Origin: Halarcobacter mediterraneus
Lineage (GTDB): Bacteria > Campylobacterota > Campylobacteria > Campylobacterales > Arcobacteraceae
Assembly (NCBI RefSeq): GCF_004116625.1
Contig: NZ_NXIE01000003.1
Span: 124,001-188,000 of the forward strand
Direction: 5' to 3'
Length of the DNA stretch: 64,000 nucleotides
The position numbers were made by a program, and so were the translations under genes. How positions within the stretch are numbered: the stretch's first letter is position 1; the number at the start of each line of letters is the position of its first letter. This document shows, piece after piece, positions 1 through 64,000 of the stretch. Under the pieces are notes generated by a model, which saw nothing but the letters and a program-made list of their open reading frames with translations, did no database searches and had not been told where the DNA came from.

Positions 1-149
1 GCAATATCTCTTCCTAAGATATCATCAGTTGCAATAAATGTAGAGCTATTAGTTTCAATAATTTCATCATTATTTAACTTTTTATAGTTAACTTTTAATT
101 GGTTACTAAATTTTATTGCATTTATATATAATGATTCTTTTGAAAACAT
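1..149 (-). CDS. Hypothetical protein, N-terminal part only
   Basis: This is an open reading frame cut by the left edge of the window. It begins at an ATG (147-149, minus strand) preceded by a GAGG ribosome binding site about ten bases upstream. The visible 49 residues start MFSKESLYIN and show no signal peptide or motif that I recognise. It lies 15 bases downstream of the DUF374 acyltransferase gene on the same strand and is probably the next gene of the miaB operon. I do not assign a function. Confidence 0.6.
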   Translation of the reverse strand, partial: MFSKESLYINAIKFSNQLKVNYKKLNNDEIIETNSSTFIATDDILGRDI

Positions 150-164
150 TTTGAGCAAAACCTC

Positions 165-779
165 TTATTTCATAGCATTAACTAACATTTTTTCTCTTAT
201 TAACTCTTTTGCCTCTTGAACATCTAAACTACTAATATCTAAAGGTTCTTGAATAAAAAATTCTAATTTACCAAAAGGCTTAGGGACTATAAACTTATCC
301 CAAGAATTAAACTGCCAATATTTATTTGCTTTACAATTAAATATCAAAATTCTAGCATTACTCTTCTTTGATATTGCTACTATTCCATCTGCAACTGAAT
401 GCCTAGGACCTTTTGGCCCGTCTGGAGTAATTGCAATATCATTATTATTTTTCAATTCTTTAAGTGCTCCAATTAAAGCTTTTGCACCACCTCTGGTACT
501 TGAGCCCCTAATCGAGCCTATTCCTAAATACTCTACAGTTTTTGTTATAGCTTCTCCATCTTTGTGCTCACTAATCATAGCACTAACTCTACCAGATGGT
601 TTTAATTTTTGATAATTAAAAGGTTGCATTAAAAGCTCACCATGCCAAAAAGCCACAATAAAAGACTCTTTATCATTTATTTTTGGATGATGAAACTCTT
701 TTTTACTTGTAAAATATATAAATCTTACAAAAAGTTGTAAAAGAAAAGGAACAACTTTTGTAATCAAAAATAGTTTCAT
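165..779 (-). CDS. DUF374 lysophospholipid acyltransferase-family protein
   Basis: This 204-residue protein belongs to the DUF374 branch of the LPLAT acyltransferases, which are thought to transfer acyl chains to membrane lipids or lipid A-like substrates at the inner membrane. An N-terminal hydrophobic segment (about residues 5-25) would anchor it. The family signatures are visible: FWHGEL near residues 44-49, which carries the catalytic-type histidine, GSSTRGG near 92-98, and PDGPKGPRH near 118-126. The length is usual for the family. It follows miaB without any gap: its start ATG ends at 779 and the miaB stop begins at 780. They are probably co-transcribed. The family call is firm but the substrate is unknown. 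Confidence 0.85.
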   Translation of the reverse strand: MKLFLITKVVPFLLQLFVRFIYFTSKKEFHHPKINDKESFIVAFWHGELLMQPFNYQKLKPSGRVSAMISEHKDGEAITKTVEYLGIGSIRGSSTRGGAKALIGALKELKNNNDIAITPDGPKGPRHSVADGIVAISKKSNARILIFNCKANKYWQFNSWDKFIVPKPFGKLEFFIQEPLDISSLDVQEAKELIREKMLVNAMK

Positions 780-2093
780 TTATTTTACCAACTCACCTTT
801 TAATGCAGTTCTTGTTGCATCAATAATTTTAACATCAACAATCTGCCCTAAAAGTTCATCACTACCTTTTATAAATACTTGACAGTAATTATCTGTAAAA
901 CCTGCAATCTCACCATTAGGTTTAAGTGATTCAAATAAAACCTTAACAGTCTTTCCAATATTTTCACTCATTAATTCACTTTGATGAAGTTTATGTAACT
1001 CAATAACTTCTGTAAGTCTTGCACTTCCAATATCATCTGCAATTTCTAGGTCTTTGAATTCTAAAGCTTTTGTATTTGGTCTTGGAGAATATTTAAAATT
1101 AAATATTTGGTCAAATTTAACTTGTTTTATTACATCAATTGTATCTTCAAAATCCTCTTGAGTTTCCCCAGGGAAAGCCACAATTATATCTGTTGTAATT
1201 CTTACACCAGGAACCATATCTCTTATTTTTTTTGCTCTATTTAAAAACCACTCTTTTGTGTATCCTCTTTTCATCGCTTTTAAAACTTTTGTAGAACCAC
1301 TTTGTAAAGGCATATGAATACACTTAGATATTTTAGGGTTTCTTGCAAACTCTTCAATAAATTCATCATTCATATGCAATGGATGAGGAGAAGTAAATCT
1401 AATTCTTTCTAATCCATCTACTTTAGATACTTCTTGTAGAAGTTTAGTGAAACTTGTTCTCTCTCTTTTATCAGAGAACCTTCTACCATAAGAGTTTACA
1501 TTTTGTCCTAGTAAGGTTACTTCTTTAGCACCATTAGCTACATCTTTTTCAATTTGTGAAACAATCATTTCTGGAGGAATAGAGATTTCATCCCCTCTAG
1601 TTGCTGGAACAATACAATAAGTACACTCTTTATCACATCCTATTGAAATATTTACAGATGTTTTATATAAAGAGTGTGAAGAAGAAGCAAATTGATATGT
1701 TGAATCATCATAGTCTATATCAATTTCAACAGAACCTTTTTTATCTACAACATCTTTAATTTTTGAGATATTTCTTGCTCCTAAGACAAAGTCTACATAA
1801 GGAGCTCTTTTTATAATATCTTCTCCTAAGTGACTTGCAGTACAACCACATACACCGATTTTTGCATCTTTTTTCTTTTTTATATTAAACTGCCCTATTT
1901 CTGAAAATAGTTTTTGAACAGGCTTTTCTCTTACAGAACAGGTATTAATAATAATCAAATCAGCATCTTCCATTTGATCAGTTGTAGTATAATTTTTATG
2001 TTCTTTTAATTCAGAAATAATATGTTGACTGTCAGTGTCATTCATTTGACAGCCAAGGGTTTGTATAAATAGTTTTTTTTCTTGTTTACTCAT
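780..2093 (-). CDS. miaB: tRNA-2-methylthio-N6-dimethylallyladenosine synthase MiaB
   Basis: MiaB adds the 2-methylthio group to i6A37 in tRNAs reading codons that start with U, using two [4Fe-4S] clusters and S-adenosylmethionine. The 437-residue length is normal. The N-terminal UPF0004 domain has cluster cysteines C15 (TLGCQMND), C52 (NTCSVREK) and C84 (CGCTAS). The radical-SAM motif CX3CX2C lies at C153, C157 and C160 (GCDKECTYC). A C-terminal TRAM domain (about 370-437) should bind tRNA. It is the first gene of a short leftward operon with the DUF374 acyltransferase. A small HP0268-family gene lies 17 bases upstream on the same strand. Confidence 0.96.
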   Translation of the reverse strand: MSKQEKKLFIQTLGCQMNDTDSQHIISELKEHKNYTTTDQMEDADLIIINTCSVREKPVQKLFSEIGQFNIKKKKDAKIGVCGCTASHLGEDIIKRAPYVDFVLGARNISKIKDVVDKKGSVEIDIDYDDSTYQFASSSHSLYKTSVNISIGCDKECTYCIVPATRGDEISIPPEMIVSQIEKDVANGAKEVTLLGQNVNSYGRRFSDKRERTSFTKLLQEVSKVDGLERIRFTSPHPLHMNDEFIEEFARNPKISKCIHMPLQSGSTKVLKAMKRGYTKEWFLNRAKKIRDMVPGVRITTDIIVAFPGETQEDFEDTIDVIKQVKFDQIFNFKYSPRPNTKALEFKDLEIADDIGSARLTEVIELHKLHQSELMSENIGKTVKVLFESLKPNGEIAGFTDNYCQVFIKGSDELLGQIVDVKIIDATRTALKGELVK

Positions 2094-2110
2094 CTATTTT
2101 ATTCACTTTT

Positions 2111-2353
2111 TTATAAAGCATGTACCTCATACATGTATTCATCATCAGCCAATCCATACTTTACTTCTCTGAAATAAACATTGAACCCCACATCCTCTAA
2201 AGCATCTACTAAAGACATCATATCCTTATGAGAGTTATCTCTATCAAAATAGAATATTTTTTCACCACTTTTTTCTAACTCTTCTTTAATCTTGTCAAGT
2301 TGAACTTTTTTTGGCTTCTCTGTAAGTTCATTTCTTGCATATAGTAGTTCCAT
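2111..2353 (-). CDS. HP0268-family small protein, possible nuclease
   Basis: This 80-residue acidic cytosolic protein matches the Helicobacter pylori HP0268 family in length and layout: a charged N-terminus, the segment FYFDRDNSHKDMM around residues 35-47, and a closing YEVHAL. HP0268 itself has been described as a small Smr-like fold with nicking endonuclease and RNase activity. That activity is transferred here only by family. The family seems limited to the Campylobacterota, so it is a useful marker of the host. It lies between miaB and nusA, divergent from nusA. Confidence 0.8.
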   Translation of the reverse strand: MELLYARNELTEKPKKVQLDKIKEELEKSGEKIFYFDRDNSHKDMMSLVDALEDVGFNVYFREVKYGLADDEYMYEVHAL

Positions 2354-2410
2354 TTATATAACCTTTTTATTTTTAATTAGCTAAATAGTTTATCTTAAAA
2401 TTGCTTTAAC

Positions 2411-2437
2411 TTGTATAAAAGATGTTTATGTTATAAT
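2411..2437 (+). promoter_or_regulatory. Candidate nusA promoter
   Basis: A perfect TATAAT lies at 2432-2437, with TTGTAT at 2411-2416 and a somewhat short 15-base spacer. It sits in the divergent gap between the HP0268-like gene and nusA. Transcription would begin near 2444, downstream of the longest possible nusA start at 2411, which supports the ATG at 2504 as the true start. Confidence 0.5.
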
Positions 2438-2503
2438 ATTGTTCTACTCTACATTGAAAATCAAGAACATCACATTTCAATGTCAAAAATAAAGAAGGTA
2501 ACG

Positions 2504-3664
2504 ATGGATAAAATAATAGATATATTAGACTCTATTGCCTATGAAAAAGGCTTAAAAATAGAAGAGGTAGAAAATGCTTTGAAGGAAGCATTAATAAAAA
2601 CAGCCCAAAAAATGGTAGATGAGACATTAGTTTTTGATGCTAATATTGATAGAACAAATAAAAAATTAGAGCTTTCACAAAAGGTTGAAGTTGTACCTGA
2701 TGGAGATAGTAGAAGTTTAGGCTTAGATGAAGAAGGTAATAATATTAATCCTGAAAACTTTATTGAACTTTCTGAAGCAAAAGAGATTGATCCAGACCTT
2801 GAAGTAGGTGATACTGTTGACTATGATTTAGAATTTGAAAATATGGGTAGAAACGCTGCAACTATTCTACATAATAACTTTGAATATAGAATTCAAAGAC
2901 ACTTAGAAGAAAATCTTGTTAGCAAATATAAAAATAAAGTTGGAAAAACTATTACAAGTACTGTAACAAGAATTGATAGACAAGAAAATACTTTTGTAGA
3001 AATAGGTGAAGTAAAAGGAATGTTACCTAGAAAAAGCAGAATTAAAGGGGAGTCTTTTAAAGTAGGAGACACTGTAAAAGCTGTTGTAAAAAGTGTTAAT
3101 ATTGATAAAACAAATGGTTTAATAATTGAAATATCAAGAACAAGTCCAAAATTCTTAGAATCTCTTTTAAGACTAGAAGTACCTGAATTAAAAGACGAAG
3201 TTATTTCTGTTGAAGCAAGTGCTAGAATACCTGGGAGTAGAGCTAAAATTGCCCTTTCAACAAGTGATGCTTCTGTTGATCCAATTGGAGCAATTGTAGG
3301 AGTAAAAGGAGTAAGAATTTCAGCTGTATCAAAACAATTACATGGTGAAAACATTGATTGTGTAGAATACTCAGCTATTCCTGAAATGTTTATTTCAAGA
3401 GCATTATCTCCTGCTATTATTCAAAGTGTAAAAATTGAAAAACCTGCAGAGGGGAATGATAAAGGTAAAGCAATCGTTACTATTCCTAGTGATCAAAAAT
3501 CAAAAGCAATTGGAAAAGCTGGATTAAATATCAGACTTGCTTCTATGCTTACAAGATATGAAATTGAATTACAAGAAATAGAAGGTACAAGTTCATCAGA
3601 ATCAAATCAACAAGAAGCTGAAAAAACAACTGATACAGCAGGACTAGAGGCCTTATTTAAATAA
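2504..3664 (+). CDS. nusA: Transcription termination/antitermination factor NusA
   Basis: NusA binds RNA polymerase and modulates pausing, intrinsic termination and antitermination. I place the start at the ATG at 2504 (MDKIIDIL) because AAGAAGG lies just upstream at good spacing, a likely -10 box lies at 2432, and family members begin at this point. The longer frame from 2411 adds 31 unsupported residues. The 386-residue product has the N-terminal polymerase-binding domain, an S1 domain (about 130-200), and KH1 and KH2 domains (about 200-350). It lacks the acidic C-terminal repeats of E. coli NusA, as is usual in this phylum. Its stop overlaps the cysS start (TAATG), so the two are translationally coupled. 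Confidence 0.95.
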   Translation: MDKIIDILDSIAYEKGLKIEEVENALKEALIKTAQKMVDETLVFDANIDRTNKKLELSQKVEVVPDGDSRSLGLDEEGNNINPENFIELSEAKEIDPDLEVGDTVDYDLEFENMGRNAATILHNNFEYRIQRHLEENLVSKYKNKVGKTITSTVTRIDRQENTFVEIGEVKGMLPRKSRIKGESFKVGDTVKAVVKSVNIDKTNGLIIEISRTSPKFLESLLRLEVPELKDEVISVEASARIPGSRAKIALSTSDASVDPIGAIVGVKGVRISAVSKQLHGENIDCVEYSAIPEMFISRALSPAIIQSVKIEKPAEGNDKGKAIVTIPSDQKSKAIGKAGLNIRLASMLTRYEIELQEIEGTSSSESNQQEAEKTTDTAGLEALFK

Positions 3665-5064
3665 TGGGACTTTTTATATATGATTCTGTAAAAAAAGAAA
3701 AAGTAGAATTTAAACCTATAAAAAACAACGACGTAAAAGTTTATGTTTGTGGACCTACAGTGTATGATGATTCGCACTTAGGTCATGCAAGATCTGCAAT
3801 TGCTTTTGATATTTTACATAGAACACTTAAAGCAAATAATTATAATGTTACTATGACTAAAAACTTCACAGATATTGATGATAAAATCATCAAAAAAATG
3901 AATGATACAAATCAATCATTGGAAGAAATTACAAATCACTATATAAATGCATATAAAAACGATATGCAAACTTTAAATATTTTAGATAATACTTTAGAAC
4001 CAAAAGCAACACAAAATCTTGATGTGATGATTGAAATGATTGAAAATTTAATTGCTAAAGATATTGCCTATGCTACAAGTGACGGTATTTATTTTGATGT
4101 CTCAAAAGATAAAGAATATGGAAGTCTTTCAAAAAGAGCAAGTGATGAAAATTCACAAGCAAGAGTTGAGGCAAACAGTGAAAAAAGAAATTCAAGTGAT
4201 TTTGCCCTTTGGAAATTTGAAAAAGAAAATGATGTAAGTTTTGAAGCTTCTTTTGGGAAAGGAAGACCAGGATGGCATATTGAGTGTTCTGCTATGATTA
4301 ATAAACATCTTGCATACAAAAATGAAGAGTATCAAATTGATATTCATGGTGGAGGAGCTGACCTTCTATTCCCTCACCATGAAAATGAAGCTGCACAGAC
4401 AAGATGTTCATCAAAAGTTCATTTAGCTAAATACTGGATGCACAATGGTTTTGTAACAATTAATGGAGAAAAAATGAGTAAATCTTTAGGAAATTCATTT
4501 TTCTTAAAAGATATTCTAAAATCATACTCAGGAGAAGTTATAAGATTTTATCTTTTAACAGCTCAATATAGAACAAATTTTAATTTTAATGAAGAAGATT
4601 TAATTGCATCTAAAAAAAGACTTGATAAATTTTATAGAGTAAAAAAAAGAGTTTATGGATTAGGAAAATCTGCTGTCAACAAAGAACTTAAAGAAAATAT
4701 TATGAAAGCTTTAAATGATGATTTAAATACTGCTAAAGCTATTTCAGTAATAGATGAATATATAAATCTATCAAATGAAATCCTAGATAAAGAACCAAAA
4801 AACAAAAATATAAAAAAAGAACTAGTTTCAAGTTTTGAATTTATAAATGAAGTATTAGGAATTGGCTTTAATGATGCCTTCAAATACTTTCAATTTGGAA
4901 TTTCTCAAGAGAATATTGAAAAAATTGAACAATTAATCTTAAAAAGAAGTGAAGCAAAGAAAAACAAAGATTTTGAAACTGCTGACAAAATAAGAGAAGA
5001 ACTATCTTCACTAGAGATATCTATTATGGATACTCCTACTGGAACTGTTTGGGAAAAACTATAA
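3664..5064 (+). CDS. cysS: Cysteine--tRNA ligase
   Basis: This class I synthetase charges tRNA-Cys. The HIGH-type motif is SHLGH at residues 37-41 and the KMSKS motif is at 270-274. Zinc ligands include C29 (YVCGPTVYD), C208 (HIECSA) and the HHENE segment near 238-242. The 466 residues span the full Rossmann core, connective peptide and C-terminal anticodon-binding region. It overlaps nusA by one base and is followed by a gap with the lactate permease promoter. The call is secure. Confidence 0.97.
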   Translation: MGLFIYDSVKKEKVEFKPIKNNDVKVYVCGPTVYDDSHLGHARSAIAFDILHRTLKANNYNVTMTKNFTDIDDKIIKKMNDTNQSLEEITNHYINAYKNDMQTLNILDNTLEPKATQNLDVMIEMIENLIAKDIAYATSDGIYFDVSKDKEYGSLSKRASDENSQARVEANSEKRNSSDFALWKFEKENDVSFEASFGKGRPGWHIECSAMINKHLAYKNEEYQIDIHGGGADLLFPHHENEAAQTRCSSKVHLAKYWMHNGFVTINGEKMSKSLGNSFFLKDILKSYSGEVIRFYLLTAQYRTNFNFNEEDLIASKKRLDKFYRVKKRVYGLGKSAVNKELKENIMKALNDDLNTAKAISVIDEYINLSNEILDKEPKNKNIKKELVSSFEFINEVLGIGFNDAFKYFQFGISQENIEKIEQLILKRSEAKKNKDFETADKIREELSSLEISIMDTPTGTVWEKL

Positions 5065-5130
5065 TTTTCCCATAGTTCTTTCACTGCTACTAAACTAAAC
5101 ACTCTTTTTTGCTATTTTGATGTTACATTT

Positions 5131-5151
5131 AAATATCATAAAAATATCATA
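5131..5151 (+). repeat. 11-bp-phased direct repeat upstream of the lactate permease
   Basis: The decamer AAATATCATA occurs at 5131-5140 and again at 5142-5151, one helical turn apart, 45 to 65 bases before the permease start codon. Two half-sites on the same DNA face suggest an operator for a dimeric regulator. No regulator gene adjoins it, so the partner is unknown. Confidence 0.4.
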
Positions 5152-5195
5152 ACTTCTACATATTATTAACTCTTAATTATATCAAAGGAGTTAGT

Positions 5196-6887
5196 ATGGG
5201 AATTGGTACACAAGCACTATTTGCAGCATTACCAATATTTATTGCAGCTATTCTTTTAGTTGGTTTAAGGCTACCTGCAAAAAAAGCAATGCCTATTGTT
5301 TTTCTTACAACTACAGCAATTGCATATTTAGTTTGGGAAGTTACTTTTAATAGAATTTTAGCTTCATCAATACAAGGTCTACTTATTACAGTTGCGGTTT
5401 TATGGATTATTTTTGGTGCTATTTTACTATTAAATACACTTAAGCACTCTGGTGCAATTGCAGTAATTAGACAAGGGTTTAATAACATTAGTCCAGATAG
5501 AAGAGTTCAGGTTGTTATTATTGCTTGGCTATTTGGTTCATTTATTGAAGGTGCATCAGGATTTGGTACACCAGCAGCTATTGCAGCACCACTTTTAGTT
5601 GCAATTGGATTCCCTGCTATGGCGGCTGTTATGGTAGGGATGATGATTCAAAGTACACCTGTATCATTTGGTGCAGTAGGTACTCCTATTTTAATTGGTG
5701 TAAACAAAGGTTTAGATAGTGCAGCAATTGGAACAACACTAGAAGGTCTTGGTTCAAACTGGGAAGCTTATTTACAAGTAATTACAAGTGAAGTTGCGCT
5801 GACTCATGCAATTACGGGAACACTTATTCCACTATTCATGGTGATGATGTTAACAAGATTCTTTGGTAAAAATAAATCTTGGACTGAAGGTTTAAATATC
5901 ATTCCATTTGCTATTTTTGGTGGTCTTGCATTTACTATTCCTTATGCAATAACAGGTGTATTCTTAGGAGCTGAATTCCCATCATTAATTGGAGCATTAA
6001 TTGGTCTTCCTATTGTTGTATTTGCTGCAAAAAAAGGTTTTCTTTTACCAAAAACAAGTTGGGACTTTGCACCAAAAGAAGAGTGGCCTCTTCACTGGGT
6101 AAGTAAATTAGAATTAAAACTAGATGCAATGAGTACAAAGGCTGAAATGTCTTTAACTAAAGCTTGGATTCCATATGTATTAGTTGCTGTTATTCTTGTT
6201 ATTACAAGAGTTTCTGATGAAGCTAAAGCATTTGTAAAAGCTTTGGTTATTCCTTTTAAAGATATTATGGGTGAAGGTTTAGGATATGCAATTACTCCAT
6301 TATATTTACCAGGTGGTATCTTAGTATTTGTTGCACTTGTAACTTACTTTTTACATAAAATGGAATTTAAAGAGATGAAAGCTGCAATTGGTGAGTCTTC
6401 AAAAGTTATGCTTGGAGCTGGATTTGTTCTTATATTTACTATTCCATTAGTTAGAATTTTAATTAACTCAGGAGTTAATGAATCAGGGTTTGATTCTATG
6501 CCTGTTGCTATGGCAAATTTTGTTGCTACTTCAGTTGGTGATATTTATCCATTATTTGCTCCTATGGTTGGTGCATTAGGTGCATTTATTGCTGGAAGTA
6601 ATACAGTTTCTAATATGATGTTATCTCAATTTCAATTTGGTGTTGCAGATGCACTTGGAGTTTCAACTGCATTTATGATTGCACTACAAGCAGTTGGAGC
6701 AGCAGCTGGTAACATGATTGCTATTCACAATGTAGTTGCTGCAAGTGCTACTGTTGGTTTACTTGACCAGGAGGGTGAAACATTAAGAAGAACAATTATT
6801 CCTACAGTTTACTATTGTTTAGTAGCTGGCATCTTAGGTTTAATTGGAATGTATGTGCTAGGATTAGTTGACCCATTAATGAAATAA
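5196..6887 (+). CDS. lldP: L-lactate permease, LctP family
   Basis: This is a 563-residue polytopic inner-membrane protein with about 13 hydrophobic segments. It matches the lactate permease (LctP/LldP) family, which imports lactate and sometimes glycolate with protons. Family hallmarks are [12 protein letters not shown] near residues 119-130 and [10 protein letters not shown] near 466-475. The start is an ATG with an AAAGGAG ribosome binding site. It is a single-gene transcription unit: cysS lies upstream after 131 bases with an 11-bp-phased repeat, and a strong hairpin follows. No lactate dehydrogenase gene is in the window, so the substrate is inferred from the family. Confidence 0.92.
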
Positions 6888-6914
6888 ATATAAAGGCATT
6901 TAGCCTTTATATTT
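6886..6914 (+). terminator. Hairpin terminator after the lactate permease
   Basis: A perfect 12-base stem (6886-6897 with 6903-6914, loop ATTTA) begins within the stop codon of the permease gene. The following tract is A/T rich but lacks a long U run, so termination efficiency is uncertain. Confidence 0.65.
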
Positions 6915-7007
6915 AAAGATATCTCAATAATATAAATATTTGTTTAAAATTATATAAATACTTGAATCACAATAAAATAAAAAAGTTTTAATTGTTAAAA
7001 ATATAAG

Positions 7008-7092
7008 TGGTGCGGATGAGAGGACTCGAACCTCCACACCGTGAGGCACCAGATCCTAAGTCTGGCGTGTCTACCAATTTCACCACATCCGC
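7008..7092 (-). tRNA. tRNA-Leu (UAG)
   Basis: The reverse strand folds as an 85-base type II tRNA with encoded CCA (7008-7010). The acceptor GCGGATG pairs with CATCCGC. The anticodon stem CCAGA/TCTGG closes the loop CTTAGGA, giving anticodon UAG. A short variable arm, GGTTCGAGT in the T arm and the leucine discriminator A are visible. It is the last of four tRNAs in the array. Confidence 0.95.
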
Positions 7093-7154
7093 AAAAGTAT
7101 GTCATAAAGACAAAAAAAAAGATTAAGTTGCAACTACAACAAAATCTATAAAAG

Positions 7155-7231
7155 TGGCACGCCTGAAAGGATTCGAACCTTTGACCGCACGCTTAGAAGG
7201 CGTGTGCTCTATCCAGCTGAGCTACAGACGC
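7155..7231 (-). tRNA. tRNA-Arg (UCU)
   Basis: The reverse strand gives a 77-base tRNA with encoded CCA. The anticodon stem CACGC/GCGTG encloses CTTCTAA, so the anticodon is UCU, reading AGA/AGG. The acceptor GCGTCTG pairs with CAGGCGT with wobble pairs, and the discriminator is G. It is the third tRNA of the array. Confidence 0.95.
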
Positions 7232-7247
7232 AATTATAAATAAGAAA

Positions 7248-7325
7248 TGGGGTGGATAATGGGATTCGAACCCACGGCCCTCGGAACCACAACCCGATGC
7301 TCTAACCAGCTGAGCTATACCCACC
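7248..7325 (-). tRNA. tRNA-His (GUG)
   Basis: The reverse strand gives a tRNA with anticodon GUG in the loop TTGTGGT. The extra 5' G(-1) at 7325 faces the discriminator C, the hallmark of histidine tRNA. The acceptor GTGGGTA pairs with TATCCAC, and CCA is encoded. It is the second tRNA of the array. Confidence 0.95.
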
Positions 7326-7335
7326 ATTAATCAAA

Positions 7336-7413
7336 TGGTCGGGGCGAGAGGATTCGAACCTCCGGCCCCCTGGTCCCAAACCAGGTGCGCTAACCAGACT
7401 GCGCTACGCCCCG
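7336..7413 (-). tRNA. tRNA-Pro (UGG)
   Basis: The reverse strand gives a tRNA with anticodon UGG in the loop TTTGGGA between CCTGG and CCAGG. The acceptor CGGGGCG pairs with CGCCCCG, the discriminator is A, and CCA is encoded. It is the first tRNA behind the consensus promoter at 7448-7476. Confidence 0.95.
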
Positions 7414-7447
7414 TTACAACCACAATTTCTTTCGAAAAGTGGACGGA

Positions 7448-7476
7448 ATTATACTATATCTTTTTTGATTTGTCAA
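7448..7476 (-). promoter_or_regulatory. Consensus sigma-70 promoter of the tRNA operon
   Basis: On the minus strand a perfect TTGACA (7471-7476) is separated by exactly 17 bases from a perfect TATAAT (7448-7453). Transcription would start near 7441, about 28 bases before tRNA-Pro. A full-consensus -35 is unusual in this A/T-rich phylum and fits a stable-RNA operon. Confidence 0.88.
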
Positions 7477-7580
7477 GGGCTTTTCAAAAAAAATTCATTT
7501 TTTTTGAAATTTCTTTTTTTCTTTTTATATTTAGCAATTTTATACAATATTATTTGAACCTTTCTTGATATAATTTAATT

Positions 7581-8411
7581 ATGAGTAAATCAGAGCACAT
7601 TGTACATAATATAAAATTTTCAAAACCAAATTTAAATAAAGATATTGTTCTATATGAAGGTCACTTTAATCACTTCAACTATGATAAGCATGTTCATGAA
7701 GAATATACAATTAGTCTAATAGAAAAAGGACATATGAATGCTTTTTTAAAAGGCTTTAATCACAAATTCGACAAATCATCAATTATCACAATTAATCCAG
7801 ATGAAGTCCATGCTTGTAAAATTGCAGACAATGAAGAATATAAACATCATTCTCTTTATTTAAAACCTAATATTGTAAAAGAGATATTAAAACTTAATTT
7901 TAATAAAAAGCAATTATCTTTTTCTGATATTCACTTCTCAAATTCTTTTATTTATAACAAGTTATCTTTTTTAGTTAAACAAGAAAATATTTCTTATTTT
8001 AATACCTTTAGTTGGGAGTGTGAATTAATTGAAGTTGTAAATAGTATCTTACAAATAAATTCAAAAGCCACAGAGCCAATAGAACTACCTTCAAATCACT
8101 TATTGATAAAAAGAGTAAAAGAGTATCTTCATGATAACTTTTATATACAGATTTCATTAGATGATATTGCAAAAGAGTTTTCTATTTCTAAATATCATTT
8201 TTTGAGACTATTCAAAAAACATACATTTGTATCTCCACATGCATACTTAATGTTAGTAAGAGTTGAAAAGGCTAAACAATTTTTACAAAAAGGTCTTAGT
8301 ATAATTGATACTGCTTATATGTGTGGATTTAATGATCAAAGCCATTTAAATAAAAGATTCAAAGCAATAACAGGTTTAACTCCAGGAGAATATAAAAACT
8401 TCTTTAATTAG
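7581..8411 (+). CDS. AraC-family transcriptional regulator
   Basis: This 276-residue protein has an AraC-type cupin sensing domain (about residues 15-110, with the histidines of YDKHVHEEYT) and a C-terminal double helix-turn-helix (about 180-276, including SLDDIAKEFSISKYHFLRLFKK and the second helix DTAYMCGFNDQSHLNKRFK). It lies 46 bases upstream of azlC on the same strand, so it probably controls the AzlCD exporter. No ribosome binding site is evident, and a TATAAT at 7569-7574 ends just six bases before the ATG, so the mRNA may be leaderless. The ligand is unknown. Confidence 0.88.
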   Translation: MSKSEHIVHNIKFSKPNLNKDIVLYEGHFNHFNYDKHVHEEYTISLIEKGHMNAFLKGFNHKFDKSSIITINPDEVHACKIADNEEYKHHSLYLKPNIVKEILKLNFNKKQLSFSDIHFSNSFIYNKLSFLVKQENISYFNTFSWECELIEVVNSILQINSKATEPIELPSNHLLIKRVKEYLHDNFYIQISLDDIAKEFSISKYHFLRLFKKHTFVSPHAYLMLVRVEKAKQFLQKGLSIIDTAYMCGFNDQSHLNKRFKAITGLTPGEYKNFFN

Positions 8412-8457
8412 CAAGTTCATACAATACAAATACTTTTGATTTTGCTAATCTTCCAAA

Positions 8458-9141
8458 ATGAAAAATGAACTAAAAAATGGATTTATGGCAAATTTGCCAA
8501 TTAGTATAAGTGTTTTTACTTATGGAGCAGTATTAGGAATTATTTGTACATCAAAGGGTATAAGTTTTTTACAATTAGCTTTAATGAATATTTTTATATT
8601 TGCTGGGTCTGCACAATTTTTGATTGTTGATATGTTAAGTAGTCCTGTTAATATTTCTGTTGTTGTATGGAGTGCCCTACTTATTAATCTTCGTTATTTT
8701 TTAATAGGTGCTTCATTAAATGAGTTTTTTACAAATACAAGTTTAAAAAAAAGACTTTTTATTATGCACTTTGTAACAGATGAATCTTGGGCTGTAACAA
8801 TGAGTAAAAATAAAAAACAAGGAGTAAGTGTATTTTTTTTATTAGGAGGAGGTTTTTGTATTTTTATAGTTTGGTTTTTAGGAACTTTAAGTGGTTACTA
8901 CTTTGGAGAGTTTATTTCTAATCCTAAATTATATGGTTTAGATTTTGCTTTTTTAGCATTATTTACAGCAATTATCACAAGTATGTATAAAACAAAAAAT
9001 GATTTAATCATTTATCTTATCACAGCAATTATAGCTGTTTTACTAGAAAAACTTTTGGCAAATATGTCATATATAATATTTTCAGCTTTTATTGGCTCTT
9101 TTTTATATGTATATTTAAATAAAAGGCAAAATGATGAGTAA
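8458..9141 (+). CDS. azlC: AzlC-family branched-chain amino acid exporter subunit
   Basis: AzlC is the larger membrane subunit of a two-component exporter of branched-chain or related amino acids and analogues. The 227 residues contain about six hydrophobic segments. The family features FAGSAQF (about 47-53) and LINLRYFLIGASL (about 75-87) are visible. It follows the AraC-family gene and overlaps azlD by 11 bases, so the two subunits are translationally coupled. The transported substrate cannot be told from sequence. Confidence 0.9.
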   Translation: MKNELKNGFMANLPISISVFTYGAVLGIICTSKGISFLQLALMNIFIFAGSAQFLIVDMLSSPVNISVVVWSALLINLRYFLIGASLNEFFTNTSLKKRLFIMHFVTDESWAVTMSKNKKQGVSVFFLLGGGFCIFIVWFLGTLSGYYFGEFISNPKLYGLDFAFLALFTAIITSMYKTKNDLIIYLITAIIAVLLEKLLANMSYIIFSAFIGSFLYVYLNKRQNDE

Positions 9142-9439
9142 TATAGATATTCTAACTATTATATTTTTTGTAGCAATTGGCACATATACTTTAAGAGTAT
9201 CAGGTTTACTTTTATCTAATCGTTTAAAAAAATTTAAAAATATAGATATTTTTTTAGACTCTATTCCTGCAACACTTTTAATCTCTTTGATTGTTCCTTC
9301 CATAATCAAAACTGGATTAATTGGAATTATTGCTTCATTAATTACTATTCTTATTATGTATAAAGTAAAAAATGTATTATTAGCTATGAGTACAGCTGTT
9401 TTTATTGTAGCTTTATATAGAAATGGACTTCTTTTTTAA
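9131..9439 (+). CDS. azlD: AzlD-family amino acid exporter subunit
   Basis: This is a 102-residue membrane protein with about four hydrophobic segments and the TYTLRVSGLLL stretch that is common in AzlD. It partners AzlC in export. The start overlaps the end of azlC; a second ATG three bases later is equally possible. The gene ends inside a hairpin that also serves the converging thiG gene. Confidence 0.88.
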   Translation: MMSNIDILTIIFFVAIGTYTLRVSGLLLSNRLKKFKNIDIFLDSIPATLLISLIVPSIIKTGLIGIIASLITILIMYKVKNVLLAMSTAVFIVALYRNGLLF

Positions 9440-9447
9440 AGAAGTCC
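9425..9447. terminator. Bidirectional terminator between azlD and thiG
   Basis: GGACTTCTT (9425-9433) pairs with AAGAAGTCC (9439-9447). A/T runs flank it on both sides, and it lies between two converging stop codons. Confidence 0.7.
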
Positions 9448-9455
9448 AAGGTAAA

Positions 9456-10238
9456 TTAAAATTGAATTAATCCATCAACTGGAGAACTTGCAGTTGCATA
9501 TGGTTTTTTAGGAATTCTTCCTGCTTTATATGACATTCTTCCTGCTTTTACTGCATATTTCATAGCTTCTGCCATTAAGATTGGGTCTTTAGCTTGTGCA
9601 ATTGCAGTATTAGTTAATACAGCCTCTGCTCCTAGTTCCATTGCAATTGCTGCATCACTTGCACAACCAACACCAGCATCAACAATAACTGGAACTTTTA
9701 CTGCATCTTTAATAAAAGCAACATTATATTTATTTTGAATACCAAGTCCAGAACCAATAGGAGCAGCTAATGGCATAATTGCATCAGCACCTGCATCTTC
9801 TAATCTTTTTGCAATAATTGGATCATCGTTTGTATAAGCCATAATTGTAAAACCTTCTTTCTTTAGAATTTCACAAGCTTTTATAGTATCAATTACATCA
9901 GGATATAAAGTTTTATCAGCATCCCCGATTACTTCTAATTTGATTAAGTCAATTCCTGTTGCTTCTCTCATAAGTCTAAAAGTTGTAATTGCTTCTTCAG
10001 CTGTAAAACATCCAGCAGAGTTTGGAAGAAGTTTTACATTTGTATCTTTAAAATAATCTAATAAATTTTCTTCATTTGGATTTGTAATATTTACTCTTCT
10101 AATTGCAACAGTGATAAGTTCACTTCCACTTGCAAGAGTTGCATCTTTTGTTGTTTGAAAGCTATCATATTTACCACTTCCAACAATTAGTCTACTATTA
10201 AATTCATACTTACCAATTTTTAGAATATCATCATTCAT
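9456..10238 (-). CDS. thiG: Thiazole synthase ThiG
   Basis: ThiG forms the thiazole phosphate of thiamine from 1-deoxy-xylulose 5-phosphate, ThiS thiocarboxylate and dehydroglycine (or iminoglycine). The 260-residue TIM barrel shows the usual start ([20 protein letters not shown]), the Schiff-base lysine context (IKLEVIGD) and the phosphate-binding glycines (PIGSG, VDAGVG). It is the last gene of a long leftward run. dxr, which makes the DXP-derived precursor branch, lies 5 kb upstream in the same run. It overlaps cutA by four bases. Confidence 0.96.
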
Positions 10239-10546
10239 TTTGTATTATCTCCTATAAATTTTTCATATTTTTTACTAACATCATCAAGCTCAAAGCTAAT
10301 AATTTCAGGCACATCATAGCTATGTAATTCTTTAATTTTGCTTTTGATTTTTTTGAAGTTTTCTTTTTTAGTTTTGATATTTAAAAGCACCTCTTCATCT
10401 TCACAAAACTCATCTTTCCACATATAAAAAGAGTCTATTTTACTCATATGAATACAAGCTGCAAGTTTACTTTTTATAAGATTTTTTGAAAGCTTTCTTG
10501 CTTCTTCCTTACTTGAACAAGTTGTTTGTATAATAATTAATTTCAT
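10235..10546 (-). CDS. cutA: CutA-like divalent cation tolerance protein
   Basis: This 103-residue protein has the CutA1 fold, a trimeric PII-like ferredoxin barrel. The motif [18 protein letters not shown] (about 31-48) matches the conserved AAC..........Y.W.g.... region, and DVPEIISFE near the end is also typical. The biochemical role of CutA is still unsettled despite its name. It overlaps the genes on both sides by four bases. Confidence 0.92.
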
Positions 10547-11928
10547 AATCTTCTTATCTCCTCTACTAAATCAGCTGGAATTAAAGAATAGTTAGCTTTT
10601 TTATAATTATTTGCAGCTATTGCATGGGCTAAACTTGCAGTTATTGCTGCATCTAAAGAATTGTACTCTTGAGCTAATAAAGAAGCTACTAAACCACTTA
10701 AAACATCTCCACTTCCACCCTTACTTAAAATTGCTGTTCCAAAACTATTTATATAAATTTTATCAGCTTTTCCAATAAGAGTATTTGCTCCTTTTAAAAG
10801 TAAAACTGTATTTGGGTATTTTTTACAAAATTTTTCCACATATTCAAATCTATTCTTTTGTAAATGTTTTACTGAAATATTTGCAATATCACATAATTTT
10901 AAAAGAGCAACAAACTCTTTTGGATGAGGGGTTAAAACCACATCTTTTTGTAATTTATCTAAAAGAACTTCTTCATAAAATAAATCAGCATCTACTACAG
11001 TAGGAATATCTTCTTCTAATATTTTTTTGATTTCATCTTTTTCGTATTTTCCAAGTCCCATACCTATAGCTATTGCTGTGCAATTATCACTTAAAAAATG
11101 TGTTTGCATAATATGATATGGTAAGTCAATATCTTCATGACTTACAACACTAACCAAGCCTGTTCCAAAACCAAAAGCAGCCTTTGCAGCAATAACGCCT
11201 GCACCTTTTTTGCAACCTGCAATTACATTTAGGTGACCAAAACTTCCTTTATGAGCATTTTTTTTACTTCTAAAAGGTAACTTCATATCCTCTTTATCTA
11301 AAAGATATATATTTGTTTCTTCTTCATAAATAGTTCTTTGAACACCAAGATTAGCCACTTTTACTTTACCAACATAATCTTTTGCTTCATCTAAGAATAG
11401 TGCTACTTTTAAAGCTCCCATAGTAACAGTAACATCAGCGAAAAAAGCTTCTTGATTTATTTGTCCTTTGATATTTACTCCACTTGGGATATCACAAGCT
11501 ATTTTGTAAGCTTTTTGTTCATTTAAAGAATTAATGATTGATAAAGATGTTTCATCTAAATCTTTATTTAAACCACTTCCAAATAAGCAGTCTACTATAA
11601 TATCTGATGAAGTGATACTTTGTACAAAAGGTACACCTAAAAGTTCTGCTCTTTGTAATTGTATTCTTGCCATTTGTGATTTTGCACCAAAAGGAAGATA
11701 TAGTTTGACATCATATTTCTTATAAAGTAATCTTGCAAGAGCAATACCATCTGCTCCATTATTTCCAGGACCAGCAACAATCAAAACAGAAACTTTTTCT
11801 TCAAACTTATCTTCGATAAAATCTGCTATTGAAGAAGCTGCATGTTCCATCAAAATATCTTCTGTTAGAGCAAGTTTGTCATAACATTTTTTATCTAAGG
11901 AGTTCACTTCATAAAAAACTTTTTCCAT
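10543..11928 (-). CDS. nnr: Bifunctional NAD(P)H-hydrate epimerase/dehydratase
   Basis: This 461-residue fusion repairs hydrated NADH and NADPH. The N-terminal epimerase domain (about 1-205) shows the GNNGADG motif. The C-terminal ADP-dependent dehydratase domain (about 215-461) shows LTPHPKEF and the ribokinase-like GGSGDVLSGLVASLLAQ. It lies in the leftward housekeeping run, 19 bases downstream of the SUI1-like gene. Two-domain fusions are the common bacterial form. Confidence 0.94.
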   Translation of the reverse strand: MEKVFYEVNSLDKKCYDKLALTEDILMEHAASSIADFIEDKFEEKVSVLIVAGPGNNGADGIALARLLYKKYDVKLYLPFGAKSQMARIQLQRAELLGVPFVQSITSSDIIVDCLFGSGLNKDLDETSLSIINSLNEQKAYKIACDIPSGVNIKGQINQEAFFADVTVTMGALKVALFLDEAKDYVGKVKVANLGVQRTIYEEETNIYLLDKEDMKLPFRSKKNAHKGSFGHLNVIAGCKKGAGVIAAKAAFGFGTGLVSVVSHEDIDLPYHIMQTHFLSDNCTAIAIGMGLGKYEKDEIKKILEEDIPTVVDADLFYEEVLLDKLQKDVVLTPHPKEFVALLKLCDIANISVKHLQKNRFEYVEKFCKKYPNTVLLLKGANTLIGKADKIYINSFGTAILSKGGSGDVLSGLVASLLAQEYNSLDAAITASLAHAIAANNYKKANYSLIPADLVEEIRRL

Positions 11929-11947
11929 AATCTATCCCTTGAAATAT

Positions 11948-12295
11948 TTATTTTCTAAATTTCCAACCCTCTTTTTCTAAAGTTAGTTTAATTTTTTCTT
12001 TTACATCACCTTGCAACTCTATCCATTCTTCTTTAATACTTCCACCACAAGCAAGTTTTTTCTTTAAAAGTTTTAAAACCTCTTTTTTGTCTTTTTCTTC
12101 AAGATTAAATCTACCTACTAAGGTAACAGGCTTTCCACGTCTTTTTTCAAAAGTAAAAACAAGCTGGTGTTGATTTTTAGGAAGAATTTCACCTTCAGTT
12201 AGTTTCTTTTTCTTATTATTTTTACTTGTATCAAACTCATTGCCATCAAGATTTGAACCAAGGTTTTGAGCTAACATATCAGATAAACCACCCAT
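11948..12295 (-). CDS. yciH: SUI1/YciH-family translation factor
   Basis: This 115-residue protein has a basic, disordered N-terminus and a C-terminal SUI1 domain (about 50-115). Its signature is KPVTLVGRF...KLLKKKLACGGSIKEEWIELQGD, matching bacterial eIF1-like YciH. E. coli YciH can influence start-site selection in vitro and has been linked to stress translation. Its role here is not known. Its start overlaps the tsaD stop by one base. Confidence 0.92.
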   Translation of the reverse strand: MGGLSDMLAQNLGSNLDGNEFDTSKNNKKKKLTEGEILPKNQHQLVFTFEKRRGKPVTLVGRFNLEEKDKKEVLKLLKKKLACGGSIKEEWIELQGDVKEKIKLTLEKEGWKFRK

Positions 12296-13302
12296 TAAAA
12301 CTCCTTTAATCTTGTTTTTACATCTATTTTATCTACAGTAATAAACTCTTTATTTTTGTATTGTTCTACTGCAACTCTTCCAATCATAGCAGCATTATCA
12401 GAACAATACTTTAATTCACTAAGATAAAGATTTATTTTATTTGCTTTACATAATTCTTCAATAGCAGTTCTAAGTCTAATATTTGCACTAGCGCCACCAA
12501 CTATTGCAAAGTTTTTAGGAATTTTTTGTTTAAATAGTTTTTTTACTTTTTGCAAAATATGAGCTACAGCTGTTTTTTCAAAAGAGGCACAGATATCACA
12601 AACATCTTCTTCACAAAGACCTTCTTTCTCAAGTTTTTCTAGTTTCATTCTAACTGCATTTTTAAGCCCTGAATATGAGAACTCAATATTTGGACTTTGC
12701 CTTAAAGGAACAGGTAACTCAAATCTATTCTCATCTCCTTTAAGTGCCTTTTCCTGAACAATAGGACCTCCAGGGTAACCTAAGTTCATCATTTTTGCAA
12801 CCTTATCAAAACTTTCTCCAAAACTATCATCTAAAGTTGAAGCAATTAATTTCATATCATTTAAAGAATTAGCCTCTATTAGCTGAGTATGTCCACCTGA
12901 AACTAATAAAACTGTCATAGGTAAAACTTCTTCCTTTTCTATAAACAATGAATAAATATGACCTTTTAAATGATTTACAGCTATTAAAGGAAGGTCTAAA
13001 CTTATACTTAAAGCTTTTGCCATAGTCACACCTTCCATTAAAGTAACAGAAAGTCCTGGAGCATTTGTAACAGCTATTGCCTTTAGTCTTGGAAAATATT
13101 CTTTGCACTCTTCAAGTATTTTAGGAAGAGCTTCTACATGAAGTCTAGCTGCAAGTTCGGGAACAACTCCACCATAAACAGAGTGTTGTAGTTCTTGGGA
13201 TATTTTTTTGTGATAAACTAATTTTTTTGTTTCAATATCTGTTATGGCAATTGAACTATCATCACATGATGACTCTATTGATAAAATTAAAGAATCAGGC
13301 AT
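12295..13302 (-). CDS. tsaD: tRNA threonylcarbamoyladenosine transferase TsaD
   Basis: TsaD transfers threonylcarbamoyl from TC-AMP to A37 of ANN-decoding tRNAs with TsaB and TsaE. The 335-residue ASKHA-fold protein shows the opening [14 protein letters not shown], the metal-binding HLKGH motif (about 111-115), SGGHTQL and the C-terminal SDNAAMIG. The other TsaBCE subunits are not in this window. It directly abuts the downstream hydrolase gene. Confidence 0.97.
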
Positions 13303-13854
13303 TTAAACACTTTCCTCACACTCTTCTTCTTTATTTAACCAATCAAGAGCACAATCTAATTTTCCATAACCCGATGCTGCATTTATATGCCCTGCTTCTT
13401 CTAAAAGTTTCATTCCAACATTAAGTTTACTTTGTAAACTTACAGCTTCTTCAAGACTCATATAAGGATCGTTTGTAGATGCTGCTATGATTATTTCTTC
13501 TGCTTTTAAATCATTTGGAATAGGATAAGAAAAGAATGTTTTTGCATCTTCTAATTTTTCATTTCTTACAGGAGCAACTAACATTAATTTTTTTAAATTT
13601 ATATCTAACTCTTCACATAAATGAAACCATAAAATATTTGCTAAAGAGTGACAAACTATGATAGTAGGTCTAAAATGTTCAATTTCTTTTCTTACAAAAT
13701 CTTTCCATTCTTCAAGATTTGGATTATCTCTATTTGGTAAAAGAGGAAATGATACAGGAGTATTTTGTTTTATTAAATCCCTTGCTAAATGTGCTTGCCA
13801 ATGGGGAAAGTCACTTCCACCTAAACCATGTAAAATTAAAACTCTTTTTTCCAT
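13303..13854 (-). CDS. RBBP9/YdeN-family serine hydrolase
   Basis: This compact 183-residue alpha/beta hydrolase resembles RBBP9/YdeN. It starts with ILHGLGGSDFPHWQ. The nucleophile is probably the serine of CHSLAN (about 71). The aspartate of STNDPY and the histidine of AGHINAASGYG complete a plausible triad. The substrate is unknown. Its stop begins at the base after the tsaD start codon, so the two are in one operon. Confidence 0.85.
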   Translation of the reverse strand: MEKRVLILHGLGGSDFPHWQAHLARDLIKQNTPVSFPLLPNRDNPNLEEWKDFVRKEIEHFRPTIIVCHSLANILWFHLCEELDINLKKLMLVAPVRNEKLEDAKTFFSYPIPNDLKAEEIIIAASTNDPYMSLEEAVSLQSKLNVGMKLLEEAGHINAASGYGKLDCALDWLNKEEECEESV

Positions 13855-13866
13855 TTTTTCCTTTCT

Positions 13867-14295
13867 TTACATACTTCTAACACAACGTACATATTTTTTC
13901 TTATGTCTACTATCGAAATATGCTGTACCACTAATAAAATGCATATAATCAGCATAAAACCATAATGTTCTCCAGTGAGCTCTTCTTGCCCAATAACCAT
14001 CTGGAACATTAAATCTAAACTTTTTATTAATATAAGATCTTGAGTTTCTCTTATCTACAATTAATTTAAACTCTTCAATCTCAGGTAAACGCCAGTTTGT
14101 ATATCCACTATAACTAAGATTCTCACAATATTTTATTGCTTCCTCATGAGTTAATAATGTTTTTAAAACTGAAACATTATCTATCCACATAAGTCTATTA
14201 TCTACATCAATAACGACTTTAGAAGAAGTATTTCTTTTAAAATTACCTCCTAATATAAAAGAAAAAAGAAAAAGTAATATAAATAGAGTTTTCAC
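13867..14295 (-). CDS. DUF1566 (Lcl C-terminal-like) exported protein
   Basis: This 142-residue protein has an N-terminal signal peptide (MKTLFILLFLFSFILGG). Its DUF1566 domain is marked by DVDNRLMWIDN, the EAIKYCENLSYSGYTNWRLPEIEEF block and a closing YVRCVRSM. Such domains occur in exported lipoproteins and surface proteins of Campylobacterota, and their function is unknown. No lipobox cysteine is seen. The gene abuts the 92-residue membrane protein gene (shared base 14295). Confidence 0.8.
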   Translation of the reverse strand: MKTLFILLFLFSFILGGNFKRNTSSKVVIDVDNRLMWIDNVSVLKTLLTHEEAIKYCENLSYSGYTNWRLPEIEEFKLIVDKRNSRSYINKKFRFNVPDGYWARRAHWRTLWFYADYMHFISGTAYFDSRHKKKYVRCVRSM

Positions 14296-14573
14296 TATTT
14301 ATCCTTTATTTTATACTTTCCTTGTTGTAAGTTTCTTCTTACACTTTCATCTATAAGCTCAATTGTTATATTATACTCTTCTTTATAGATAATTCCAACC
14401 AGTTCTTTACAAACTTTTTTCTTCTCATTATTTGATTGAGAATTTTCTTTCCAATTTTCAAATTTTTGTTCATACATCTTTACAATATTTTTTTCAAATT
14501 TATTTCTTGTATAAATTAAGTAAATAACTAAAACAAATAAAATTCCAAAAGGAATAAGTAAATCAAGACTCAC
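14295..14573 (-). CDS. Small single-pass membrane protein of unknown function
   Basis: This 92-residue protein has one N-terminal membrane helix (about residues 4-22, LLIPFGILFVLVIYLIY) followed by a charged, probably cytoplasmic tail rich in lysine and glutamate with coiled-coil character. It overlaps the end of dxr by 11 bases and its own stop overlaps the next start. I do not recognise a family. Confidence 0.7.
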   Translation of the reverse strand: MSLDLLIPFGILFVLVIYLIYTRNKFEKNIVKMYEQKFENWKENSQSNNEKKKVCKELVGIIYKEEYNITIELIDESVRRNLQQGKYKIKDK

Positions 14574-15630
14574 AGTAAACCCTTACTTCTTTATCAATTT
14601 CAAAAATATCATCAATAGAATTTGTTTTTACATTTGAAAATTTTTCTAATGCCGCTAAACTTATTTTAGAAACATCTAAAAAGCTAATTTCAGAATTTAA
14701 GAACTTAGATACAGCTACTTCATTGGCTGCATTTAAAACAACACCTAAATCAAGATTATTTAAAATAGTATCCTTAACTTCCCAAATAGGATATCTTTGT
14801 TTTTCAATTTCTCTAAACTCTAAACTTCCTACTTTTACTAAATCAACTGGTTCTAAAACTTGTTCATCGCATTTACCTAAAATTGCATATGCAATAGGAA
14901 GTTGCATAGAAGCATTTGCAATATGTGCTGTTGAACTTCCATCTTCAAAATTAACAAGTCCATGAATAAGAGATTTAGTTTCAATAACTGCATTCAAATT
15001 TCTTGTATCAAATAACCATGCTGCTTCCATAAGCTCAAACATTTTATTTGTCATAGTTGCAGAGTCTATTGTGATTTTATTTCCCATTGACCAATTTGGA
15101 TGACTTAATGCTTCTTTTATAGAAACTTTTTCTAGTTTTTCAAGGGGATAATCTCTAAAAGAACCACCACTTGCAGTAATTGTCATTGATGAGATCTTTT
15201 TATCTTGTAGTAAATACCAAAGAGCAAAATGTTCTGAATCAATAGGGCTTAAGTGAGTTTGATCAATAAATTTTCCAGCAACAACCAAAGACTCTTTATT
15301 TGCTAAGGCAATCTTTTTTCTACACTCTATTGCTTTTAATGTTGGACGAAGTCCTAAAAAACCAACAAGAGCATTTACAACTGTTTTTGAGCTTGACTCT
15401 TCTATTGCTTTTAAAATATCATCTTGCCCAAAACCTACATTGTGGTGTTTTACTTTAGAAATATCCTCTTTTCTTGATATCACAACCATCTTAGGATTAA
15501 ATCTTTTGATCTGTTTATTTAATAATTCAATATTTGTTCCTGCTACTAAAACCTCAACATCTAAGTTAAACTTATTTGCAATATTTAAAGTATTTACTCC
15601 TATTGAACCTGTAGAACCAAGAACTATCAA
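14563..15630 (-). CDS. dxr: 1-deoxy-D-xylulose 5-phosphate reductoisomerase
   Basis: Dxr converts DXP to MEP, the first committed step of the non-mevalonate isoprenoid pathway. The 355-residue protein begins with the NADPH-binding LGSTGSIGVNTL and contains KESLVVAG, SIDSEHFAL and KITIDSATMTNKMFELMEA, the metal- and substrate-binding blocks. It is slightly shorter than E. coli Dxr, as is normal in this group. It overlaps cdsA by four bases, a gene pairing common in bacteria. Confidence 0.96.
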   Translation of the reverse strand: MIVLGSTGSIGVNTLNIANKFNLDVEVLVAGTNIELLNKQIKRFNPKMVVISRKEDISKVKHHNVGFGQDDILKAIEESSSKTVVNALVGFLGLRPTLKAIECRKKIALANKESLVVAGKFIDQTHLSPIDSEHFALWYLLQDKKISSMTITASGGSFRDYPLEKLEKVSIKEALSHPNWSMGNKITIDSATMTNKMFELMEAAWLFDTRNLNAVIETKSLIHGLVNFEDGSSTAHIANASMQLPIAYAILGKCDEQVLEPVDLVKVGSLEFREIEKQRYPIWEVKDTILNNLDLGVVLNAANEVAVSKFLNSEISFLDVSKISLAALEKFSNVKTNSIDDIFEIDKEVRVYCES

Positions 15631-16385
15631 ATTACTGCTCTTAAAACTATTAACATTACAATTCCACCAAAAAGATATCCATCAGTTCTATCTAAAATCC
15701 CTCCATGTCCAGGAAGAATATTTCCACTATCTTTTACTTTTGCAAGTCTTTTTAAGTATGATTCAAAAAGATCTCCAAAAACTGAAGCTAAAGAGACAAG
15801 AATAGAAATAATAATTGCACCTGTTAATGAAATATTTTCAAGAGAAAACAATATACCCAAAATAGTAGCAATAAATACACCACCAATTACACCTTCGATT
15901 GTTTTATTGGGACTTGTTTCACAAAATTTAGTTTTACCAATACTTCTCCCAATAAAATAAGCACCAACATCGGCACCAGCTACAATTACAAGTAACCATA
16001 ATAAAGAAAGAATTCCATACTCATTATAAAGAGCTAAAAGAAACAAAAAAGAAGCAGTTGGATATAAAAGTGGGAAAAATAGCTTTCTATTTATTTTTGC
16101 TTTATAAGCAATGAGAGAAGCGTAAACAAGGGCTAAAAGAAAAACTAAATCTTCAGCAGATGGATAAAAATAAGCTAAAAACCATACAATTCCAGTATAT
16201 ACATATACAGAATCACTTTTCATTTTATACAATTTCATAGATTCATTAATAGATATAACAAGCAATATTCCAAAGAAAAGCCACATTATAAAAAATGAGT
16301 CTATATAACCAATAACTAATACTGCTAATATTAATGCAATACCTGTTTTTATACGTGTAGAACTGGATTTTATTATTTCATTCAT
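15627..16385 (-). CDS. cdsA: Phosphatidate cytidylyltransferase CdsA
   Basis: CdsA makes CDP-diacylglycerol for phospholipid synthesis at the inner membrane. The 252-residue protein has about seven membrane segments. The C-terminal signature is complete: SLASVFGDLFESYLKRLAKVKD with NILPGHGGILDRTDG (about 198-236). It is probably the first gene of the housekeeping run that goes on to dxr and beyond. A 68-base gap separates it from the pigment cluster. Confidence 0.95.
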   Translation of the reverse strand: MNEIIKSSSTRIKTGIALILAVLVIGYIDSFFIMWLFFGILLVISINESMKLYKMKSDSVYVYTGIVWFLAYFYPSAEDLVFLLALVYASLIAYKAKINRKLFFPLLYPTASFLFLLALYNEYGILSLLWLLVIVAGADVGAYFIGRSIGKTKFCETSPNKTIEGVIGGVFIATILGILFSLENISLTGAIIISILVSLASVFGDLFESYLKRLAKVKDSGNILPGHGGILDRTDGYLFGGIVMLIVLRAVI

Positions 16386-16453
16386 GATTGGCCTAATATT
16401 TAAATGTAATATTTTAACATTTTATCTCTTGGTAATAAATAATAAGCTTTACC

Positions 16454-17737
16454 TTAGAAATAACCTGCTGAAAAGACTCCATGTTTTGATTCCGAATTTA
16501 AAGTACATAAAGAATAAATAACTTTTTGTTTTTTTTCACTATTAGTGTAAAAAATCTTAGTTTTTGTTTTTACACCTACTGCTGCTAAGTCAAAATTTGA
16601 ATTATTTATTTCAATAGGTTTATCTATTATTATGCTTGTTGCAGTCATTTGAACTTCTGAATTAATAATAAAACTACTCTTTTTTAAATCTAGTTTTGAA
16701 TTTAAAATATCAACTTTAGAATTATCTATAATCAACTCTTCAATAAAAGCATCTTTTATATCTATTTCTTTACTATCATGAATTTCTACTTTTTTAAAGT
16801 AACCCTTTAAAACTCTATTCTCATCATTTCTAATTACAATTTCTCTAGATGATGGCTCTATTTTAGTATCTTTTTTTATATATCTTTTTGTTTTTAGATG
16901 TTTTTTTAACAACCTTAAATAGATATCAAAGTTGTCTATCATTGGAGTATGTTTTGAGTCTTCAATAATTTCTAGTTTAGAATTTTTAATTAATTTATTT
17001 AAAGCATACCCTGTTCTAAGAGGTGCTGTTTTATCATCTTTCCCCCATATTATTAAAGTTGGTACTTTAATCTTCTGTGGAATGGTAGAAAAATCTTCTT
17101 CAGCTAAAGCCATTGCAGCAATTGTATTGGGATTTGAACGAAATATAACTTTTCGTGAAACTTTAGAATTTAGCATAGTATCCACTTCAAAGGGTATAAT
17201 AGAATCTATCACTTGTGGAAGTTCAGACACAAAATCAGAGATAGCATCACTTTTAACTTTCTCTTTAACTTTGTATTTAAGCAAAAATTCTGAATAAGCA
17301 GCTTTATGTAAAATACCTGCTGCATCTATAAGCGTTAAACTCTTTACTCTTTCTTGATGAGTACTTGTATATTTTAAACTAATACTAGCTCCCATGGAGT
17401 GTCCTACTAAATGAAAAGGTTTATCAATAAAGTTATCTATTAGAGTATCTATAAAACCTACATATCTTTTAGGAGAATATAATTGGTTGGATTTATCTGA
17501 TTTTCCAAAACCTGGTAAATCAAATATCAAAATATAGTAATCTTTTTTTAAAGCTTCAACTGATTCAAGCCAAATAGATGAAGCCTCTTTTCCTAAACCA
17601 TGAACAAAAACTATTGCTTCATTTTTAGGATTGCCATAAGTTTCTACATAACTTACTTCATTAAAGATTGGTTCTTTAATAAACTGGGCATTTAAACAAT
17701 AAATAAAGAAAGAAAATGTGAAAAGAAACTTTTTCAT
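16454..17737 (-). CDS. Exported alpha/beta hydrolase at the edge of the pigment cluster
   Basis: This 427-residue protein has a signal peptide (residues 1-17, ending CLNAQ). Its alpha/beta-hydrolase domain (about 25-285) has an oxyanion-type HGLG (46-49), a nucleophile elbow GHSMGA with Ser114, an aspartate in WGKDD and a histidine in SKHTP. The last 130 residues form short repeating strands rich in D, N, I and S (for example IDNSKVDILNSKLDLKKSSF), which suggests a small beta-solenoid. Its start shares a base with the stop of the dehydratase gene, so it is in the pigment operon. It may be a periplasmic esterase or acyl-transfer enzyme acting on the pigment; this is inference. Confidence 0.78.
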   Translation of the reverse strand: MKKFLFTFSFFIYCLNAQFIKEPIFNEVSYVETYGNPKNEAIVFVHGLGKEASSIWLESVEALKKDYYILIFDLPGFGKSDKSNQLYSPKRYVGFIDTLIDNFIDKPFHLVGHSMGASISLKYTSTHQERVKSLTLIDAAGILHKAAYSEFLLKYKVKEKVKSDAISDFVSELPQVIDSIIPFEVDTMLNSKVSRKVIFRSNPNTIAAMALAEEDFSTIPQKIKVPTLIIWGKDDKTAPLRTGYALNKLIKNSKLEIIEDSKHTPMIDNFDIYLRLLKKHLKTKRYIKKDTKIEPSSREIVIRNDENRVLKGYFKKVEIHDSKEIDIKDAFIEELIIDNSKVDILNSKLDLKKSSFIINSEVQMTATSIIIDKPIEINNSNFDLAAVGVKTKTKIFYTNSEKKQKVIYSLCTLNSESKHGVFSAGYF

Positions 17738-18090
17738 TACTCTTGTATCATTACTGTTAAAACACCTGTTGCATAATTTGTATTCTCTGATAAATCAAAA
17801 ACATTAAAAGAGAATTCACAAACAGCGCCAAACTCTAAATTCTTTTCTACTTTAATTATATAATCTAAAGTATCTGGTTCTTTATTTAGTTTTACTTCTC
17901 TTACTGATACTAAAAAACCGATTTTCGCTTCTTTTTCTTGTGAAAATCCTGCAGAACTTTGAGCTGCTGCTTCAAAAAGCATTGGCAATGTTGGTAAAGA
18001 AGTAAATTCACATTTTACTTTTATAAACTCTTTATTTACTTCCAAAAGTTCTTTTGCAAATTTTATTGGTTCTTGATGAGGGATATTCAT
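17737..18090 (-). CDS. ApeP-like hotdog 3-hydroxyacyl-ACP dehydratase subunit
   Basis: This 117-residue single-hotdog protein resembles the dehydratase subunits of aryl polyene clusters. It opens with IPHQEP, like the LPHR.P of FabZ, and has FEAAAQSSAGF with Glu40 in the place of the FabZ catalytic glutamate. The FabZ catalytic histidine (GHFP motif) is not present. The other hotdog protein of the cluster (21476-21796) shows the opposite loss, so they may form a heterodimer like ApeI:ApeP. It overlaps the chain-length-factor gene by four bases. Confidence 0.78.
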   Translation of the reverse strand: MNIPHQEPIKFAKELLEVNKEFIKVKCEFTSLPTLPMLFEAAAQSSAGFSQEKEAKIGFLVSVREVKLNKEPDTLDYIIKVEKNLEFGAVCEFSFNVFDLSENTNYATGVLTVMIQE

Positions 18091-18725
18091 AGTTTCACCT
18101 CTATAATATTTTTTTGATTTTCATTGAACTGTTTTGCATATGATAAAAGTTCTTTTACAGACTCTGGACACTTAGTATTATCATCTTTTAAATCCATTGT
18201 TGCTTCTTCTTTAGTAAGTTTTACTTTTAAAGCAACTGCAACTTCAAGAAAATCAGTACACTTATTTACTTGCTCAATATTTTCAATATTCATAGTTTCA
18301 GTAACCACTAATAAAATTTCATCCCCATCTAATGCTTTTATAGCTCCCATTTTTAGAAGCCTATTAGAAGTATTGTCTCCACAAGAGATAGTCAAGATTT
18401 CACTTTCATTTTTTTCTAAAATTGAAGCATAAGATACAGGAGTATTATAAACAGAGTTTTGAAAACCTGTAGGAGAGATTCCCTCTTTATTTAAAATTGC
18501 ATTTAAAATATTTGCAGTTGCAGGAAGTTCACCATATGCACTTCCATACATAATTCTTCCTTGTTTAAAATCAACTTTATCCATAAGCTCTACTGTTAAC
18601 TTAGAGGCTCTTGTTAACCTTCTTCTAAATACCATCTTAGGAACTAAAGCTTTTGTATTTAGATCTTCAACTTGTGTAGGAGCTAATAAAAATGCTGCAT
18701 TTAAAATCTCTAAATTAATTGTCAT
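18087..18725 (-). CDS. Beta-ketoacyl synthase chain-length factor (ApeC-like)
   Basis: This 212-residue protein matches the short ketosynthase-like chain-length factors of aryl polyene clusters (Ketoacyl-synt_2 type). The typical segments are VFRRRLTRASKL (about 32-43), YGSAYGELPATANIL (about 60-74) and SPTGFQNSVYNTPVSYASIL (about 84-103). No KS active-site cysteine motif is present. It overlaps the adjacent ketosynthase gene by 11 bases, which fits a KS:CLF heterodimer that sets polyene length, as shown for ApeO:ApeC. Confidence 0.85.
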   Translation of the reverse strand: MTINLEILNAAFLLAPTQVEDLNTKALVPKMVFRRRLTRASKLTVELMDKVDFKQGRIMYGSAYGELPATANILNAILNKEGISPTGFQNSVYNTPVSYASILEKNESEILTISCGDNTSNRLLKMGAIKALDGDEILLVVTETMNIENIEQVNKCTDFLEVAVALKVKLTKEEATMDLKDDNTKCPESVKELLSYAKQFNENQKNIIEVKL

Positions 18726-19839
18726 TACTTAGTCCTAAAAGAATACTTGTATTGTTTCCACCAAAGGCAAATGAGTTAGAAAGTACATATGAAACTTCTT
18801 GTTTTAATGGTTCATTCGTAAATGAAATATCTTCTCTTTCAACATCTTTGATATTTTTTGAAGGTGGTATTATCTGTTTTTGTAAACTCATACAAGCAAT
18901 AACAGCTTCAATAGCTCCAGCAGCTCCTAAAGTATGTCCTGTAAAAGATTTTGTTGAACTAACATAAGGTTTTGAAGTATCAAATACCAATGAAATTGCA
19001 TTTAACTCTGAAGAATCATTTGCCATAGTTCCTGTACCGTGGGCATTGATATAAGATATTTTTTCTTTATTTATTTTTGCATCATTAATGGCATTTTGCA
19101 TTGCTTTTGCAGCACCTAAACCTTCAGGGTGAGGCTGAGTCATGTGGTGACCATCTGAACTATATCCTGCTCCACATATTTCGACACTTTTTGAATCTTC
19201 TTTTTCATCTTGGATTAAAAGAACTGCAATAGCTTCAGCTACATTCATTCCTTCTCTATTCTTTTCAAAAGGTGTGCAAGGTTTTGATGATAAAACACTT
19301 AGTGCTGAAAACCCACAAACAGTAGTATAAGATAAAGCATCTACGCCAACTACTAAAACATTTTTATAAATACCTTTATTTATTACCTCTTTTGCATAAC
19401 CTAATGCATTTGCACTAGAAGTACAAGCTGTAGAAAAAGAGATGTCATCATAAAAAGTGAAATCTTGTTTTAGATGATAAGCAATTGCATCAATTGGATG
19501 TTTTTTATAATCAATATTTTCGTAACTTGAATCTTTAAAAAAAACTTTTTCTGTTTCATTCATTCCACCAACAGAAGAGCCAATTATAAGTAAAGTATTA
19601 TTGTAGTTTTCTAGATTAGAGTTTGTAAGTACTTTGTTTACTGTTTTTGTAAGTAAGTCATTAAAAGGTAATTTTGAATCAATTTTTCCAATTGCAACAC
19701 TTCTATCTTGAACATAAGAATTATCAATTGAAATACAATCTTTTTTTTCGCAGATTGAAGCGAAAAGCTGTTGGGAATCAAGTCCAGCACAGCTTACTGC
19801 TTCAAAACTATTTATATATGCCTTTTTATTTGTTATCAT
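18715..19839 (-). CDS. Beta-ketoacyl-ACP synthase of the aryl polyene pathway (ApeO-like)
   Basis: This 374-residue FabB/F-type ketosynthase should condense malonyl units onto the aryl-polyene ACP chain. The catalytic triad is intact: Cys139 in FSTACTSS, His267 in INAHGTG and His302 in FTGHTLGAAG. It lies between the ACP (14-base overlap) and the chain-length factor (11-base overlap), so all three are expected in fixed ratio. The triad and context together distinguish it from the housekeeping FabF, which is not in this window. Confidence 0.9.
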   Translation of the reverse strand: MITNKKAYINSFEAVSCAGLDSQQLFASICEKKDCISIDNSYVQDRSVAIGKIDSKLPFNDLLTKTVNKVLTNSNLENYNNTLLIIGSSVGGMNETEKVFFKDSSYENIDYKKHPIDAIAYHLKQDFTFYDDISFSTACTSSANALGYAKEVINKGIYKNVLVVGVDALSYTTVCGFSALSVLSSKPCTPFEKNREGMNVAEAIAVLLIQDEKEDSKSVEICGAGYSSDGHHMTQPHPEGLGAAKAMQNAINDAKINKEKISYINAHGTGTMANDSSELNAISLVFDTSKPYVSSTKSFTGHTLGAAGAIEAVIACMSLQKQIIPPSKNIKDVEREDISFTNEPLKQEVSYVLSNSFAFGGNNTSILLGLSNDN

Positions 19840-20080
19840 TAATATATTTTAATAAGTTCTCTACTGATGCGAAAATTTCATTATACTGCTCTGGGTTTTG
19901 AATTTTTACACCATACTCTTTTTCAATAATTAATACTAATTCAATTGAATCAACTGAATCTAAACCTAAACCCTCATCACCAAAAAGTGCATCTGCATCT
20001 TCAATATCTCCAACTTCAATATCTTCAAGTTTTAAACCATCAATCAAAACTTGCTTAAATTCATTGCTTGAAATTGCCAT
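19826..20080 (-). CDS. Acyl carrier protein 1 of the aryl polyene pathway
   Basis: This 84-residue acidic ACP has the phosphopantetheine site GLGLDSVDSIEL, with the serine of DSVD near residue 56. It is longer at the N-terminus than housekeeping AcpP. It lies just upstream of the ketosynthase gene with which it overlaps. A 77-base gap separates it from the flavin enzyme gene; that gap contains a short hairpin and a possible promoter, so ACP levels may be set separately. Confidence 0.92.
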   Translation of the reverse strand: MAISSNEFKQVLIDGLKLEDIEVGDIEDADALFGDEGLGLDSVDSIELVLIIEKEYGVKIQNPEQYNEIFASVENLLKYINDNK

Positions 20081-20157
20081 TAATTTTATACCTCTTTTAG
20101 TCTATTTTATTATTATATTATATTATTTTAGCCCTTTTAGACATCTTATATAGATGT

Positions 20158-21372
20158 TTAAACCATTGAAATAAGGGCATCGATTTTTTGTTTTGAACTT
20201 CTAACAAAGTAGTTATCTTCATCCCAAACATATCCAGAAAGAATTGAAGCTACTGATTGTTTTATCTTTTCAGCTTTATTTGGAGCATAGAAAATTTTTC
20301 TTAATTTTCCTTCATACCAAGCATAAACAAATTCTCTAAATACATTAATTCCAATCATCATATAATCTTCATAATCTTTTTGCCAATCTACTTTTTCACC
20401 ATTTAATTCTTTAATAATTAAATCCCCAACTCTATCAGAAGACTCTAAAGCAAGAGTAACACCAGAAGAGAAAACTGGGTCTAAAAACTCAGTTGCATTT
20501 CCACTTAATGCAAAACCTTTTCCATGCATAGTTTTAATTGCTGATGAGTAACCATTAATAACTCCTACAGGTCTTAATTTCTTTGCATCTTTGTATTTTT
20601 CTTTTAAGTATTCGTGCTCATTGATTACTTTATCAAAGAATTCTTCAAGACTAAGACCTGTTTTCTCAAAGTATGTTTCTTCACAAACGACACCAATTGA
20701 TGTTACTCCATCACTAAAAGGAATTCCCCATAACCATGCTTTATTATCATCATGAATTACAATATCAATAAAACCTTCATTATCACCTTTTCTTCTTGTT
20801 TCACCTTCAACTCTTGTGAAAATTGCATTTCTAAGTCTTAAATCTGATGGGATATCTAAATCTAAAAGTTTAGGTAATACTCTTCCATATCCAGAGGCAT
20901 CTAATACAAATCTTGCTTTAAATACTTTTTCTTCACCATTTTCATCTGTTGCAGTAACTTTGTTATTGTCATTATCATAAGCAATTACTTCATACTTATG
21001 TCTAACATCTGCTCCCCGTTTTTTAGCAGTTCCTAAAAGAACATTATCAAACTCTTCTCTTTTTACTTGATAACTTGTTCCCCATTTTTGACCTAAGTTA
21101 TTTCTAAAATCAATTAGCTCTTCTTGTTTTTTTTCATCAATAAAAATTGCACCTGGCTTTAGCATAAAACCTTGCTCTTCAATAACATCAATTAAACCAT
21201 TTTTCTCTAAAATCTCATTACATCTTGGAAGTAGTGATTCTCCAATAACAAACCTAGGAAACTCTAACTTTTCTAATATTATTACACTAAAGCCAGCTTT
21301 TAATAATTTACACGCAGCAACAGAACCACTAGGTCCCCCACCAATAACCAACACATCACAATTTTCTTCCAT
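20158..21372 (-). CDS. FAD-dependent halogenase-like oxidoreductase
   Basis: The start is placed at the ATG at 21372, which has GGAGG six bases upstream, in preference to an upstream ATG at 21396. The 404-residue flavoprotein has a Rossmann motif GGGPSG (11-16), the halogenase-type WLWGIP (213-218, matching WxWxIP), and GFMLKPGAIF with Lys72 where phenol-type halogenases carry their catalytic lysine. It could halogenate or hydroxylate the aryl head group; both changes are known in flexirubin and xanthomonadin pigments. The start region forms the divergent promoter with the rightward cluster operon. Halogenase against monooxygenase activity cannot be settled by sequence alone. Confidence 0.8.
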   Translation of the reverse strand: MEENCDVLVIGGGPSGSVAACKLLKAGFSVIILEKLEFPRFVIGESLLPRCNEILEKNGLIDVIEEQGFMLKPGAIFIDEKKQEELIDFRNNLGQKWGTSYQVKREEFDNVLLGTAKKRGADVRHKYEVIAYDNDNNKVTATDENGEEKVFKARFVLDASGYGRVLPKLLDLDIPSDLRLRNAIFTRVEGETRRKGDNEGFIDIVIHDDNKAWLWGIPFSDGVTSIGVVCEETYFEKTGLSLEEFFDKVINEHEYLKEKYKDAKKLRPVGVINGYSSAIKTMHGKGFALSGNATEFLDPVFSSGVTLALESSDRVGDLIIKELNGEKVDWQKDYEDYMMIGINVFREFVYAWYEGKLRKIFYAPNKAEKIKQSVASILSGYVWDEDNYFVRSSKQKIDALISMV

Positions 21373-21409
21373 TAAGTCCTCCAAGAAGTAATACAAATAA
21401 CTTTTTCTT

Positions 21410-21438
21410 ATTATATACTTAGTTTACTTTTGATACAA
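21410..21438 (-). promoter_or_regulatory. Leftward promoter of the pigment cluster
   Basis: On the minus strand TTGTAT (21433-21438) and a perfect TATAAT (21410-21415) are 17 bases apart. They precede the flavin enzyme start by about 38 bases. This promoter overlaps the rightward one at 21423-21451. Confidence 0.6.
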
Positions 21439-21451
21439 TTGAATCTAATAT
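21423..21451 (+). promoter_or_regulatory. Rightward promoter of the pigment cluster
   Basis: TTTACT (21423-21428) and TAATAT (21446-21451) lie 17 bases apart, about 25 bases before the dehydratase TTG start. The two divergent promoters share DNA, so polymerase binding should be mutually exclusive unless a regulator intervenes. Confidence 0.5.
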
Positions 21452-21475
21452 TTGTATAAACAAGGTAATAAGTAA

Positions 21476-21796
21476 TTGAACAATTTATATAGTTTTAATG
21501 TTCTAAAAAAAGAGAATGACTATACTGAAATAGAAGTATTATTTGCAGACAAAAGTCATGAAATTTTCAAAGCTCACTTTCCTGATAATAGTTTACTTCC
21601 AGGATTTCTTCAAATAGATATCATAAGTGAAATTTTATCAATCAAAGTTATAGAAATAAAAAAAGCTAAATTTTTACAAGCAATTCTTCCAAAAGATAAA
21701 GTTACTTATTTTGTAAAGATAAAAGATAAAACTTTTAATGTAAAAGTCGAAAAAGAAAATAAAAAATGTAGTGAGTTCTCCATTGTACAAAAATGA
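21476..21796 (+). CDS. ApeI-like hotdog dehydratase subunit
   Basis: This 106-residue FabZ-like hotdog protein has AHFPDNSLLPGF with His34 in the catalytic position. Residue 48, fourteen positions later where FabZ has glutamate, is aspartate. It is therefore complementary to the Glu-only dehydratase at 17737-18090, and the pair may make one working heterodimer. The start is a TTG with AAGGT eight bases upstream. It is the first gene of the long rightward cluster operon and overlaps the glycosyltransferase gene by 26 bases. Confidence 0.78.
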   Translation: MNNLYSFNVLKKENDYTEIEVLFADKSHEIFKAHFPDNSLLPGFLQIDIISEILSIKVIEIKKAKFLQAILPKDKVTYFVKIKDKTFNVKVEKENKKCSEFSIVQK

Positions 21797-22487
21797 TATT
21801 ATCATAGTTGTTCCTACTTTCAACAATCCAAAAACAATCTCAAATGTAATAAAAGATATTTTAAATCACAACTACAAAGTAATCGTTGTAGATGATGGTT
21901 CAGATATTAAAGTTTCTTGTTTAATTGAAAAAAATGAAGATGTTACTGTTTTAAGACATGAACAAAACCAAGGTAAGGGTCAAGCTATTCTTACAGGTGC
22001 AAAAAAAGCAAAAGAGCTTGGATATGAGTATTTTATAAGTATGGATGGAGATGGTCAACATCTTGCTTCAGAAATAGCAAAACTAAAAGCCTGCATAAAT
22101 AGTAAAAACCAAATTGTTATGGGTGCTAGAAATTTTGAAATAGACAATGTTCCACAAAAGTCAAAAATAGGAAGAATCTTTCACAACTTTTGGATTAGAT
22201 TAAATAGTGGTTATCCTATAAATGATTCTCTAACTGGTTTTAGACTTTATCCTGTTTCAATACTTGATTTAAATATCAAAACAAGAAGATTTAACTTTGA
22301 GGTTGAAGTTTTAGTAAAACATTATTGGAAACACAAAAACATTACTGATACAATAATTGAATGCTATTATCCGACTCCTGAAGAAAGAGTAAGTCACTTT
22401 GATAATTATAATGACACAATAAATATTACACTTTTACATCTAAAACTTTTTTTACAAAAGATATTTTTATTAAAAGGTATTCTTTAA
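21771..22487 (+). CDS. GT2-family glycosyltransferase
   Basis: This 238-residue GT-A fold enzyme has IVVPTFNNPKTI at the start, VVDDGSD (about 40-46) and the DXD-type MDGDGQH (about 91-97). GT2 proteins of this size occur in nearly all aryl polyene clusters, where they are thought to help attach or anchor the pigment. The start used is a GTG inside the previous gene. No membrane segment of dolichyl-phosphate-mannose synthase type is seen. The acceptor is unknown. Confidence 0.85.
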   Translation: MSSPLYKNDIIIVVPTFNNPKTISNVIKDILNHNYKVIVVDDGSDIKVSCLIEKNEDVTVLRHEQNQGKGQAILTGAKKAKELGYEYFISMDGDGQHLASEIAKLKACINSKNQIVMGARNFEIDNVPQKSKIGRIFHNFWIRLNSGYPINDSLTGFRLYPVSILDLNIKTRRFNFEVEVLVKHYWKHKNITDTIIECYYPTPEERVSHFDNYNDTINITLLHLKLFLQKIFLLKGIL

Positions 22488-23353
22488 TGGCAACAAAGCA
22501 AAGAGTTGGTGGACCTATTGTAAAAACTCTATATTCATTTTATAAAATATTTGGATATGGAAGTGTTTATTTCTCTTTGTATTTTGTTGTTTTATATTAC
22601 TTTTTATTTGCTTCAAATGTAAGGAAATCTTTAAAGCAATACTATAAAAATATTGGTGAAGAGTTTTCAAATAAAAAATATTTTAAACACCTATTTAACT
22701 ATGCCCTAGCTACCTCTGATAGATTTATCTCAAAGGCAAACCCAGAAATATATAACTTCATAAACCAAAATAGAAATGAACTACTAAATGAGTTAAAAAA
22801 TGGTTCTATTCTTCTATCAAACCATTTTGGTGGTTGGGCAACAGCAAGTAATTATTTTAAAGATGACAATATTAAAATAAATATAATTATGAATGAAGCT
22901 ATGATAAAAAATGCAAGTGAATTTGAACAAGTTATAGATAAAAAAAATGATAAAAATGTAAACATCATCGACCTGTCAAAGGGTGATATTGCTACATCAA
23001 TTTCAATTGGAAATGCTTTACTAAATAATGAAGCTGTTGCTTTAATGGGTGATAGAGCTATAAACAAAAAACACCTACACAAAATCTCTTTCTTTAAAAA
23101 AGATGCAAACTTTAATAAAAATCCATTTCTTATTGCATATAAAACAAAAAAACCTATTATTGCACTTTTTGTTGTTTTAAAAAAGAAAAAAACTTACGAA
23201 ATGATATTTGAAAGAATTAATATAAATACCAATAAAAAGGAAAATGAAGCTGTAGAAGAGGCTATGCAAAGGTATGTAAAACTATTAGAGAAAACTTTAA
23301 AAGAACACCCTTTACAATGGTTCAATTTTTACGATTTCTGGGAGGACAAATGA
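22487..23353 (+). CDS. LpxL/HtrB-type lysophospholipid acyltransferase
   Basis: This 288-residue protein belongs to the LABLAT acyltransferase family that includes LpxL. An N-terminal membrane helix (about 22-45) precedes the catalytic LSNHFGGWA motif (histidine near residue 108), with GDRAI further on (about 184-188). Homologues occur beside the GT2 gene in aryl polyene clusters, where they are thought to link the pigment to a lipid-like carrier. Its stop overlaps the ammonia-lyase start (ATGA). Confidence 0.83.
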   Translation: MATKQRVGGPIVKTLYSFYKIFGYGSVYFSLYFVVLYYFLFASNVRKSLKQYYKNIGEEFSNKKYFKHLFNYALATSDRFISKANPEIYNFINQNRNELLNELKNGSILLSNHFGGWATASNYFKDDNIKINIIMNEAMIKNASEFEQVIDKKNDKNVNIIDLSKGDIATSISIGNALLNNEAVALMGDRAINKKHLHKISFFKKDANFNKNPFLIAYKTKKPIIALFVVLKKKKTYEMIFERININTNKKENEAVEEAMQRYVKLLEKTLKEHPLQWFNFYDFWEDK

Positions 23354-24870
23354 AATTAATAATTGACAAGAGACATATTAGTCTTAAAGAGATTGTGAAT
23401 GCATCTAGCGTTGAGATCTCAAATGATGAAAAGTTTATAACTTTTATTAACCATACTCATGATTTTATGATGGATACAATCAAGCAAGGTAAACCTATTT
23501 ATGGAATTACAACTGGATATGGAGATAGTGGTAAAAACTATGTAGATTATGATGATGCTGCAAAACTTCAAACAAATCTATTTAGATTTCACGGTTGTGG
23601 AATAGGTAAAAACCTATCTTACGAAGTATGTAAATATGCAGTTATTTGCAGAACTATCTCATTAAGTAAAGCAAGATCTGGGGTTTCTATGAACCTCTTA
23701 CATAGACTTGAAATGTTAATTGAAAAAGATATTATTCCAGTTATTCCAAGTCAAGGTTCAGTTGGAGCAAGTGGTGACTTAACTCCACTATCATATATTG
23801 CAGCAGTTATTGCAGGAGAGAGAGAAGTTTACTATAAAGGTGAAATTAAACCTGCTATTGAAGTTTATAATGAACTTAATATAGAACCGTACTCTTTTGA
23901 ACCTAAAGAAGCCTTAGCAATTATGAATGGAACAACTATCATGAGTGCTATTGCTTTAAAAGCGATTGAAGAGTTTGAAATTATTTTAGACTCTATGGAA
24001 TCATATGTTGCTGGTATGTTTGAGGTTTTATTAGGAGATGATACTCCTGTTGCTGATTTTGTTCATGATTCAAAACCATTTGATGGACAAATTGCATCTG
24101 CAAAAAATATTAAAAACAAGATTTCTGGTTCAAAGTTAACTCATGGAAGAGATGATAGATATGATAAATTCTTTGCAGATAATAATTTAAATATTCAAGA
24201 TACTTACTCTATGAGATGTGCTCCACAAGTTCTTGGTGTAATTAGAGATAATCTTGATATTTCTAAAAAATGGGTTGAGACTGAAATCAATTCAGTAAAT
24301 GACAATCCATTAATTGATGGAGAAAATCAAAAGATTTATACTTCTGGAAACTTCTATGGTGGATATGTAGCTCACGCTATGGATACACTAAAAATTTGTG
24401 CTGCAAACTTAGCTGACTTACTTGATAAAGAGTTTGCCTTACTTGTTGATCACAAATTTAATAGAGGATTAGGTGAAAACTTAAAACTTTCAAAAGAGCC
24501 ATTTTTCCATGGATTTAAAGCTATGCAAATTAGTCTTAGTTCATTAAGTGCCGATGTTATTAAAAATACAACTGCAGCTTCTATTCACTCAAGACCAACG
24601 GAATCACTAAACCAAGATAAAGTATCTATGGGTACAACTGCAGCAAATGACTTTGCAAAAATGATGCCAGAACTTCACAATATGCTTTCTATTGCCTTTA
24701 TTGGTATGGCACAAGCAGTTGATATTAGAGGGAAGGAACAAGTATCTGCTCACCTAAGAAAAATCTATGATGCAACAAGAGAGATTGTAGAGCCTTTACT
24801 TGAAGATAGAAGAATGGATATTGATATAAAAAATATCAATAAATTAATAAAAGAAGCTAAATTTATATAA
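23350..24870 (+). CDS. Aromatic amino acid ammonia-lyase (HAL/PAL/TAL family)
   Basis: I place the start at the ATG at 23350, preceded by GGAGG and overlapping the previous stop; a longer frame from 23317 lacks such a site. The 506-residue enzyme has the MIO-forming Ala140-Ser141-Gly142 (GSVGASGDLTPLSY) and the catalytic tyrosine of YGITTGYG (Tyr51). The specificity pair is Phe80-His81 (LFRFHGCG), unlike the SH of histidine lyases. In the flexirubin pathway a tyrosine ammonia-lyase supplies 4-coumarate as starter, so this is the likely role. Cinnamate from phenylalanine remains possible. Confidence 0.9.
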   Translation: MKLIIDKRHISLKEIVNASSVEISNDEKFITFINHTHDFMMDTIKQGKPIYGITTGYGDSGKNYVDYDDAAKLQTNLFRFHGCGIGKNLSYEVCKYAVICRTISLSKARSGVSMNLLHRLEMLIEKDIIPVIPSQGSVGASGDLTPLSYIAAVIAGEREVYYKGEIKPAIEVYNELNIEPYSFEPKEALAIMNGTTIMSAIALKAIEEFEIILDSMESYVAGMFEVLLGDDTPVADFVHDSKPFDGQIASAKNIKNKISGSKLTHGRDDRYDKFFADNNLNIQDTYSMRCAPQVLGVIRDNLDISKKWVETEINSVNDNPLIDGENQKIYTSGNFYGGYVAHAMDTLKICAANLADLLDKEFALLVDHKFNRGLGENLKLSKEPFFHGFKAMQISLSSLSADVIKNTTAASIHSRPTESLNQDKVSMGTTAANDFAKMMPELHNMLSIAFIGMAQAVDIRGKEQVSAHLRKIYDATREIVEPLLEDRRMDIDIKNINKLIKEAKFI

Positions 24871-24880
24871 AGAGTTTATT

Positions 24881-25582
24881 GTGGGAATAAAAAAAGTATT
24901 AGTAACAGGAGCAACAGGTTCTATTGGTGAAGCTATCGTAAAAGAGTATGCAAATAATGGTTACTTTGTATATGTTCATTATAATAGTAACAAAGAGAAA
25001 GCCCAAGCTATTTTAGACTCAATAGAACTTGGAGAGTTAATCACTTTTAATATGCAAGACAAAGAGGATATTAAAGCTACTTTAGAAAATATTTCTGTTG
25101 ATGTTTTAGTAAATAATGCTGGAATTATCAAAGACAATCTATTTTTCTTTATGGAAGATGAGCAATGGGAAGATGTAATAAATACTAACCTTTCAGGGAT
25201 GTATCATGTTACAAAAACTATCTCTAGAAATATGATGATGAACAAAAAAGGAAGTATCGTAAATGTAGCTTCTGTTTCTGGTATCTCTGGAAATGCTGGG
25301 CAAGCCAATTACTCAGCTTCTAAAGGTGGAGTAATAGCTTTCACAAAAACTTTAGCAATTGAGCTTGGAAGATATAATATTAGAGTAAATGCAATAGCTC
25401 CAGGTATCATAGAATCAGAGATGATAGAGAACATTCCAAATAGTAAAGAATTAAAAAAAGCTATTCCTTTAAATAGATTTGGAAAGCCAGAAGAAGTAGC
25501 AAAATGTGCTTACTTTATAGGAAATGATGCTACTTATGTAAGTGGTGAAGTTTTAAATATCAGTGGAGCAATGGTTAGGTAA
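24881..25582 (+). CDS. 3-oxoacyl-ACP reductase (FabG/ApeQ-like)
   Basis: This 233-residue short-chain dehydrogenase reduces the beta-keto group in each extension cycle. The NADPH motif TGATGSIGEA (about 9-18), NNAG (about 81-84), the catalytic serine of ASVSG and the YSASK motif (about 146-150) are all present. It begins with GTG, ten bases after the ammonia-lyase stop. It is the only ketoreductase of the cluster. The call as a pathway enzyme rests on context. Confidence 0.9.
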   Translation: MGIKKVLVTGATGSIGEAIVKEYANNGYFVYVHYNSNKEKAQAILDSIELGELITFNMQDKEDIKATLENISVDVLVNNAGIIKDNLFFFMEDEQWEDVINTNLSGMYHVTKTISRNMMMNKKGSIVNVASVSGISGNAGQANYSASKGGVIAFTKTLAIELGRYNIRVNAIAPGIIESEMIENIPNSKELKKAIPLNRFGKPEEVAKCAYFIGNDATYVSGEVLNISGAMVR

Positions 25583-25584
25583 GA

Positions 25585-26124
25585 ATGAACCTAATTATCT
25601 CACTGCTTTATGCACCAATAGTATTTATATCACTTAAATATTTTGATATTACAAAAGTAAGTTTTGTAATATTTTGTTTAAGTACTCTTTGGTTCATAAT
25701 AGTTTTTAAAAGAGGCTATAAAGAGTATTTATATCCTCTTTTATATATTTGTATCTCTATTTTGGCTTTTTTCTTAAAAGAGTTCTTACTTTTAAAAACT
25801 ATACCCTTTTTAATTTCAAGTTTTATTACAGCAATAATGTTTATTTCATATATTAATAAAAAGTCTATTATTCTATTTTTTGCTAAAAAATTTTCTAAAA
25901 AAGAGTTTAGTAAAAAAGAAGAAGAGTATATTCATAAGTCAACTCTTTTTTGGTTTTTTACTTCTTTAATAAATGCTATAATTCATCTTGTTATTCTTTT
26001 TAATACAAATATGGATTATTGGATTTATTATAGTTCTATTGGCTGGTACTTTATTTTTATTTTTGCAGGAGTATTACAGTTTTTACATAGAAAATTTATT
26101 TTTTTAAAGGATTCAAATGATTAA
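25585..26124 (+). CDS. Polytopic membrane protein of aryl polyene clusters (COG4648-like)
   Basis: This 179-residue protein has about six hydrophobic segments and a central basic loop (KKFSKKEFSKKEEEY, about 101-115). It resembles the COG4648 membrane proteins that accompany the LolA-like and MMPL exporter genes in aryl polyene clusters, and it sits in the same relative place here. Its biochemical role is unknown. It overlaps the LolA-like gene by eight bases. Confidence 0.68.
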   Translation: MNLIISLLYAPIVFISLKYFDITKVSFVIFCLSTLWFIIVFKRGYKEYLYPLLYICISILAFFLKEFLLLKTIPFLISSFITAIMFISYINKKSIILFFAKKFSKKEFSKKEEEYIHKSTLFWFFTSLINAIIHLVILFNTNMDYWIYYSSIGWYFIFIFAGVLQFLHRKFIFLKDSND

Positions 26125-26590
26125 AGCACTATTTCTTACTCTTTTTGCTATAAATATATTTGCACAAACTATTCATTTTGAAGAATCTAAATATATAGAT
26201 GCTTTAGATACAAGTACTAAAAAAACTGGTTATATAAACTTTAAAGAAGACTCTATTGAAACTTCATATGAAAATAGTGATGAAGTTTTGCTATTTCAAG
26301 AAGATACTCTTTTTATAAAGAAAAAAGATGAAACTGTAGAGATTGATTTAAATAGAGATATGCCTAAAAAGATATATTATACTCTACTTGAAGCTATTTA
26401 TTTAGATGATATCTCAAACTTAGAACTATACTTTGAAATAGAACAAAAAAATGATGAAGTATTTCTAAAACCTAAAAGTATTGTTGCAAACTATATAAAA
26501 AGTATTAACTATAAAAAGAATAAAAAATTAGAATATCTTCATATAAATATGTTAAACAATGATAGGATAAGCATTGAGCAAATTGATTAA
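26117..26590 (+). CDS. LolA-like periplasmic carrier protein
   Basis: This 157-residue protein has a signal peptide (MIKALFLTLFAINIFAQ) and a LolA-like beta-rich body with few motifs. LolA-like proteins are standard in aryl polyene and flexirubin clusters, where they are thought to carry the pigment, bound to a lipid or similar hydrophobic group, across the periplasm. It overlaps the MMPL gene by 17 bases. The match is by length, signal and context rather than by a strong motif. Confidence 0.65.
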   Translation: MIKALFLTLFAINIFAQTIHFEESKYIDALDTSTKKTGYINFKEDSIETSYENSDEVLLFQEDTLFIKKKDETVEIDLNRDMPKKIYYTLLEAIYLDDISNLELYFEIEQKNDEVFLKPKSIVANYIKSINYKKNKKLEYLHINMLNNDRISIEQID

Positions 26591-28643
26591 ACTATCAAAT
26601 TTCTTTATCTTTTCTATTGTTCTATTAGCTCTTTTTTTATCAAATAGCTATACAAATATTTCAAATAGTATTTTATCAATTTTACCAGATTCACAAAATA
26701 AACAAATCCTACAAGCCTACACAAAGTACTCTGACTCAAAAACTCTTTTTGTATCTTTTGAAAAACTTTCTAAACTAGAAATCAAAAACATAGAGAAAGA
26801 GCTTTTAGATATAAAAGGTTTACACAAAGAAAATACTGTAGATAAAAAAGCTTTATTAGAGTATCAAGAAAAGTATCAACTTTTTTTAAAAAATTTAGAT
26901 GAAAAAAGATTGGAAAGTATAGAGATAAAAGAAGAATTATTAAAGATACAAAACTCTTTGCTAAACTCTTTTTTCCCAGTTTTAATAAATAAGCAAGACC
27001 CTTTAAATCTTTTTGAAAAAACAAGACATGGAAAGATAAACAAAAATATAAGAGTTTATACCTTTGATAAAACAATAAATAGTCTTGCTAAATATAAAGA
27101 AGTTTATTCAAAAATAAAAACAATAGAAAATAAATATAAAAAAATCAAAACCTTTAGTACAATTTTCTATTTTGTGGAAAACTCCCAAGCTATAAAAGAT
27201 GATGTAAACAAAATCATAATATTTGCTTTTTTGATTTTACTAACACTATATATTTTTATTCTAAGAAATATTCCTTTACTTTTAAATACTCTAACAACAC
27301 TTGCTACCTCAGCTATTATCTCTACCCTTGTTGTTACTACTATTTTTAGTGAGGTTTCTATCTTTGTATTAGTATTTGGTTTATCAATTAGTACAGTTGC
27401 AATTGATTATATGTTTCACCACTATATGCATGGTCACTATGTGAAAAAGAAAGAGTTTAACAAAGAAGTGTTTTTTGGCTTTTTAACAACTATTATTGCT
27501 TTTATTGCTATTAGTTTTATCTCTTTTTCTTTGATTACGCAAATAGCTATTTTTACAATTATATCTCTTACTACTTCATATCTTCATTTTAGTTTTTTAT
27601 ATCCAAAGATTGGTTTTACATTAAAACAAAACAAAAAAACAAATAATATTAAAGTTAAGATTGATAGATTTTATATTCTTCTATTCTCTTTTACAGCTAT
27701 TGCCTTTTCACTAACTAATATCTCTTTTGATACAAACTTACGGAACCTTGATTATCAAAATGAAAAACTTGATAAGTTAAACTTTTTCTTTCAAAAAAAG
27801 TTAGAACAAGAAAACAAAGTTGCCCTATTGATTGAAACTACTTCAATAAAAGATTTAATGAAAAAATATCAAAAAATCAAACAAACTATTCCTTCTTTAG
27901 ACTCTTCACTTGATTTAATCATTACAAAAAAGAAATATGAAAAGACAAAAGAGCTTTTAACTAGTGAAAAAATTAAAGAATTAAAAAAAGAGTTAGAACT
28001 TCAAGCTTCTAATTTAGGATTTAAAAAAGAGTATTTTAAAGAGGCTTATACAGAAAAAGAGCTTCCAAACTATAGTTTTAAAAAACTAAAAGAGATAAAA
28101 ATAAACTACTTTAAATACAAAGAAAAAAACTATGTATTTTTAGCCCTTGATATCAAAGATTATGAAAAAATTAAAATCCTAGAATTTGTAAAACCCCTTA
28201 GCATTAAGTTTCTATTTGAAAATTCCCTACAAAAAGTAGAACAAAAAATTTTAGTACTTGGAATTATCGCTTTAGTTTTAATCATTTTAATGCTTTTATT
28301 TATTACAAAAAAGAAATTTGTTTTTGCACTTACTTTTTTACTATTCCCTTTATCTTTAATTCTTTTATACTCTAACTTTGTAGCATTTAACATCTTACAT
28401 ATTTTTATGATGTTTATTATTTTAGCAATTAGTATTGATTATGCTATTTACAGTTCTAAAAGCTTAGATATAAATACAAAAAAAGCTATACTTTACTCCC
28501 TTCTTAGTACATTTGCAGGATTTGGAGTACTAATATTTAGCAAAATAAATTCACTTTACTCTATTGGAATAGTTGCAACAATTGGAGTTTTAGCTATTGT
28601 ATTTTTACTAATATTTTTAAAAAGGTCACCAAATGAAGATTGA
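26574..28643 (+). CDS. MMPL/RND-type exporter
   Basis: This 689-residue inner-membrane protein has two halves, each with a first helix, a large periplasmic loop and a bundle of about five helices (residues 213-345 and 553-685). SISTVAIDYMFHHYMHG (about 272-288) and AISIDYAIYSS (about 620-630) are the paired MMPL core segments. It matches the COG4258 exporters of aryl polyene clusters. The start is a TTG within the LolA-like gene. It probably moves the pigment or its lipid-linked form toward the outer membrane. Confidence 0.85.
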   Translation: MSKLIKLSNFFIFSIVLLALFLSNSYTNISNSILSILPDSQNKQILQAYTKYSDSKTLFVSFEKLSKLEIKNIEKELLDIKGLHKENTVDKKALLEYQEKYQLFLKNLDEKRLESIEIKEELLKIQNSLLNSFFPVLINKQDPLNLFEKTRHGKINKNIRVYTFDKTINSLAKYKEVYSKIKTIENKYKKIKTFSTIFYFVENSQAIKDDVNKIIIFAFLILLTLYIFILRNIPLLLNTLTTLATSAIISTLVVTTIFSEVSIFVLVFGLSISTVAIDYMFHHYMHGHYVKKKEFNKEVFFGFLTTIIAFIAISFISFSLITQIAIFTIISLTTSYLHFSFLYPKIGFTLKQNKKTNNIKVKIDRFYILLFSFTAIAFSLTNISFDTNLRNLDYQNEKLDKLNFFFQKKLEQENKVALLIETTSIKDLMKKYQKIKQTIPSLDSSLDLIITKKKYEKTKELLTSEKIKELKKELELQASNLGFKKEYFKEAYTEKELPNYSFKKLKEIKINYFKYKEKNYVFLALDIKDYEKIKILEFVKPLSIKFLFENSLQKVEQKILVLGIIALVLIILMLLFITKKKFVFALTFLLFPLSLILLYSNFVAFNILHIFMMFIILAISIDYAIYSSKSLDINTKKAILYSLLSTFAGFGVLIFSKINSLYSIGIVATIGVLAIVFLLIFLKRSPNED

Positions 28644-29847
28644 AGTTTATAACGATAATGGAACTATTACAACTCACAATATAAATAAAAAAGATTTTTC
28701 AAATAGTTCTTTACAAAATCATTTAGGGTACATTAATTCAAAATCCAAAGAACAAAATGCCTTAAATATTATCAAAGCATATTTCAATGACTCAAAAATC
28801 ATTTTATTTGATGAAACAAACCAGATGTTAAAAGAAAAACTTGATGAACTAAATATTAAAGAGTTTTTACACAATGAAAAGATAAATACTATTTTTGATG
28901 AAAAAGATTTTTCAATGATGTTTTTTACAAGTGGAAGTACTGGAAATCCAGTAGGTGCTTTAAAAACAAAAAAACATCTTGAAGAAGAAGTTGAAGTTTT
29001 AACAAAACTATTTGAGAAAAGAGAGATAAAAAAAGTCATTCTAACTGTGCCATTTATCCATATTTATGGAATGTTATTTGGTCTTTTATATCCACTTTTA
29101 AATGATATTGATATTATTTTAAAAGAACACTTTTTACCAAATGATTTACTAAATTTAATTGATGATAATAGTTTAGTTGTAACTACTCCACTTTATATAA
29201 AAGCTTTAAATAAAATCTCACAAGAAAAAGATTTATCAAAAGCTACCTTTGTTAGTTCAACAGGACCACTTGATTCACAAAATGCAAAAGAGTTTAGTGA
29301 AAAGTTTAATACAGATGTTATGCAAATTTTTGGTTCAACTGAAACAGGTGGAATTGCTTATAAACTAAATGATGAAATTTTATGGACTGCTATGCCTAAA
29401 GTTGAAATTCAAACAAATGAGCAAAATGAATTAAAAGTCATTTCACCTTTTGTTTCAACAACTATTTATGAAAATAGTTTTAAAGATATAAATGGAGTTA
29501 TGCAAACTTTTGATTATATTGAAAAAGAGAATGAGAAGTTTAAACTTGTAGGTAGAAGCTCACAGATTTTGAAAATTGCAGGGAAAAGATACTCTACTAT
29601 TCAAATAGAAAATATTTTAGAAGAGGAAAAAGAGATAAACAAAGCCTTAGTTTTTGTAAGTTCTGATAATAATTCTTTAAGGGGTGAAGTTTTAGATATT
29701 ACACTAGAAAGTACTAAAGAGTTCACAGGAAGAGAGATAAAAAAGATTTTACAAAGTAAACTTTCTAATCTAAAGTTTTCACTGACACTAAAGCATGTGG
29801 ACAAAATACCAATTTCAAGTGTTGGTAAAAAGTTGAAAATAAACTAA
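28633..29847 (+). CDS. AMP-dependent acyl-ACP/CoA ligase (ApeH-like)
   Basis: This 404-residue adenylate-forming enzyme is shorter than typical acyl-CoA synthetases, like ApeH of aryl polyene clusters. The P-loop FFTSGSTGNPVG (about 97-108), the FGSTETGG motif (about 235-242), GRSSQILKIAGKRY and the terminal SVGKKLK with a probable catalytic lysine are present. It should activate coumarate or a related aryl acid for loading on an ACP. It overlaps the MMPL gene by 11 bases. Confidence 0.87.
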   Translation: MKIEVYNDNGTITTHNINKKDFSNSSLQNHLGYINSKSKEQNALNIIKAYFNDSKIILFDETNQMLKEKLDELNIKEFLHNEKINTIFDEKDFSMMFFTSGSTGNPVGALKTKKHLEEEVEVLTKLFEKREIKKVILTVPFIHIYGMLFGLLYPLLNDIDIILKEHFLPNDLLNLIDDNSLVVTTPLYIKALNKISQEKDLSKATFVSSTGPLDSQNAKEFSEKFNTDVMQIFGSTETGGIAYKLNDEILWTAMPKVEIQTNEQNELKVISPFVSTTIYENSFKDINGVMQTFDYIEKENEKFKLVGRSSQILKIAGKRYSTIQIENILEEEKEINKALVFVSSDNNSLRGEVLDITLESTKEFTGREIKKILQSKLSNLKFSLTLKHVDKIPISSVGKKLKIN

Positions 29848-29888
29848 TAGTTTGCTATACTTCGCAAAATACGGGGAAAAGATATTTA

Positions 29889-30749
29889 ATGTCAATAGTT
29901 ATAAAAAATCTATGTAAATCCTATAAGGGAAATCTTGTTTTAGATAATCTAAATTTAGAAATAAAGCAAGGCTCTTTATTTGGTTTATTAGGTCCAAATG
30001 GAGCAGGAAAAACCACTTTAGTATCTATATTAAACTTTTTAGTTCCAAAGGATTCAGGAACAGCTTTAATTGATAATATGGATTTAGATAAAGAAGAAAA
30101 CAAAATAAAATCTATTTGTAGTATTGTTCCTCAAACTTATGCATTTTATCCAAAACTAACTGCCTTTGAAAACTTAGAGTTTTTTGGAAGTCTTTATGGA
30201 CTAAGAAAAGAAGCCCTAAAAAAAAGAATTGAATACTGTATTGAAGTAACTTCTTTAGAAAAATATATAAATAAACAAGCCCACACTTTTTCAGGTGGCT
30301 TAAAAAGAAGATTGAATATTGCTATTGGTTTATTAAATAGTCCAAAAATTTTATACCTAGATGAGCCAACAGTTGGAATTGATCCACAATCAAGAAAATA
30401 TATTTTAAATGTTATTAAAAAAATCAATGAAAAAGAGAAAACTACTATTATTTATACTTCCCACTATATGGAAGAAGTAGAATTTTTATGTGATGAAATA
30501 GCTATTTTAGATAAGTCAAAAATCATTTTACAAGAGAAAAAAGAGAATTTGCTACATAAGAATTCAATTATAAAAATAAAACTTTTAGATGAAGTTATAG
30601 AAGTTGATACAAAAGATGGTTTTGATAACTTTACTAAGATGATTGCAAAATTAGAAAAAGAGAATAAAAGAATAGAAAATATTGATTTTGGATATAAAAA
30701 TCTTGAAGATATGTTTTTAAATTTAACAAAACAGGATTTAAGAGACTAA
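29889..30749 (+). CDS. ABC transporter ATP-binding protein
   Basis: This 286-residue ATPase has Walker A GPNGAGKTT (about 35-43), the signature FSGGLKRR (about 135-142), Walker B ILYLDEP (about 154-160) and the switch histidine of TSHYMEE. A 41-base gap separates it from the ligase gene, the longest gap inside the rightward operon. It overlaps its ABC-2 permease gene by one base. ABC pairs are also found in flexirubin-type clusters; export of pigment or precursor is the likely role. Confidence 0.88.
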   Translation: MSIVIKNLCKSYKGNLVLDNLNLEIKQGSLFGLLGPNGAGKTTLVSILNFLVPKDSGTALIDNMDLDKEENKIKSICSIVPQTYAFYPKLTAFENLEFFGSLYGLRKEALKKRIEYCIEVTSLEKYINKQAHTFSGGLKRRLNIAIGLLNSPKILYLDEPTVGIDPQSRKYILNVIKKINEKEKTTIIYTSHYMEEVEFLCDEIAILDKSKIILQEKKENLLHKNSIIKIKLLDEVIEVDTKDGFDNFTKMIAKLEKENKRIENIDFGYKNLEDMFLNLTKQDLRD

Positions 30750-31909
30750 TGTTTAAATATTTACTAAAAAAAGAGTTTACACTTATCTTTAGAGATTTAC
30801 ATGCTTTATTAGTATTATTTGTAATGCCTGTTATTTTTATTTTAATTATGTCATTGGCTTTAAAAAATAGTTATTCAAATAGTGTAGATACACCTTTAAA
30901 AGTTGCTATTACAAGCTCTAAAAACAACAAGTCCATCAAAACGATGATTGAAAGTATCAATGAAAACAACTTCTTCGATGCTAACTTTCTAAAAGTAAAA
31001 GATAATAAAGAGATTCTATATAAAGAAAACTATGATTTTATAATAGATATTCAAAGAAACTATATTGAAAGAATAAAACTAAATGATAAAAACTTTAAAG
31101 TATCTATTTATACTAAACCAGATAGCTCTTTACAAAAAATAGAGATTCTTAAAAAAGTTATTTCAAGTGCAAGTACAAAACTTATCTTAGAAGATTTAAT
31201 GCTTGCTCAAAAAATAGATACAAAAAATGTACTTGATTTTGAGTCTAAAATACAAAACTCATATATCTATAAAAAAGATGGCTTTGAAGTAAAACCAACA
31301 TCAGTGCAGCAAAGTGTTCCTGCATGGCTTGTCTTCTCTATGTTTTTTATATTAATTCCTATATCAAATACTTTTATAAACGAAAAAGCCTTTGGAACAA
31401 TTGATAGAATTAGAAGTATAAATGTTTCACTCTTTCCTATTTTATTAGGAAAAATTGTTCCATACTATTTTATAAATCAAGTACAAGTAGTATTTATGAT
31501 ACTTGTTGGTATGTACATTGTTCCACTACTAGGTGGAGATTCCCTAGTTATACAAGGAAGTATTCCTTTGATTTTCTTAGTTTCATCTGCTGTTAGTTTT
31601 GCTTCTATCTCTTTTGCACTTTTAATTGCAAACATAGCTAAAACAACAGAAGAAGCAACAACTATCGGTGGTGTTTCAAATATTATTCTAGCAGCAATTG
31701 GTGGAATCATGGTTCCAAAATTTGTAATGCCAAAATTTATGCAAGACTTTTCAGAATACTCTCCAATGTCTTGGGGATTAGAGAGCTTCTTAGAAGTATT
31801 TGTTAGAGGTGGAAGTTTTAATGACATTTCTACTTATGTTTATAACATGATAACTTTTGCTATAATCTGTTTACTATTAGCATATATTTTACTAAAAAAG
31901 AGGAGATAA
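30749..31909 (+). CDS. ABC-2-type transporter permease
   Basis: This 386-residue membrane protein has one N-terminal helix, a large extracytoplasmic domain (about 45-185) and a bundle of five helices at the C-terminus (about 195-385), which is the layout of ABC-2 exporters such as YhhJ or DrrB-like proteins. GTIDRIRS and AAIGGIMVPKFVMP (family-type) are seen. It forms the transporter with the preceding ATPase and is followed after one base by an ACP gene. Confidence 0.88.
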   Translation: MFKYLLKKEFTLIFRDLHALLVLFVMPVIFILIMSLALKNSYSNSVDTPLKVAITSSKNNKSIKTMIESINENNFFDANFLKVKDNKEILYKENYDFIIDIQRNYIERIKLNDKNFKVSIYTKPDSSLQKIEILKKVISSASTKLILEDLMLAQKIDTKNVLDFESKIQNSYIYKKDGFEVKPTSVQQSVPAWLVFSMFFILIPISNTFINEKAFGTIDRIRSINVSLFPILLGKIVPYYFINQVQVVFMILVGMYIVPLLGGDSLVIQGSIPLIFLVSSAVSFASISFALLIANIAKTTEEATTIGGVSNIILAAIGGIMVPKFVMPKFMQDFSEYSPMSWGLESFLEVFVRGGSFNDISTYVYNMITFAIICLLLAYILLKKRR

Positions 31910-31910
31910 A

Positions 31911-32177
31911 TTGATAGGTTCTAAAGATGAGAAGTTAAAACTAGAATTAAAAGAATTAATTATTGAAGAGTGCGATAAAGATATTGAGCCAGAAGATATA
32001 AGTGATAATGAAGTACTATTTGGTTCAGACACAGAATTAGAACTTGACTCAATGGATGCCTTACAAATATCTATGGCTTTACATAAAAAATATGGAGTTG
32101 ATGCAAATGATAGTAAAAAACTTAGAAAAATTATGGCGTCAATAAATACTTTAGCAGACCATATACAACCGGAATAA
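31911..32177 (+). CDS. Acyl carrier protein 2 of the cluster
   Basis: This 88-residue acidic ACP has the phosphopantetheine site LELDSMDALQI, with the serine near residue 44. It starts with TTG after an AGGAGA ribosome binding site, two bases from the permease stop. It precedes a second ketosynthase pair by two bases. By analogy with ApeE/ApeF the two ACPs probably serve different stages, such as starter loading and chain growth. Confidence 0.9.
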   Translation: MIGSKDEKLKLELKELIIEECDKDIEPEDISDNEVLFGSDTELELDSMDALQISMALHKKYGVDANDSKKLRKIMASINTLADHIQPE

Positions 32178-32179
32178 CA

Positions 32180-33328
32180 TTGAACGCATATATTACAGGT
32201 AGCTCATTAGTTTGCAATATTGCAGATAATAAACAAGATATTATTTCCAATTTAAAAAACATCTCCCCTAAAAGATATCAAGAAAATTTAAAAGAGATTT
32301 TAAAAGAAAAAACTTTCTATAAAATATATAATTATAATTATTCCCAAAATAAAAGATTTCATAAAATCCTTGAAAAAATAATTTCTGATGCATTAAAAGA
32401 GGCAAAAATTTCAAAAGAAGAGCAAGAAGATTTACATATTTTTTTTGGTTCCACATCAATGGAAATGGGAACAAATGAAGAATTTAAAGAAAACTTTGAC
32501 AAAGATGCTAGTGACCTAGAATTCAAAAGTATTGGCTATGGTGCAATTGGTCAATATATAGAAAAAATATTAAATTCAAAACATAAAGCAACTCTTTTTT
32601 CAACAGCTTGTACTTCAAGTGTAAATGCATTAGCATATGCAGCTAAAATGATTGAAAGAAAAAAAATAAAAAAAGCTATAGTTATTGGCTTTGAGCTTTT
32701 TAATAAATCTACGTTTGGTGGTTTTTCTTCTTTAATGCTTCTTTCTCAATCAAAAATATATAGACCTTTTGATAAAAATAGTGATGGTATTATCTTAGGA
32801 GAAGGTTGTTCAGCTGTTATTTTAGAAAATGAAAAAAAAGAAGAAGATAATTTTAAATATATCTCTTCTTCAAATATTTGTGATAATTACTCTGAAACTA
32901 CAAGTGATCCTACAGGAACTCCTATTTTTGAAGCTATGAATAGTGCTTTAAATGCTGCAAACTTACAAGTAAAAGATTTAGATTGTATAAAAGCTCATGC
33001 TACAGGAAGTGAAAATAATAACTCTTCTGAAGCAAAAGCTTTAGCACAACTATTTGATACTTATAAAGAAAGCACGCAAGTTACTGCTTTAAAACCTATT
33101 TTAGGACATACTTTAGGTGCTTGTGGTACAAATGAAATTGTCTTAATGATTGAAGCTATTAAAAATAGTTTTCTTCCTGCAACTTTTGGCTTTGAAGAGC
33201 CAATTGAAAACTTAGCCTTTACTCCAATTTTAGAAAATAAAACTTGTGAAAATAAACAAACTATTTTATTAAACTATGTTGCCTTTGGTGGAAATAATAG
33301 TTCAATTATTTTAAGCAACAAGGATTGA
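32180..33328 (+). CDS. Second beta-ketoacyl-ACP synthase of the cluster
   Basis: This 382-residue FabF-type ketosynthase keeps all catalytic residues: Cys144 in FSTACTSS, His273 in IKAHATG and His310 in ILGHTLGACG. It is diverged from the ketosynthase at 18715-19839 and may act like ApeR or XanH-type ketosynthases. It starts with TTG two bases after the ACP stop. The next gene encodes a cysteine-less ketosynthase-like partner, so this is a second KS:CLF-type pair. Confidence 0.88.
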   Translation: MNAYITGSSLVCNIADNKQDIISNLKNISPKRYQENLKEILKEKTFYKIYNYNYSQNKRFHKILEKIISDALKEAKISKEEQEDLHIFFGSTSMEMGTNEEFKENFDKDASDLEFKSIGYGAIGQYIEKILNSKHKATLFSTACTSSVNALAYAAKMIERKKIKKAIVIGFELFNKSTFGGFSSLMLLSQSKIYRPFDKNSDGIILGEGCSAVILENEKKEEDNFKYISSSNICDNYSETTSDPTGTPIFEAMNSALNAANLQVKDLDCIKAHATGSENNNSSEAKALAQLFDTYKESTQVTALKPILGHTLGACGTNEIVLMIEAIKNSFLPATFGFEEPIENLAFTPILENKTCENKQTILLNYVAFGGNNSSIILSNKD

Positions 33329-33329
33329 T

Positions 33330-34160
33330 ATGTATATTCACTCTACTTATAAACTTATCAATTCAAACACAAGTGTTAAAGAGTATAGAAAAGAGCTAAA
33401 AGAGATTTCAAAGATAAATCTTAGAAGATCAAGTAAGTTTAATATCTTAGCAGTCCTAGGAGCGCTAAGAGCTACAAAAGATATTAACCTTGGACAAAAC
33501 CTTGGGATTTATATTGCAAGTGAATATGGGCCTATTAATGATGTTTATAAACTAATGCAAACAATAAATGAAGAAAACAATATTGTAATGCCTTTTGATT
33601 TTTTAAATGTAAATAGCAACAATGTTAGCTTTTATGTTTCCCAAGCTTTAAATGCAAAGGGTAAAAACATGCTTTTAACTTCTCAATACTTGTCATTTGA
33701 AAAATCCTTACAACTTGCACAGTTTGAACTTGAAATAGATGAGATATCAGATATCTTAATTGGAGCAGTTGATGAATCCTTAGATGAAGTAAAAGATTAT
33801 GAAAAGTATGTAAGTTTTGCAAATAATCAAGCTTCAAAAGATGGAAGTTGTTGGTTATATTTAAACAATGATAAGTCTAACTCTTTGGGAAAAATTACAA
33901 ACATCCAAGAGTTTAGTTCAAGTAAAGAGTTAATAGACAGTATTAAAGACTCTTATACGAAAATATCTTTTAATCAGTTTGCACAAAATGATGAAACTAT
34001 TACTTCTAAGTTTGATAGTAAAAAAGTTATTGACCAAAAGGATTTCTTTGGATGTGAAGGAGCGTTAAGAGTTTTAGAATTACTTGAGTATAAAGGTGAA
34101 CACCTTTATATTGCAAAAGATGTTAATAATAACTTCATAACAATAGAACTTAAAATTTAA
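33330..34160 (+). CDS. Ketosynthase-like protein without active-site cysteine
   Basis: This 276-residue protein resembles the N-terminal part of a ketosynthase (GIYIASEYGPINDVYKL near 59-75). Where the partner has ATLFSTACTSS it has MLLTSQYLS, with Gln119-Tyr120 at the cysteine position. A glutamine close to this place recalls type II chain-length factors. It lacks the two histidine motifs. It probably pairs with the preceding ketosynthase and modulates length or loading. It is the last gene of the rightward operon and ends inside a perfect palindrome. Confidence 0.72.
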   Translation: MYIHSTYKLINSNTSVKEYRKELKEISKINLRRSSKFNILAVLGALRATKDINLGQNLGIYIASEYGPINDVYKLMQTINEENNIVMPFDFLNVNSNNVSFYVSQALNAKGKNMLLTSQYLSFEKSLQLAQFELEIDEISDILIGAVDESLDEVKDYEKYVSFANNQASKDGSCWLYLNNDKSNSLGKITNIQEFSSSKELIDSIKDSYTKISFNQFAQNDETITSKFDSKKVIDQKDFFGCEGALRVLELLEYKGEHLYIAKDVNNNFITIELKI

Positions 34161-34170
34161 GTTCTATTGT
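34140..34170. terminator. Perfect 31-bp palindrome holding both converging stop codons
   Basis: The 15-base arms 34140-34154 and 34156-34170 are exactly complementary around one central base. The rightward TAA (34158-34160) and the leftward TAG (34164-34166, minus strand) both lie inside it. It would form the same hairpin in either transcript and separate the APE operon from the DAR operon. Confidence 0.75.
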
Positions 34171-35156
34171 ACTTTCTTTAATAGTTTGAAAGCCTTTTCT
34201 TCATAAGTTGAAGCTTCTACTAATTTTTCAGCAATTTTATTTGGATCAAATTTATCAATTTTTTTACTAGACTCTACACAAAGTAAAGCAAACTCTCTTA
34301 AAGTATTTCCTGATTTTACAAGTAAAGAAGATGCTTCCTCTAATAACTCATTATCTAAATCATACTTTTTTACTTCTTTTAAAAATGCCGCATATAAGAA
34401 CCTAAAGCCTCCGCCTCCAGTTCCTATTTCTTCTTGCATTCTAACAATATGAGTCAAATAGTTTTTTAAATATCTAGGGTCAGAAGTAGGATTTAGTTTT
34501 GAGATTTTCTTTGCTAATGTTCTCATTCCTTTTACTCCTGCATAAGGAAAAGGAGTTAACATTGATTTAGCATTTTTCTTTATTGCTTTTTTAACAATCG
34601 ATTCAAAATCAAGATTATTTGGAATATTTTTAGGATAATACATAAAACCTTTTGGTGCAAATACTCCCTTTGCAAATCTTGCTCTTGTAAGCTCTTGTTC
34701 ATCACATAAAACAGCTTCTTCAAAAACAGGGTCAGATATTTTATAATCTTTTCCCTCTTTTCCATAAACTAATAGATTATGAGCATTAAAGTGGAATCTC
34801 ATATCCTTTGGAAAATATGGAAGATAAAAAACTGATGTTTGAAGACCAACTAATTGATTGTCTTCCACAAATTTAGTCAAATCACTATTTGCATCATCTT
34901 CACTTTTATATGTTTTTTTTACAATCTCTACACCTAAAACTTTTGATACCTTGTTAATTATATTTTTTGGAAGTTCTCTATATGCTATTAAAGGCATATT
35001 ATTAAGTTTTATTATTGGAAGAAATACAAAAGATAAAGAGCTAGTAAGACCAAAAACCATTGGCTCACTAAGCTTTAACCCATAATGAGTTAATAAAGTC
35101 GAAACAACTCCACTTTCACAGTGTGCAAATTGTAAATGTTCAAACTTTTCACTCAT
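34164..35156 (-). CDS. BtrH N-terminal domain protein, candidate pigment acyltransferase
   Basis: This 330-residue protein matches the BtrH N-terminal domain family with a DUF4872-like C-terminus. The opening HCESGVVSTLL carries His12-Cys13, the probable nucleophile of this papain-like fold. BtrH moves an acyl group from an ACP to an aminoglycoside in butirosin biosynthesis. By analogy this protein could move the aryl polyene acyl chain from ACP to a dialkylresorcinol hydroxyl, making the flexirubin-type ester. It is the last gene of the leftward DAR operon and overlaps the 131-residue protein gene by four bases. Confidence 0.8.
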   Translation of the reverse strand: MSEKFEHLQFAHCESGVVSTLLTHYGLKLSEPMVFGLTSSLSFVFLPIIKLNNMPLIAYRELPKNIINKVSKVLGVEIVKKTYKSEDDANSDLTKFVEDNQLVGLQTSVFYLPYFPKDMRFHFNAHNLLVYGKEGKDYKISDPVFEEAVLCDEQELTRARFAKGVFAPKGFMYYPKNIPNNLDFESIVKKAIKKNAKSMLTPFPYAGVKGMRTLAKKISKLNPTSDPRYLKNYLTHIVRMQEEIGTGGGGFRFLYAAFLKEVKKYDLDNELLEEASSLLVKSGNTLREFALLCVESSKKIDKFDPNKIAEKLVEASTYEEKAFKLLKKVQ

Positions 35157-35548
35157 ACTTTAAAATCCTTTAACTCTTCTATTTTGATATTAAACGCTTG
35201 GGCATATTTTGATAAAATCTTATCATTTAGTTTTTTGAAATGTTTCATTTTTAGATGTCTTTTCACTCTAAATTGAAACATTTCTACAACACTTGCTAGT
35301 GTTGGTAAATCCATTCTATTTTCAAACATAAAGTATTCAATAGGAGAACTAAGACCTTTTTTTATATTCTCTAAGCTCTCTACTTTTAAAACTTCATACT
35401 CTTCTACTGCAACTTGTGTAGCAAATTCCTCAACAGAACTTCCATAATTAATTCTTTGAAAATCACCCTTCTCATCTGTAGAATACATCACTTTTTGATG
35501 TCCTTCTAATATCTTATTCTCCTCTTTTGGAACTTCTATCTTTTGCAT
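35153..35548 (-). CDS. Uncharacterised 131-residue protein of the DAR operon
   Basis: This is a soluble, charged protein with no signal peptide, membrane helix or cysteine. The first half is acidic; the second half (about 80-131) is basic and probably helical (MFQFRVKRHLKMKHFKKLND). It lies between darB and the BtrH-like gene with overlaps of one and four bases, so a link to DAR assembly or to the acyl transfer is likely. I do not recognise a domain. Confidence 0.7.
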   Translation of the reverse strand: MQKIEVPKEENKILEGHQKVMYSTDEKGDFQRINYGSSVEEFATQVAVEEYEVLKVESLENIKKGLSSPIEYFMFENRMDLPTLASVVEMFQFRVKRHLKMKHFKKLNDKILSKYAQAFNIKIEELKDFKV

Positions 35549-36687
35549 TAAACAACTTCTAAATACATAAAGGCCGTTGAGAATCTTCCACTTTCAGGAA
35601 TATAACAAAGAAGTTTCTGACCTTTTTTTAATTTATTTGAGTTAAACAACTCTTCAAGCATAATATAAATTGATGCAGAACCTGTATTTCCAAACTCTGT
35701 AAGATTTGTAAACCATTTTTCAAAAGGAATTTCTAAACCACCTTTTTTCATTCCTTCATATACTTTTTCTCTAAAAAAAGTTGAGGAATAATGGGGAACA
35801 AAGTAAGCAATATCTTCTTCTTTTAAATCTCTTTTTTCTAATATCTTTTGAATAGGTTTTGTTACAGTATATTCAATAATATTTTCATTTAAAAGTTTTA
35901 CGTTTTGTTTTATTGATAAAAGAGATTTACTCATAACTTCTTGCTGTTCTAAAGCTCTCCACGGTGTGATATTGTGATTTTCATCAAATTCACAACCACT
36001 ATACATACAAGTTGGCATTTCACCTGCATAAGATAAAATATCAATCCATTTTACTTCTAATGACAGACCTTTTTCATTTGGTTTGTTTTCTAAAAGCATT
36101 GCTCCAGCACCATCAGATAACATCCATCTTAAAAAATCTTTTTCAAACTCAATTCCTGGATTTTTTTCTAACTCTTTATAATTAGATTCTTCTTTAAAAT
36201 TATTTGAATTTAATATCATTGATGAAGTTTCTGAACCAGTTGAAATACCATTTGTTAGTTCACCTGCTTTTATTCCATAATAGATGTATTTTAAGGCATT
36301 TATTCCACTTAAACAAATACCTGAAGCACTTAAAGTCTCGATTTCATTTATTCCTAACTCCCCTTGTACCATAAGAGTATGTCCAGGCATTAATTGATCA
36401 GCCGAAGTTGTTCCACAAGATAAAGCTTCTAACTTTTCTAAGTTAAAATCATCATTTTCTAATTTTTTTATAGCATTAGCAGTAATTTGTGCATTTGTAA
36501 AAAGAGGTTTTAAACTATTTTTTTCTAGTACATAAAATCTTCTTTTTATTCCATTACTTCTAAGTACTATTTTTTTAGCTTTTGATTTCTTTCCACCTAT
36601 ATAACCTAAATATTCTTCCATTTCATCATTTAATACTGGTTTATTTGGCATAAATTTTTGTATATTGTTTATATAAACACTGTTCAT
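35548..36687 (-). CDS. darB: Ketosynthase III-like enzyme DarB
   Basis: This 379-residue thiolase-fold enzyme resembles DarB, which condenses two acyl-derived chains into a cyclohexanedione in dialkylresorcinol biosynthesis. The KASIII-type triad is complete: Cys125 in SASGICLSG, His299 in FVPHYSS and Asn334 in FGNTGSASI. It is longer and more divergent than FabH and lies directly behind darA, the pairing known from Azoarcus and flexirubin producers. The DarB reading depends on this context. Confidence 0.87.
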   Translation of the reverse strand: MNSVYINNIQKFMPNKPVLNDEMEEYLGYIGGKKSKAKKIVLRSNGIKRRFYVLEKNSLKPLFTNAQITANAIKKLENDDFNLEKLEALSCGTTSADQLMPGHTLMVQGELGINEIETLSASGICLSGINALKYIYYGIKAGELTNGISTGSETSSMILNSNNFKEESNYKELEKNPGIEFEKDFLRWMLSDGAGAMLLENKPNEKGLSLEVKWIDILSYAGEMPTCMYSGCEFDENHNITPWRALEQQEVMSKSLLSIKQNVKLLNENIIEYTVTKPIQKILEKRDLKEEDIAYFVPHYSSTFFREKVYEGMKKGGLEIPFEKWFTNLTEFGNTGSASIYIMLEELFNSNKLKKGQKLLCYIPESGRFSTAFMYLEVV

Positions 36688-36688
36688 T

Positions 36689-37639
36689 TTATAAAAAATC
36701 CTTCATTCTATCTTTTGCACTTCCAGAGGGTGCTTCAAATACTTCTTTTTGTTTTAAAATTTTCTCTTTATTAACTTTTCTAATTATTGTTTGAACCAAC
36801 ATATTAATTGGAACAATTGTTAAAATAATTAAAAGTAAAAAAAACACATAAAGCATTACTATAGGCTTTCTTTTAGGGTCCCCTTGTTTTCCAACTTTTC
36901 TAATAAGTTTTCCCCAAATCATAAAACTTTTAGTTGCTATTTGTTCACTTTTTATTAGTTTTTCATCTATTATAACTGCATTTAATCCATGGCAAATAGA
37001 TTCTTGTTTTTTCTCTTCATCATTTGCTAAAGCATGACTTATTGCTTTACCAAATCTTGAAGCTTCTTTTATATCTTGTTTTGAAATACCAGCCTCTGGA
37101 AAAATTCCCCATAAGGAGTCTCTTTTCCCTGTTAACATCCATCTTGGAGTTGTAACAAAAGTTGCAAAAGAGTTTCCTTGGTCAATTAAAACTATATTAT
37201 CTATAAGTTTTGCTTCAACATCACTAAGCATTTGTTTTAATTTTTCTTGTGCCATAACCCACATATTTCTACAACCAATTAAAGTAATAACTGGCTTACC
37301 TTTTAACTTTCTTTTTGCATAATCACTTTTTAAAAAAGCTGTTATTGGTAAAGATGGAGATAAGAACCATACTTGATAAGGTAAAATCACCAAATCATAA
37401 TCATTGTCATCATCTTCTATCTCTTTAATTTCTGGAGGGTCTAAATATATTGATTCTGGAAAACAATCCATAAAAGTCATAAAATCCCATGGAAAAGGAT
37501 ATGGTTTTAATGGTTCAATTTTTTTATAAACCACTTCTACATTTGTATCTGCCTCTAAAGGGGCTAAAACTGAGTCTGTTAATTGTGTTAATTGTCCAGT
37601 CTGAGAGTATGATATAACTAATACTTTTTTAATATTCAA
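36689..37639 (-). CDS. darA: Flavodoxin-fold dialkylresorcinol aromatase DarA
   Basis: This 316-residue protein begins with a flavodoxin-type FMN loop (ISYSQTGQL, 9-17) and continues through YDLVILPYQVWF and GCRNMW (about 136-141). One membrane helix lies near residues 264-284 (LYVFFLLLIILTIV). It matches the DarA family, which oxidises the DarB product to the resorcinol. The gene is first in the leftward DAR operon and ends one base before darB begins. An A/T-rich 109-base gap upstream holds its promoter. Confidence 0.85.
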   Translation of the reverse strand: MNIKKVLVISYSQTGQLTQLTDSVLAPLEADTNVEVVYKKIEPLKPYPFPWDFMTFMDCFPESIYLDPPEIKEIEDDDNDYDLVILPYQVWFLSPSLPITAFLKSDYAKRKLKGKPVITLIGCRNMWVMAQEKLKQMLSDVEAKLIDNIVLIDQGNSFATFVTTPRWMLTGKRDSLWGIFPEAGISKQDIKEASRFGKAISHALANDEEKKQESICHGLNAVIIDEKLIKSEQIATKSFMIWGKLIRKVGKQGDPKRKPIVMLYVFFLLLIILTIVPINMLVQTIIRKVNKEKILKQKEVFEAPSGSAKDRMKDFL

Positions 37640-37677
37640 AATAAAACCTACTATATATAATATTATATTATATCAAA

Positions 37678-37698
37678 GAATTATTTAATAAATAATTC
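37678..37698. repeat. Palindrome in the darA upstream region
   Basis: GAATTATTTA and its exact complement flank one central base. It lies about 40 bases upstream of darA and 50 bases beyond the end of the lipoprotein gene. It could be an operator for the DAR operon or a weak hairpin ending the lipoprotein transcript; the U tract is poor. Confidence 0.45.
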
Positions 37699-37748
37699 AA
37701 TTAGATAAATATAGCGAAACTAAAAAAGTTCCTCTATATTCTTGATAA

Positions 37749-38693
37749 TTATCTAAGTAAATCTGTATCACCTAATCTTGCATTATCTATTGGACTATAT
37801 AGCCAAATTGAAACATCATTTCCTAAAGCTTTCACAGTTCTTCCTAATACTGAACAAGAACTTTTATAAGCACCCCAAAAACCTCCACCTGAAACTCTTG
37901 CTGCTTTAAAAGAACCATACTTTTTATTCCCTTTTACTAATTTTCCCTCAATAATTACGAATTTGCTATGTCCTCTAAATGCTCCTCCTTGACTTACTGC
38001 TTCAGTAATTTTTACATCTAAAAATAAATCCTTTGAAGAAGGATTGTCTTTATATTCTACTTTTAAACCTTGTTCTAAAGCATATTGTTTAATAAAACTA
38101 GCAAGTTGTTCATTGATAGTACACTCAGTTTTTATATTTGTGGCAACTCTGCTATTTGTAGAGAAAGGGGTCATTCTTTTTAAATATATTATTTTTCCAT
38201 TTATTTCTGAACTATTTGATTTAGAGTAATTTTCATTTTCTTCTTTCTTTTTAGGTTTTATGTTAAGCACTTCTCTTGAAGTAGGACCAACATCTCCTAT
38301 TTGGAATAACTCATAGTTAATATCTTTTTCTAAATTACCTATCCATTTATTGTAATTTTTGTGAATAGTATTAGAACCTGCATCATATTTCATATTTCTA
38401 CTATCTTTATATGAAATTTTATATCCCTTACTATTATAATTTATATTTACAATAACTAAATGTTTTCCTCTTACATTATTTTTTGCTTCAATTAAACCTG
38501 TTTTAATTTTTTTAGTACCCCATCCTCTTTTCATTGCAGCTTTTACTATTGCATTTTCAACTTTTTTTGTATTAACTTTTTTGTCATTTATATAATCTGT
38601 ATTATCAATATTATGAATTGCTGCTGTTTTACAACCTGATAAGATTAATATAAATACTAATAATATTCCTGTAACTAAAACTGTTTTTTTCAT
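37749..38693 (-). CDS. Two-domain lipoprotein, long copy
   Basis: This 314-residue protein has a lipoprotein signal (LLVFILILSGC, lipobox Cys21). Its first domain (about 30-135) is nearly identical to the whole of the neighbouring short lipoprotein. A linker rich in K, N, E and S follows, then a second domain (about 165-314) resembling lipoproteins with a DUF4410-like beta fold (LFLDVKITEA, GGGFWGAYKSS). The upstream short copy ends two bases before this start. No link with the pigment cluster is evident. Function is unknown. Confidence 0.72.
   Translation of the reverse strand: MKKTVLVTGILLVFILILSGCKTAAIHNIDNTDYINDKKVNTKKVENAIVKAAMKRGWGTKKIKTGLIEAKNNVRGKHLVIVNINYNSKGYKISYKDSRNMKYDAGSNTIHKNYNKWIGNLEKDINYELFQIGDVGPTSREVLNIKPKKKEENENYSKSNSSEINGKIIYLKRMTPFSTNSRVATNIKTECTINEQLASFIKQYALEQGLKVEYKDNPSSKDLFLDVKITEAVSQGGAFRGHSKFVIIEGKLVKGNKKYGSFKAARVSGGGFWGAYKSSCSVLGRTVKALGNDVSIWLYSPIDNARLGDTDLLR
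38363..38510 (-). repeat. Tandem duplication, copy A
   Basis: This 148-base stretch matches 38773-38920 with one difference seen (CCC against CCT), while flanking bases differ much more. It codes for the core of the first lipoprotein domain. Confidence 0.85.
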
Positions 38694-38695
38694 TA

Positions 38696-39103
38696 TTATT
38701 TTGCACCTAATTGGAATAACTCATAATTGATATCATTTTCTAAATTAGAAACCCATTTATTATAATTTTTATGAATAGTATTAGAACCTGCATCATATTT
38801 CATATTTCTACTATCTTTATATGAAATTTTATATCCTTTACTATTATAATTTATATTTACAATAACTAAATGTTTTCCTCTTACATTATTTTTTGCTTCA
38901 ATTAAACCTGTTTTAATTTTCTTTGTAACCCACCCTCTTTTCATTGAACCTTTTATAATTGCTCTTTCTACTTTACTAGTAGTAAGTTTTTTATCACTTA
39001 AATAATTAGAGTTATCAATATTGTATACAGTTGTTGTTCTACATCCTGATAACATTAAAACAAACACTAATAATACTCCCGTAATTAAAGCAGTTTTTTT
39101 CAT
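38696..39103 (-). CDS. Short lipoprotein, duplicate of the neighbour's first domain
   Basis: This 135-residue protein has a lipoprotein signal with LMLSGC (Cys21) and a single domain whose central 45 residues (NNVRGKHLVIVNINY through KNYNKW) are the same as in the next gene. It ends at INYELFQLGAK, where the longer copy continues into a linker and second domain. Either this is a truncated duplicate or the longer gene gained a domain. Its function is unknown. Confidence 0.72.
   Translation of the reverse strand: MKKTALITGVLLVFVLMLSGCRTTTVYNIDNSNYLSDKKLTTSKVERAIIKGSMKRGWVTKKIKTGLIEAKNNVRGKHLVIVNINYNSKGYKISYKDSRNMKYDAGSNTIHKNYNKWVSNLENDINYELFQLGAK
38773..38920 (-). repeat. Tandem duplication, copy B
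   Basis: This is the partner of 38363-38510 in the same orientation, with one difference seen over 148 bases. Near identity in an otherwise diverged pair suggests a recent duplication or gene conversion. Confidence 0.85.
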
Positions 39104-39163
39104 ATTTCTTCCTTTTTAGTTTTTAATATTTTACAATAAAAATGTCTCAGAAGTGTCTCAATT

Positions 39164-40492
39164 TTATATTTTTATAGAAATTGTTTTATATGGATTGTAT
39201 AAAACATTTGCTCCATGCTGGATTTTTACATTTCTTCTTTGAGTATAATCTACAAAATAATTTCCTTGGAAATCTGTTGAAAACTGAGCACAAATCTTTG
39301 CTGCTTTTTCTATAACATCCTCTGGCAGACTTTTTTTACTATTTTGAACAATTACATGGGAAGAAGGTGCATCTTTTAGATGAAACCAAAAGTCATTTGC
39401 TTTTGAATTTTCCAGTAAATAGATATTTTCTCTTTCATTTGTTCCTAATAATATTTTATATCCATTATAAAAAAAGCTTTCATAATTTTGACTCTTTTTT
39501 GTTTTTATCTGATTCTTTTGTTTTTTTGGAAGAAAAAATTCTATTTCATCTATAGTTTTACACTTTTTAATATTATTTATTAATCTTTTTAAAAAATCAA
39601 CTTTTTCTTCTAAATTTGATTTTTCTATTTTTATATTTAAAGCTTTTTGCTTACTTCTCTTTGCTCTTTTAAATAAAGTATTGGAAAAGGTAGAAGCTGA
39701 ATATCTTGTATCTAAATCAATCTGTACTTTATTTCCATTATAATCATAAGTTTCTAACACTTCTTGATAAGGTTTAATAAGATGCAAGTTATTAAGAATA
39801 AGGTTTGCCTTTTCATAAAGTTCATTGGATTCTTTTTCTAAATTTTCTTTTTTAGGAAGAGTAGTTAAAGTTTTTTCTAATTTTTTAAGCTTTTTATTTA
39901 CTTGGGTGATTTTTTGTTTCTTATGATTTTCTAAATTAGTATATTCTATTTCTTCATATATTTTATATAAATAGTTTTCTATATCTTCAACTTTTTCTAG
40001 TTTTGGAGTAAAGTTTTGTTTAGGTATTTCATCTAATTTAATACCTACTTTAACAACTCTGCTTGAAGAAAATTCATCAATGTGTCTTAAAGCTTCTAAA
40101 ATAACTCTATTTTCATCTAAAATTATAATATTAGTATGCTTACCTGTAAATTCTAATTGTAAAATGGTAGTAAGCTTTTTGTAGGAAGAAGAAGAGTTTA
40201 CTCTTATATTTATTACTTTATCTTCATTATATATCTCTATATTTTCAATTTTTGAATTAATAAACCTTTTCTGTAATACAACATCAAAAGGAGCATTAAA
40301 ATCTTTTTTTGTATTGGCAGGACTATTCTTCTTATAAATAAAGCTTCTACCTTTTGTTAAATCAAAATATATAGTATTTTTATCATTAAACTCTATTATA
40401 ATTGTATTATTGTCAATCCTCTTAATTCTCTTAATAATTTGGACTTTTTCTTTTAAATAGTTTACAATTTCTTTTAATAAAAAATATTTCAC
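39164..40492 (-). CDS. NFACT-family protein, RqcH-like
   Basis: This 442-residue protein has an NFACT-N domain (about 1-170), a central coiled coil (about 175-310) and a C-terminal NFACT-R/DUF814 domain (about 335-442) with WFHLKDAPSSHVIV and GNYFVDYTQRRNV. RqcH/Rqc2 proteins bind stalled 50S subunits and can add C-terminal alanine tails. It is shorter than Firmicutes RqcH, as is usual in this phylum. The old name, fibronectin-binding protein, is misleading. Where many RqcH proteins carry a conserved DR pair, I see DK (YNEDKVI), although that alignment is by eye. Confidence 0.82.
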   Translation of the reverse strand: MKYFLLKEIVNYLKEKVQIIKRIKRIDNNTIIIEFNDKNTIYFDLTKGRSFIYKKNSPANTKKDFNAPFDVVLQKRFINSKIENIEIYNEDKVINIRVNSSSSYKKLTTILQLEFTGKHTNIIILDENRVILEALRHIDEFSSSRVVKVGIKLDEIPKQNFTPKLEKVEDIENYLYKIYEEIEYTNLENHKKQKITQVNKKLKKLEKTLTTLPKKENLEKESNELYEKANLILNNLHLIKPYQEVLETYDYNGNKVQIDLDTRYSASTFSNTLFKRAKRSKQKALNIKIEKSNLEEKVDFLKRLINNIKKCKTIDEIEFFLPKKQKNQIKTKKSQNYESFFYNGYKILLGTNERENIYLLENSKANDFWFHLKDAPSSHVIVQNSKKSLPEDVIEKAAKICAQFSTDFQGNYFVDYTQRRNVKIQHGANVLYNPYKTISIKI

Positions 40493-40581
40493 GATTAATC
40501 ACTTTTTCTTATATTTGTGTAAGTATTGTTTTTATGTATATTAGATATAATGATACCACAATATTTATTAGGAGATGAAAT

Positions 40582-40905
40582 ATGACTAAATTATTAAAGT
40601 TAACAATGGCAGTAGCACTACTTTTAGGTGCAGTTTCAACAACAGCTTCAGCTGATGCAAGAAAAGGTCAAAAAATTTTTATTAAAAAATTTAAGGCTAA
40701 GTGTGGTTTTAATGGAGCAAAATTTGCTGCAAAACATTCTCAAGCAGAATGGGAAGAGATTAATGAAGCAGGTAATTTCAAAAAAGAAATGATGACAATT
40801 TGTCCAGATGTAAAAGAGTCTGATATAAAAGATTCTTGGGTACCTCATTTATATGATTTCTCTTATGATTATGCAAATGATTCAGGGAATGTTCCATCTT
40901 GCTAA
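40582..40905 (+). CDS. Small exported cysteine-containing protein, cytochrome c-like without haem motif
   Basis: This 107-residue protein has a clear signal peptide (residues 1-24, ending TTASA). The mature part begins ARKGQKIFIKKF, recalling the start of class I cytochromes c, but there is no CXXCH. Single cysteines occur in KAKCGF, TICPD and the final SC. A TATAAT at 40546 and AGGAG before the ATG support expression. It lies upstream of the DUF3373 outer-membrane protein. Similar haem-less proteins may occur in related genomes; the function is unknown. Confidence 0.7.
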   Translation: MTKLLKLTMAVALLLGAVSTTASADARKGQKIFIKKFKAKCGFNGAKFAAKHSQAEWEEINEAGNFKKEMMTICPDVKESDIKDSWVPHLYDFSYDYANDSGNVPSC

Positions 40906-41003
40906 TCTAATGCTAGAGTTTAGGGTAAATCCCTTTACTCTTAAACTCTTTAACTACAAAACACTAATTTTTTGGCTAACACTTATTGAAACAAAGGAAA
41001 AAA

Positions 41004-42542
41004 ATGAAAAAAAGCATGATTGCTCTATCTGTAGTAGCTGCTTTTGCAACTTCAAGTTTTGCTAATGCAATCTCAAATGAAGAGATGTTAAAGCAAATAA
41101 ATGCATTAAAGGCTCAAATTACAGCTTTAGAGAATAAACTAACTCAAACACAAAACACATCAAAAGAAAATAAAGTATCACTAGAAAATATGATGAAAAG
41201 TGAGACAATAAAAGTTGACGATACTAGATTCAAAAAACTAGAAAAAAAAGTTGCAAGAAATCAAAAAACTATAAAAGATGTTAAGATTCACGACTCAAAT
41301 GATAATATTAAGTGGGATATTGATTTTAGAACACAAATTGATAATCTACAATATAAATTCACAGATGGAACAAAGAAAAAAAACAACTCTTTAATGACAA
41401 ATAGATTATGGCTAGGAATGGGATACTCACCAAATGAAAATACTATTTTCAAAGGTAAACTATCATATCTAAAAGCCTATGGAGACTCTGCAAATCATTC
41501 GCAAGCAAATGTACAACCAGGTTATGCAAACTTTGATTGGGTTACAAATGAAAATGCTACAGATAACTCTTTAAAAGTAAAAGAAGCATATTGGTTATAT
41601 ATGAATGATACTTTTCTTGATACTAAAGTTCCTTGGACTTTCTCTGTAGGAAGAAGACCTTCAACAGATGGATTAGGGATAAACTTAAGAGAAAATATGA
41701 CTCCAAACTCACCTCTATCTCATACAGTAAATGTAGAGTTTGATGGTTTCAGTTCAAAATTTACACTAGACAAAGTTACAGACATTCCAGGAATGTGGTT
41801 AAAATTCTGTGCAGGAAGAGGATTAACAAATGCTACACCTAGATTCAGTGCAGATGGGGCTGATTATGTAAAAGATGATAATGAAACTTCTGATATGGAT
41901 ATGTTTGGATTTATTTTTGTTCCGTATGATGATGGACAATACTCAATTCATACAAACTATGCAAGAGCTTGGAATATGATTGGATTTACACAAGCAGATA
42001 TGTTTGATGGAGACAATACTAATAATAACTTTAAAGATTTTGGAGATATGGATTTAGCTACTGTTATGTTTAAAGCTTATGGAATAGGAGATGGAATTTC
42101 AGACTATTTAGATGATACAACTTTCTTCGCTTCTTATGCGATGTCTAGAACACATCCAAAAGAGAATATGTCAATGCTAGGTAGTACAGATTCACAAACA
42201 GGTCACTCTTTTTGGTTAGGAGTAAATGCACCATGTCCAATAAGTCCTGATACTTCTAGAATTGGTATTGAATGGAACAAAGGTTCAAAATATTGGAGAT
42301 CAATGACTTATGGTGAAGATACAATGGCTGGCTCAAAAATTGCAGCAAGAGGTACAGCTTGGGAGATTTATAGACATCAAAAAATAAATGATGCTTTAAG
42401 TTTTGAATTATCATTTACAAGAATAGATTATGACTATTATGGAAGTAATGGTTTCTTTGGATTTGATGGTAACCCTGATTTAAATATGCCTTATGTAAAA
42501 ACAGCAGAGGATTTAAAAGCTAGTATTAGATATAAATTCTAA
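41004..42542 (+). CDS. DUF3373 outer-membrane protein, porin-like
   Basis: I use the ATG at 41004, preceded by AAAGGA; a TTG at 40986 would place that site inside the gene. The 512-residue protein has a signal peptide (1-22, ending FANA), a coiled coil of about 60 residues (LKQINALKAQITALENKL region) and a long beta-rich C-terminal domain ending in aromatic RYKF, the usual outer-membrane barrel signal. It matches DUF3373, common in Campylobacterota and thought to be porin-like. A hairpin follows and is shared with the converging gene. Confidence 0.82.
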   Translation: MKKSMIALSVVAAFATSSFANAISNEEMLKQINALKAQITALENKLTQTQNTSKENKVSLENMMKSETIKVDDTRFKKLEKKVARNQKTIKDVKIHDSNDNIKWDIDFRTQIDNLQYKFTDGTKKKNNSLMTNRLWLGMGYSPNENTIFKGKLSYLKAYGDSANHSQANVQPGYANFDWVTNENATDNSLKVKEAYWLYMNDTFLDTKVPWTFSVGRRPSTDGLGINLRENMTPNSPLSHTVNVEFDGFSSKFTLDKVTDIPGMWLKFCAGRGLTNATPRFSADGADYVKDDNETSDMDMFGFIFVPYDDGQYSIHTNYARAWNMIGFTQADMFDGDNTNNNFKDFGDMDLATVMFKAYGIGDGISDYLDDTTFFASYAMSRTHPKENMSMLGSTDSQTGHSFWLGVNAPCPISPDTSRIGIEWNKGSKYWRSMTYGEDTMAGSKIAARGTAWEIYRHQKINDALSFELSFTRIDYDYYGSNGFFGFDGNPDLNMPYVKTAEDLKASIRYKF

Positions 42543-42546
42543 AAAA

Positions 42547-42573
42547 AGATAAAAGAGAATTTCTCTTTTATCT
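42547..42573. terminator. Bidirectional hairpin between two converging genes
   Basis: The 13-base arms 42547-42559 and 42561-42573 are exactly complementary. The A run on the left and T-rich end serve both strands. The stop of the minus-strand gene lies inside the right arm. Confidence 0.75.
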
Positions 42574-43080
42574 AAATGAATATTGGTCTAATTTATATAT
42601 AACTTTTTCTGCAAGCTCAATCATTGAGATATTCAAAAGTTTAAATTTTTCATCTTTTATATTAAGTAATAACTTATCATATACATTAGCATAAGGATAA
42701 ATTATAAAATATATATATTCTTTAGAACGACTCTCTTTATCCAACTCTTTAAACCAAACTGCAAGCAATGAAAAATAAAGCATTGTAGGATTAAATACTT
42801 TTCCTTTTTCTAAATGCATTCCTATTTCTTTATTTATAAAATTATAAGAATCTAGAATAGCTTTTATTCTAAAGTGTTTATTATTTTTGATATAGTACTC
42901 ATTTGTTGAAGTAACTTTTAGAATCTCTTTATGCATATCATTTGAGATTTTAATAAGATATTCATTTATTTCTTCATCAAAATCAAAAAGTTTTTCATCT
43001 TTATCTTTATAAGATTCTATTAAATCTCTACAAAACAATAGTAAAGCTTCTGTTTTTATTTTAGATAGGTTCAAAATCAT
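42568..43080 (-). CDS. Hypothetical cytosolic protein, mostly helical
   Basis: This 170-residue protein has no signal, membrane helix or cysteine pair. It is predicted mostly helical, with many charged residues and a middle segment NPTMLYFSLLAVWFKELDK (about 111-129). It lies alone between the DUF3373 gene and thrS, transcribed against both. I recognise no family. Confidence 0.65.
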   Translation of the reverse strand: MILNLSKIKTEALLLFCRDLIESYKDKDEKLFDFDEEINEYLIKISNDMHKEILKVTSTNEYYIKNNKHFRIKAILDSYNFINKEIGMHLEKGKVFNPTMLYFSLLAVWFKELDKESRSKEYIYFIIYPYANVYDKLLLNIKDEKFKLLNISMIELAEKVIYKLDQYSFR

Positions 43081-43188
43081 ACACTATTTTACCAATTTTT
43101 TATTAATAAATCACTGTTAAGATTAAATTTAAGAGCTTTTAAGATAAAATATAAGAATTTTAAAAATTTTTGATTAAAAAGGAATTTA

Positions 43189-44997
43189 TTGGAACCTATT
43201 GGTATATTAAAGGAAGGGCAAATTTATGACCTTCAAACAGCGGAAGCTTTAAACTTAAGTGGAGATGAGATTAAAGCTGATAACTCTCCTGAATCTCTTG
43301 AAATATTAAGACACTCATGTGCTCACTTAATGGCACAAGCAATTAAAGAATTATATCCTGATGCTAAATTTTTTGTTGGTCCAGTAGTAAAAGAAGGTTT
43401 CTACTATGATTTTAAGACCGAAGAAAAAATTTCAGATGAAGATTTACCTAAAATTGAAAAGAAAATGAAAGAGTTAGCAAATGCTAAACTTCCAATTCAA
43501 AGGTACGAAGCATCAAGAGAAGAAATTCAAACAAAATTTGCAAATGATGAGTTAAAACAAGCAGTGCTTTCAAATATTACCGATGATACCCTAACCTTAT
43601 ATAAACAAGGGGATTTTGAAGACCTTTGTAGAGGTCCACATGTTCCAAATACAAGAATGATAAGAAGCTTCAAACTAACTAGAGTTGCAGGTGCATACTT
43701 AGGTGGAAATGAAGAAAATGAAATGATTACAAGAATTTATGGTATTGCTTTTTTTGATAAAAAAGAATTAAATGATTATGTAAGAATGCTAGAAGAAGCT
43801 AAAAAAAGAGATCATAGAAAATTAGGAACAGAACTTGAACTATTTACTTTCAATGAAGATGTAGGAGCTGGACTTCCACTATGGCTACCTAATGGTTCAA
43901 GACTAAGATCGAAACTTGAGCATTTATTATATAAAGCTCATAGAATAAGAGGTTATGAGCCTGTTCGTGGTCCAGAAATGTTAAAATCTGATATGTGGAA
44001 AATTTCAGGACACTATCAAAACTACAAAGAAAACATGTATTTTACAGTTATTGATGAACAAGAATATGGAATCAAACCTATGAACTGTGTTGGTCACATT
44101 CAGATTTTCAAGAATGATCTTGTGTCATATAAAGACCTACCAAAAAAACTTTTTGAGTATGGTGTTGTACATAGACATGAAATGAGTGGTGCAATGCATG
44201 GACTATTTAGAGTAAGAGAATTTACTCAAGATGATGCACATATTTTCTGTACTCAAAATCAAGTAAAAGATGTTATTATAGAAGTTCTTGAGTTTGTTGA
44301 CTCATTGATGAGATTATTTGATTTTAAATATGAGATGGAAGTTTCTACAAAACCTAAAAAAGCTATTGGAGATGATGAGTTTTGGGAGAAAACAACAAAA
44401 GGTATAATGGATGCCCTTGATTCAGAAGGTTTATCATATGGTATTGACGAAGGTGGGGGAGCTTTCTATGGACCAAAGATTGATATAAAGATATTAGATG
44501 CAATTGGAAGAAAATGGCAATGTGGGACTGTTCAAGTGGATATGAATTTACCTAGTAGATTTAATGTTGAGTATATAAATGATAAAGGTGAAAAAGAACA
44601 ACCTGTTATGATTCATAGAGCAATATTAGGTTCATTTGAAAGATTTATTGGAATCTTAACAGAACACTGTGCTGGAGAATTTCCATTTGTAATTGCTCCA
44701 ACACAAGTAATCTTTGTTCCAATAGCAGAAACACATGTAGCATATGCAAAACAGTTGCAAAGAGAACTTATAGAAGAGGATATGGATTCTAAAATTTATG
44801 ATATGAATGAATCATTAAATAAAAGAATTAGAATGGCTGAAAAACAAAGAGTACCAATGATTGTTGTAATTGGGGATGAAGAAGTTGAAAATGAGACAAT
44901 TGCTTTAAGAGATAGAAGAAAAAGAGAGCAGTCTAATTTAACTAAAGAAGAATTTATTAAAATGTTAAACGAAATTAAACTAGGGAGCAAAATTTGA
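43189..44997 (+). CDS. thrS: Threonine--tRNA ligase
   Basis: This class II synthetase charges tRNA-Thr. The start is a TTG after AAAAAGGAA. The 602-residue protein has only a remnant of the N-terminal TGS domain (about 40 residues), followed by the editing domain (HSCAHLMAQ near 47-55 and C in [10 protein letters not shown]), the catalytic core with the zinc cysteine MNCVGH, and the C-terminal anticodon domain. Lack of a full TGS domain is the common state in Campylobacterota. It overlaps infC by four bases. Confidence 0.96.
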
Positions 44998-45530
44998 GTA
45001 GAAGAGAGAAGAAATCAGAAGCAATAATGAATGAAGAAATTACTGCGAGAGAAGTTAGGTGTACGGGGGATGACGGTACAAATTATGGAATCATTTCAAC
45101 AAGAGATGCACAGGGAACAGCAGATGAACTTGGACTAGATTTAGTACTTATAGCTCCAGATGCAAAACCACCTGTTGCAAAAATTATGGACTATGGTAAG
45201 TTCAAATATCAACAAGAAAAAAAGAAAAAAGAAGCTAAGAAAAAACAAAAAGTTATAGTTGTAAAAGAAGTTAAATTTTCTGTAAAAATTGCAGAGAATG
45301 ATATAAACTATAAAGTTAAACATGCGATAGAATTTTTAGAAAAAGGTTACCATGTAAAATGTAGAGTATTCTTAAAAGGTCGAGAAATGGCTCATCCTGA
45401 AGCTGGTGCTGAAGTTCTTGAAAGAGTATGGCCAATGCTTGAAGAGTATGGAACAAGAGATGCTTTACCAAAGCAAGAAGGAAGATTTGTTAATATGATG
45501 GTTTTCCCAAAAGCTGAAAACAAAAAGTAA
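44994..45530 (+). CDS. infC: Translation initiation factor IF-3
   Basis: IF-3 controls fidelity of start-codon choice and subunit dissociation. The 178-residue protein has the N-terminal domain with [14 protein letters not shown], a lysine-rich linker ([11 protein letters not shown], about 75-85) and the C-terminal domain. The start is TTG with AGGGAG upstream, not the AUU known from E. coli infC. It overlaps the thrS stop. A hairpin terminator after it (45551-45580) lies before rpmI. Confidence 0.96.
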
Positions 45531-45550
45531 ACTAAAAACACTTTTTATAA

Positions 45551-45580
45551 AACAGAGGTTCTACTCCCTCTGTTTCTTTT
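45551..45580 (+). terminator. Terminator or attenuator between infC and rpmI
   Basis: AACAGAGG (45551-45558) pairs with CCTCTGTT (45567-45574), followed by a T-rich run. The operon infC-rpmI-rplT is often continuous, so this may be an attenuator or mark a separate rpmI promoter. Confidence 0.7.
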
Positions 45581-45675
45581 TATTTATTTAATCATAATTA
45601 AAGCTAAATTTAAGTAAAATCTCAAACTTTTTCATTGAATATGAAAATGCAAATTTATTAGAAAGGAACTGTACG

Positions 45676-45873
45676 ATGCCAAAGATGAAATCAAACAGTG
45701 GTGCTTTAAAAAGATTTAAAGTAAAAAAGAATGGTTCTATCAAAAGAGGATCAGCTTTTAGAAGCCACATCTTAACTAAAATGAGTCAAAAAAGAAAAAG
45801 AGCTCTTAGAGGACCTCAAACTGTAGCAGCAACAGATGCAGCTAGAGTTAAAAAAATGTTATGTCAAGGATAA
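45676..45873 (+). CDS. rpmI: 50S ribosomal protein L35
   Basis: This 65-residue basic protein starts [14 protein letters not shown] and contains [16 protein letters not shown], both diagnostic for L35. It follows infC after 145 bases and precedes rplT after 104 bases, the usual gene order with unusually long gaps that contain hairpins. An AAAGGA site precedes its ATG. Confidence 0.97.
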
Positions 45874-45902
45874 TTGACTTAAAAAGTTAATTATTTAGTC
45901 CC

Positions 45903-45941
45903 TCCACAATATTATGTGGATAAGTTCGATTTTAAAATCGA
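45903..45941 (+). promoter_or_regulatory. Paired hairpins in the rplT leader
   Basis: TCCACA/TGTGGA (45903-45908, 45915-45920) and the 16-base perfect palindrome TCGATTTTAAAATCGA (45926-45941) lie in the 104-base gap before rplT. They end 36 bases before the start codon and could be an L20 autoregulatory leader. No U tract follows either stem. Confidence 0.45.
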
Positions 45942-45977
45942 CACCTATTAAAAAAATATGGTAAAGAAAGGAAAAAA

Positions 45978-46337
45978 ATGCCTAGAGTAAAAACTGGTAT
46001 AGTAAGAAGAAGAAGACACAAAAAAGTTTTAAAGCAGGCTAGAGGATTTTTCTCAGGAAGAAGAAAACACTTTAGAAAAGCAAAAGAACAATTAGAACGT
46101 TCTTTAGTATATGCTTTTAGAGATAGAAGACAAAAGAAAAGAGATATTAGAAAGCTTTGGATCGTAAGAATCAATGCTGCTTGTAGATTAAATGATATTA
46201 ACTACTCAAGATTCATGAATGGATTAAAACTAGCTAACATTGAGTTAGATAGAAAAATCCTAGCAGACTTTGCTATGAATGATGCAGAAGCTTTTTCAGC
46301 ACTAGTTGCAAAAGCAAAAGAAGCATTAGCAGCATAA
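45978..46337 (+). CDS. rplT: 50S ribosomal protein L20
   Basis: This 119-residue basic protein starts [19 protein letters not shown] and contains [18 protein letters not shown] and [15 protein letters not shown], all diagnostic for L20. L20 is an early 50S assembly protein and in several bacteria represses its own operon by binding the leader RNA. A strong terminator follows. Confidence 0.97.
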
Positions 46338-46360
46338 TTAATAAATTTGCTAAAATATAA

Positions 46361-46395
46361 AAAGGGCAAAGGATTAAATTCTTTGCCCTTTTTTT
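46361..46395. terminator. Strong terminator after rplT
   Basis: AAAGGGCAAAG (46361-46371) pairs with CTTTGCCCTTT (46381-46391), followed by a T run. The left A run gives it function on the other strand too, toward the converging rhodanese gene. Confidence 0.88.
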
Positions 46396-46413
46396 ATATA
46401 TTAAAACTTTAAA

Positions 46414-47607
46414 TTAAATACCTAAAGCTTCATTTACTTCAATTTTACAATTAGTTCCTTTACAATCTATATTTGCATCAAAATAAAAAACTTCTTCTAC
46501 ATCATACTTAGCATTTTTCAATTTAGTCCATGCTTCAATAGACCTACCACCAGCTGTACAATTAAATACAATAGTCTTATCCTTAGGAAGTTTTTCATAT
46601 AAAGTTTTGGCATCAAGAGCATCAGCAGGTATATTTATAGCTGTTTTTAAATGTCCACTTAAAAACTCTTCAGGACTAGTGACATCAACAATTTGAATAA
46701 AAGATGGTACCTTATCTTCTTTTATTAATGAATATAACCATTCTCCATCAATACTTCCTTCATCAAGTCCAAGTTTTGCTCCATTCTTACTTATACTTAC
46801 TTGTGAACTTACTTTATTTTGACTTATAGTTCCTGCATTTTTTGTAGTTGATAATCCAGCTTTTTTCCAGACAGGAACTCCACCTGCAAACACATTTACA
46901 TCTCTGTATCCCATTGAAATAAGTTTTCTAGCAATATTATGTGACTTCAAGCACTCATATCCACCACAAAATACAATAATCTTTTCATTTTGATGAACTG
47001 GAAATCTTCCTTTTAACTTTTCTACTTGAGTATCAGGTATTGAAATAGAACCTGCAATAGTTTCACTCAAATATTTTTTATAAGGTCTTGCATCTATTAA
47101 AACAGCACTATTATTCTTTTGAGCAGCTTGAACAACTATTAAATCAACTTCTTTATAATTTCTTTTAGACCATTGGGGTTCTCCTGCTTGATATAATTTA
47201 ACATTTGAATACCCCTCTTTTTTTAGCATATTCGCTACTTTAGGAGATTTAATACAATTCCAACCACCACAAAATACTAAAAGCTCTTTATCTTTTGAAA
47301 CATCCTTTAATTGCCCTATATACTCTTTATAATTAGTATCTGGGATATTAATTGCTGTTGGGATAGTTCCTATCTTAAACTTTTTATTTGGCCTTGCATC
47401 AATTAAAATAACCTTTGCAGAACTTTTTGTTCCTTTTGAAATTTTAGCTTTAACATAATTATAATCAACAAGCTCTAAGTTAAATTCTTTAATCATTTCC
47501 TTAACTTTAGGACTTGCTTTTGTTAAATTTCCTAAACCACTTGAAAAGGTACTACTTATTAATAAACCTATAATAAGTAAACTCCTAAATATACTATTTG
47601 CTTTCAT
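46414..47607 (-). CDS. Exported protein with three rhodanese domains
   Basis: This 397-residue protein has a signal peptide (about 1-23) and three rhodanese domains. The first two active-site loops are the unusual CGGWNC (about 113-118) and CGGYEC (about 200-205), each with two cysteines. The third is CTAGGRS (about 352-358). Each domain has the matching DARP or DVTS motif for CDC25-like rhodaneses. It probably handles sulfane sulfur in the periplasm, receiving it from the SQR-like flavoproteins encoded directly upstream (16-base gap). It could also carry persulfide to other acceptors. Confidence 0.85.
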   Translation of the reverse strand: MKANSIFRSLLIIGLLISSTFSSGLGNLTKASPKVKEMIKEFNLELVDYNYVKAKISKGTKSSAKVILIDARPNKKFKIGTIPTAINIPDTNYKEYIGQLKDVSKDKELLVFCGGWNCIKSPKVANMLKKEGYSNVKLYQAGEPQWSKRNYKEVDLIVVQAAQKNNSAVLIDARPYKKYLSETIAGSISIPDTQVEKLKGRFPVHQNEKIIVFCGGYECLKSHNIARKLISMGYRDVNVFAGGVPVWKKAGLSTTKNAGTISQNKVSSQVSISKNGAKLGLDEGSIDGEWLYSLIKEDKVPSFIQIVDVTSPEEFLSGHLKTAINIPADALDAKTLYEKLPKDKTIVFNCTAGGRSIEAWTKLKNAKYDVEEVFYFDANIDCKGTNCKIEVNEALGI

Positions 47608-47623
47608 TTTTTCTCCTTATTTA

Positions 47624-49087
47624 TTAAACTTTACCAGATAGCATTCCATATTGTGTCATAGGCTTCAATATATACGCTTTTAATAACCACCAAATATATC
47701 TCTCTTTTGTTGGATCTAAAGGGAATGATGGGGTTGGTTTCATACTCCAATCAAACTCTGCTAGCATAACTGATCCAATTCCTGTAATAATAGGACATAC
47801 TGTATATCCATCATACTTAGCTGTTAACTCTTTTCCTTCCATTGCAGAAATTATATTATCTACTACTACCTTATACTGTTTTCTCACACTACCACCTGTC
47901 TTTCCTAAAGGAACTGCGGCAATATCTCCTAAAGAAAAAATATTATCATAAATCACATGTTGCAGAGTTTCCTTATTTACAGGTACCCAACCTCTTCCTG
48001 AACCTATAGGAGAATTTCCAATCTCATCTGGAGCTTTCATAGGAGGAGTAAGATGTAAAAAATCATAAGGAACATCTACTAGTTTTGTTCTTCTTAATAA
48101 ATCATACTCTTCTAAATCCGGATCCCAAGCTCCTTTTTCATCCCAGTAATGTTCAAAAGTTGCTACTTTATTTTTAATATCAACTTCTTTTAAATTATGA
48201 GCAAATTTCCAATTCATATTTCTTTGTTTATATTGTTCTTTTATAACATCTTCATACTCTTTTACTGAAAACATTTTCATTGAATTTGGATAAAAAGTCA
48301 TATTAACATTTGCCCGAACATCTTTTCCTACTTCGTTTAATCTTGCATCCATTAAATACATTATTTTCTTAGGAGCACCACCACACTTTATTGCTGTATC
48401 AGGATGAGAAAAAATAGCATTGAGTTTTTTACCCTTTTTTGCTTCTTCTATTGTAGCTTGCATATTTTTCCAAGTATAAACAGCAGCATCAGTATTATAA
48501 ACTGTACTTACTCCTGTGCCATCAAATAACTCTTTGATTTTGCTTTTTTCATCCATTGTATAAGTATTACCAAGTTCTTCTAAACCCTTGATTCTTCCAA
48601 AATCTAAAGCCACCCCAGCAGCAACTACTAAATAATCATAAGTAATTCTTTCTCCACTAGAAATAGTCAAATTATTATTATTAGGGTCAAACTCCACTGC
48701 TTTATCTTTAATTAATTTTACACCCTTAGGTAAAAAATCTTTTAACTCATACATTACATCTTTTTTTTCATATATGCCTACACCAATAAATGTATTACCA
48801 GGTTGATAAGAAACTGATACATCACTTGGTTCAATAACAGTAACATCTGGATTACTTAAAGAATTAATCAATCTAGCTGCAGTTGAGATACCTGCTAAAC
48901 CACCACCAACTATTACAATTTTTGCTTTTACATCACTAGCTTTGGCTTCAGATGCTTTTGTTTCAATAGGATTTAATAATGCTGTACTTGCAGTAGCAAT
49001 TCCCATAGCCTTTAAAGCATCTCTTCTAGAGATACCTTTTTTTTCAAGTTCTTTTTCAAACTCATATAATAACTTTTTTTTATCCAT
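47624..49087 (-). CDS. Sulfide:quinone oxidoreductase-like flavoprotein, copy 1
   Basis: This 487-residue FAD protein has an N-terminal twin-arginine type signal (ISRRDALK, Arg21-Arg22), an FAD-binding GGGLAGIS (61-68), Cys235 in IKCGGAPKKIMYL and Cys431 in TVCPIITGIG. The two cysteine motifs match CAGAPQK and CPLVT of type II (human SQOR-like) enzymes, which oxidise sulfide and pass electrons to quinone. A C-terminal amphipathic stretch would bind the membrane. It is highly similar to the copy at 49472-50941. Sulfide as substrate is inferred from the family. Confidence 0.83.
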   Translation of the reverse strand: MDKKKLLYEFEKELEKKGISRRDALKAMGIATASTALLNPIETKASEAKASDVKAKIVIVGGGLAGISTAARLINSLSNPDVTVIEPSDVSVSYQPGNTFIGVGIYEKKDVMYELKDFLPKGVKLIKDKAVEFDPNNNNLTISSGERITYDYLVVAAGVALDFGRIKGLEELGNTYTMDEKSKIKELFDGTGVSTVYNTDAAVYTWKNMQATIEEAKKGKKLNAIFSHPDTAIKCGGAPKKIMYLMDARLNEVGKDVRANVNMTFYPNSMKMFSVKEYEDVIKEQYKQRNMNWKFAHNLKEVDIKNKVATFEHYWDEKGAWDPDLEEYDLLRRTKLVDVPYDFLHLTPPMKAPDEIGNSPIGSGRGWVPVNKETLQHVIYDNIFSLGDIAAVPLGKTGGSVRKQYKVVVDNIISAMEGKELTAKYDGYTVCPIITGIGSVMLAEFDWSMKPTPSFPLDPTKERYIWWLLKAYILKPMTQYGMLSGKV

Positions 49088-49237
49088 CTTCTCTCTTCCT
49101 TTTAATGAATATCAAAAAATTATATAATGTTTCAGGTTAATTCTATGTCTTATTTGTGGATAATTATTATATTTTTATTATTATAATCATTATTTGTAGA
49201 GATAGTATATATTTTAAGGATTTATTTAAACTAGTAT

Positions 49238-49468
49238 TTATTTTTTGGAAATTACTTTCTTATATAAATATATAAAAAAACGAGGTATTAATAAAAAGAT
49301 ATAAGCTAAAAGTGAAAAAATAAAAGGATGAAAAGCACCTAAACCATATGCTGAAGAATGGGGCAATGCCAAAATATGTTCTATAGGATGAGAAAGAAAC
49401 TCTTTATAGTGCATTCCTATAGTCAAAACTACAAAAATGCCTACTATAATAAGAATTTCATTTTTCAT
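49238..49468 (-). CDS. Small two-helix membrane protein in the SQR locus
   Basis: This 76-residue protein has two membrane helices (about 4-20 and 48-66) joined by a loop with histidines (HYKEFLSHPIEHILALPHSS). It follows the second SQR-like gene by three bases, so they are co-transcribed. It could act as a membrane partner or quinone-side anchor. No cofactor motif is certain. Confidence 0.65.
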   Translation of the reverse strand: MKNEILIIVGIFVVLTIGMHYKEFLSHPIEHILALPHSSAYGLGAFHPFIFSLLAYIFLLIPRFFIYLYKKVISKK

Positions 49469-49471
49469 TCT

Positions 49472-50941
49472 TTATGCTCTACCTGATAACATTCCATATT
49501 GTGTCATTGGTTTCAGCATATAAACTTTCAATAACCACCAAATATATCTTTCAACTGTAGGATCAAGAGGGAATGTTGGAGTTGGTTTCTTTGTCCAGTT
49601 AAATTCTGCTAACATTACTTTTCCAATATCAGTAATTAAAGGACATACTGTATATCCTGCATATTTTGCAGTTAACTCTTTTCCTTCCATTTTCGCAACT
49701 AAATTATCAACTAAAACTTTATATTGCTTTCTAACACTACCACCAGTTTTTCCCATAGGAATTGCAGCAATATCACCTAAAGAAAAGATATTATCATATT
49801 TTACATGTTGTAATGTTTCTTTATTTACAGGCACCCAACCTTTTCCTGAACCAATAGGTGAGTTTCCAATTTCATCTGGAGCTTTCATTGGAGGAGTTAT
49901 GTGTAGTAAGTCATAAGGTACTTCAACATTTTCATGTTTTGTAACAATATCATACTCTTCTAAATCTGGGTCATACGCACCTTTTTCTTCCCAATGTTTA
50001 TCAAAAGTTGCAATCTTTTTATCTAAATCAACACCTGTTAAATTATGATGATAATGCCATTTAAAATCTCTTGCTTCAAATTGTTTTAAAATAGCTTCAT
50101 GATATTCTTTTACACCAAACATTGTTCCACCATTAGGATAGAATGTCAATTCAGCATTTTTTCTTGCATTCGCTTCAACTAATCTTGAATTTGTAAGATA
50201 CATGATTTTCTTTGGTGCTCCACCACATTTAATTGATGTATTAGGATGAGTAAATACTCCTTTTACATTTTTACCAGATTTTGCAGCATCTACAAATTTT
50301 TGCATCTCTTTCCAAGTTGCAACAGCAGCATCAGTTGAATAAATTGTACAAACACCTGTATTTTCAAGTTTTGATAAGATTTTACTAGCATCCCCTAAAG
50401 TTGTAGTTTCTCCAATTTCTTCTAAACCTTGAATTCTTCCTAAATCAAGTTTTAAGCCAGCAGCTACAATCATATAATCATATGAATAAGTATCACCTTT
50501 TTCAGTTTTAACATTATTATTATCAGGGTCAAATTCAATTGCTTTATCTTGGATAACTTTTACACCATTAGGAATAAAATCTTTAGTATCATACATTATG
50601 TCATCTTTTGTATAGATTCCTGCTGCAATTAAAGTATTCCCTGGTTGGTAAGATACCGACTTTGGATTTGGTTCAATTATTGTAATATCTGGATTAGATA
50701 AAGTATTTGTTAATCTTGCTGCAGTAGAAATACCTGCAAGTCCTCCACCAATAATTAAAATTTTTGCTTTCGCATCACTTGCTTTTGCAGGTGTTGCTGC
50801 TTGAACTTCACTTGCTCCCATTAAAAAAGAAGCAGAACCTAATCCTGCAACCTTTAAAGCATCCCTTCTTGATAAACCTTTTTTCTTTAATTCTTTATCA
50901 ATAATATTTAAAGCTTCTTCTAACTCATTGTTATTAGCCAT
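49472..50941 (-). CDS. Sulfide:quinone oxidoreductase-like flavoprotein, copy 2
   Basis: This 489-residue protein resembles copy 1 closely over its length. It has LSRRDALKVAG as a twin-arginine type signal, GGGLAGIS for FAD, and the cysteine motifs IKCGGAPKKIMYL and TVCPLITDIG. The C-terminal segment from LDPT to QYGMLSGRA is nearly the same as in copy 1. The middle (about 300-360) differs most and may affect partner or quinone binding. It is upstream of the 76-residue membrane protein and has its own promoter region after mobA. Confidence 0.83.
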   Translation of the reverse strand: MANNNELEEALNIIDKELKKKGLSRRDALKVAGLGSASFLMGASEVQAATPAKASDAKAKILIIGGGLAGISTAARLTNTLSNPDITIIEPNPKSVSYQPGNTLIAAGIYTKDDIMYDTKDFIPNGVKVIQDKAIEFDPDNNNVKTEKGDTYSYDYMIVAAGLKLDLGRIQGLEEIGETTTLGDASKILSKLENTGVCTIYSTDAAVATWKEMQKFVDAAKSGKNVKGVFTHPNTSIKCGGAPKKIMYLTNSRLVEANARKNAELTFYPNGGTMFGVKEYHEAILKQFEARDFKWHYHHNLTGVDLDKKIATFDKHWEEKGAYDPDLEEYDIVTKHENVEVPYDLLHITPPMKAPDEIGNSPIGSGKGWVPVNKETLQHVKYDNIFSLGDIAAIPMGKTGGSVRKQYKVLVDNLVAKMEGKELTAKYAGYTVCPLITDIGKVMLAEFNWTKKPTPTFPLDPTVERYIWWLLKVYMLKPMTQYGMLSGRA

Positions 50942-51025
50942 ACTAATATCCTTACTATAAGTAAAATTTATGTAAGATAGTATCTAAAAATAGATAATAC
51001 AAAACTTAGACTTTACTGAAAATGT

Positions 51026-51628
51026 TTAATGATAATTATTTGTTTCACTTATGATAAGTTTAGCTCGATAATAGTCTTCTTTTTTGTTTAAATTTATAAA
51101 CTCATCTTCATCTAAAAATTTTATTGTTTTAGTTTTCATTTGATTAAGCAAAAAACCTACTTTATGTATGTCTTTCTTTAGCATTTCTTCTATTTTATCT
51201 CTACATGCCTTAGATTCAAATACTCCACATAAGTTGTGATTTGTTTTTGTTCTTGCTATACAGATATCATTCTCTTTTGTCTTTTCTTCTATTATTTTAG
51301 CAAGTGAATTAATTTTAACTAAAGGTGTATCTACAGTAATAATAAATACTGTTTCATCTTTAAAAAAATTAAAAACTGTATTTAATGCAATAATAGGAGA
51401 ATAAACTTCACTTTCATCTAAAAGTAAATATTCTTTATTTAAAAAAGGAAATTTATTGATTTTTGATGATATATAAAGTTTTTTAAAAAAGGGTTTTAAT
51501 CTATTATACTGAAATTGAATAAGTGAGTCTGAAGTAGAAAAAGGAAGAAGAGACTTATCTTCTTCCATTCTTGAACTTTTACCACCTGATAAAATTACAC
51601 AAGGTATATCAAATGGTTTTTGATGCAT
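51026..51628 (-). CDS. mobA: Molybdenum cofactor guanylyltransferase
   Basis: MobA attaches GMP to molybdopterin for DMSO-reductase-family enzymes. The 200-residue protein has the nucleotide-binding LSGGKSSRMEEDKSLLPF (13-30) and the metal-binding ITVDTPL (about 94-100). It overlaps leuC by one base (TAATG). No molybdoenzyme is in the window. Confidence 0.9.
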   Translation of the reverse strand: MHQKPFDIPCVILSGGKSSRMEEDKSLLPFSTSDSLIQFQYNRLKPFFKKLYISSKINKFPFLNKEYLLLDESEVYSPIIALNTVFNFFKDETVFIITVDTPLVKINSLAKIIEEKTKENDICIARTKTNHNLCGVFESKACRDKIEEMLKKDIHKVGFLLNQMKTKTIKFLDEDEFINLNKKEDYYRAKLIISETNNYH

Positions 51629-52908
51629 TATAAGCTTCTAGGGTCTGTTATGTAACCTGAAATTGCACTTGCTGCTGCAACTGCTGAATTTGCTAAGTAA
51701 ATTTTTGATGATCTACTTCCCATTCTTCCTACAAAGTTTCTATTTGTAGTTGAAATACAAACCTCATTATCTCCTAAAATTCCCATATATCCACCTAAAC
51801 ATGCACCGCAAGTTGGATTTGAAACAACTGCTCCTGCATCTACTAAAGTATCAATATAGCCAAGCTTAGTTGCTTCTCTTAAAATTTGTTGAGTTCCAGG
51901 TGTTAAAATAAGCCTAACATGTCTTGCTACTTTTTTTCCATCTAAAATTTCTGCAGCAATTTTAAAATCACTTAATCTACCATTTGTACATGAACCAATA
52001 AATACTTGGTCTACTCTAATTTCATCAGCTACTGCTTGAGAAACAGAATGTCCATTTGATGGTAAAAATGGATATGCAATTACTGGTTCTAAAGAAGCTG
52101 TATCAATTTCAATTACTTGACAATATTTTGCATCTTCATCTGAATAGTGAATCTTTGGTTCTGCTCTCAATCCATTGTTTTTTTCAGCTACTTTATCTAA
52201 GAATTCTTTTGTAGTCTCATCAAAAGCTACTATACCATTTTTTGCACCAGCTTCAATAGCCATATTACATAATGAAAATCTATCATCCATTGATAAGTAT
52301 TGAATAGACTCACCAGTAAATTCTAAAGTTTTATATAAAGCACCATCAACACCTAAGATTCTAATTATTTCTAAAATTAAGTCTTTTCCTGTTACATGTT
52401 CTGCTGGTTTACCTTTGAAAACTACTTTTATTGATTCTGGAACTTTAAACCAGTTTCCACCTGTAATCATACCAAATGAAATATCTGTACTTCCCATACC
52501 TGTACTAAATGCACCTAAAGCACCATGTGTACATGTATGAGAATCGGCACCAATAATTACATCTCCTGGTAATACTAAACCTTTCTCTGGTAAAAGTGCA
52601 TGTTCTATTCCCATATCTTTTTCATCAAAGAAATATTTTAAATCATGTTTCATAGCAAAATCTCTTGAAATTTTTGCTTGATTTGCACTTGCTATATCTT
52701 TAGCTGGAATAAAGTGATCTAAAACAATTGCAAAACCATTTGGATTTGCTAACTCTTTAAATCCACCTTCTTCAAAAGCTCTAATTGAGATAGGAGTTGT
52801 AATATCATTACCAATTACCATATCAATTGGACTTCTTATAATTTCACCTGCAAAAACTTCTCTTCCTACATGTTCACTAAATATTTTTTCTGTTATTGTT
52901 TGACCCAT
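51628..52908 (-). CDS. leuC: 3-isopropylmalate dehydratase large subunit
   Basis: LeuC, with LeuD, isomerises isopropylmalate in leucine biosynthesis. I place the start at the ATG at 52908 (MGQTITEKIFSEHVG), the usual beginning, with AGGT upstream; the longer frame adds 20 untypical residues. The 426-residue aconitase-fold protein has GADSHTCTHGALG, GSCTNGR and the cluster cysteines of PTCGACLG. LeuD is not nearby. It lies downstream of lspA. Confidence 0.93.
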   Translation of the reverse strand: MGQTITEKIFSEHVGREVFAGEIIRSPIDMVIGNDITTPISIRAFEEGGFKELANPNGFAIVLDHFIPAKDIASANQAKISRDFAMKHDLKYFFDEKDMGIEHALLPEKGLVLPGDVIIGADSHTCTHGALGAFSTGMGSTDISFGMITGGNWFKVPESIKVVFKGKPAEHVTGKDLILEIIRILGVDGALYKTLEFTGESIQYLSMDDRFSLCNMAIEAGAKNGIVAFDETTKEFLDKVAEKNNGLRAEPKIHYSDEDAKYCQVIEIDTASLEPVIAYPFLPSNGHSVSQAVADEIRVDQVFIGSCTNGRLSDFKIAAEILDGKKVARHVRLILTPGTQQILREATKLGYIDTLVDAGAVVSNPTCGACLGGYMGILGDNEVCISTTNRNFVGRMGSRSSKIYLANSAVAAASAISGYITDPRSL

Positions 52909-52970
52909 ATTACCTACTTTTTTCAATAATTTTTTTGGATTATATCTAAATTTAGATTTAAGTCCCAAAT

Positions 52971-53444
52971 TTAAAATTTAATTTCTTTGTTCTTTTTCTC
53001 TTTTCTCATCTCTTTTATTTGCATAAGAATAATTAATGCAACAGCAAGATTAATCATCACATCTGCAATATTAAAGATTGCAAATTCAAAGCCATAATGC
53101 CAATAAAAGTAATCAACCACAGCACCATAAGTAAATCTATCTAGGATATTTGATAATCCTGCTGAATACAAAATTGAAATTGCAATATAGTACTTAAAAA
53201 AGACTTCTTTATTTTTCAATAAATATATTGTTGCAATTAGTACAATTAATAATTGTATATATTTTAAATATTCTTGTAAAAAAGAGAACATTGAAAAAGC
53301 TACACCATAATTATAAGCTAATTTCAAAGACATAAAAGGACCATCAATATCCCAAGAGAAACTTACAAAAGCATACTTTACAAACTGATCTATTACAAAA
53401 ATTGTTATAAAAATAAATAAAGCTAATTTATACTCTTTTTTCAT
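52971..53444 (-). CDS. lspA: Lipoprotein signal peptidase
   Basis: LspA cleaves prolipoprotein signal peptides. The 157-residue protein has four membrane helices. The catalytic aspartates lie in GLSNILDRFTYGAVVDYF and IFNIADVMIN. It overlaps nothing and follows glmM by one base. The basic C-terminus (REKRKKN type) is usual. Confidence 0.95.
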   Translation of the reverse strand: MKKEYKLALFIFITIFVIDQFVKYAFVSFSWDIDGPFMSLKLAYNYGVAFSMFSFLQEYLKYIQLLIVLIATIYLLKNKEVFFKYYIAISILYSAGLSNILDRFTYGAVVDYFYWHYGFEFAIFNIADVMINLAVALIILMQIKEMRKEKKNKEIKF

Positions 53445-53445
53445 T

Positions 53446-54780
53446 TTATAAAACTTTTGAAATAAAGTCTTTTAAGGTTTTCATAGATTTTTCAACCTCT
53501 TTTTTATTTTTGCCCTCTAGTAAAAGTCTAATTTTATTTTCTGTTCCCGAATATCTTATTAAATCTCTAATTCCTTTTTCTCTAATTGGTTTTAATATTT
53601 CTTCTAATCCATCAATCTCTTCTAAAGGTTTTTTTTCACTAACTTTTAAATTAACTAAAAGTTGAGGATATAATTCAAAAGGGTTTAAAGCAATACTTGC
53701 TTTTTGTTTATTTCTTAAAATCAAAGCTAATACTTGCAAGGCTGAAGCTAGACCATCACCTGTTTTTGCTACATCTGAAAAAATTATATGTCCGCTTTGT
53801 TCTCCTCCAAAATTTACATTATTTTCTTTCATCTTTTCTAGAACATGTTTATCACCTACATTAGCTCTTATTAAATTTAAGCCTTTATCTTTTAAAAAAT
53901 CTTCTAAAGCTTTATTTGACATGACAGTTGCAACACAAGCATTGCCTTTTAGACTATTTTCATTTTTAAGGAAAAGACAAAGAGCCCCTAGTAATTTGTC
54001 TCCATCTATAACTTCTCCTTCTTCATCTATTACTACAAGTCTATCTGCATCACCATCTAAAGCTATTCCAATATCTGCCCTATACTCTTTTACTATCTTC
54101 CCTACTTCATTAGGATATAAAGCCCCGCAAGATTCATTTATATTAAAGCCATTTGGTTTATCATTTATAGTAATAACATCTGCACCTAATTCATCCAAGA
54201 TTGTAGGAGCAACTTTATATGCAGCACCATTTGCACAATCAAGTACTATTCTCATTCCTTGCAAAGATAAATCATTTGGAAAAGAACTTTTAATTGAAAC
54301 AATGTATCTTCCTATAACATCATCAATTCTTTTTGAAGAACCTATATTCTTACCAGTTACAGTACCTTCCTTTAAAGCTTCGTCATTAAAAAATATTTTT
54401 TCAATATTATTTTCACATTGAGTACCTAACTTATTTCCATGATTATCAAAGAATTTAATTCCATTATCTTCAAAAGGATTATGAGAAGCAGAAATCATAA
54501 TACCTGCATCACATCTCATACTTTCAGTTAAATATGCAATGGCAGGTGTTGGCATAGGGCCTATTTGTATCACATCATAGCCCACAGAAGTAAGCCCACT
54601 AACTAAAGCATTTTCTATCATATAACCACTTCTTCTTGTATCTTTTCCAACAAGAATTTTTTTTGTCTTAGAATGCTTTCTAAAATAGATACCAGCAGCC
54701 TTTGCTAAGTTTAATACAGTAACTGCATCTAAAAATTCTCCAGCTAATCCTCTTACTCCATCAGTTCCAAATAGTTTCAT
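53446..54780 (-). CDS. glmM: Phosphoglucosamine mutase
   Basis: GlmM converts glucosamine 6-phosphate to the 1-phosphate for peptidoglycan and lipopolysaccharide precursors. The 444-residue protein starts [10 protein letters not shown], has the phosphoserine loop [12 protein letters not shown] with Ser99, the magnesium loop DGDADRL and the C-terminal [10 protein letters not shown]. It pairs with lspA, a common order in this phylum. Confidence 0.96.
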
Positions 54781-54864
54781 TAAATCTTCCTAAAATTAAA
54801 CTAACTTTAAAGTTATTTAGATATTATTCTATCCTTAAATTTTTTACAAAGAGGTTAAATAATA

Positions 54865-55125
54865 ATGGCAAATCATAAATCTGCTGAAAAAAGAGCAAGA
54901 CAAACTAAGGTTAGAACAGAAAGAAATAGATTCTATAAAACTAGAATTAAAAATGTTACTAAAAATGTATTAACAGCAATTGAAACTGCTGATAAAGAAA
55001 AAGCTGTAGAAGCTATGAAATCTGCAAATAAATATCTTCACCATTGTGTATCAAAAGGTATTCTAAAAAAAGGTACTGCAGCAAGAAAAGTTTCAAACTT
55101 ACAATTAAAAGTTAATTCTTTATAA
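54865..55125 (+). CDS. rpsT: 30S ribosomal protein S20
   Basis: This 86-residue basic protein starts [14 protein letters not shown] and ends with [15 protein letters not shown], as in S20. AGAGG lies upstream of the ATG. It is divergent from glmM and followed after 53 bases by prfA, as in many Campylobacterota. Confidence 0.97.
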
Positions 55126-55178
55126 TTCATAATATTTTAGTATAATCTATAAATAAATTGATATAAATATAAACAAAT

Positions 55179-56246
55179 ATGCTACAAGATAAACTACAAA
55201 CTTTTATAGACAGATATGAAGAGATTAATAAACTATTAATCTCTCCAGATATAACATCTGATATAAAAAGAATGACAGATCTTTCAAGAGAACAATCTAA
55301 CATTGAACCTATTGTTTCTAAAGCAAAAGAATACATTAAAGTGTTAGAAGATATTGAAGAAAATAAAATAATGCTAGATGATCCAGAACTTGGAGAATTA
55401 GCTAAAGAAGAGCTTAAAGAGCTAGAAGCTCAAAAACCTGTATTAGAAGAAGAAATTAAATTTCTTATGATTCCTAAAGATCCTAATGATGATAAAAACA
55501 TCTACCTAGAACTAAGAGCTGGTACTGGAGGAGATGAAGCGGCAATCTTCGTAGGAGACCTTTTCAGAGCATACTTAAAATATGCCGAAAATAATGGTTG
55601 GAAAGTTGAACTTATGAATCAAAGTGAAAGTGAAGCAGGTGGATATAAAGAAATTGTAGCTTTATTTAAAGGTGATCACGTTTATTCAAAACTAAAATTT
55701 GAAGGTGGGACACATAGAGTTCAAAGAGTTCCTGCTACAGAATCACAAGGTAGAGTTCATACTTCAGCAATTACTGTTGCAGTTATGCCTGAAGTTGATG
55801 ATGTTGAAATTGATATCAATTCAAATGATTTAAAAATTGATGTTATGAGAGCAAGTGGAAATGGTGGACAATCAGTAAATACAACTGACTCAGCAGTTAG
55901 AATTACTCATATTCCAAGTGGAATAGTTGTAACAAACCAAGACCAAAAGTCTCAACATAAAAATAAAGATAAAGCAATGAAAGTTCTTAAAGCTAGACTT
56001 TATGACTTACAAATGCAAGAAAAAATGCAAGAAGAAGGTGCCACAAGAAAAGAACAAGTTGGTACTGGAGATAGAAGTGGAAGAATTAGAACTTATAATT
56101 ATCCACAAGGAAGAATATCAGATCATAGAATTAATCTAACTTTATATAGATTAGATGCAATTATGAATGATGGACTTTTTGATGAAGTAATTGATCCTCT
56201 TATTACTGATTATCAAGCAAGACTTATTGAAGCAAATGGGCTATAA
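55179..56246 (+). CDS. prfA: Peptide chain release factor 1
   Basis: RF1 reads UAA and UAG stop codons. The 355-residue protein has the PAT tripeptide in [10 protein letters not shown] (codon recognition) and the GGQ motif in [11 protein letters not shown] (peptide hydrolysis). The window has UGA stops too, so RF2 must be elsewhere. No strong ribosome binding site precedes its ATG. Confidence 0.97.
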
Positions 56247-56297
56247 ATAGCTCGTTTGTAAAACTACATAATAAATAATTATATAAAACCTTTCTTT

Positions 56298-56319
56298 TAG
56301 TAACCAAGTTGTAATCAAA
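56298..56319 (+). promoter_or_regulatory. Pho-box-like direct repeat upstream of pstS
   Basis: TAGTAAC (56298-56304) and TTGTAAT (56309-56315) are 11 bases apart, the spacing of the E. coli Pho box. It shares 14 of 22 positions with the site at 59251-59272. It lies 43 bases before the pstS ATG. Confidence 0.65.
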
Positions 56320-56362
56320 CAAATATATACTTCCATATCATTACTTAAATATGGAGATAAAA

Positions 56363-57418
56363 ATGACATTAAAAAAGACAACAATTGCTTTATTAGCAAG
56401 TGCAGCACTTACTGTTTCTTTAAGTGCAAGAGAGCAAATAAAAATCGTAGGTTCTTCTACTGTATATCCATTCTCTTCTGCAGTAGCCGAAGAATTAGGT
56501 GCAACAACTAAATATCCAACTCCTGTAGTTGAATCAACTGGTTCAGGTGGAGGTATGAAATTATTTTGTGCTGGAAACGATTTAAATACTCCAGATATTA
56601 CAAATGCTTCAAGAAGAATGAAAACAAAAGAATTCACAATGTGTGAAAAAAATGGTGTTACTGATATTACAGAAGCTGTAATTGGTTATGATGGAATTGC
56701 TTTTGCGCAAGATAAATCAAATAAAGCATTTTCAATTTCTAAAGAACACTTAGCATTAGCAGTAGCTGAAGAAGTTCCTTCTAAAGATGGTAAATCATTA
56801 GTTAAAAACCCATATAAAAAATGGTCAGATATTGATGCTTCATTACCAAATAGAGAAATTATTGTTTATGGACCACCAAAATCTTCTGGTACAAGAGATG
56901 CATTTGAAGAAATGGTAATGCAAGGTACTTTCAAAAAAATGGCAGTTTATACAGACCTTTATAAAGCTGATAAAAAAGCAAATAAAAAATATAAAAAATA
57001 CTCTGTAGTTAGAACTGATGGTGTTTATGTTCCATCTGGAGAAAATGATAATATCATTGTTCAAAAATTAACTAAAAATAAAAATGCATTTGGTATCTTT
57101 GGATACTCTTTCTTAATTGAAAATGATGACAAATTATCTGGAGCAAAAGTAAATGGTGTTAGTCCAACTCCTGAATCAATTGCAAGTGGTAAATACCCAA
57201 TTGCTAGATCATTATTCTTCTATACTAAAAATTCACATAAAAAAGAAGTTCCTGCAATGAATAAATACATTGAAATGTTTATGTCTGAAAATATGATTGG
57301 ACCTGATGGAATCTTAACTGAAATTGGTTTAATTGCTTTACCAGATGCTCAAAGAACAGAAATAAGAAACTCTGTAATTAAAGCAAAAAAAGTTACATTA
57401 GAAAGCTTAAAACACTAA
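56363..57418 (+). CDS. pstS: Phosphate-binding protein PstS
   Basis: PstS is the periplasmic phosphate receptor of the PstSCAB transporter. I use the ATG at 56363 with GGAG seven bases upstream; an ATG at 56351 contains that site. The 351-residue protein has a signal peptide (about 1-22, ending LSA) and the phosphate loops IVGSSTVYPFSSAVAE and STGSGGGMKLF, with SSGTRDAFEE further on. It has its own Pho-box-like promoter. Two hairpins follow it. Confidence 0.94.
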   Translation: MTLKKTTIALLASAALTVSLSAREQIKIVGSSTVYPFSSAVAEELGATTKYPTPVVESTGSGGGMKLFCAGNDLNTPDITNASRRMKTKEFTMCEKNGVTDITEAVIGYDGIAFAQDKSNKAFSISKEHLALAVAEEVPSKDGKSLVKNPYKKWSDIDASLPNREIIVYGPPKSSGTRDAFEEMVMQGTFKKMAVYTDLYKADKKANKKYKKYSVVRTDGVYVPSGENDNIIVQKLTKNKNAFGIFGYSFLIENDDKLSGAKVNGVSPTPESIASGKYPIARSLFFYTKNSHKKEVPAMNKYIEMFMSENMIGPDGILTEIGLIALPDAQRTEIRNSVIKAKKVTLESLKH

Positions 57419-57424
57419 TAATAA

Positions 57425-57447
57425 AAGAAGAGATACTTTCTCTTCTT
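57425..57447 (+). terminator. Hairpin directly after pstS
   Basis: AAGAAGAGA (57425-57433) pairs with TCTCTTCTT (57439-57447). There is no U tract, so it may protect the pstS mRNA end or attenuate read-through and so raise PstS over downstream proteins. Confidence 0.55.
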
Positions 57448-57450
57448 AAT

Positions 57451-57521
57451 ATAGTGTTATATATGGACTTTTATCTGTTGATCCGCGAACTTGAGAGATA
57501 AAAGTCCATATATAACTCTAT
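57451..57521 (+). repeat. Long inverted repeat between pstS and the EAL gene
   Basis: A perfect 21-base arm (57456-57476) is matched by 57496-57516, with a 19-base loop. Outside a T/T mismatch, four more pairs (57451-57454 with 57518-57521) extend the stem. It ends 17 bases before the next start codon. No U tract follows. Confidence 0.9.
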
Positions 57522-57537
57522 TACAAAGGTAGTCCAC

Positions 57538-59256
57538 ATGTCAACTAAAATTGATGTTGACAAACTTGATTTTGCTTTTCAACCAATTGTAAATACTCAT
57601 ACAGGAAAAATTTTTGCTGTAGAGGCTCTTATTAGAAATACAGAAGAATTAGGTTTCTCTTCAATTCAAGACTTCTTCGATAAATTATCACAAAAAAATA
57701 TTTTATTTAGTATGGATATTATACTAAGAAAAAAAGCAGTTAAAAAATTCAAGAAAATAGATATTCATAATCTAAAACTATTTTATAATGTAGATAATAG
57801 GTTTTTTGCTATGCCTGATTTTAAAATAGGGGAAACCTCTAAAATATTAGAAAAAAATCAACTTGATAAAGATTCTGTATGTTTTGAAATAACAGAACAT
57901 AGTTCCCTAAAAGATGATGAACTTATAAAGCATATAGTAAGTGTATATAAAGCAAATAATTTTAATATTGCAATTGATGACTTTGGAACAGGAGTTTCTG
58001 GACTTCATTTATTATACTTGTCTGAAACAAACTTTATAAAAATTGATAAATTTTTTGTAGAAGGAATAAATAAAGATGCAAAGAAAAGACTTTTTTGTGC
58101 TTCTATAGTAGAAATGGCTCATACTTTAGGAATAAAAGTAATTGCTGTAGGAGTGGAAACTTCAGGAGAATATTACTCATGTAAAGAAATAAAAATTGAC
58201 TATATTCAAGGTTTTATTGTCTCAAAACCTATTTTAGATATAAGAAAAATAAAAAAGTCATACTCTAAAGAAAATATGTTTACAAAAGACAGAAGAGTTT
58301 CACATAATAACTTTATTGATAAATCATTTATTGATAAAATTGATCCTTTGAATGTAAGTACTAGCTTACATGAATTGTTTGTATATTTTAAAGAGCACAC
58401 TTTAAATACCTTTGTTCCAATTGTAGATGATAATAAAAAAATTTTAGGAGCAATATATGAAGTTGATATAAAAGAGATTTCATACTCACAATATGGTTTA
58501 TCATTAGCTAAAAATGACTCTTTTAAAGCAAAACTAAAAAATTATATTAAACCCGTATTAGAAATTGATATTACTTGGGGAATAGATAAAGCCTTAGAAA
58601 TATTTAATATGAGAAGTGATTCCCAAGGTATTTTTGTAAGTAAAGACTCAAAATACTATGGCTTTATAAACTTAAATAACCTACTAAGCCTATCATATAA
58701 AAGAAATTTAGAAATTGCACAAAATCAAAACCCTTTAACAAAGTTACCAGGTAATAATCAAATTGATAGTTTTATATTAAATGCCTTTGAAAAAAAAATT
58801 CATACACAAATAGTTTATTTTGACTTCAATGACTTTAAACCTTTTAATGACACATATGGTTTTAGACAAGGAGATAGAGCAATTTTAATGTTCTCCGAAA
58901 TTTTACAAAAAAATATCTCAAATGAAAACTTCATAGCTCATATTGGTGGAGATGATTTTTTTGTTGCTTTTACAAATAGTAATTATGAAGAAGTTCATAA
59001 AATAATCCATAATATTCAAGAGGAATTCAGAATAAATGCTTCAAGTTTATATAATGAAAAAGATATTTTAAATGGATATATGACCTCTAAAGATAGATTT
59101 GGAGTAAGTAGAAACTTTAATCTACTTTCTGTTTGTGCTGCAATAATTGAAGTTTCACATAAAAGCACACAAAATATATTTAACTCAAAACTCGGAGAGA
59201 TTAAAAAACTTTCAAAACAATACTCTTATCCTTATGGTAGCTGTATTTGCATGTAA
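57538..59256 (+). CDS. EAL-CBS-GGDEF protein inside the pst locus
   Basis: This 572-residue cytosolic protein has an EAL domain (about 8-245), two CBS repeats (about 265-385) and a GGDEF domain (about 395-572). Most EAL catalytic residues are kept: the EALIR motif, the asparagine of FYNVD, EITE, IDDFGTG, IKID and the glutamine of YIQGF. Val204 replaces the first glutamate of the AEGVE motif (AVGVE), the residue corresponding to RocR E352, so phosphodiesterase activity may be lost. The cyclase motif GGDDF (470-474) looks usable and no RxxD inhibitory site precedes it. The stop codon lies inside the pstC Pho-box-like site. CBS domains might sense nucleotides. Confidence 0.88.
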   Translation: MSTKIDVDKLDFAFQPIVNTHTGKIFAVEALIRNTEELGFSSIQDFFDKLSQKNILFSMDIILRKKAVKKFKKIDIHNLKLFYNVDNRFFAMPDFKIGETSKILEKNQLDKDSVCFEITEHSSLKDDELIKHIVSVYKANNFNIAIDDFGTGVSGLHLLYLSETNFIKIDKFFVEGINKDAKKRLFCASIVEMAHTLGIKVIAVGVETSGEYYSCKEIKIDYIQGFIVSKPILDIRKIKKSYSKENMFTKDRRVSHNNFIDKSFIDKIDPLNVSTSLHELFVYFKEHTLNTFVPIVDDNKKILGAIYEVDIKEISYSQYGLSLAKNDSFKAKLKNYIKPVLEIDITWGIDKALEIFNMRSDSQGIFVSKDSKYYGFINLNNLLSLSYKRNLEIAQNQNPLTKLPGNNQIDSFILNAFEKKIHTQIVYFDFNDFKPFNDTYGFRQGDRAILMFSEILQKNISNENFIAHIGGDDFFVAFTNSNYEEVHKIIHNIQEEFRINASSLYNEKDILNGYMTSKDRFGVSRNFNLLSVCAAIIEVSHKSTQNIFNSKLGEIKKLSKQYSYPYGSCICM

Positions 59257-59272
59257 CCAGACTGTAACTAAT
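59251..59272 (+). promoter_or_regulatory. Pho-box-like direct repeat upstream of pstC
   Basis: ATGTAAC (59251-59257) and CTGTAAC (59262-59268) are 11 bases apart and match the pstS site. It overlaps the stop codon of the EAL gene and lies about 40 bases before the pstC start. Confidence 0.65.
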
Positions 59273-59311
59273 CAACTGTAAAATTACGAAAATTTAATAC
59301 AAAGGTTGGAT

Positions 59312-60241
59312 TTGCATTCATTTGAGTCTAAAAATAAATCAACTGTAATGAAAGAAAATCTCATAAAAACAGCATTGATTGTAGCTTCTACCATATCAAT
59401 ACTTACTACTTTTGGGATTCTTTTTTCAATACTATTTGAAGCAATTTCGTTCTTTGAGCTAAGAAGTTTTTGGTACTTCTTAACAGGAACAGAATGGTCA
59501 CCGGGAATACCAGGAAGTAAATTTGGAGCAGTACCTATTTTTGCAGGTACACTTATGATTACTTTTATTGCAATGGCTGTTGCTTTACCTATTGGATTAG
59601 GTAGTGCTATTTTTATGAGTGAGTATGCCTCTCATAGAACAAGATCATACCTAAAACCTGTCTTAGAAATTCTTGCTGGAATACCTACTGTTGTTTATGG
59701 TTTCTTTGCTGCAATAACAGTTGCTCCTTTAATTGTAAAAGGTGCTGCATTTTTTGGCTTAGAAGCTACCTTCAACTCTGCTTTAGCTTCTGGAGTTGTT
59801 ATGGGGATTATGATCATTCCTGTAATTTCATCTTTATCAGATGATGTAATTAAAGCTGTTCCAGATAGTCAAAGAAAAGCTTCATTAGGCTTAGGAATGA
59901 CACAAGGTGAAACAATTAAGAACATTGTACTTCCATCTGCTTTACCAGGTATTATTTCTGCAACACTATTAGGTTTTTCAAAAGCAATTGGAGAGACAAT
60001 GATTGTTGTTATGGCAGCAGGGTTAAGACCAAACCTTTCAATTAACCCTTTAGAAGATATGACTACAGTTACGGTTAGAATCGTAGATGCCTTAGTAGGA
60101 GACCAAGCTTTCAATTCTCCGGAAACATTAGTTGCATTTGCATTAGGATTGGCATTATTTGTAGTAACTCTAGCTTTAAATATTGTTTCTCTATCTTTGA
60201 TTAGAAAATTTAAAGAAAAGTACAAGGTAAATACATTATGA
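59312..60241 (+). CDS. pstC: Phosphate ABC transporter permease PstC
   Basis: PstC is one of two permeases for phosphate uptake. I prefer the TTG at 59312, six bases after AAAGG; a TTG at 59306 is in frame but too close to that site. The roughly 310-residue protein has about six membrane helices and the EAA loop (KAVPDSQRKASLGLGMT), plus ILAGIPTVVYGFFA. It overlaps pstA by four bases. Confidence 0.93.
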   Translation: MHSFESKNKSTVMKENLIKTALIVASTISILTTFGILFSILFEAISFFELRSFWYFLTGTEWSPGIPGSKFGAVPIFAGTLMITFIAMAVALPIGLGSAIFMSEYASHRTRSYLKPVLEILAGIPTVVYGFFAAITVAPLIVKGAAFFGLEATFNSALASGVVMGIMIIPVISSLSDDVIKAVPDSQRKASLGLGMTQGETIKNIVLPSALPGIISATLLGFSKAIGETMIVVMAAGLRPNLSINPLEDMTTVTVRIVDALVGDQAFNSPETLVAFALGLALFVVTLALNIVSLSLIRKFKEKYKVNTL

Positions 60242-61422
60242 TTAAGAAAAAGAACAAAAATAAAAATAATCCTTTTTATGATCCAACGTTAACAAAAAGA
60301 CATAGAAGTTCAAAAAGATTTAAAACATTTACTTTAGCTTCTTTAGTTTTTTCAATTGCTTTTTTAGTTTTTTTCTTATTTGATATTATAGGAAAAGGAA
60401 CTCCTGCTTTTGAGCAAGCATATGTAAATGTAGAAGTAACATATAATGAAGCCTCAAAAAAAAGTTATAGAAAAGCAATTGATAAAAAATATACTAGGAT
60501 TGTTTCTAGAGCTTGGTTAAGAACTGTTCCAATGTTAATTGAAGAGAACCCAGAACTTATGGGGAAAACTATCAAAACTTGGGTTCTAGCTGATGACCAA
60601 GTAGACCAATACTTAAAAGGTCACTATTTTAAGTTAAAAAGAAAAGATAGAGCTTTAATTGATGAAATGAAAGCTTATGGTGATGCTGAATTAAAATTTA
60701 ATACAATTTTCTTTACAAATGGGGACTCAAAAACACCTGAATTTGCAGGTTTAAACTCAGCAATAATAGGTTCTATTTTAACTTTGATTATAACAATGCT
60801 TGTTGCCTTTCCAATAGGTGTAATGACAGCTGTTTATTTAGAAGAGTTTGCCGATGATAATAAATTCACACAAACAATTGAAGTTAATATTAATAACTTA
60901 GCAGCTATTCCTTCAATCTTATTTGGTTTATTAGGTCTTGCAATATTTATTAATCTATTTGGATTACCTAGATCCTCACCTCTTGTAGGGGGTCTTACAT
61001 TAGCTCTTATGACCCTACCAATTATTATTGTAAGTTCAAGAGCAGCACTAAGAGCAGTTCCTGATTCTATTAGACAAGCAGGTTATGGTTTAGGTCTAAC
61101 TAAAATTGAAGTTACAAGAGACCATGTTTTACCATTAGCATTCCCTGGGATTTTGACTGGTTCAATTATAGGTTTAGCACAAGCTATGGGAGAAACAGCA
61201 CCATTAATTATTATTGGTATGATTGCATTTATTCCAGATGCACCTGGCTCTATAATGGAAGCAGCTACAGTTATGCCTGCACAATTATTTACATGGGCTG
61301 GGATGCCAGAGAGAATGTATATAGAAAAAACTGCTGCTGGAATTATGGTATTACTAACGATTTTGATTTCTCTAAATGCATTAGCAATATACCTTAGAAA
61401 AAAATATGAAGTAAAATGGTAA
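60238..61422 (+). CDS. pstA: Phosphate ABC transporter permease PstA
   Basis: This 394-residue permease is longer than E. coli PstA because of a periplasmic insert (about 60-165) after the first helix. The EAA loop [34 protein letters not shown] and [13 protein letters not shown] are diagnostic. It follows pstC and overlaps the region upstream of pstB. The N-terminus is lysine rich (KKKNKNKNN). Confidence 0.93.
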
Positions 61423-61451
61423 AAAAGAAGAAGTTTAAGGAAAATAATAAA

Positions 61452-62222
61452 ATGGCAAATGAAAATAAAATAAAAGTAGATGTAAATGAATTAAATTTAT
61501 GGTATGGAAGTAACCATGCCCTTCATAGTATTTCAGTTCCTTTATATGAAAATAAAATCACAGCTTTAATTGGACCTTCTGGATGTGGAAAGTCTACATT
61601 CTTAAGATGTTTAAATAGAATGAATGACTTAATTTCAAGTGTTAAGATTGATGGTTCTGTTGTAATTGATAATAAAAATATTTATGATAAAGATGTTGAT
61701 GAAGTAAGTGTTAGAAAAAGAGTTGGGATGGTTTTTCAACAACCAAATCCTTTTCCTAAATCTATTTATGACAATGTTGCTTATGCACCTTTAAAACATA
61801 ATCAAGTAAAAAAAGGCAAAGCGTGTGATGAATTAGTAGAAAAATCATTAAGAGATGCAGGACTTTGGGAAGAAGTAAAAGATAAATTAAATGAACCAGG
61901 AACATCACTTTCAGGTGGACAGCAACAAAGACTTTGTATTGCAAGAACAATTGCAGTTAAACCTGAAATTATTTTAATGGATGAACCAACATCAGCTTTA
62001 GATCCTATTTCAACAGAAAAAATTGAAGCTTTGATGTTAGAGTTAAAAAAGCAGTATACAATAATAACTGTAACTCATAATATGCAACAGGCAGCTAGAG
62101 TTGCTGATTATACTGCATTTTTCCACCTTGGAAAACTTATTGAATATGATGAAACAGAAACAATTTTCGTAAATCCATCAAACAAAAAAACAGAAGATTA
62201 TATTACAGGAAGGTTTGGGTAA
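61452..62222 (+). CDS. pstB: Phosphate ABC transporter ATPase PstB
   Basis: I use the ATG at 61452 (MANENKIK) with AAGGA upstream; the ATG at 61416 adds 12 mostly basic residues. The 256-residue ATPase has Walker [10 protein letters not shown], signature LSGGQQQR, Walker B IILMDEP and the switch histidine of [21 protein letters not shown] is typical of PstB. Its stop overlaps the phoU ATG by one base. Confidence 0.95.
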
Positions 62223-62890
62223 TGTTAAAACCATATATAGAGAATATTAACAAAATAAAAGAAGAAATAACAAATATAGGAGAAGAGATTTCACATGCAA
62301 ATAAAATTTCTTTGTCTGCCTTAAAAGAAAATGATTCATCAATGTTAAAAGATGTTAACTTATCAATGAAGAAACTATCATCAAAGTCAACTGAAATTGA
62401 TAACTTAATAGTTAAAACATTAGCATTATATTCACCAGAAGCAAAAGACTTAAGAGAAATGGTTTCTTTTTTAAAAATTACCAATGAACTAATGAGAGCA
62501 GCTGCATATTCAAAAGCTTTTGCAAAATCTTTTAGAAAAGCTTTTTCTCCTGAATTAGATGCAGAAGCAATTTTAGAATATGCAATTCCTTTACTAAAAT
62601 CATCTAACTTAGCTTTATACACGGCTATTGAAATGGTTAAAGAAGATGATGAAAAACTTATTGAAGAAAAGTTCAATAGAGTTTTAGTTGAAGATAGTAA
62701 AACAGATGATTTATATGCAATGATAGAAAAAAATATTTTAAAACTTATCACTAAAAATATTGAATTATCAAAAGACTATTTTGAAGTACTAAGTTCCTTA
62801 AGAAAACTAGAAAAAGTTTCAGGAAGAGCAAGCTCAATTGCAAACTTATTAGTTTTTGCTGAAGTTGGTGGAGATTTAGAAAACACTTGA
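62222..62890 (+). CDS. phoU: PhoU-family phosphate regulator
   Basis: PhoU links the Pst transporter to the PhoR-PhoB system and limits phosphate uptake. The 222-residue all-helical protein has two PhoU repeats; IDNLIVKTLALYSPEAKDLREMV (about 58-80) is the clear family segment. It is translationally coupled with pstB. Confidence 0.88.
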   Translation: MLKPYIENINKIKEEITNIGEEISHANKISLSALKENDSSMLKDVNLSMKKLSSKSTEIDNLIVKTLALYSPEAKDLREMVSFLKITNELMRAAAYSKAFAKSFRKAFSPELDAEAILEYAIPLLKSSNLALYTAIEMVKEDDEKLIEEKFNRVLVEDSKTDDLYAMIEKNILKLITKNIELSKDYFEVLSSLRKLEKVSGRASSIANLLVFAEVGGDLENT

Positions 62891-62895
62891 TTTTT

Positions 62896-63285
62896 ATGAA
62901 ATTAATTGAAAATATAAAAAAATATTTCAGTTCAAACTATGAAGTTTTAGCTGCAGTTATTATTTTTATAATAGTAATTGTTGCTAAACTTGAATTCTAC
63001 AAAACAATCATTTTAATGCTTGAATTCATTGTACTAATGGAAGTAGCTAAAATGATTTCAGACTTTATAAAAAAAGAAAAACTTAGACTTCGATTTGTTA
63101 TTGATATCTTTATTATCTTTTTAATTCGTGATGTGATTATTTACACTTCTCATACAAATAAAGACTATTTTACTATTATCTTTTTACTTTTTGTGATTTT
63201 TATATTCTTTATTTTTAGAATATTAGCTATAAAATACTCTCCAGGAATTGTAAAACCACAAAAAGAAAATAATAAAGAAGATTAA
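62896..63285 (+). CDS. PsiE-like phosphate-starvation membrane protein
   Basis: This protein of about 129 residues has four membrane helices (about 17-35, 40-55, 70-85, 95-115) and the charged segment ISDFIKKEKLRLRFVIDI with a following IRDVIIY, as in PsiE-family proteins induced by phosphate starvation. The ATG at 62896 is used; a TTG at 62887 that overlaps the phoU stop is also possible. Its place between phoU and the response regulator supports a Pho role. Its function is not known. Confidence 0.78.
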   Translation: MKLIENIKKYFSSNYEVLAAVIIFIIVIVAKLEFYKTIILMLEFIVLMEVAKMISDFIKKEKLRLRFVIDIFIIFLIRDVIIYTSHTNKDYFTIIFLLFVIFIFFIFRILAIKYSPGIVKPQKENNKED

Positions 63286-63286
63286 A

Positions 63287-63961
63287 ATGCATAATAAATT
63301 AGTACTAATCGTTGAAGATGAAGAAGATATCTTAGAATTATTAGAATATACTTTACAAAAAGAGTCTTATGACACTATAGGTTTTTTAAACGTAAATGAA
63401 AAATTAGAAAAAGTTTTAGATGAGGAAAGTATTGATCTTATTTTAATGGATAGAAACCTTCCAGGAATTGATGGAACTGAATTTATTAATAATATTAGAA
63501 AAAAAGGTCACAACTGCCCAGTAATATATCTTACAGCAAAAGATAAGGACGAAGATATTCTAGAAGGATTTGAGTCTCACGCAGATGATTATATTACAAA
63601 ACCATTTAATATAAAAGAGTTATTAGCAAGAATTAAAGCTGTTATAAAAAGAAGCTCAAAAGATATTAATATTTTAAAAGTAAGAGATATTACTTATAAA
63701 GCATCAAATAAAAAGTTCTATATTGATTCAAATGAAATAGAGCTTACTCATTTAGAACATGACTTGCTACTAGAGTTTATAAAAAACAAAGATATTCTCA
63801 TGTCAAGAGAACACCTATTAGAAGCTGTTTGGGAAGACTCTTATGATAAAAAATTAAAAACAGTAAATGTTGCAATAAAAAGATTGAAAGCAAAAATTGA
63901 TCCTCACAATGAAAAAGAATATATTAAATCAATTAGAGGAGAAGGTTACTTGTTTTGTTAA
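63287..63961 (+). CDS. phoB: OmpR/PhoB-family response regulator
   Basis: This 224-residue regulator has a receiver domain with acidic pocket EDEED (10-14), phospho-acceptor Asp55 (ILMDRNLPG) and the lysine of LTAKDKDED, followed by a winged-helix DNA-binding domain (about 130-224; LTHLEHDLLLEF, TVNVAIKRLKAKI). Its position after pstCAB-phoU makes PhoB the likely identity, acting at the two Pho-box-like sites. It starts one base after the PsiE-like stop. Confidence 0.85.
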   Translation: MHNKLVLIVEDEEDILELLEYTLQKESYDTIGFLNVNEKLEKVLDEESIDLILMDRNLPGIDGTEFINNIRKKGHNCPVIYLTAKDKDEDILEGFESHADDYITKPFNIKELLARIKAVIKRSSKDINILKVRDITYKASNKKFYIDSNEIELTHLEHDLLLEFIKNKDILMSREHLLEAVWEDSYDKKLKTVNVAIKRLKAKIDPHNEKEYIKSIRGEGYLFC

Positions 63962-64000
63962 AAATACACCAAGTCTTTTTAAGAGCATTCTCTGTAATTT
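63955..64000 (+). CDS. Probable sensor histidine kinase, first residues only
   Basis: A frame opens at a TTG (63955) overlapping the end of the response regulator and reads MLKIHQVFLRAFSVI up to the window edge. This looks like a membrane-helix start, and a PhoR-type kinase would be expected here. Only 15 residues are visible, so this rests on context. Confidence 0.45.
   Translation, partial: MLKIHQVFLRAFSVI

Follow-up and report, generated by a model that had tools for sequence, protein, structure and literature searches.

An aryl polyene and dialkylresorcinol gene cluster, probably for a flexirubin-type pigment, in the campylobacterotan Halarcobacter mediterraneus

Described clusters and the H. 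mediterraneus locus

Flexirubin-type pigments are yellow-orange membrane pigments that are best known from the Bacteroidota, for which flexirubins serve as a chemotaxonomic marker (PMC3992019). Azoarcus sp. BH72 makes a related polyene–dialkylresorcinol (DAR) hybrid, the ester bond of which was predicted by its authors from MS2, and genes of this kind were already stated to be present in a wide range of genomes (Schoner et al., 2014; PMC3949708). A third point of comparison is the apeA–R region of Escherichia coli CFT073.

The window analysed, the whole 64 000-nucleotide stretch of H. mediterraneus DNA, contains a polyene and DAR gene set at positions 16454–39103, in one compact locus of three operons. 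The polyene half comprises the ketosynthase (KS):chain length factor (CLF) pair (ApeO:ApeC-like), ketoreductase (KR), two hotdog dehydratases, acyl carrier protein (ACP) and AMP ligase required of a flexirubin-type cluster, together with an ammonia-lyase, GT2/acyltransferase, MMPL-type exporter and LolA-like protein. The DAR half comprises darA-darB-darG-darH with an ABC pair, an ACP, a KS and a KS-like partner. The locus is very probably a cluster for a flexirubin-type pigment, in which an aryl polyene carboxylic acid would be esterified to a DAR and located, probably, in the outer membrane. Reactions, their order, location and product are all read from the genes, and direct support comes from gene identities (some weak), catalytic-residue conservation, synteny, co-occurrence and the predicted DarH fold.

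A preliminary description of this region had proposed a flexirubin/arcuflavin-like cluster in a low-GC campylobacterotan. This is supported; an identical DarB copy is present in a metagenome-assembled genome (MAG) titled Campylobacteraceae bacterium, and its near relatives are titled Arcobacter. All of the parts that it named were located at or near the positions given, although some identities are weak. The end that it set at 37639 is too early, as the cluster runs on for about 1.5 kb and also takes in 37749–39103. Both of its KS/CLF-type pairs are present, but the second travels with darAB and is not a polyene pair. The locus is an additional, campylobacterotan member of an already known polyene–DAR cluster type; literature searches found no description of such a cluster in Campylobacterota.

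The Azoarcus dar module is matched throughout (darA, B, D, E, F, I, C, J and K), the match being one of annotation and order with the gene table of PMC3949708 rather than with Azoarcus sequences. Azoarcus darD corresponds to NCBI DarG, and darE to NCBI DarH; the two extra genes in that table that are named darH and darG (PilT-domain and prevent-host-death) are absent from the cluster here. Annotations shared with the arc genes are dehydratase, ketoreductase, glycosyltransferase, acyltransferase, LolA, exporter, AMP ligase, ACP and halogenase. In Azoarcus, however, arc and dar lie at separate loci, the starter is 3-hydroxybenzoate from a XanB2 chorismatase, and a methyltransferase is present (PMC3949708), whereas here a single locus encodes an ammonia-lyase, and neither a XanB2-type chorismatase nor a methyltransferase was found among the Pfam matches of the cluster proteins.

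The flx and dar genes of Chitinophaga pinensis and Flavobacterium johnsoniae share with this locus the ammonia-lyase and AMP ligase start, several KSs, darAB, reductases, dehydratases, LolA, a glycosyltransferase, an acyltransferase and an exporter (PMC3992019), but the lyase, DarB and DarG here score under the NCBIfam FlxA, DarB and flexirubin-DarG cut-offs. Matches to E. coli CFT073 include ApeA, C, E, F, G, H, I, J, M, O, Q and R, with weak matches to ApeL and ApeP; ApeB (the head-group methyltransferase), ApeD, ApeK and ApeN are unmatched among the 24 of 26 cluster proteins compared. The ammonia-lyase, dar genes and ABC pair present here are not annotated in the CFT073 stretch.

Polyene module

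The cluster begins with reverse-strand genes. The first encodes a 427 aa alpha/beta hydrolase (16454–17737; Pfam Abhydrolase_1, 1.2e-30), possibly a lipase or acyltransferase, which lies near darB in 8 of 14 comparison genomes (other campylobacterotans, picked for carrying DarB). The next product, at 17737–18090, is a weakly ApeP-like hotdog dehydratase; a family search gave no match, and the assignment draws on conserved PH..P and EAAAQ motifs and an hhalign match to E. coli ApeP (E 0.0028). The CLF (18087–18725; PF13723, 8.3e-20) and the KS (18715–19839; TACTSSA, HGTG and GHTLG motifs) have ApeC (2.5e-10) and ApeO (2e-51), respectively, as their top E. coli matches, and are followed by an ACP (19826–20080; PF00550, 1.5e-6; E. 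coli ApeE, 1.6e-14).

On the forward strand, a second hotdog dehydratase with a TTG start (21476–21796) matches FabA (4.2e-5; 23.6 bits, cut-off 23), E. coli ApeI (2.8e-5) and the ApeI-like family (1.1e-4; 22.9 bits, under its cut-off of 28.5), and tblastn finds counterparts in relatives. A GT2 glycosyltransferase (21771–22487) and a lipid A-type (LABLAT) acyltransferase (22487–23353) resemble the first (1e-34) and second (3.9e-18) halves of ApeJ. Beyond the ammonia-lyase gene are an ApeQ-like KR (24881–25582; E. coli ApeQ, 7.9e-48), an ApeG-like membrane protein (25585–26124; phmmer, 4.1e-7), a weakly LolA-like periplasmic protein (26117–26590; hhalign to ApeL, E 0.0025 over 135 columns), an ApeM-like MMPL-type exporter (26574–28643), which matches E. 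coli ApeM by phmmer (1e-16) and lacks an MMPL family match in Pfam and NCBIfam, and an ApeH-like AMP-dependent aryl acid ligase (28633–29847; PF00501, 2.9e-19; ApeH, 1.7e-18). At the far end of the locus, again on the reverse strand, are an ApeA-like lipoprotein (37749–38693; E. coli ApeA, 3.6e-21) and a second, shorter copy (38696–39103), labelled through its closeness to residues 1–135 of the first rather than by direct comparison with ApeA.

Aryl starter and flavoprotein

The aromatic amino acid ammonia-lyase (23317–24870, forward strand; PF00221, 4.2e-144), an MIO enzyme with the motif GSVGASGDLT, is proposed to supply the aryl starter. Its real start is probably 23350, as relatives carry stops at residues 2–8. 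A coumarate- or cinnamate-derived head group had been suggested at the outset, and a tyrosine-derived 4-hydroxyphenyl start is one candidate; the lyase is not of the FlxA type, scoring 358.4 bits against a cut-off of 700 for the FlxA equivalog NF053541 and having F–H as its selectivity pair.

A putative FAD halogenase-like flavoprotein is encoded at 20158–21396 (reverse strand), with WLWGIP at 221 and GGGPSG at 19. The marks of a flavin halogenase, which we take to be a WxWxIP motif and a nucleotide-binding GxGxxG, are thus both found in a protein whose halogenase activity is putative, and which is variable, being present in 7 of the 14 relatives' stretches. A Campylobacterota flexirubin-like branch could be envisaged, though we think it improbable, in which a phenylalanine-preferring lyase lineage would lead to an unsubstituted phenyl polyene ester, optionally halogenated or hydroxylated by the flavoprotein. 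Such a head group is not known from flexirubins.

Another reading is an inactive cluster, or one with a different polyene as its product, perhaps with a cinnamate starter and with a halogen or hydroxyl group added by the flavoprotein. The WLWGIP motif and the F–H pair are consistent with the latter; by the published rule, the first selectivity position is His in tyrosine lyases, and Phe is known there among phenylalanine lyases (PMC3992019). According to the same source, however, FlxA of C. pinensis is a tyrosine lyase despite likewise departing from this motif rule. Decay of the cluster is unlikely because the checked catalytic motifs are intact and synteny holds across genera. We regard an inactive or differently started cluster as unlikely overall, and a flexirubin-type product as the better reading.

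Dar module

Five forward-strand genes, at the positions of Azoarcus darF, I, C, J and K, encode an ABC exporter ATPase (29889–30749), an ABC-2 permease (30749–31909), an ACP (31911–32177), a KS (32180–33328) and a KS-like or CLF-like partner (33330–34160), the last with weak likeness to the KS-family chain 9s5h_C (E 0.0016). Because the content of the module matches the Azoarcus arcuflavin dar cluster in annotation and order, this KS pair and the ABC exporter were assigned to the DAR half. A terminator-like 14-bp inverted repeat detected by repeat search between the converging operons (34140–34170) is a weak candidate, since one was found in 16000–35999 against 5.1 expected in shuffles.

On the reverse strand, DarG (35153–35548; darD position) matches NF053536 at 142.1 bits (cut-off 70) and scores 116.6 bits against the flexirubin-DarG equivalog NF053545, under its cut-off of 170; its C-terminal half is perhaps Cro/C1-like, as modelled. 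The DarB KS (35548–36687) belongs to the StlD/DarB subfamily (NF005293, 590.7 bits, cut-off 450) and reaches 502.3 bits against the exception entry for resorcinol DarB, NF053539, under its cut-off of 550; residues C125, H299 and N334 are invariant in 123/123 sequences. DarA (36689–37639), flavodoxin-like and a proposed aromatase, is named solely from its position beside darB, its flavodoxin matches being weak and sub-threshold, with no family over cut-off. The darA-darB adjacency is kept in all 14 relatives.

DarH as a candidate ester synthase

DarH (34164–35156, reverse strand; darE position) is a BtrH-related acyltransferase that matches NF053550 at 471.7 bits (cut-off 300). Among 93 sequences, C13 is conserved in 98% and H126 and D142 in 100%. 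The best fold matches of its predicted model (mean pLDDT 90.4) are the BtrH-type acyl transferases CtaG and CcbD and a chain of the AziU2–U3 complex, of the same type, alike over nearly the full length (292–305 residues, Z 21.4–24.2) at 10–16% identity. CcbD uses ping-pong chemistry of a Cys-His-Glu type to transfer an acyl group from a carrier (PMC12945683), and CtaG is a proposed transferase of carrier-bound hydroxybenzoate (PMC6772006). Entry titles name CtaG variants at C11, H128 and D144, a spacing similar to that of C13, H126 and D142, the residues being compared by number. The acceptors of CcbD and CtaG are amines or peptides, whereas that proposed for DarH is a phenol. The fold points to acyl transfer and does not specify the acceptor.

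With PF16169 (the DUF4872 domain) as a proxy for DarH and PF13723 for the polyene CLF, PF16169 was found in 51 of 52 DarAB genomes with PF13723, a count that holds one genome twice (G216 = G277), against none of the DarAB genomes without PF13723, a group of three, one of them a MAG. The NCBIfam match, predicted fold and co-occurrence of DUF4872 with the CLF together suggest that DarH is likely to be the polyene–resorcinol ester synthase. The co-occurrence might instead arise from common ancestry, the genes having spread as a single mobile set, and not from a shared reaction, as the dar genes are tightly clustered and DarB relationships are patchy across phyla. Several Gammaproteobacteria, however, have the CLF far from darB (about 944 kb in G282) or on another contig, with PF16169 still beside darB, and shared descent is accordingly judged an unlikely explanation.

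Even less likely is that the locus makes two products and no ester: an aryl polyene lipid as in E. coli, and a DAR or cyclohexanedione that leaves in free form through the ABC transporter. The GT2 and acyltransferase would suit such a lipid, as ApeJ is its proposed attacher (PMC8253772), and G461 carries DarAB and the CLF on separate contigs and lacks PF16169. Yet PF16169 tracks the joint presence of DarAB and the polyene CLF, DarH is a predicted acyl transferase, and a hybrid is the product in Azoarcus, whose dar module corresponds to this one (PMC3949708). An esterified product therefore remains the preferred reading, and the compact locus is convenient for study of the ester-forming step because DarH co-occurrence and fold yield a sharp prediction.

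Proposed route

In the proposed route, the ammonia-lyase would release an aryl acrylic acid, which the AMP ligase would load onto an ACP for polyene extension by KS:CLF, KR and the two dehydratases. DarB and DarA would form the resorcinol, drawing their substrates either from fatty acid synthesis or from the ACP, KS and KS-like protein of the dar module. Cys13 of DarH may accept the polyenoyl group from the ACP and hand it to a resorcinol hydroxyl. The GT2/acyltransferase, ABC, MMPL, ApeG-, ApeA- and LolA-like proteins may anchor and export the product.

Distribution and synteny

A search of Campylobacterota for co-occurring dar and polyene genes, as the preliminary description had suggested, found DarB in 9 of 249 sampled genomes (that of the window included) and the polyene CLF in all nine. 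DarB was also found in 23 of 377 sampled Gammaproteobacteria, 20 of the 377 having a DarB-family protein together with the CLF. The set is thus not confined to Bacteroidota and Betaproteobacteria, and the view that a full set outside these groups is special does not hold. Its presence in Campylobacterota is further support for the argument of Schoner and others that flexirubins are an unsafe marker (PMC3949708).

In all 14 of the DarB-selected comparison genomes, the surroundings of darB include darA, darG, both KSs, the CLF, both ACPs and the ABC pair; the lyase, KR, MMPL and DarH genes are there in 13/14. This recurrence argues that the grouping is not due to chance. The same gene set recurs in a minority of relatives; it occupies one conserved site in several Arcobacteraceae and was not found in most sampled Campylobacterota. 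By analogy with xanthomonadins, it may give this Arcobacteraceae group a candidate membrane protection trait. Both chromosomal flanks are common to seven other Arcobacteraceae genomes.

Organization and gene content of the locus

The candidate pigment locus (window 16454–39103) lies in a genome of 2.83 Mb and is bounded by an NFACT-family gene (39164–40492) and cdsA-dxr (14563–16385). The ORF map resolves three operon-like runs, two on the minus strand (21396 to 16454 and 39103 to 34164) and, between them, one on the plus strand (21476 to 34160); a 14-bp inverted repeat (34140–34170) lies between the two converging runs. The GC content of the cluster is 27.2 %, against 29.0 % in the remaining window, and base composition is uninformative. 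Gene identities were assigned using Pfam, NCBIfam and comparison with the ape genes of Escherichia coli CFT073. The preliminary description, which proposed a flexirubin/arcuflavin-like polyene and dialkylresorcinol (DAR) cluster, is confirmed and had typed the locus correctly in outline. The present analysis adds the split into two modules, the ApeA-like lipoprotein genes at the end, the distribution of the cluster and a case for DarH as a candidate ester-forming enzyme.

A short ORF (21476–21796) with a TTG start encodes an additional dehydratase, and a single-dehydratase reading of the cluster was dropped on this account. The ApeA-like genes (37749–39103) form a tandem pair whose members closely resemble each other across the whole of the shorter one. 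In relatives, the longer lipoprotein also has matches located between other cluster genes.

The polyene module

Comparison with E. coli CFT073 gave matches to ApeA, C, E, F, G, H, I, J, M, O, Q and R, and weak matches to ApeL and P. None of the 24 cluster proteins compared, a set without the short lipoprotein copy, matched ApeB, D, K or N; the 106-aa dehydratase was compared in a separate run. ApeJ is one protein in E. coli, whereas its counterpart here is split into a GT2 glycosyltransferase and an acyltransferase. Two ketosynthase (KS)/chain length factor (CLF)-type pairs had been described, and the first (KS 18715–19839, CLF 18087–18725) does belong to the polyene module. The ApeO:ApeC structures 7f28 and 6qsp are among the best PDB matches of this KS and are the top two for its CLF. 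In three Desulfocapsa-like genomes (G287, G288 and G291) the polyene CLF match lies inside open frames of 717–748 aa, perhaps encoding fused KS-type proteins.

The aryl polyene starter in E. coli is 4-hydroxybenzoate, made by UbiC (PMC8253772); here an ammonia-lyase probably supplies the aryl starter. With the FlxA model this lyase reaches 358 bits (cut-off 700), and with that of a bagremycin/ferroverdin tyrosine lyase 406 bits (cut-off 1000). Its selectivity pair is F-H, as in 15 of the 18 loci with a match (two others have another pattern and one is a fragment). A published rule gives His as the first residue of the pair in tyrosine lyases and Phe or His in phenylalanine lyases, yet the tyrosine lyase FlxA of Chitinophaga pinensis breaks this rule (PMC3992019); the F-H pair therefore does not fix the head group.

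The flavoprotein carries a WxWxIP motif. Its best solved relative is 3nix (1.9e-101), from Cytophaga hutchinsonii. The arcuflavin cluster has an annotated halogenase, yet its product is reported to be nonbrominated (PMC3949708), so halogenation cannot be read from the flavoprotein gene.

The DAR module and the second ketosynthase pair

The DAR module contains darA, darB, darG (131 aa), the BtrH-like darH, two ABC genes, an ACP gene and genes for a KS (32180–33328) and a KS-like protein (33330–34160). Among 80 named loci, this set also surrounds darB in Pseudomonas, Aliivibrio and Caulobacter, while Desulfocapsa darB loci have it without the KS pair. The arcuflavin dar cluster of Azoarcus (darA, B, D, E, F, I, C, J, K) is equal by annotation and order, and has two genes beyond those found here (PMC3949708). 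Because of this recurrence with darB and the Azoarcus match, the second KS pair and the ABC exporter are assigned to the DAR half. The association of this pair with darAB in the Pseudomonas, Aliivibrio and Caulobacter loci excludes it as a second polyene elongation pair; its product may be a fatty chain that feeds DarB, or another compound. Of the exporters in the preliminary description, the MMPL protein matches E. coli ApeM and the ABC pair goes with the DAR genes.

DarG matches the NCBIfam 'DarG family' (142.1 bits, cut-off 70). A hotdog-enzyme reading of DarG found no support. The model of the protein (mean pLDDT 77.6) has one helical, Cro/C1-like half, and a Foldseek search with it gave a best E value of 0.003, with none below 0.001.

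In two plasmid loci, from Prevotella and Bacteroides (L142, 19944–21068; L143, 14020–15147), a DarB-like gene stands alone immediately behind a TetR/HTH regulator, and the surrounding annotation shows no darA.

DarH as a candidate ester-forming enzyme

DarH matches NCBIfam NF053550, 'BtrH-related acyltransferase DarH' (471.7 bits, cut-off 300). As this family already names it as an acyltransferase, the idea of a coupling role is not new. Among 93 sequences, C13 is kept in 98 % and H126 and D142 in 100 %. An AlphaFold2 model from 25 sequences (mean pLDDT 90.4) aligns with one chain of the AziU2-U3 complex and with CtaG and CcbD across 292–305 residues (Z 21.4–24.2; next match 14.2). CcbD is reported to use Cys-His-Glu ping-pong chemistry with a carrier-bound acyl group (PMC12945683).

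PF16169 (DUF4872) served as a proxy marker of DarH, and PF13723 as that of the polyene CLF. Of 52 DarAB genomes with the CLF, 51 had a PF16169 match (50/51 without a genome counted twice), against none of three lacking the CLF. These counts omit G289 and G610, with polyene CLF and DarB and no DarA found, and G318, G362 and G481, which lack the CLF, have a DarB-like protein 33–39 % identical and show no DarA in the 4.1-kb locus. With these restored, the proportions are 51/54 for DarB with CLF and 0/6 for DarB without. In 377 Gammaproteobacteria, sampled evenly around G282 (a DarB genome that is included in the counts), PF16169 occurred in 18/20 genomes with DarB and CLF, 0/3 with DarB only, 0/70 with CLF only and 3/284 with neither. 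The 28 named genomes are a manual selection, made to cover a broad spread, out of 80 loci ordered by similarity to the window DarB, and Fisher tests on the co-occurrence counts do not account for relatedness or for the duplicate genome. One search gave PF16169 in 0/2 genomes and in none of its controls, which alone is no proof of absence; the same profile did match in other genome sets. In G282 the CLF lies about 944 kb from darB, yet PF16169 adjoins darB. Taken together with the model, this distribution makes DarH the likely ester-forming enzyme, joining polyene and DAR, although DarAB genomes without polyene genes are few (n=3).

The three stray gammaproteobacterial matches (G312, G410 and G632) score 117–138 bits, against 157–189 for the other 18, and have neither a DarB nor a polyene CLF match; they are possibly DarH-like acyltransferases of another pathway. 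The 4.1-kb DarAB locus of G461 (L148) lacks DarG and DarH, and the polyene CLF of G461 is on another contig. This genome offers a natural test of whether polyene and DAR products stay separate.

Distribution in the Campylobacterota and phylogeny of DarB

The full gene set had been thought exceptional outside its known groups, and the window genome a rarity in its phylum. Neither view is upheld: an even sample of 249 Campylobacterota contained nine genomes with DarB (E 1e-50 or better), the window genome counted (9 of 56 genera, five families), and 20 of the 377 Gammaproteobacteria have DarB and CLF. All nine campylobacterotan genomes also have the CLF and PF16169, neither of which was found in nine tested DarB-negative members of the window's family (0/9). 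The cluster is ordinary in kind, one more polyene-DAR pigment cluster, in a phylum for which no description of it was found among the open-access titles and abstracts listed. Poseidonibacter lekithochrous A1R12 (L031) is a cultured relative that carries the cluster. The epithet lekithochrous means yolk-coloured. Passages on Poseidonibacter lekithochrous give no colour (PMC6131481), and passages on presumed Arcobacter describe beige to off-white colonies and do not mention this cluster (PMC6813453).

In 14 further campylobacterotan genomes chosen for carrying DarB, all 14 stretches contain darA, darB, darG, both KS genes, the CLF, a darK-like gene, both ACPs and the ABC pair; the lyase, ketoreductase, MMPL protein and DarH are present in 13, the AMP ligase in 12 and the flavoprotein in seven. 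These genomes overlap the nine sampled (five as G023, G267, G152, G153 and G216; also G032, G258 and G245), and in G258 DarH was matched on a separate contig. Seven of 10 Arcobacteraceae genomes (G001, G003, G004, G006, G012, G013 and G267; the NFACT side of G006 was read from L024, on the same contig) showed both the NFACT and the cdsA flank, G023 showed one, and G152 and G216 neither. As the genomes with both flanks span two genera, the locus looks vertically inherited, with losses, within the Arcobacteraceae.

A quick DarB tree of 82 rows, 39 of them campylobacterotan, was built with SH-aLRT support only and without two intended outgroup rows. It does not support a single origin of campylobacterotan DarB, with seven changes, at least four forced by well-supported branches. 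One group holds 26 campylobacterotan rows, from Arcobacteraceae and others, with two gammaproteobacterial rows; another holds 12, of Sulfurimonas and Helicobacteraceae types, intermixed with Desulfocapsa and Aliivibrio; one row is unplaced. This suggests exchange of darB between phyla, within the limits set by long branches and almost no Bacteroidota rows.

The window DarB is identical to that of a MAG titled Campylobacteraceae bacterium HF-Din13; named relatives close to it carry Arcobacter titles. A MAG titled Helicobacter pylori PMSS1 (L029) also carries the cluster, with a DarB 74 % identical to that of the window; its label is probably wrong.

Follow-up and report, generated by a model that had tools for sequence, protein, structure and literature searches.

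Why would a gene for a cyclic-di-GMP (c-di-GMP) protein lie between two genes for a phosphate transporter, and does its product still act on c-di-GMP if a glutamate of the EAL active site has become a valine? The locus that raises this question is in a 2.83-Mb Arcobacteraceae genome (29 contigs, with an assembly that is 100% complete), of which we analysed a 64-kb stretch of DNA ("the window"). We think it probable that the gene encodes a RapA-type protein that is made when phosphate is scarce, and that in this genome the phosphodiesterase activity was probably lost by a recent E204V change; the gene's place within the pst operon is conserved across much of the Arcobacteraceae.

The RapA-type gene and its position in the pst operon

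The genes of the phosphate locus are all on the + strand, in the order pstS, RapA-type gene, pstC, pstA, pstB, phoU, psiE, phoB. The first gene, pstS (56351..57418), encodes the phosphate-binding protein; it matches PBP_like_2 from Pfam, and its match to TIGR02136 is below the cut-off. The second gene, at 57538..59256, is an open reading frame of 572 amino acids with an ATG start, located where the original prediction had described a c-di-GMP protein between pstS and pstC. It is followed by pstC (59306..60241), pstA (60238..61422), and pstB (61416..62222), which score above the cut-offs of TIGR02138, TIGR00974, and TIGR00972, respectively, and then by phoU (62222..62890; Pfam PhoU), a psiE-like gene (62887..63285; Pfam PsiE), and a phoB-like response regulator (63287..63961; Pfam Response_reg and Trans_reg_C).

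The RapA-type gene sits in the pst operon across much of the Arcobacteraceae. The order pstS, RapA-type gene, pstC was found in 34 of 68 non-redundant loci, and the other loci are mostly from outside the Arcobacteraceae or have the gene elsewhere in the genome. In our search of the literature, we found one paper that uses the term EAL-CBS-GGDEF but no published experiment on the RapA-type gene in Arcobacteraceae. (In Arcobacter sp. CECT 8985, or L020/L037, the phosphate locus does not have pstSCAB beside the RapA-type gene, but it still has an apparent Pho box, the long hairpin that is described below, the RapA-type gene, phoU, psiE, and phoB.)

Relationship to RapA and PA3258

End-to-end homologues of the window protein are present in most of the Arcobacteraceae genomes that we searched and also in other phyla, so the gene is more than a chance open reading frame. 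A tblastn search of plasmids identified a PA3258-like protein from P. aeruginosa whose gene adjoins a gene for a carboxy-terminal processing peptidase. We take this neighbourhood to be equivalent to PA3257-PA3262 of strain PAO1, which is the basis for our identification of PA3258. The PA3258-like protein aligns to residues 14 to 563 of the window protein at an identity of only 25% (565 columns, E = 7e-68), and both proteins contain the motifs NPLT.LPGN, FKPFND.YG, and HIGGDDF. PA3258 is an EAL-CBS-GGDEF protein and a putative orthologue of RapA (PMC12900916, PMC9394441); the kinship of the window protein to RapA runs via PA3258, for whose orthology with RapA we rely on those two papers. In P. 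fluorescens, the expression of RapA in low phosphate depends on PhoB; as a phosphodiesterase, RapA depletes c-di-GMP, which leads through LapD and LapG to the release of the adhesin LapA (PMC3032545).

The domains of the window protein are in the same order. The EAL domain is at residues 4-231 (57547..58230, + strand; Pfam PF00563, E = 1e-45), two CBS repeats are at approximately residues 262-396 (58321..58725, + strand), and a GGDEF-fold domain is at approximately residues 399-560 (58732..59217, + strand; Pfam PF00990 at 399-503). CBS repeats had been predicted in the middle of the protein, and indeed Pfam finds CBS at residues 271-313, while the second repeat, which Pfam misses, is visible in an AlphaFold model. 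This model (built from 42 homologues, mean pLDDT 85.3) contains two CBS-like strand/helix units and a complete GGDEF fold. Together, Pfam and the model give an EAL domain, two CBS repeats, and a GGDEF domain on one soluble chain, which is the RapA/PA3258-type architecture. As judged by its sequence, the window protein is RapA-type, which is a known kind of protein, with a private loss of one catalytic residue.

CBS repeats also lie between catalytic-type domains in DdpB from Bordetella (BB2957) and in an EAL-CBS-GGDEF protein from Cupriavidus metallidurans. In DdpB, the GGDEF motif reads GGDDF and the EAL motif is mutated (PMC12805831), with ESL in place of EAL; its likeness to the window protein is by description. 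The window gene differs from both in its pst-operon setting, as no linkage to pst is shown for DdpB or for the C. metallidurans protein. It also differs from the genes for RapA and PA3258 in that it forms part of the pst operon, with pstS on one side, pstC on the other, and a long conserved hairpin ahead of it.

A private substitution in the EAL active site

The original prediction was that Val204 replaces the glutamate that corresponds to E352 of RocR and that the other EAL residues are retained. Both statements are correct. The active-site alignment places the codon GTA for Val204 at 58147..58149 (+ strand), within A203-V204-G205-V206-E207 (AVGVE), and E29, N84, E117, D147, D148, K168, E207, and Q224 are present. 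The set of metal-binding and catalytic residues is thus incomplete, with valine for E204. Two more conserved positions of the EAL domain are altered in the window protein (I174V and M197L).

Across the family alignment, E29, N84, E117, D147, K168, E207, and Q224 (equivalent to E175, N233, E265, D295, K316, E355, and Q372 of RocR) show no replacement. At the position that matches RocR E352, 61 of 66 non-redundant members have Glu, and the other five have V (the window protein), L, S, and twice K. This glutamate was lost at least four times independently, and three of the five members without it have also lost its partner ligand, D148; in our census of the 66 homologues, D148 is the only one of the remaining listed EAL residues that is ever lost. 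The four nearest relatives of the window protein, which are 79-80% identical to it, carry AEGVE or AEGIE, and the PA3258-like protein combines GGDDF with an intact AEGIE, in contrast to AVGVE in the window protein. By this comparison, V204 (one base from GAA) is private to this lineage, which rules out a degenerate EAL domain as a trait of the family. Because the EAL site of the family is normally intact, the degenerate site is not the reason for the gene's position in the operon.

What does the change do to the enzyme? The first glutamate of the ExxE motif (RocR E352) binds metal (PMC7911125), and replacing the first glutamate of this motif with alanine in TBD1265 abolishes phosphodiesterase activity (PMC12943098). 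The hydrolysis of c-di-GMP by the window protein has therefore likely been lost. This agrees with the earlier suggestion, at least for this genome, that the EAL domain does not cut c-di-GMP.

We also asked if the EAL domain had evolved faster. On the branch to the window protein, the share of change in the EAL domain exceeds that in the remaining protein by a factor of 1.6, and 11 of 100 permutations reach the observed excess. Since this acceleration is not significant, it does not independently point to a loss of function in this genome, and we dropped it as proof of such a loss. In L024, which lost two metal ligands, the EAL domain does evolve significantly faster than the rest (0 of 100 permutations), and on an intact-site branch (L014), the EAL excess was reached in 1 of 100. 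(In L024/L038, a related genome, the EAL domain is more decayed and has ETL, DNFG, and ALGIE.)

The GGDDF domain

The GGDDF signature is at residues 470-474 (58945..58959, + strand) and is invariant in 67 of 67 non-redundant homologues, from records labelled as Campylobacterota, Alphaproteobacteria, Desulfobulbaceae, and Treponema. The original prediction described GGDDF as intact, which is not correct: the canonical motif is GG[DE]EF, its fourth residue is the catalytic base (PMC8835794), and in all of these homologues the catalytic Glu is Asp. The window protein thus does not have the glutamate of a canonical diguanylate cyclase, and from the alignment GGDDF is a signature of the family. Apart from the catalytic Glu, the GTP- or metal-contacting positions that we checked are conserved (D429, N437, D446, G470-G471, and D472). 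There is no RxxD before GGDDF, as predicted.

Pho-box-like repeats around the RapA-type gene

A Pho-box-like direct repeat, GTAACCAAGTTGTAAT, lies before pstS (56300..56315, + strand), and a second one, GTAACCAGACTGTAAC, lies before pstC and overlaps the stop codon of the RapA-type gene (59253..59268, + strand). Their common pattern is the direct repeat GTAAYNNNNNNGTAAY, with a period of 11 bp. It is present as an exact match before pstS in 51 of 52 loci, about 50 nt from the start, and before pstC in 39 of 40 loci, while the expected numbers from shuffled sequences are 0.15 and 0.1, respectively. The only exact matches in the window are the two above, which flank the RapA-type gene. A tighter form, GTAAYCNNNNTGTAAY, matches the 2.83-Mb genome exactly at six sites, versus 0 for a reversed control. 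From the position of GTAAYNNNNNNGTAAY, we infer that it is the binding site of PhoB; GTAAYCNNNNTGTAAY, with its 11-bp period, is the apparent Pho box of Arcobacteraceae.

Most of the RapA-type genes in Campylobacterota that have been relocated or that are not preceded by pstS have a box of their own, either exact (L025/L026, L028, and L020/L037) or with one mismatch (L027/L043, L032/L041, L042, L054, and L056). Two mismatches were seen in L053 and L057, and there was no Pho-box-like match upstream of the RapA-type gene in L052 or L081. The boxes of relocated copies are 87-199 nt upstream, except for 405 nt in L020/L037, where the box looks like a relic of a lost pstS promoter. A search for E. 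coli-type Pho boxes upstream of the alphaproteobacterial homologues gave no convincing match; the PA3258-like gene has a match with 2 mismatches. For RapA of P. fluorescens Pf0-1, control by the Pho system is published, and the repeats suggest the same for the window gene. Overall, a link to phosphate, which the original prediction had suggested, is well supported by the synteny (34 of 68 loci), by the Pho-box-like sites, and by homology to RapA (PMC3032545).

Elsewhere in the genome, there is a Pho-box-like match at positions 1501-1516 of L166 (contig C7:11157-11172, - strand), just upstream of a metallophosphoesterase-like gene. We presume that the genes past this match on C7 are this metallophosphoesterase-like gene and then a patatin-like gene. 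They are possibly involved in lipid remodelling during phosphate starvation.

Proposed function and alternatives

We propose that a cytosolic EAL-CBS-CBS-GGDDF protein is made at low phosphate. The ancestral EAL domain would cut c-di-GMP and lower the level of the signal, which would favour detachment or motility; the CBS pair, which probably binds adenine nucleotides, and the GGDDF domain, which probably binds GTP, would tune the enzyme. Because the gene was set between pstS and pstC in Arcobacteraceae, it would be induced along with the phosphate transporter, by transcription through from the putative Pho promoter of pstS. In the genome studied here, a single recent base change, from Glu to Val at position 204, would have removed one of the ligands of the second catalytic metal and so probably the phosphodiesterase activity. 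The native protein would at most bind c-di-GMP and would still be induced by phosphate starvation. Relatives of LapG and LapD are encoded in the same genome (three LapG-type peptidases, as well as LapD-type receptors, with two adjacent pairs), so an output via LapD and LapG, and hence an effect on adhesion, would be available. The LapG-LapD-type pairs are at C5:50717-53046 and C9:15704-18411, and the third LapG-type gene is at C3:94211.

The main alternative for this genome is that the protein, with catalysis lost, is retained as a phosphate-induced receptor or sink for c-di-GMP. LapD and FimX have an EAL fold that can bind c-di-GMP without cutting it efficiently; the top PDB matches of our model are EAL structures, and 3pju and 3hv8 are among its structural matches. 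LapD and FimX have other input domains and are without several catalytic residues; the window protein is without one, and its close relatives have them all. A receptor or sink would fit with the open frame and the conservation of the remainder of the EAL domain, with the confinement of losses, among the EAL residues examined, to ligands of the second metal (E204 and sometimes D148), and with the recurrence of the loss in at least four separate lineages. On the other hand, V204 appears to be recent and private, so the other residues may be conserved simply because there was too little time for them to change; we see no effector partner; and in L024, where the same Glu was lost, the faster change of the EAL domain (0 of 100) fits relaxed constraint better than a retained role in binding. 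We are doubtful of this alternative, while giving it a real chance. An unlikely alternative is that V204 reflects an error in sequencing or assembly, or a rare allele, and that the RapA-type phosphodiesterase of the species is normal. The codon differs from GAA by a single base and comes from one assembly; the other listed EAL residues are all intact; and the EAL domain is not significantly accelerated. But the assembly appears to be of good quality (100% complete, 29 contigs), the frame is open, I174V and M197L also set the window protein apart, and the equivalent Glu has been lost in other genomes as well.

The original prediction also proposed that the GGDEF part may synthesize c-di-GMP. 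If the EAL domain only binds c-di-GMP, then the protein would be a net diguanylate cyclase that is switched on by phosphate starvation. The conservation of the other GTP- and metal-contacting positions would allow this, and GSU1937, another GGDDF enzyme, is active (PMC8835794). Yet the catalytic Glu is Asp in every homologue; over-expression of PA3258, which also has GGDDF, did not raise c-di-GMP (as stated in PMC8835794); diguanylate cyclase activity of PA3258 is a speculation in PMC9394441; and RapA works as a phosphodiesterase (PMC3032545). We consider a net cyclase to be very unlikely. A regulatory role through GTP binding, as described for CC3396 (PMC3527489), seems more likely than synthesis.

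If our preferred explanation of a RapA-type phosphodiesterase with a recent E204V change is correct, then the RapA circuit, in which phosphate starvation acts through PhoB to remove c-di-GMP, extends from Pseudomonas to Campylobacterota, and here it is hard-wired into the pst operon instead of being encoded elsewhere. The orthologues with and without the second-metal Glu, with at least four independent losses, form a natural series for asking if a phosphodiesterase becomes a receptor or decays, and the invariant GGDDF makes the role of the variant domain directly testable.

A conserved hairpin between pstS and the RapA-type gene

A long, strongly covarying hairpin lies at 57447..57524 (+ strand), with arms at 57451-57476 and 57496-57521, a stem of about 25 pairs, and CGCGAAC in the loop. 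In an alignment of 26 relatives, it has 19 consensus pairs, 18 of them with changes on both sides, and 92.7% of cells pair, versus 72% in shuffles and 31-48% when slid. A covariance model finds the hairpin in 42 of 104 Arcobacteraceae genomes (E<=0.01), at one locus per genome except for two weak extra matches; with strict filters, the model found none outside the Arcobacteraceae in 249 genomes drawn from the order. Before the RapA-type gene, the hairpin mostly ends 6-36 nt from the start codon that was used in the scan.

Several explanations for the hairpin can be ruled out. It is not tied to the RapA-type gene alone, as three genomes have pstS-hairpin-pstC without this gene, and it is not just the 3' end of pstS, as it persists in L020/L037 and L027/L028/L043, where no pstS lies ahead of it. 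Its single locus in the genome argues against a dispersed repeat or a mobile palindrome. A search of Rfam gave no convincing match to a known family: the matches were to eukaryotic miRNA and other models, far below the gathering threshold. We found no paper on the hairpin in the literature.

The table of pairs has 34 tolerated G-U cells versus 13 A-C cells (these cells are not independent), which favours a sense-strand RNA. The hairpin is not a simple terminator because no T-run follows it, and we read it as a candidate element for read-through, processing, or translation. Tentatively, it might be a cis-regulatory RNA, as yet undescribed, in the phosphate loci of Arcobacteraceae that sets Pho-driven read-through into the RapA-type and transporter genes, perhaps in response to a metabolite or protein, and that outlives the loss of either neighbour. 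In any case, its conservation makes it a separate regulatory lead. Just ahead of it, a short terminator-like hairpin follows pstS (57425..57447; unstranded, listed on the - strand), and most of the relatives have an equivalent.
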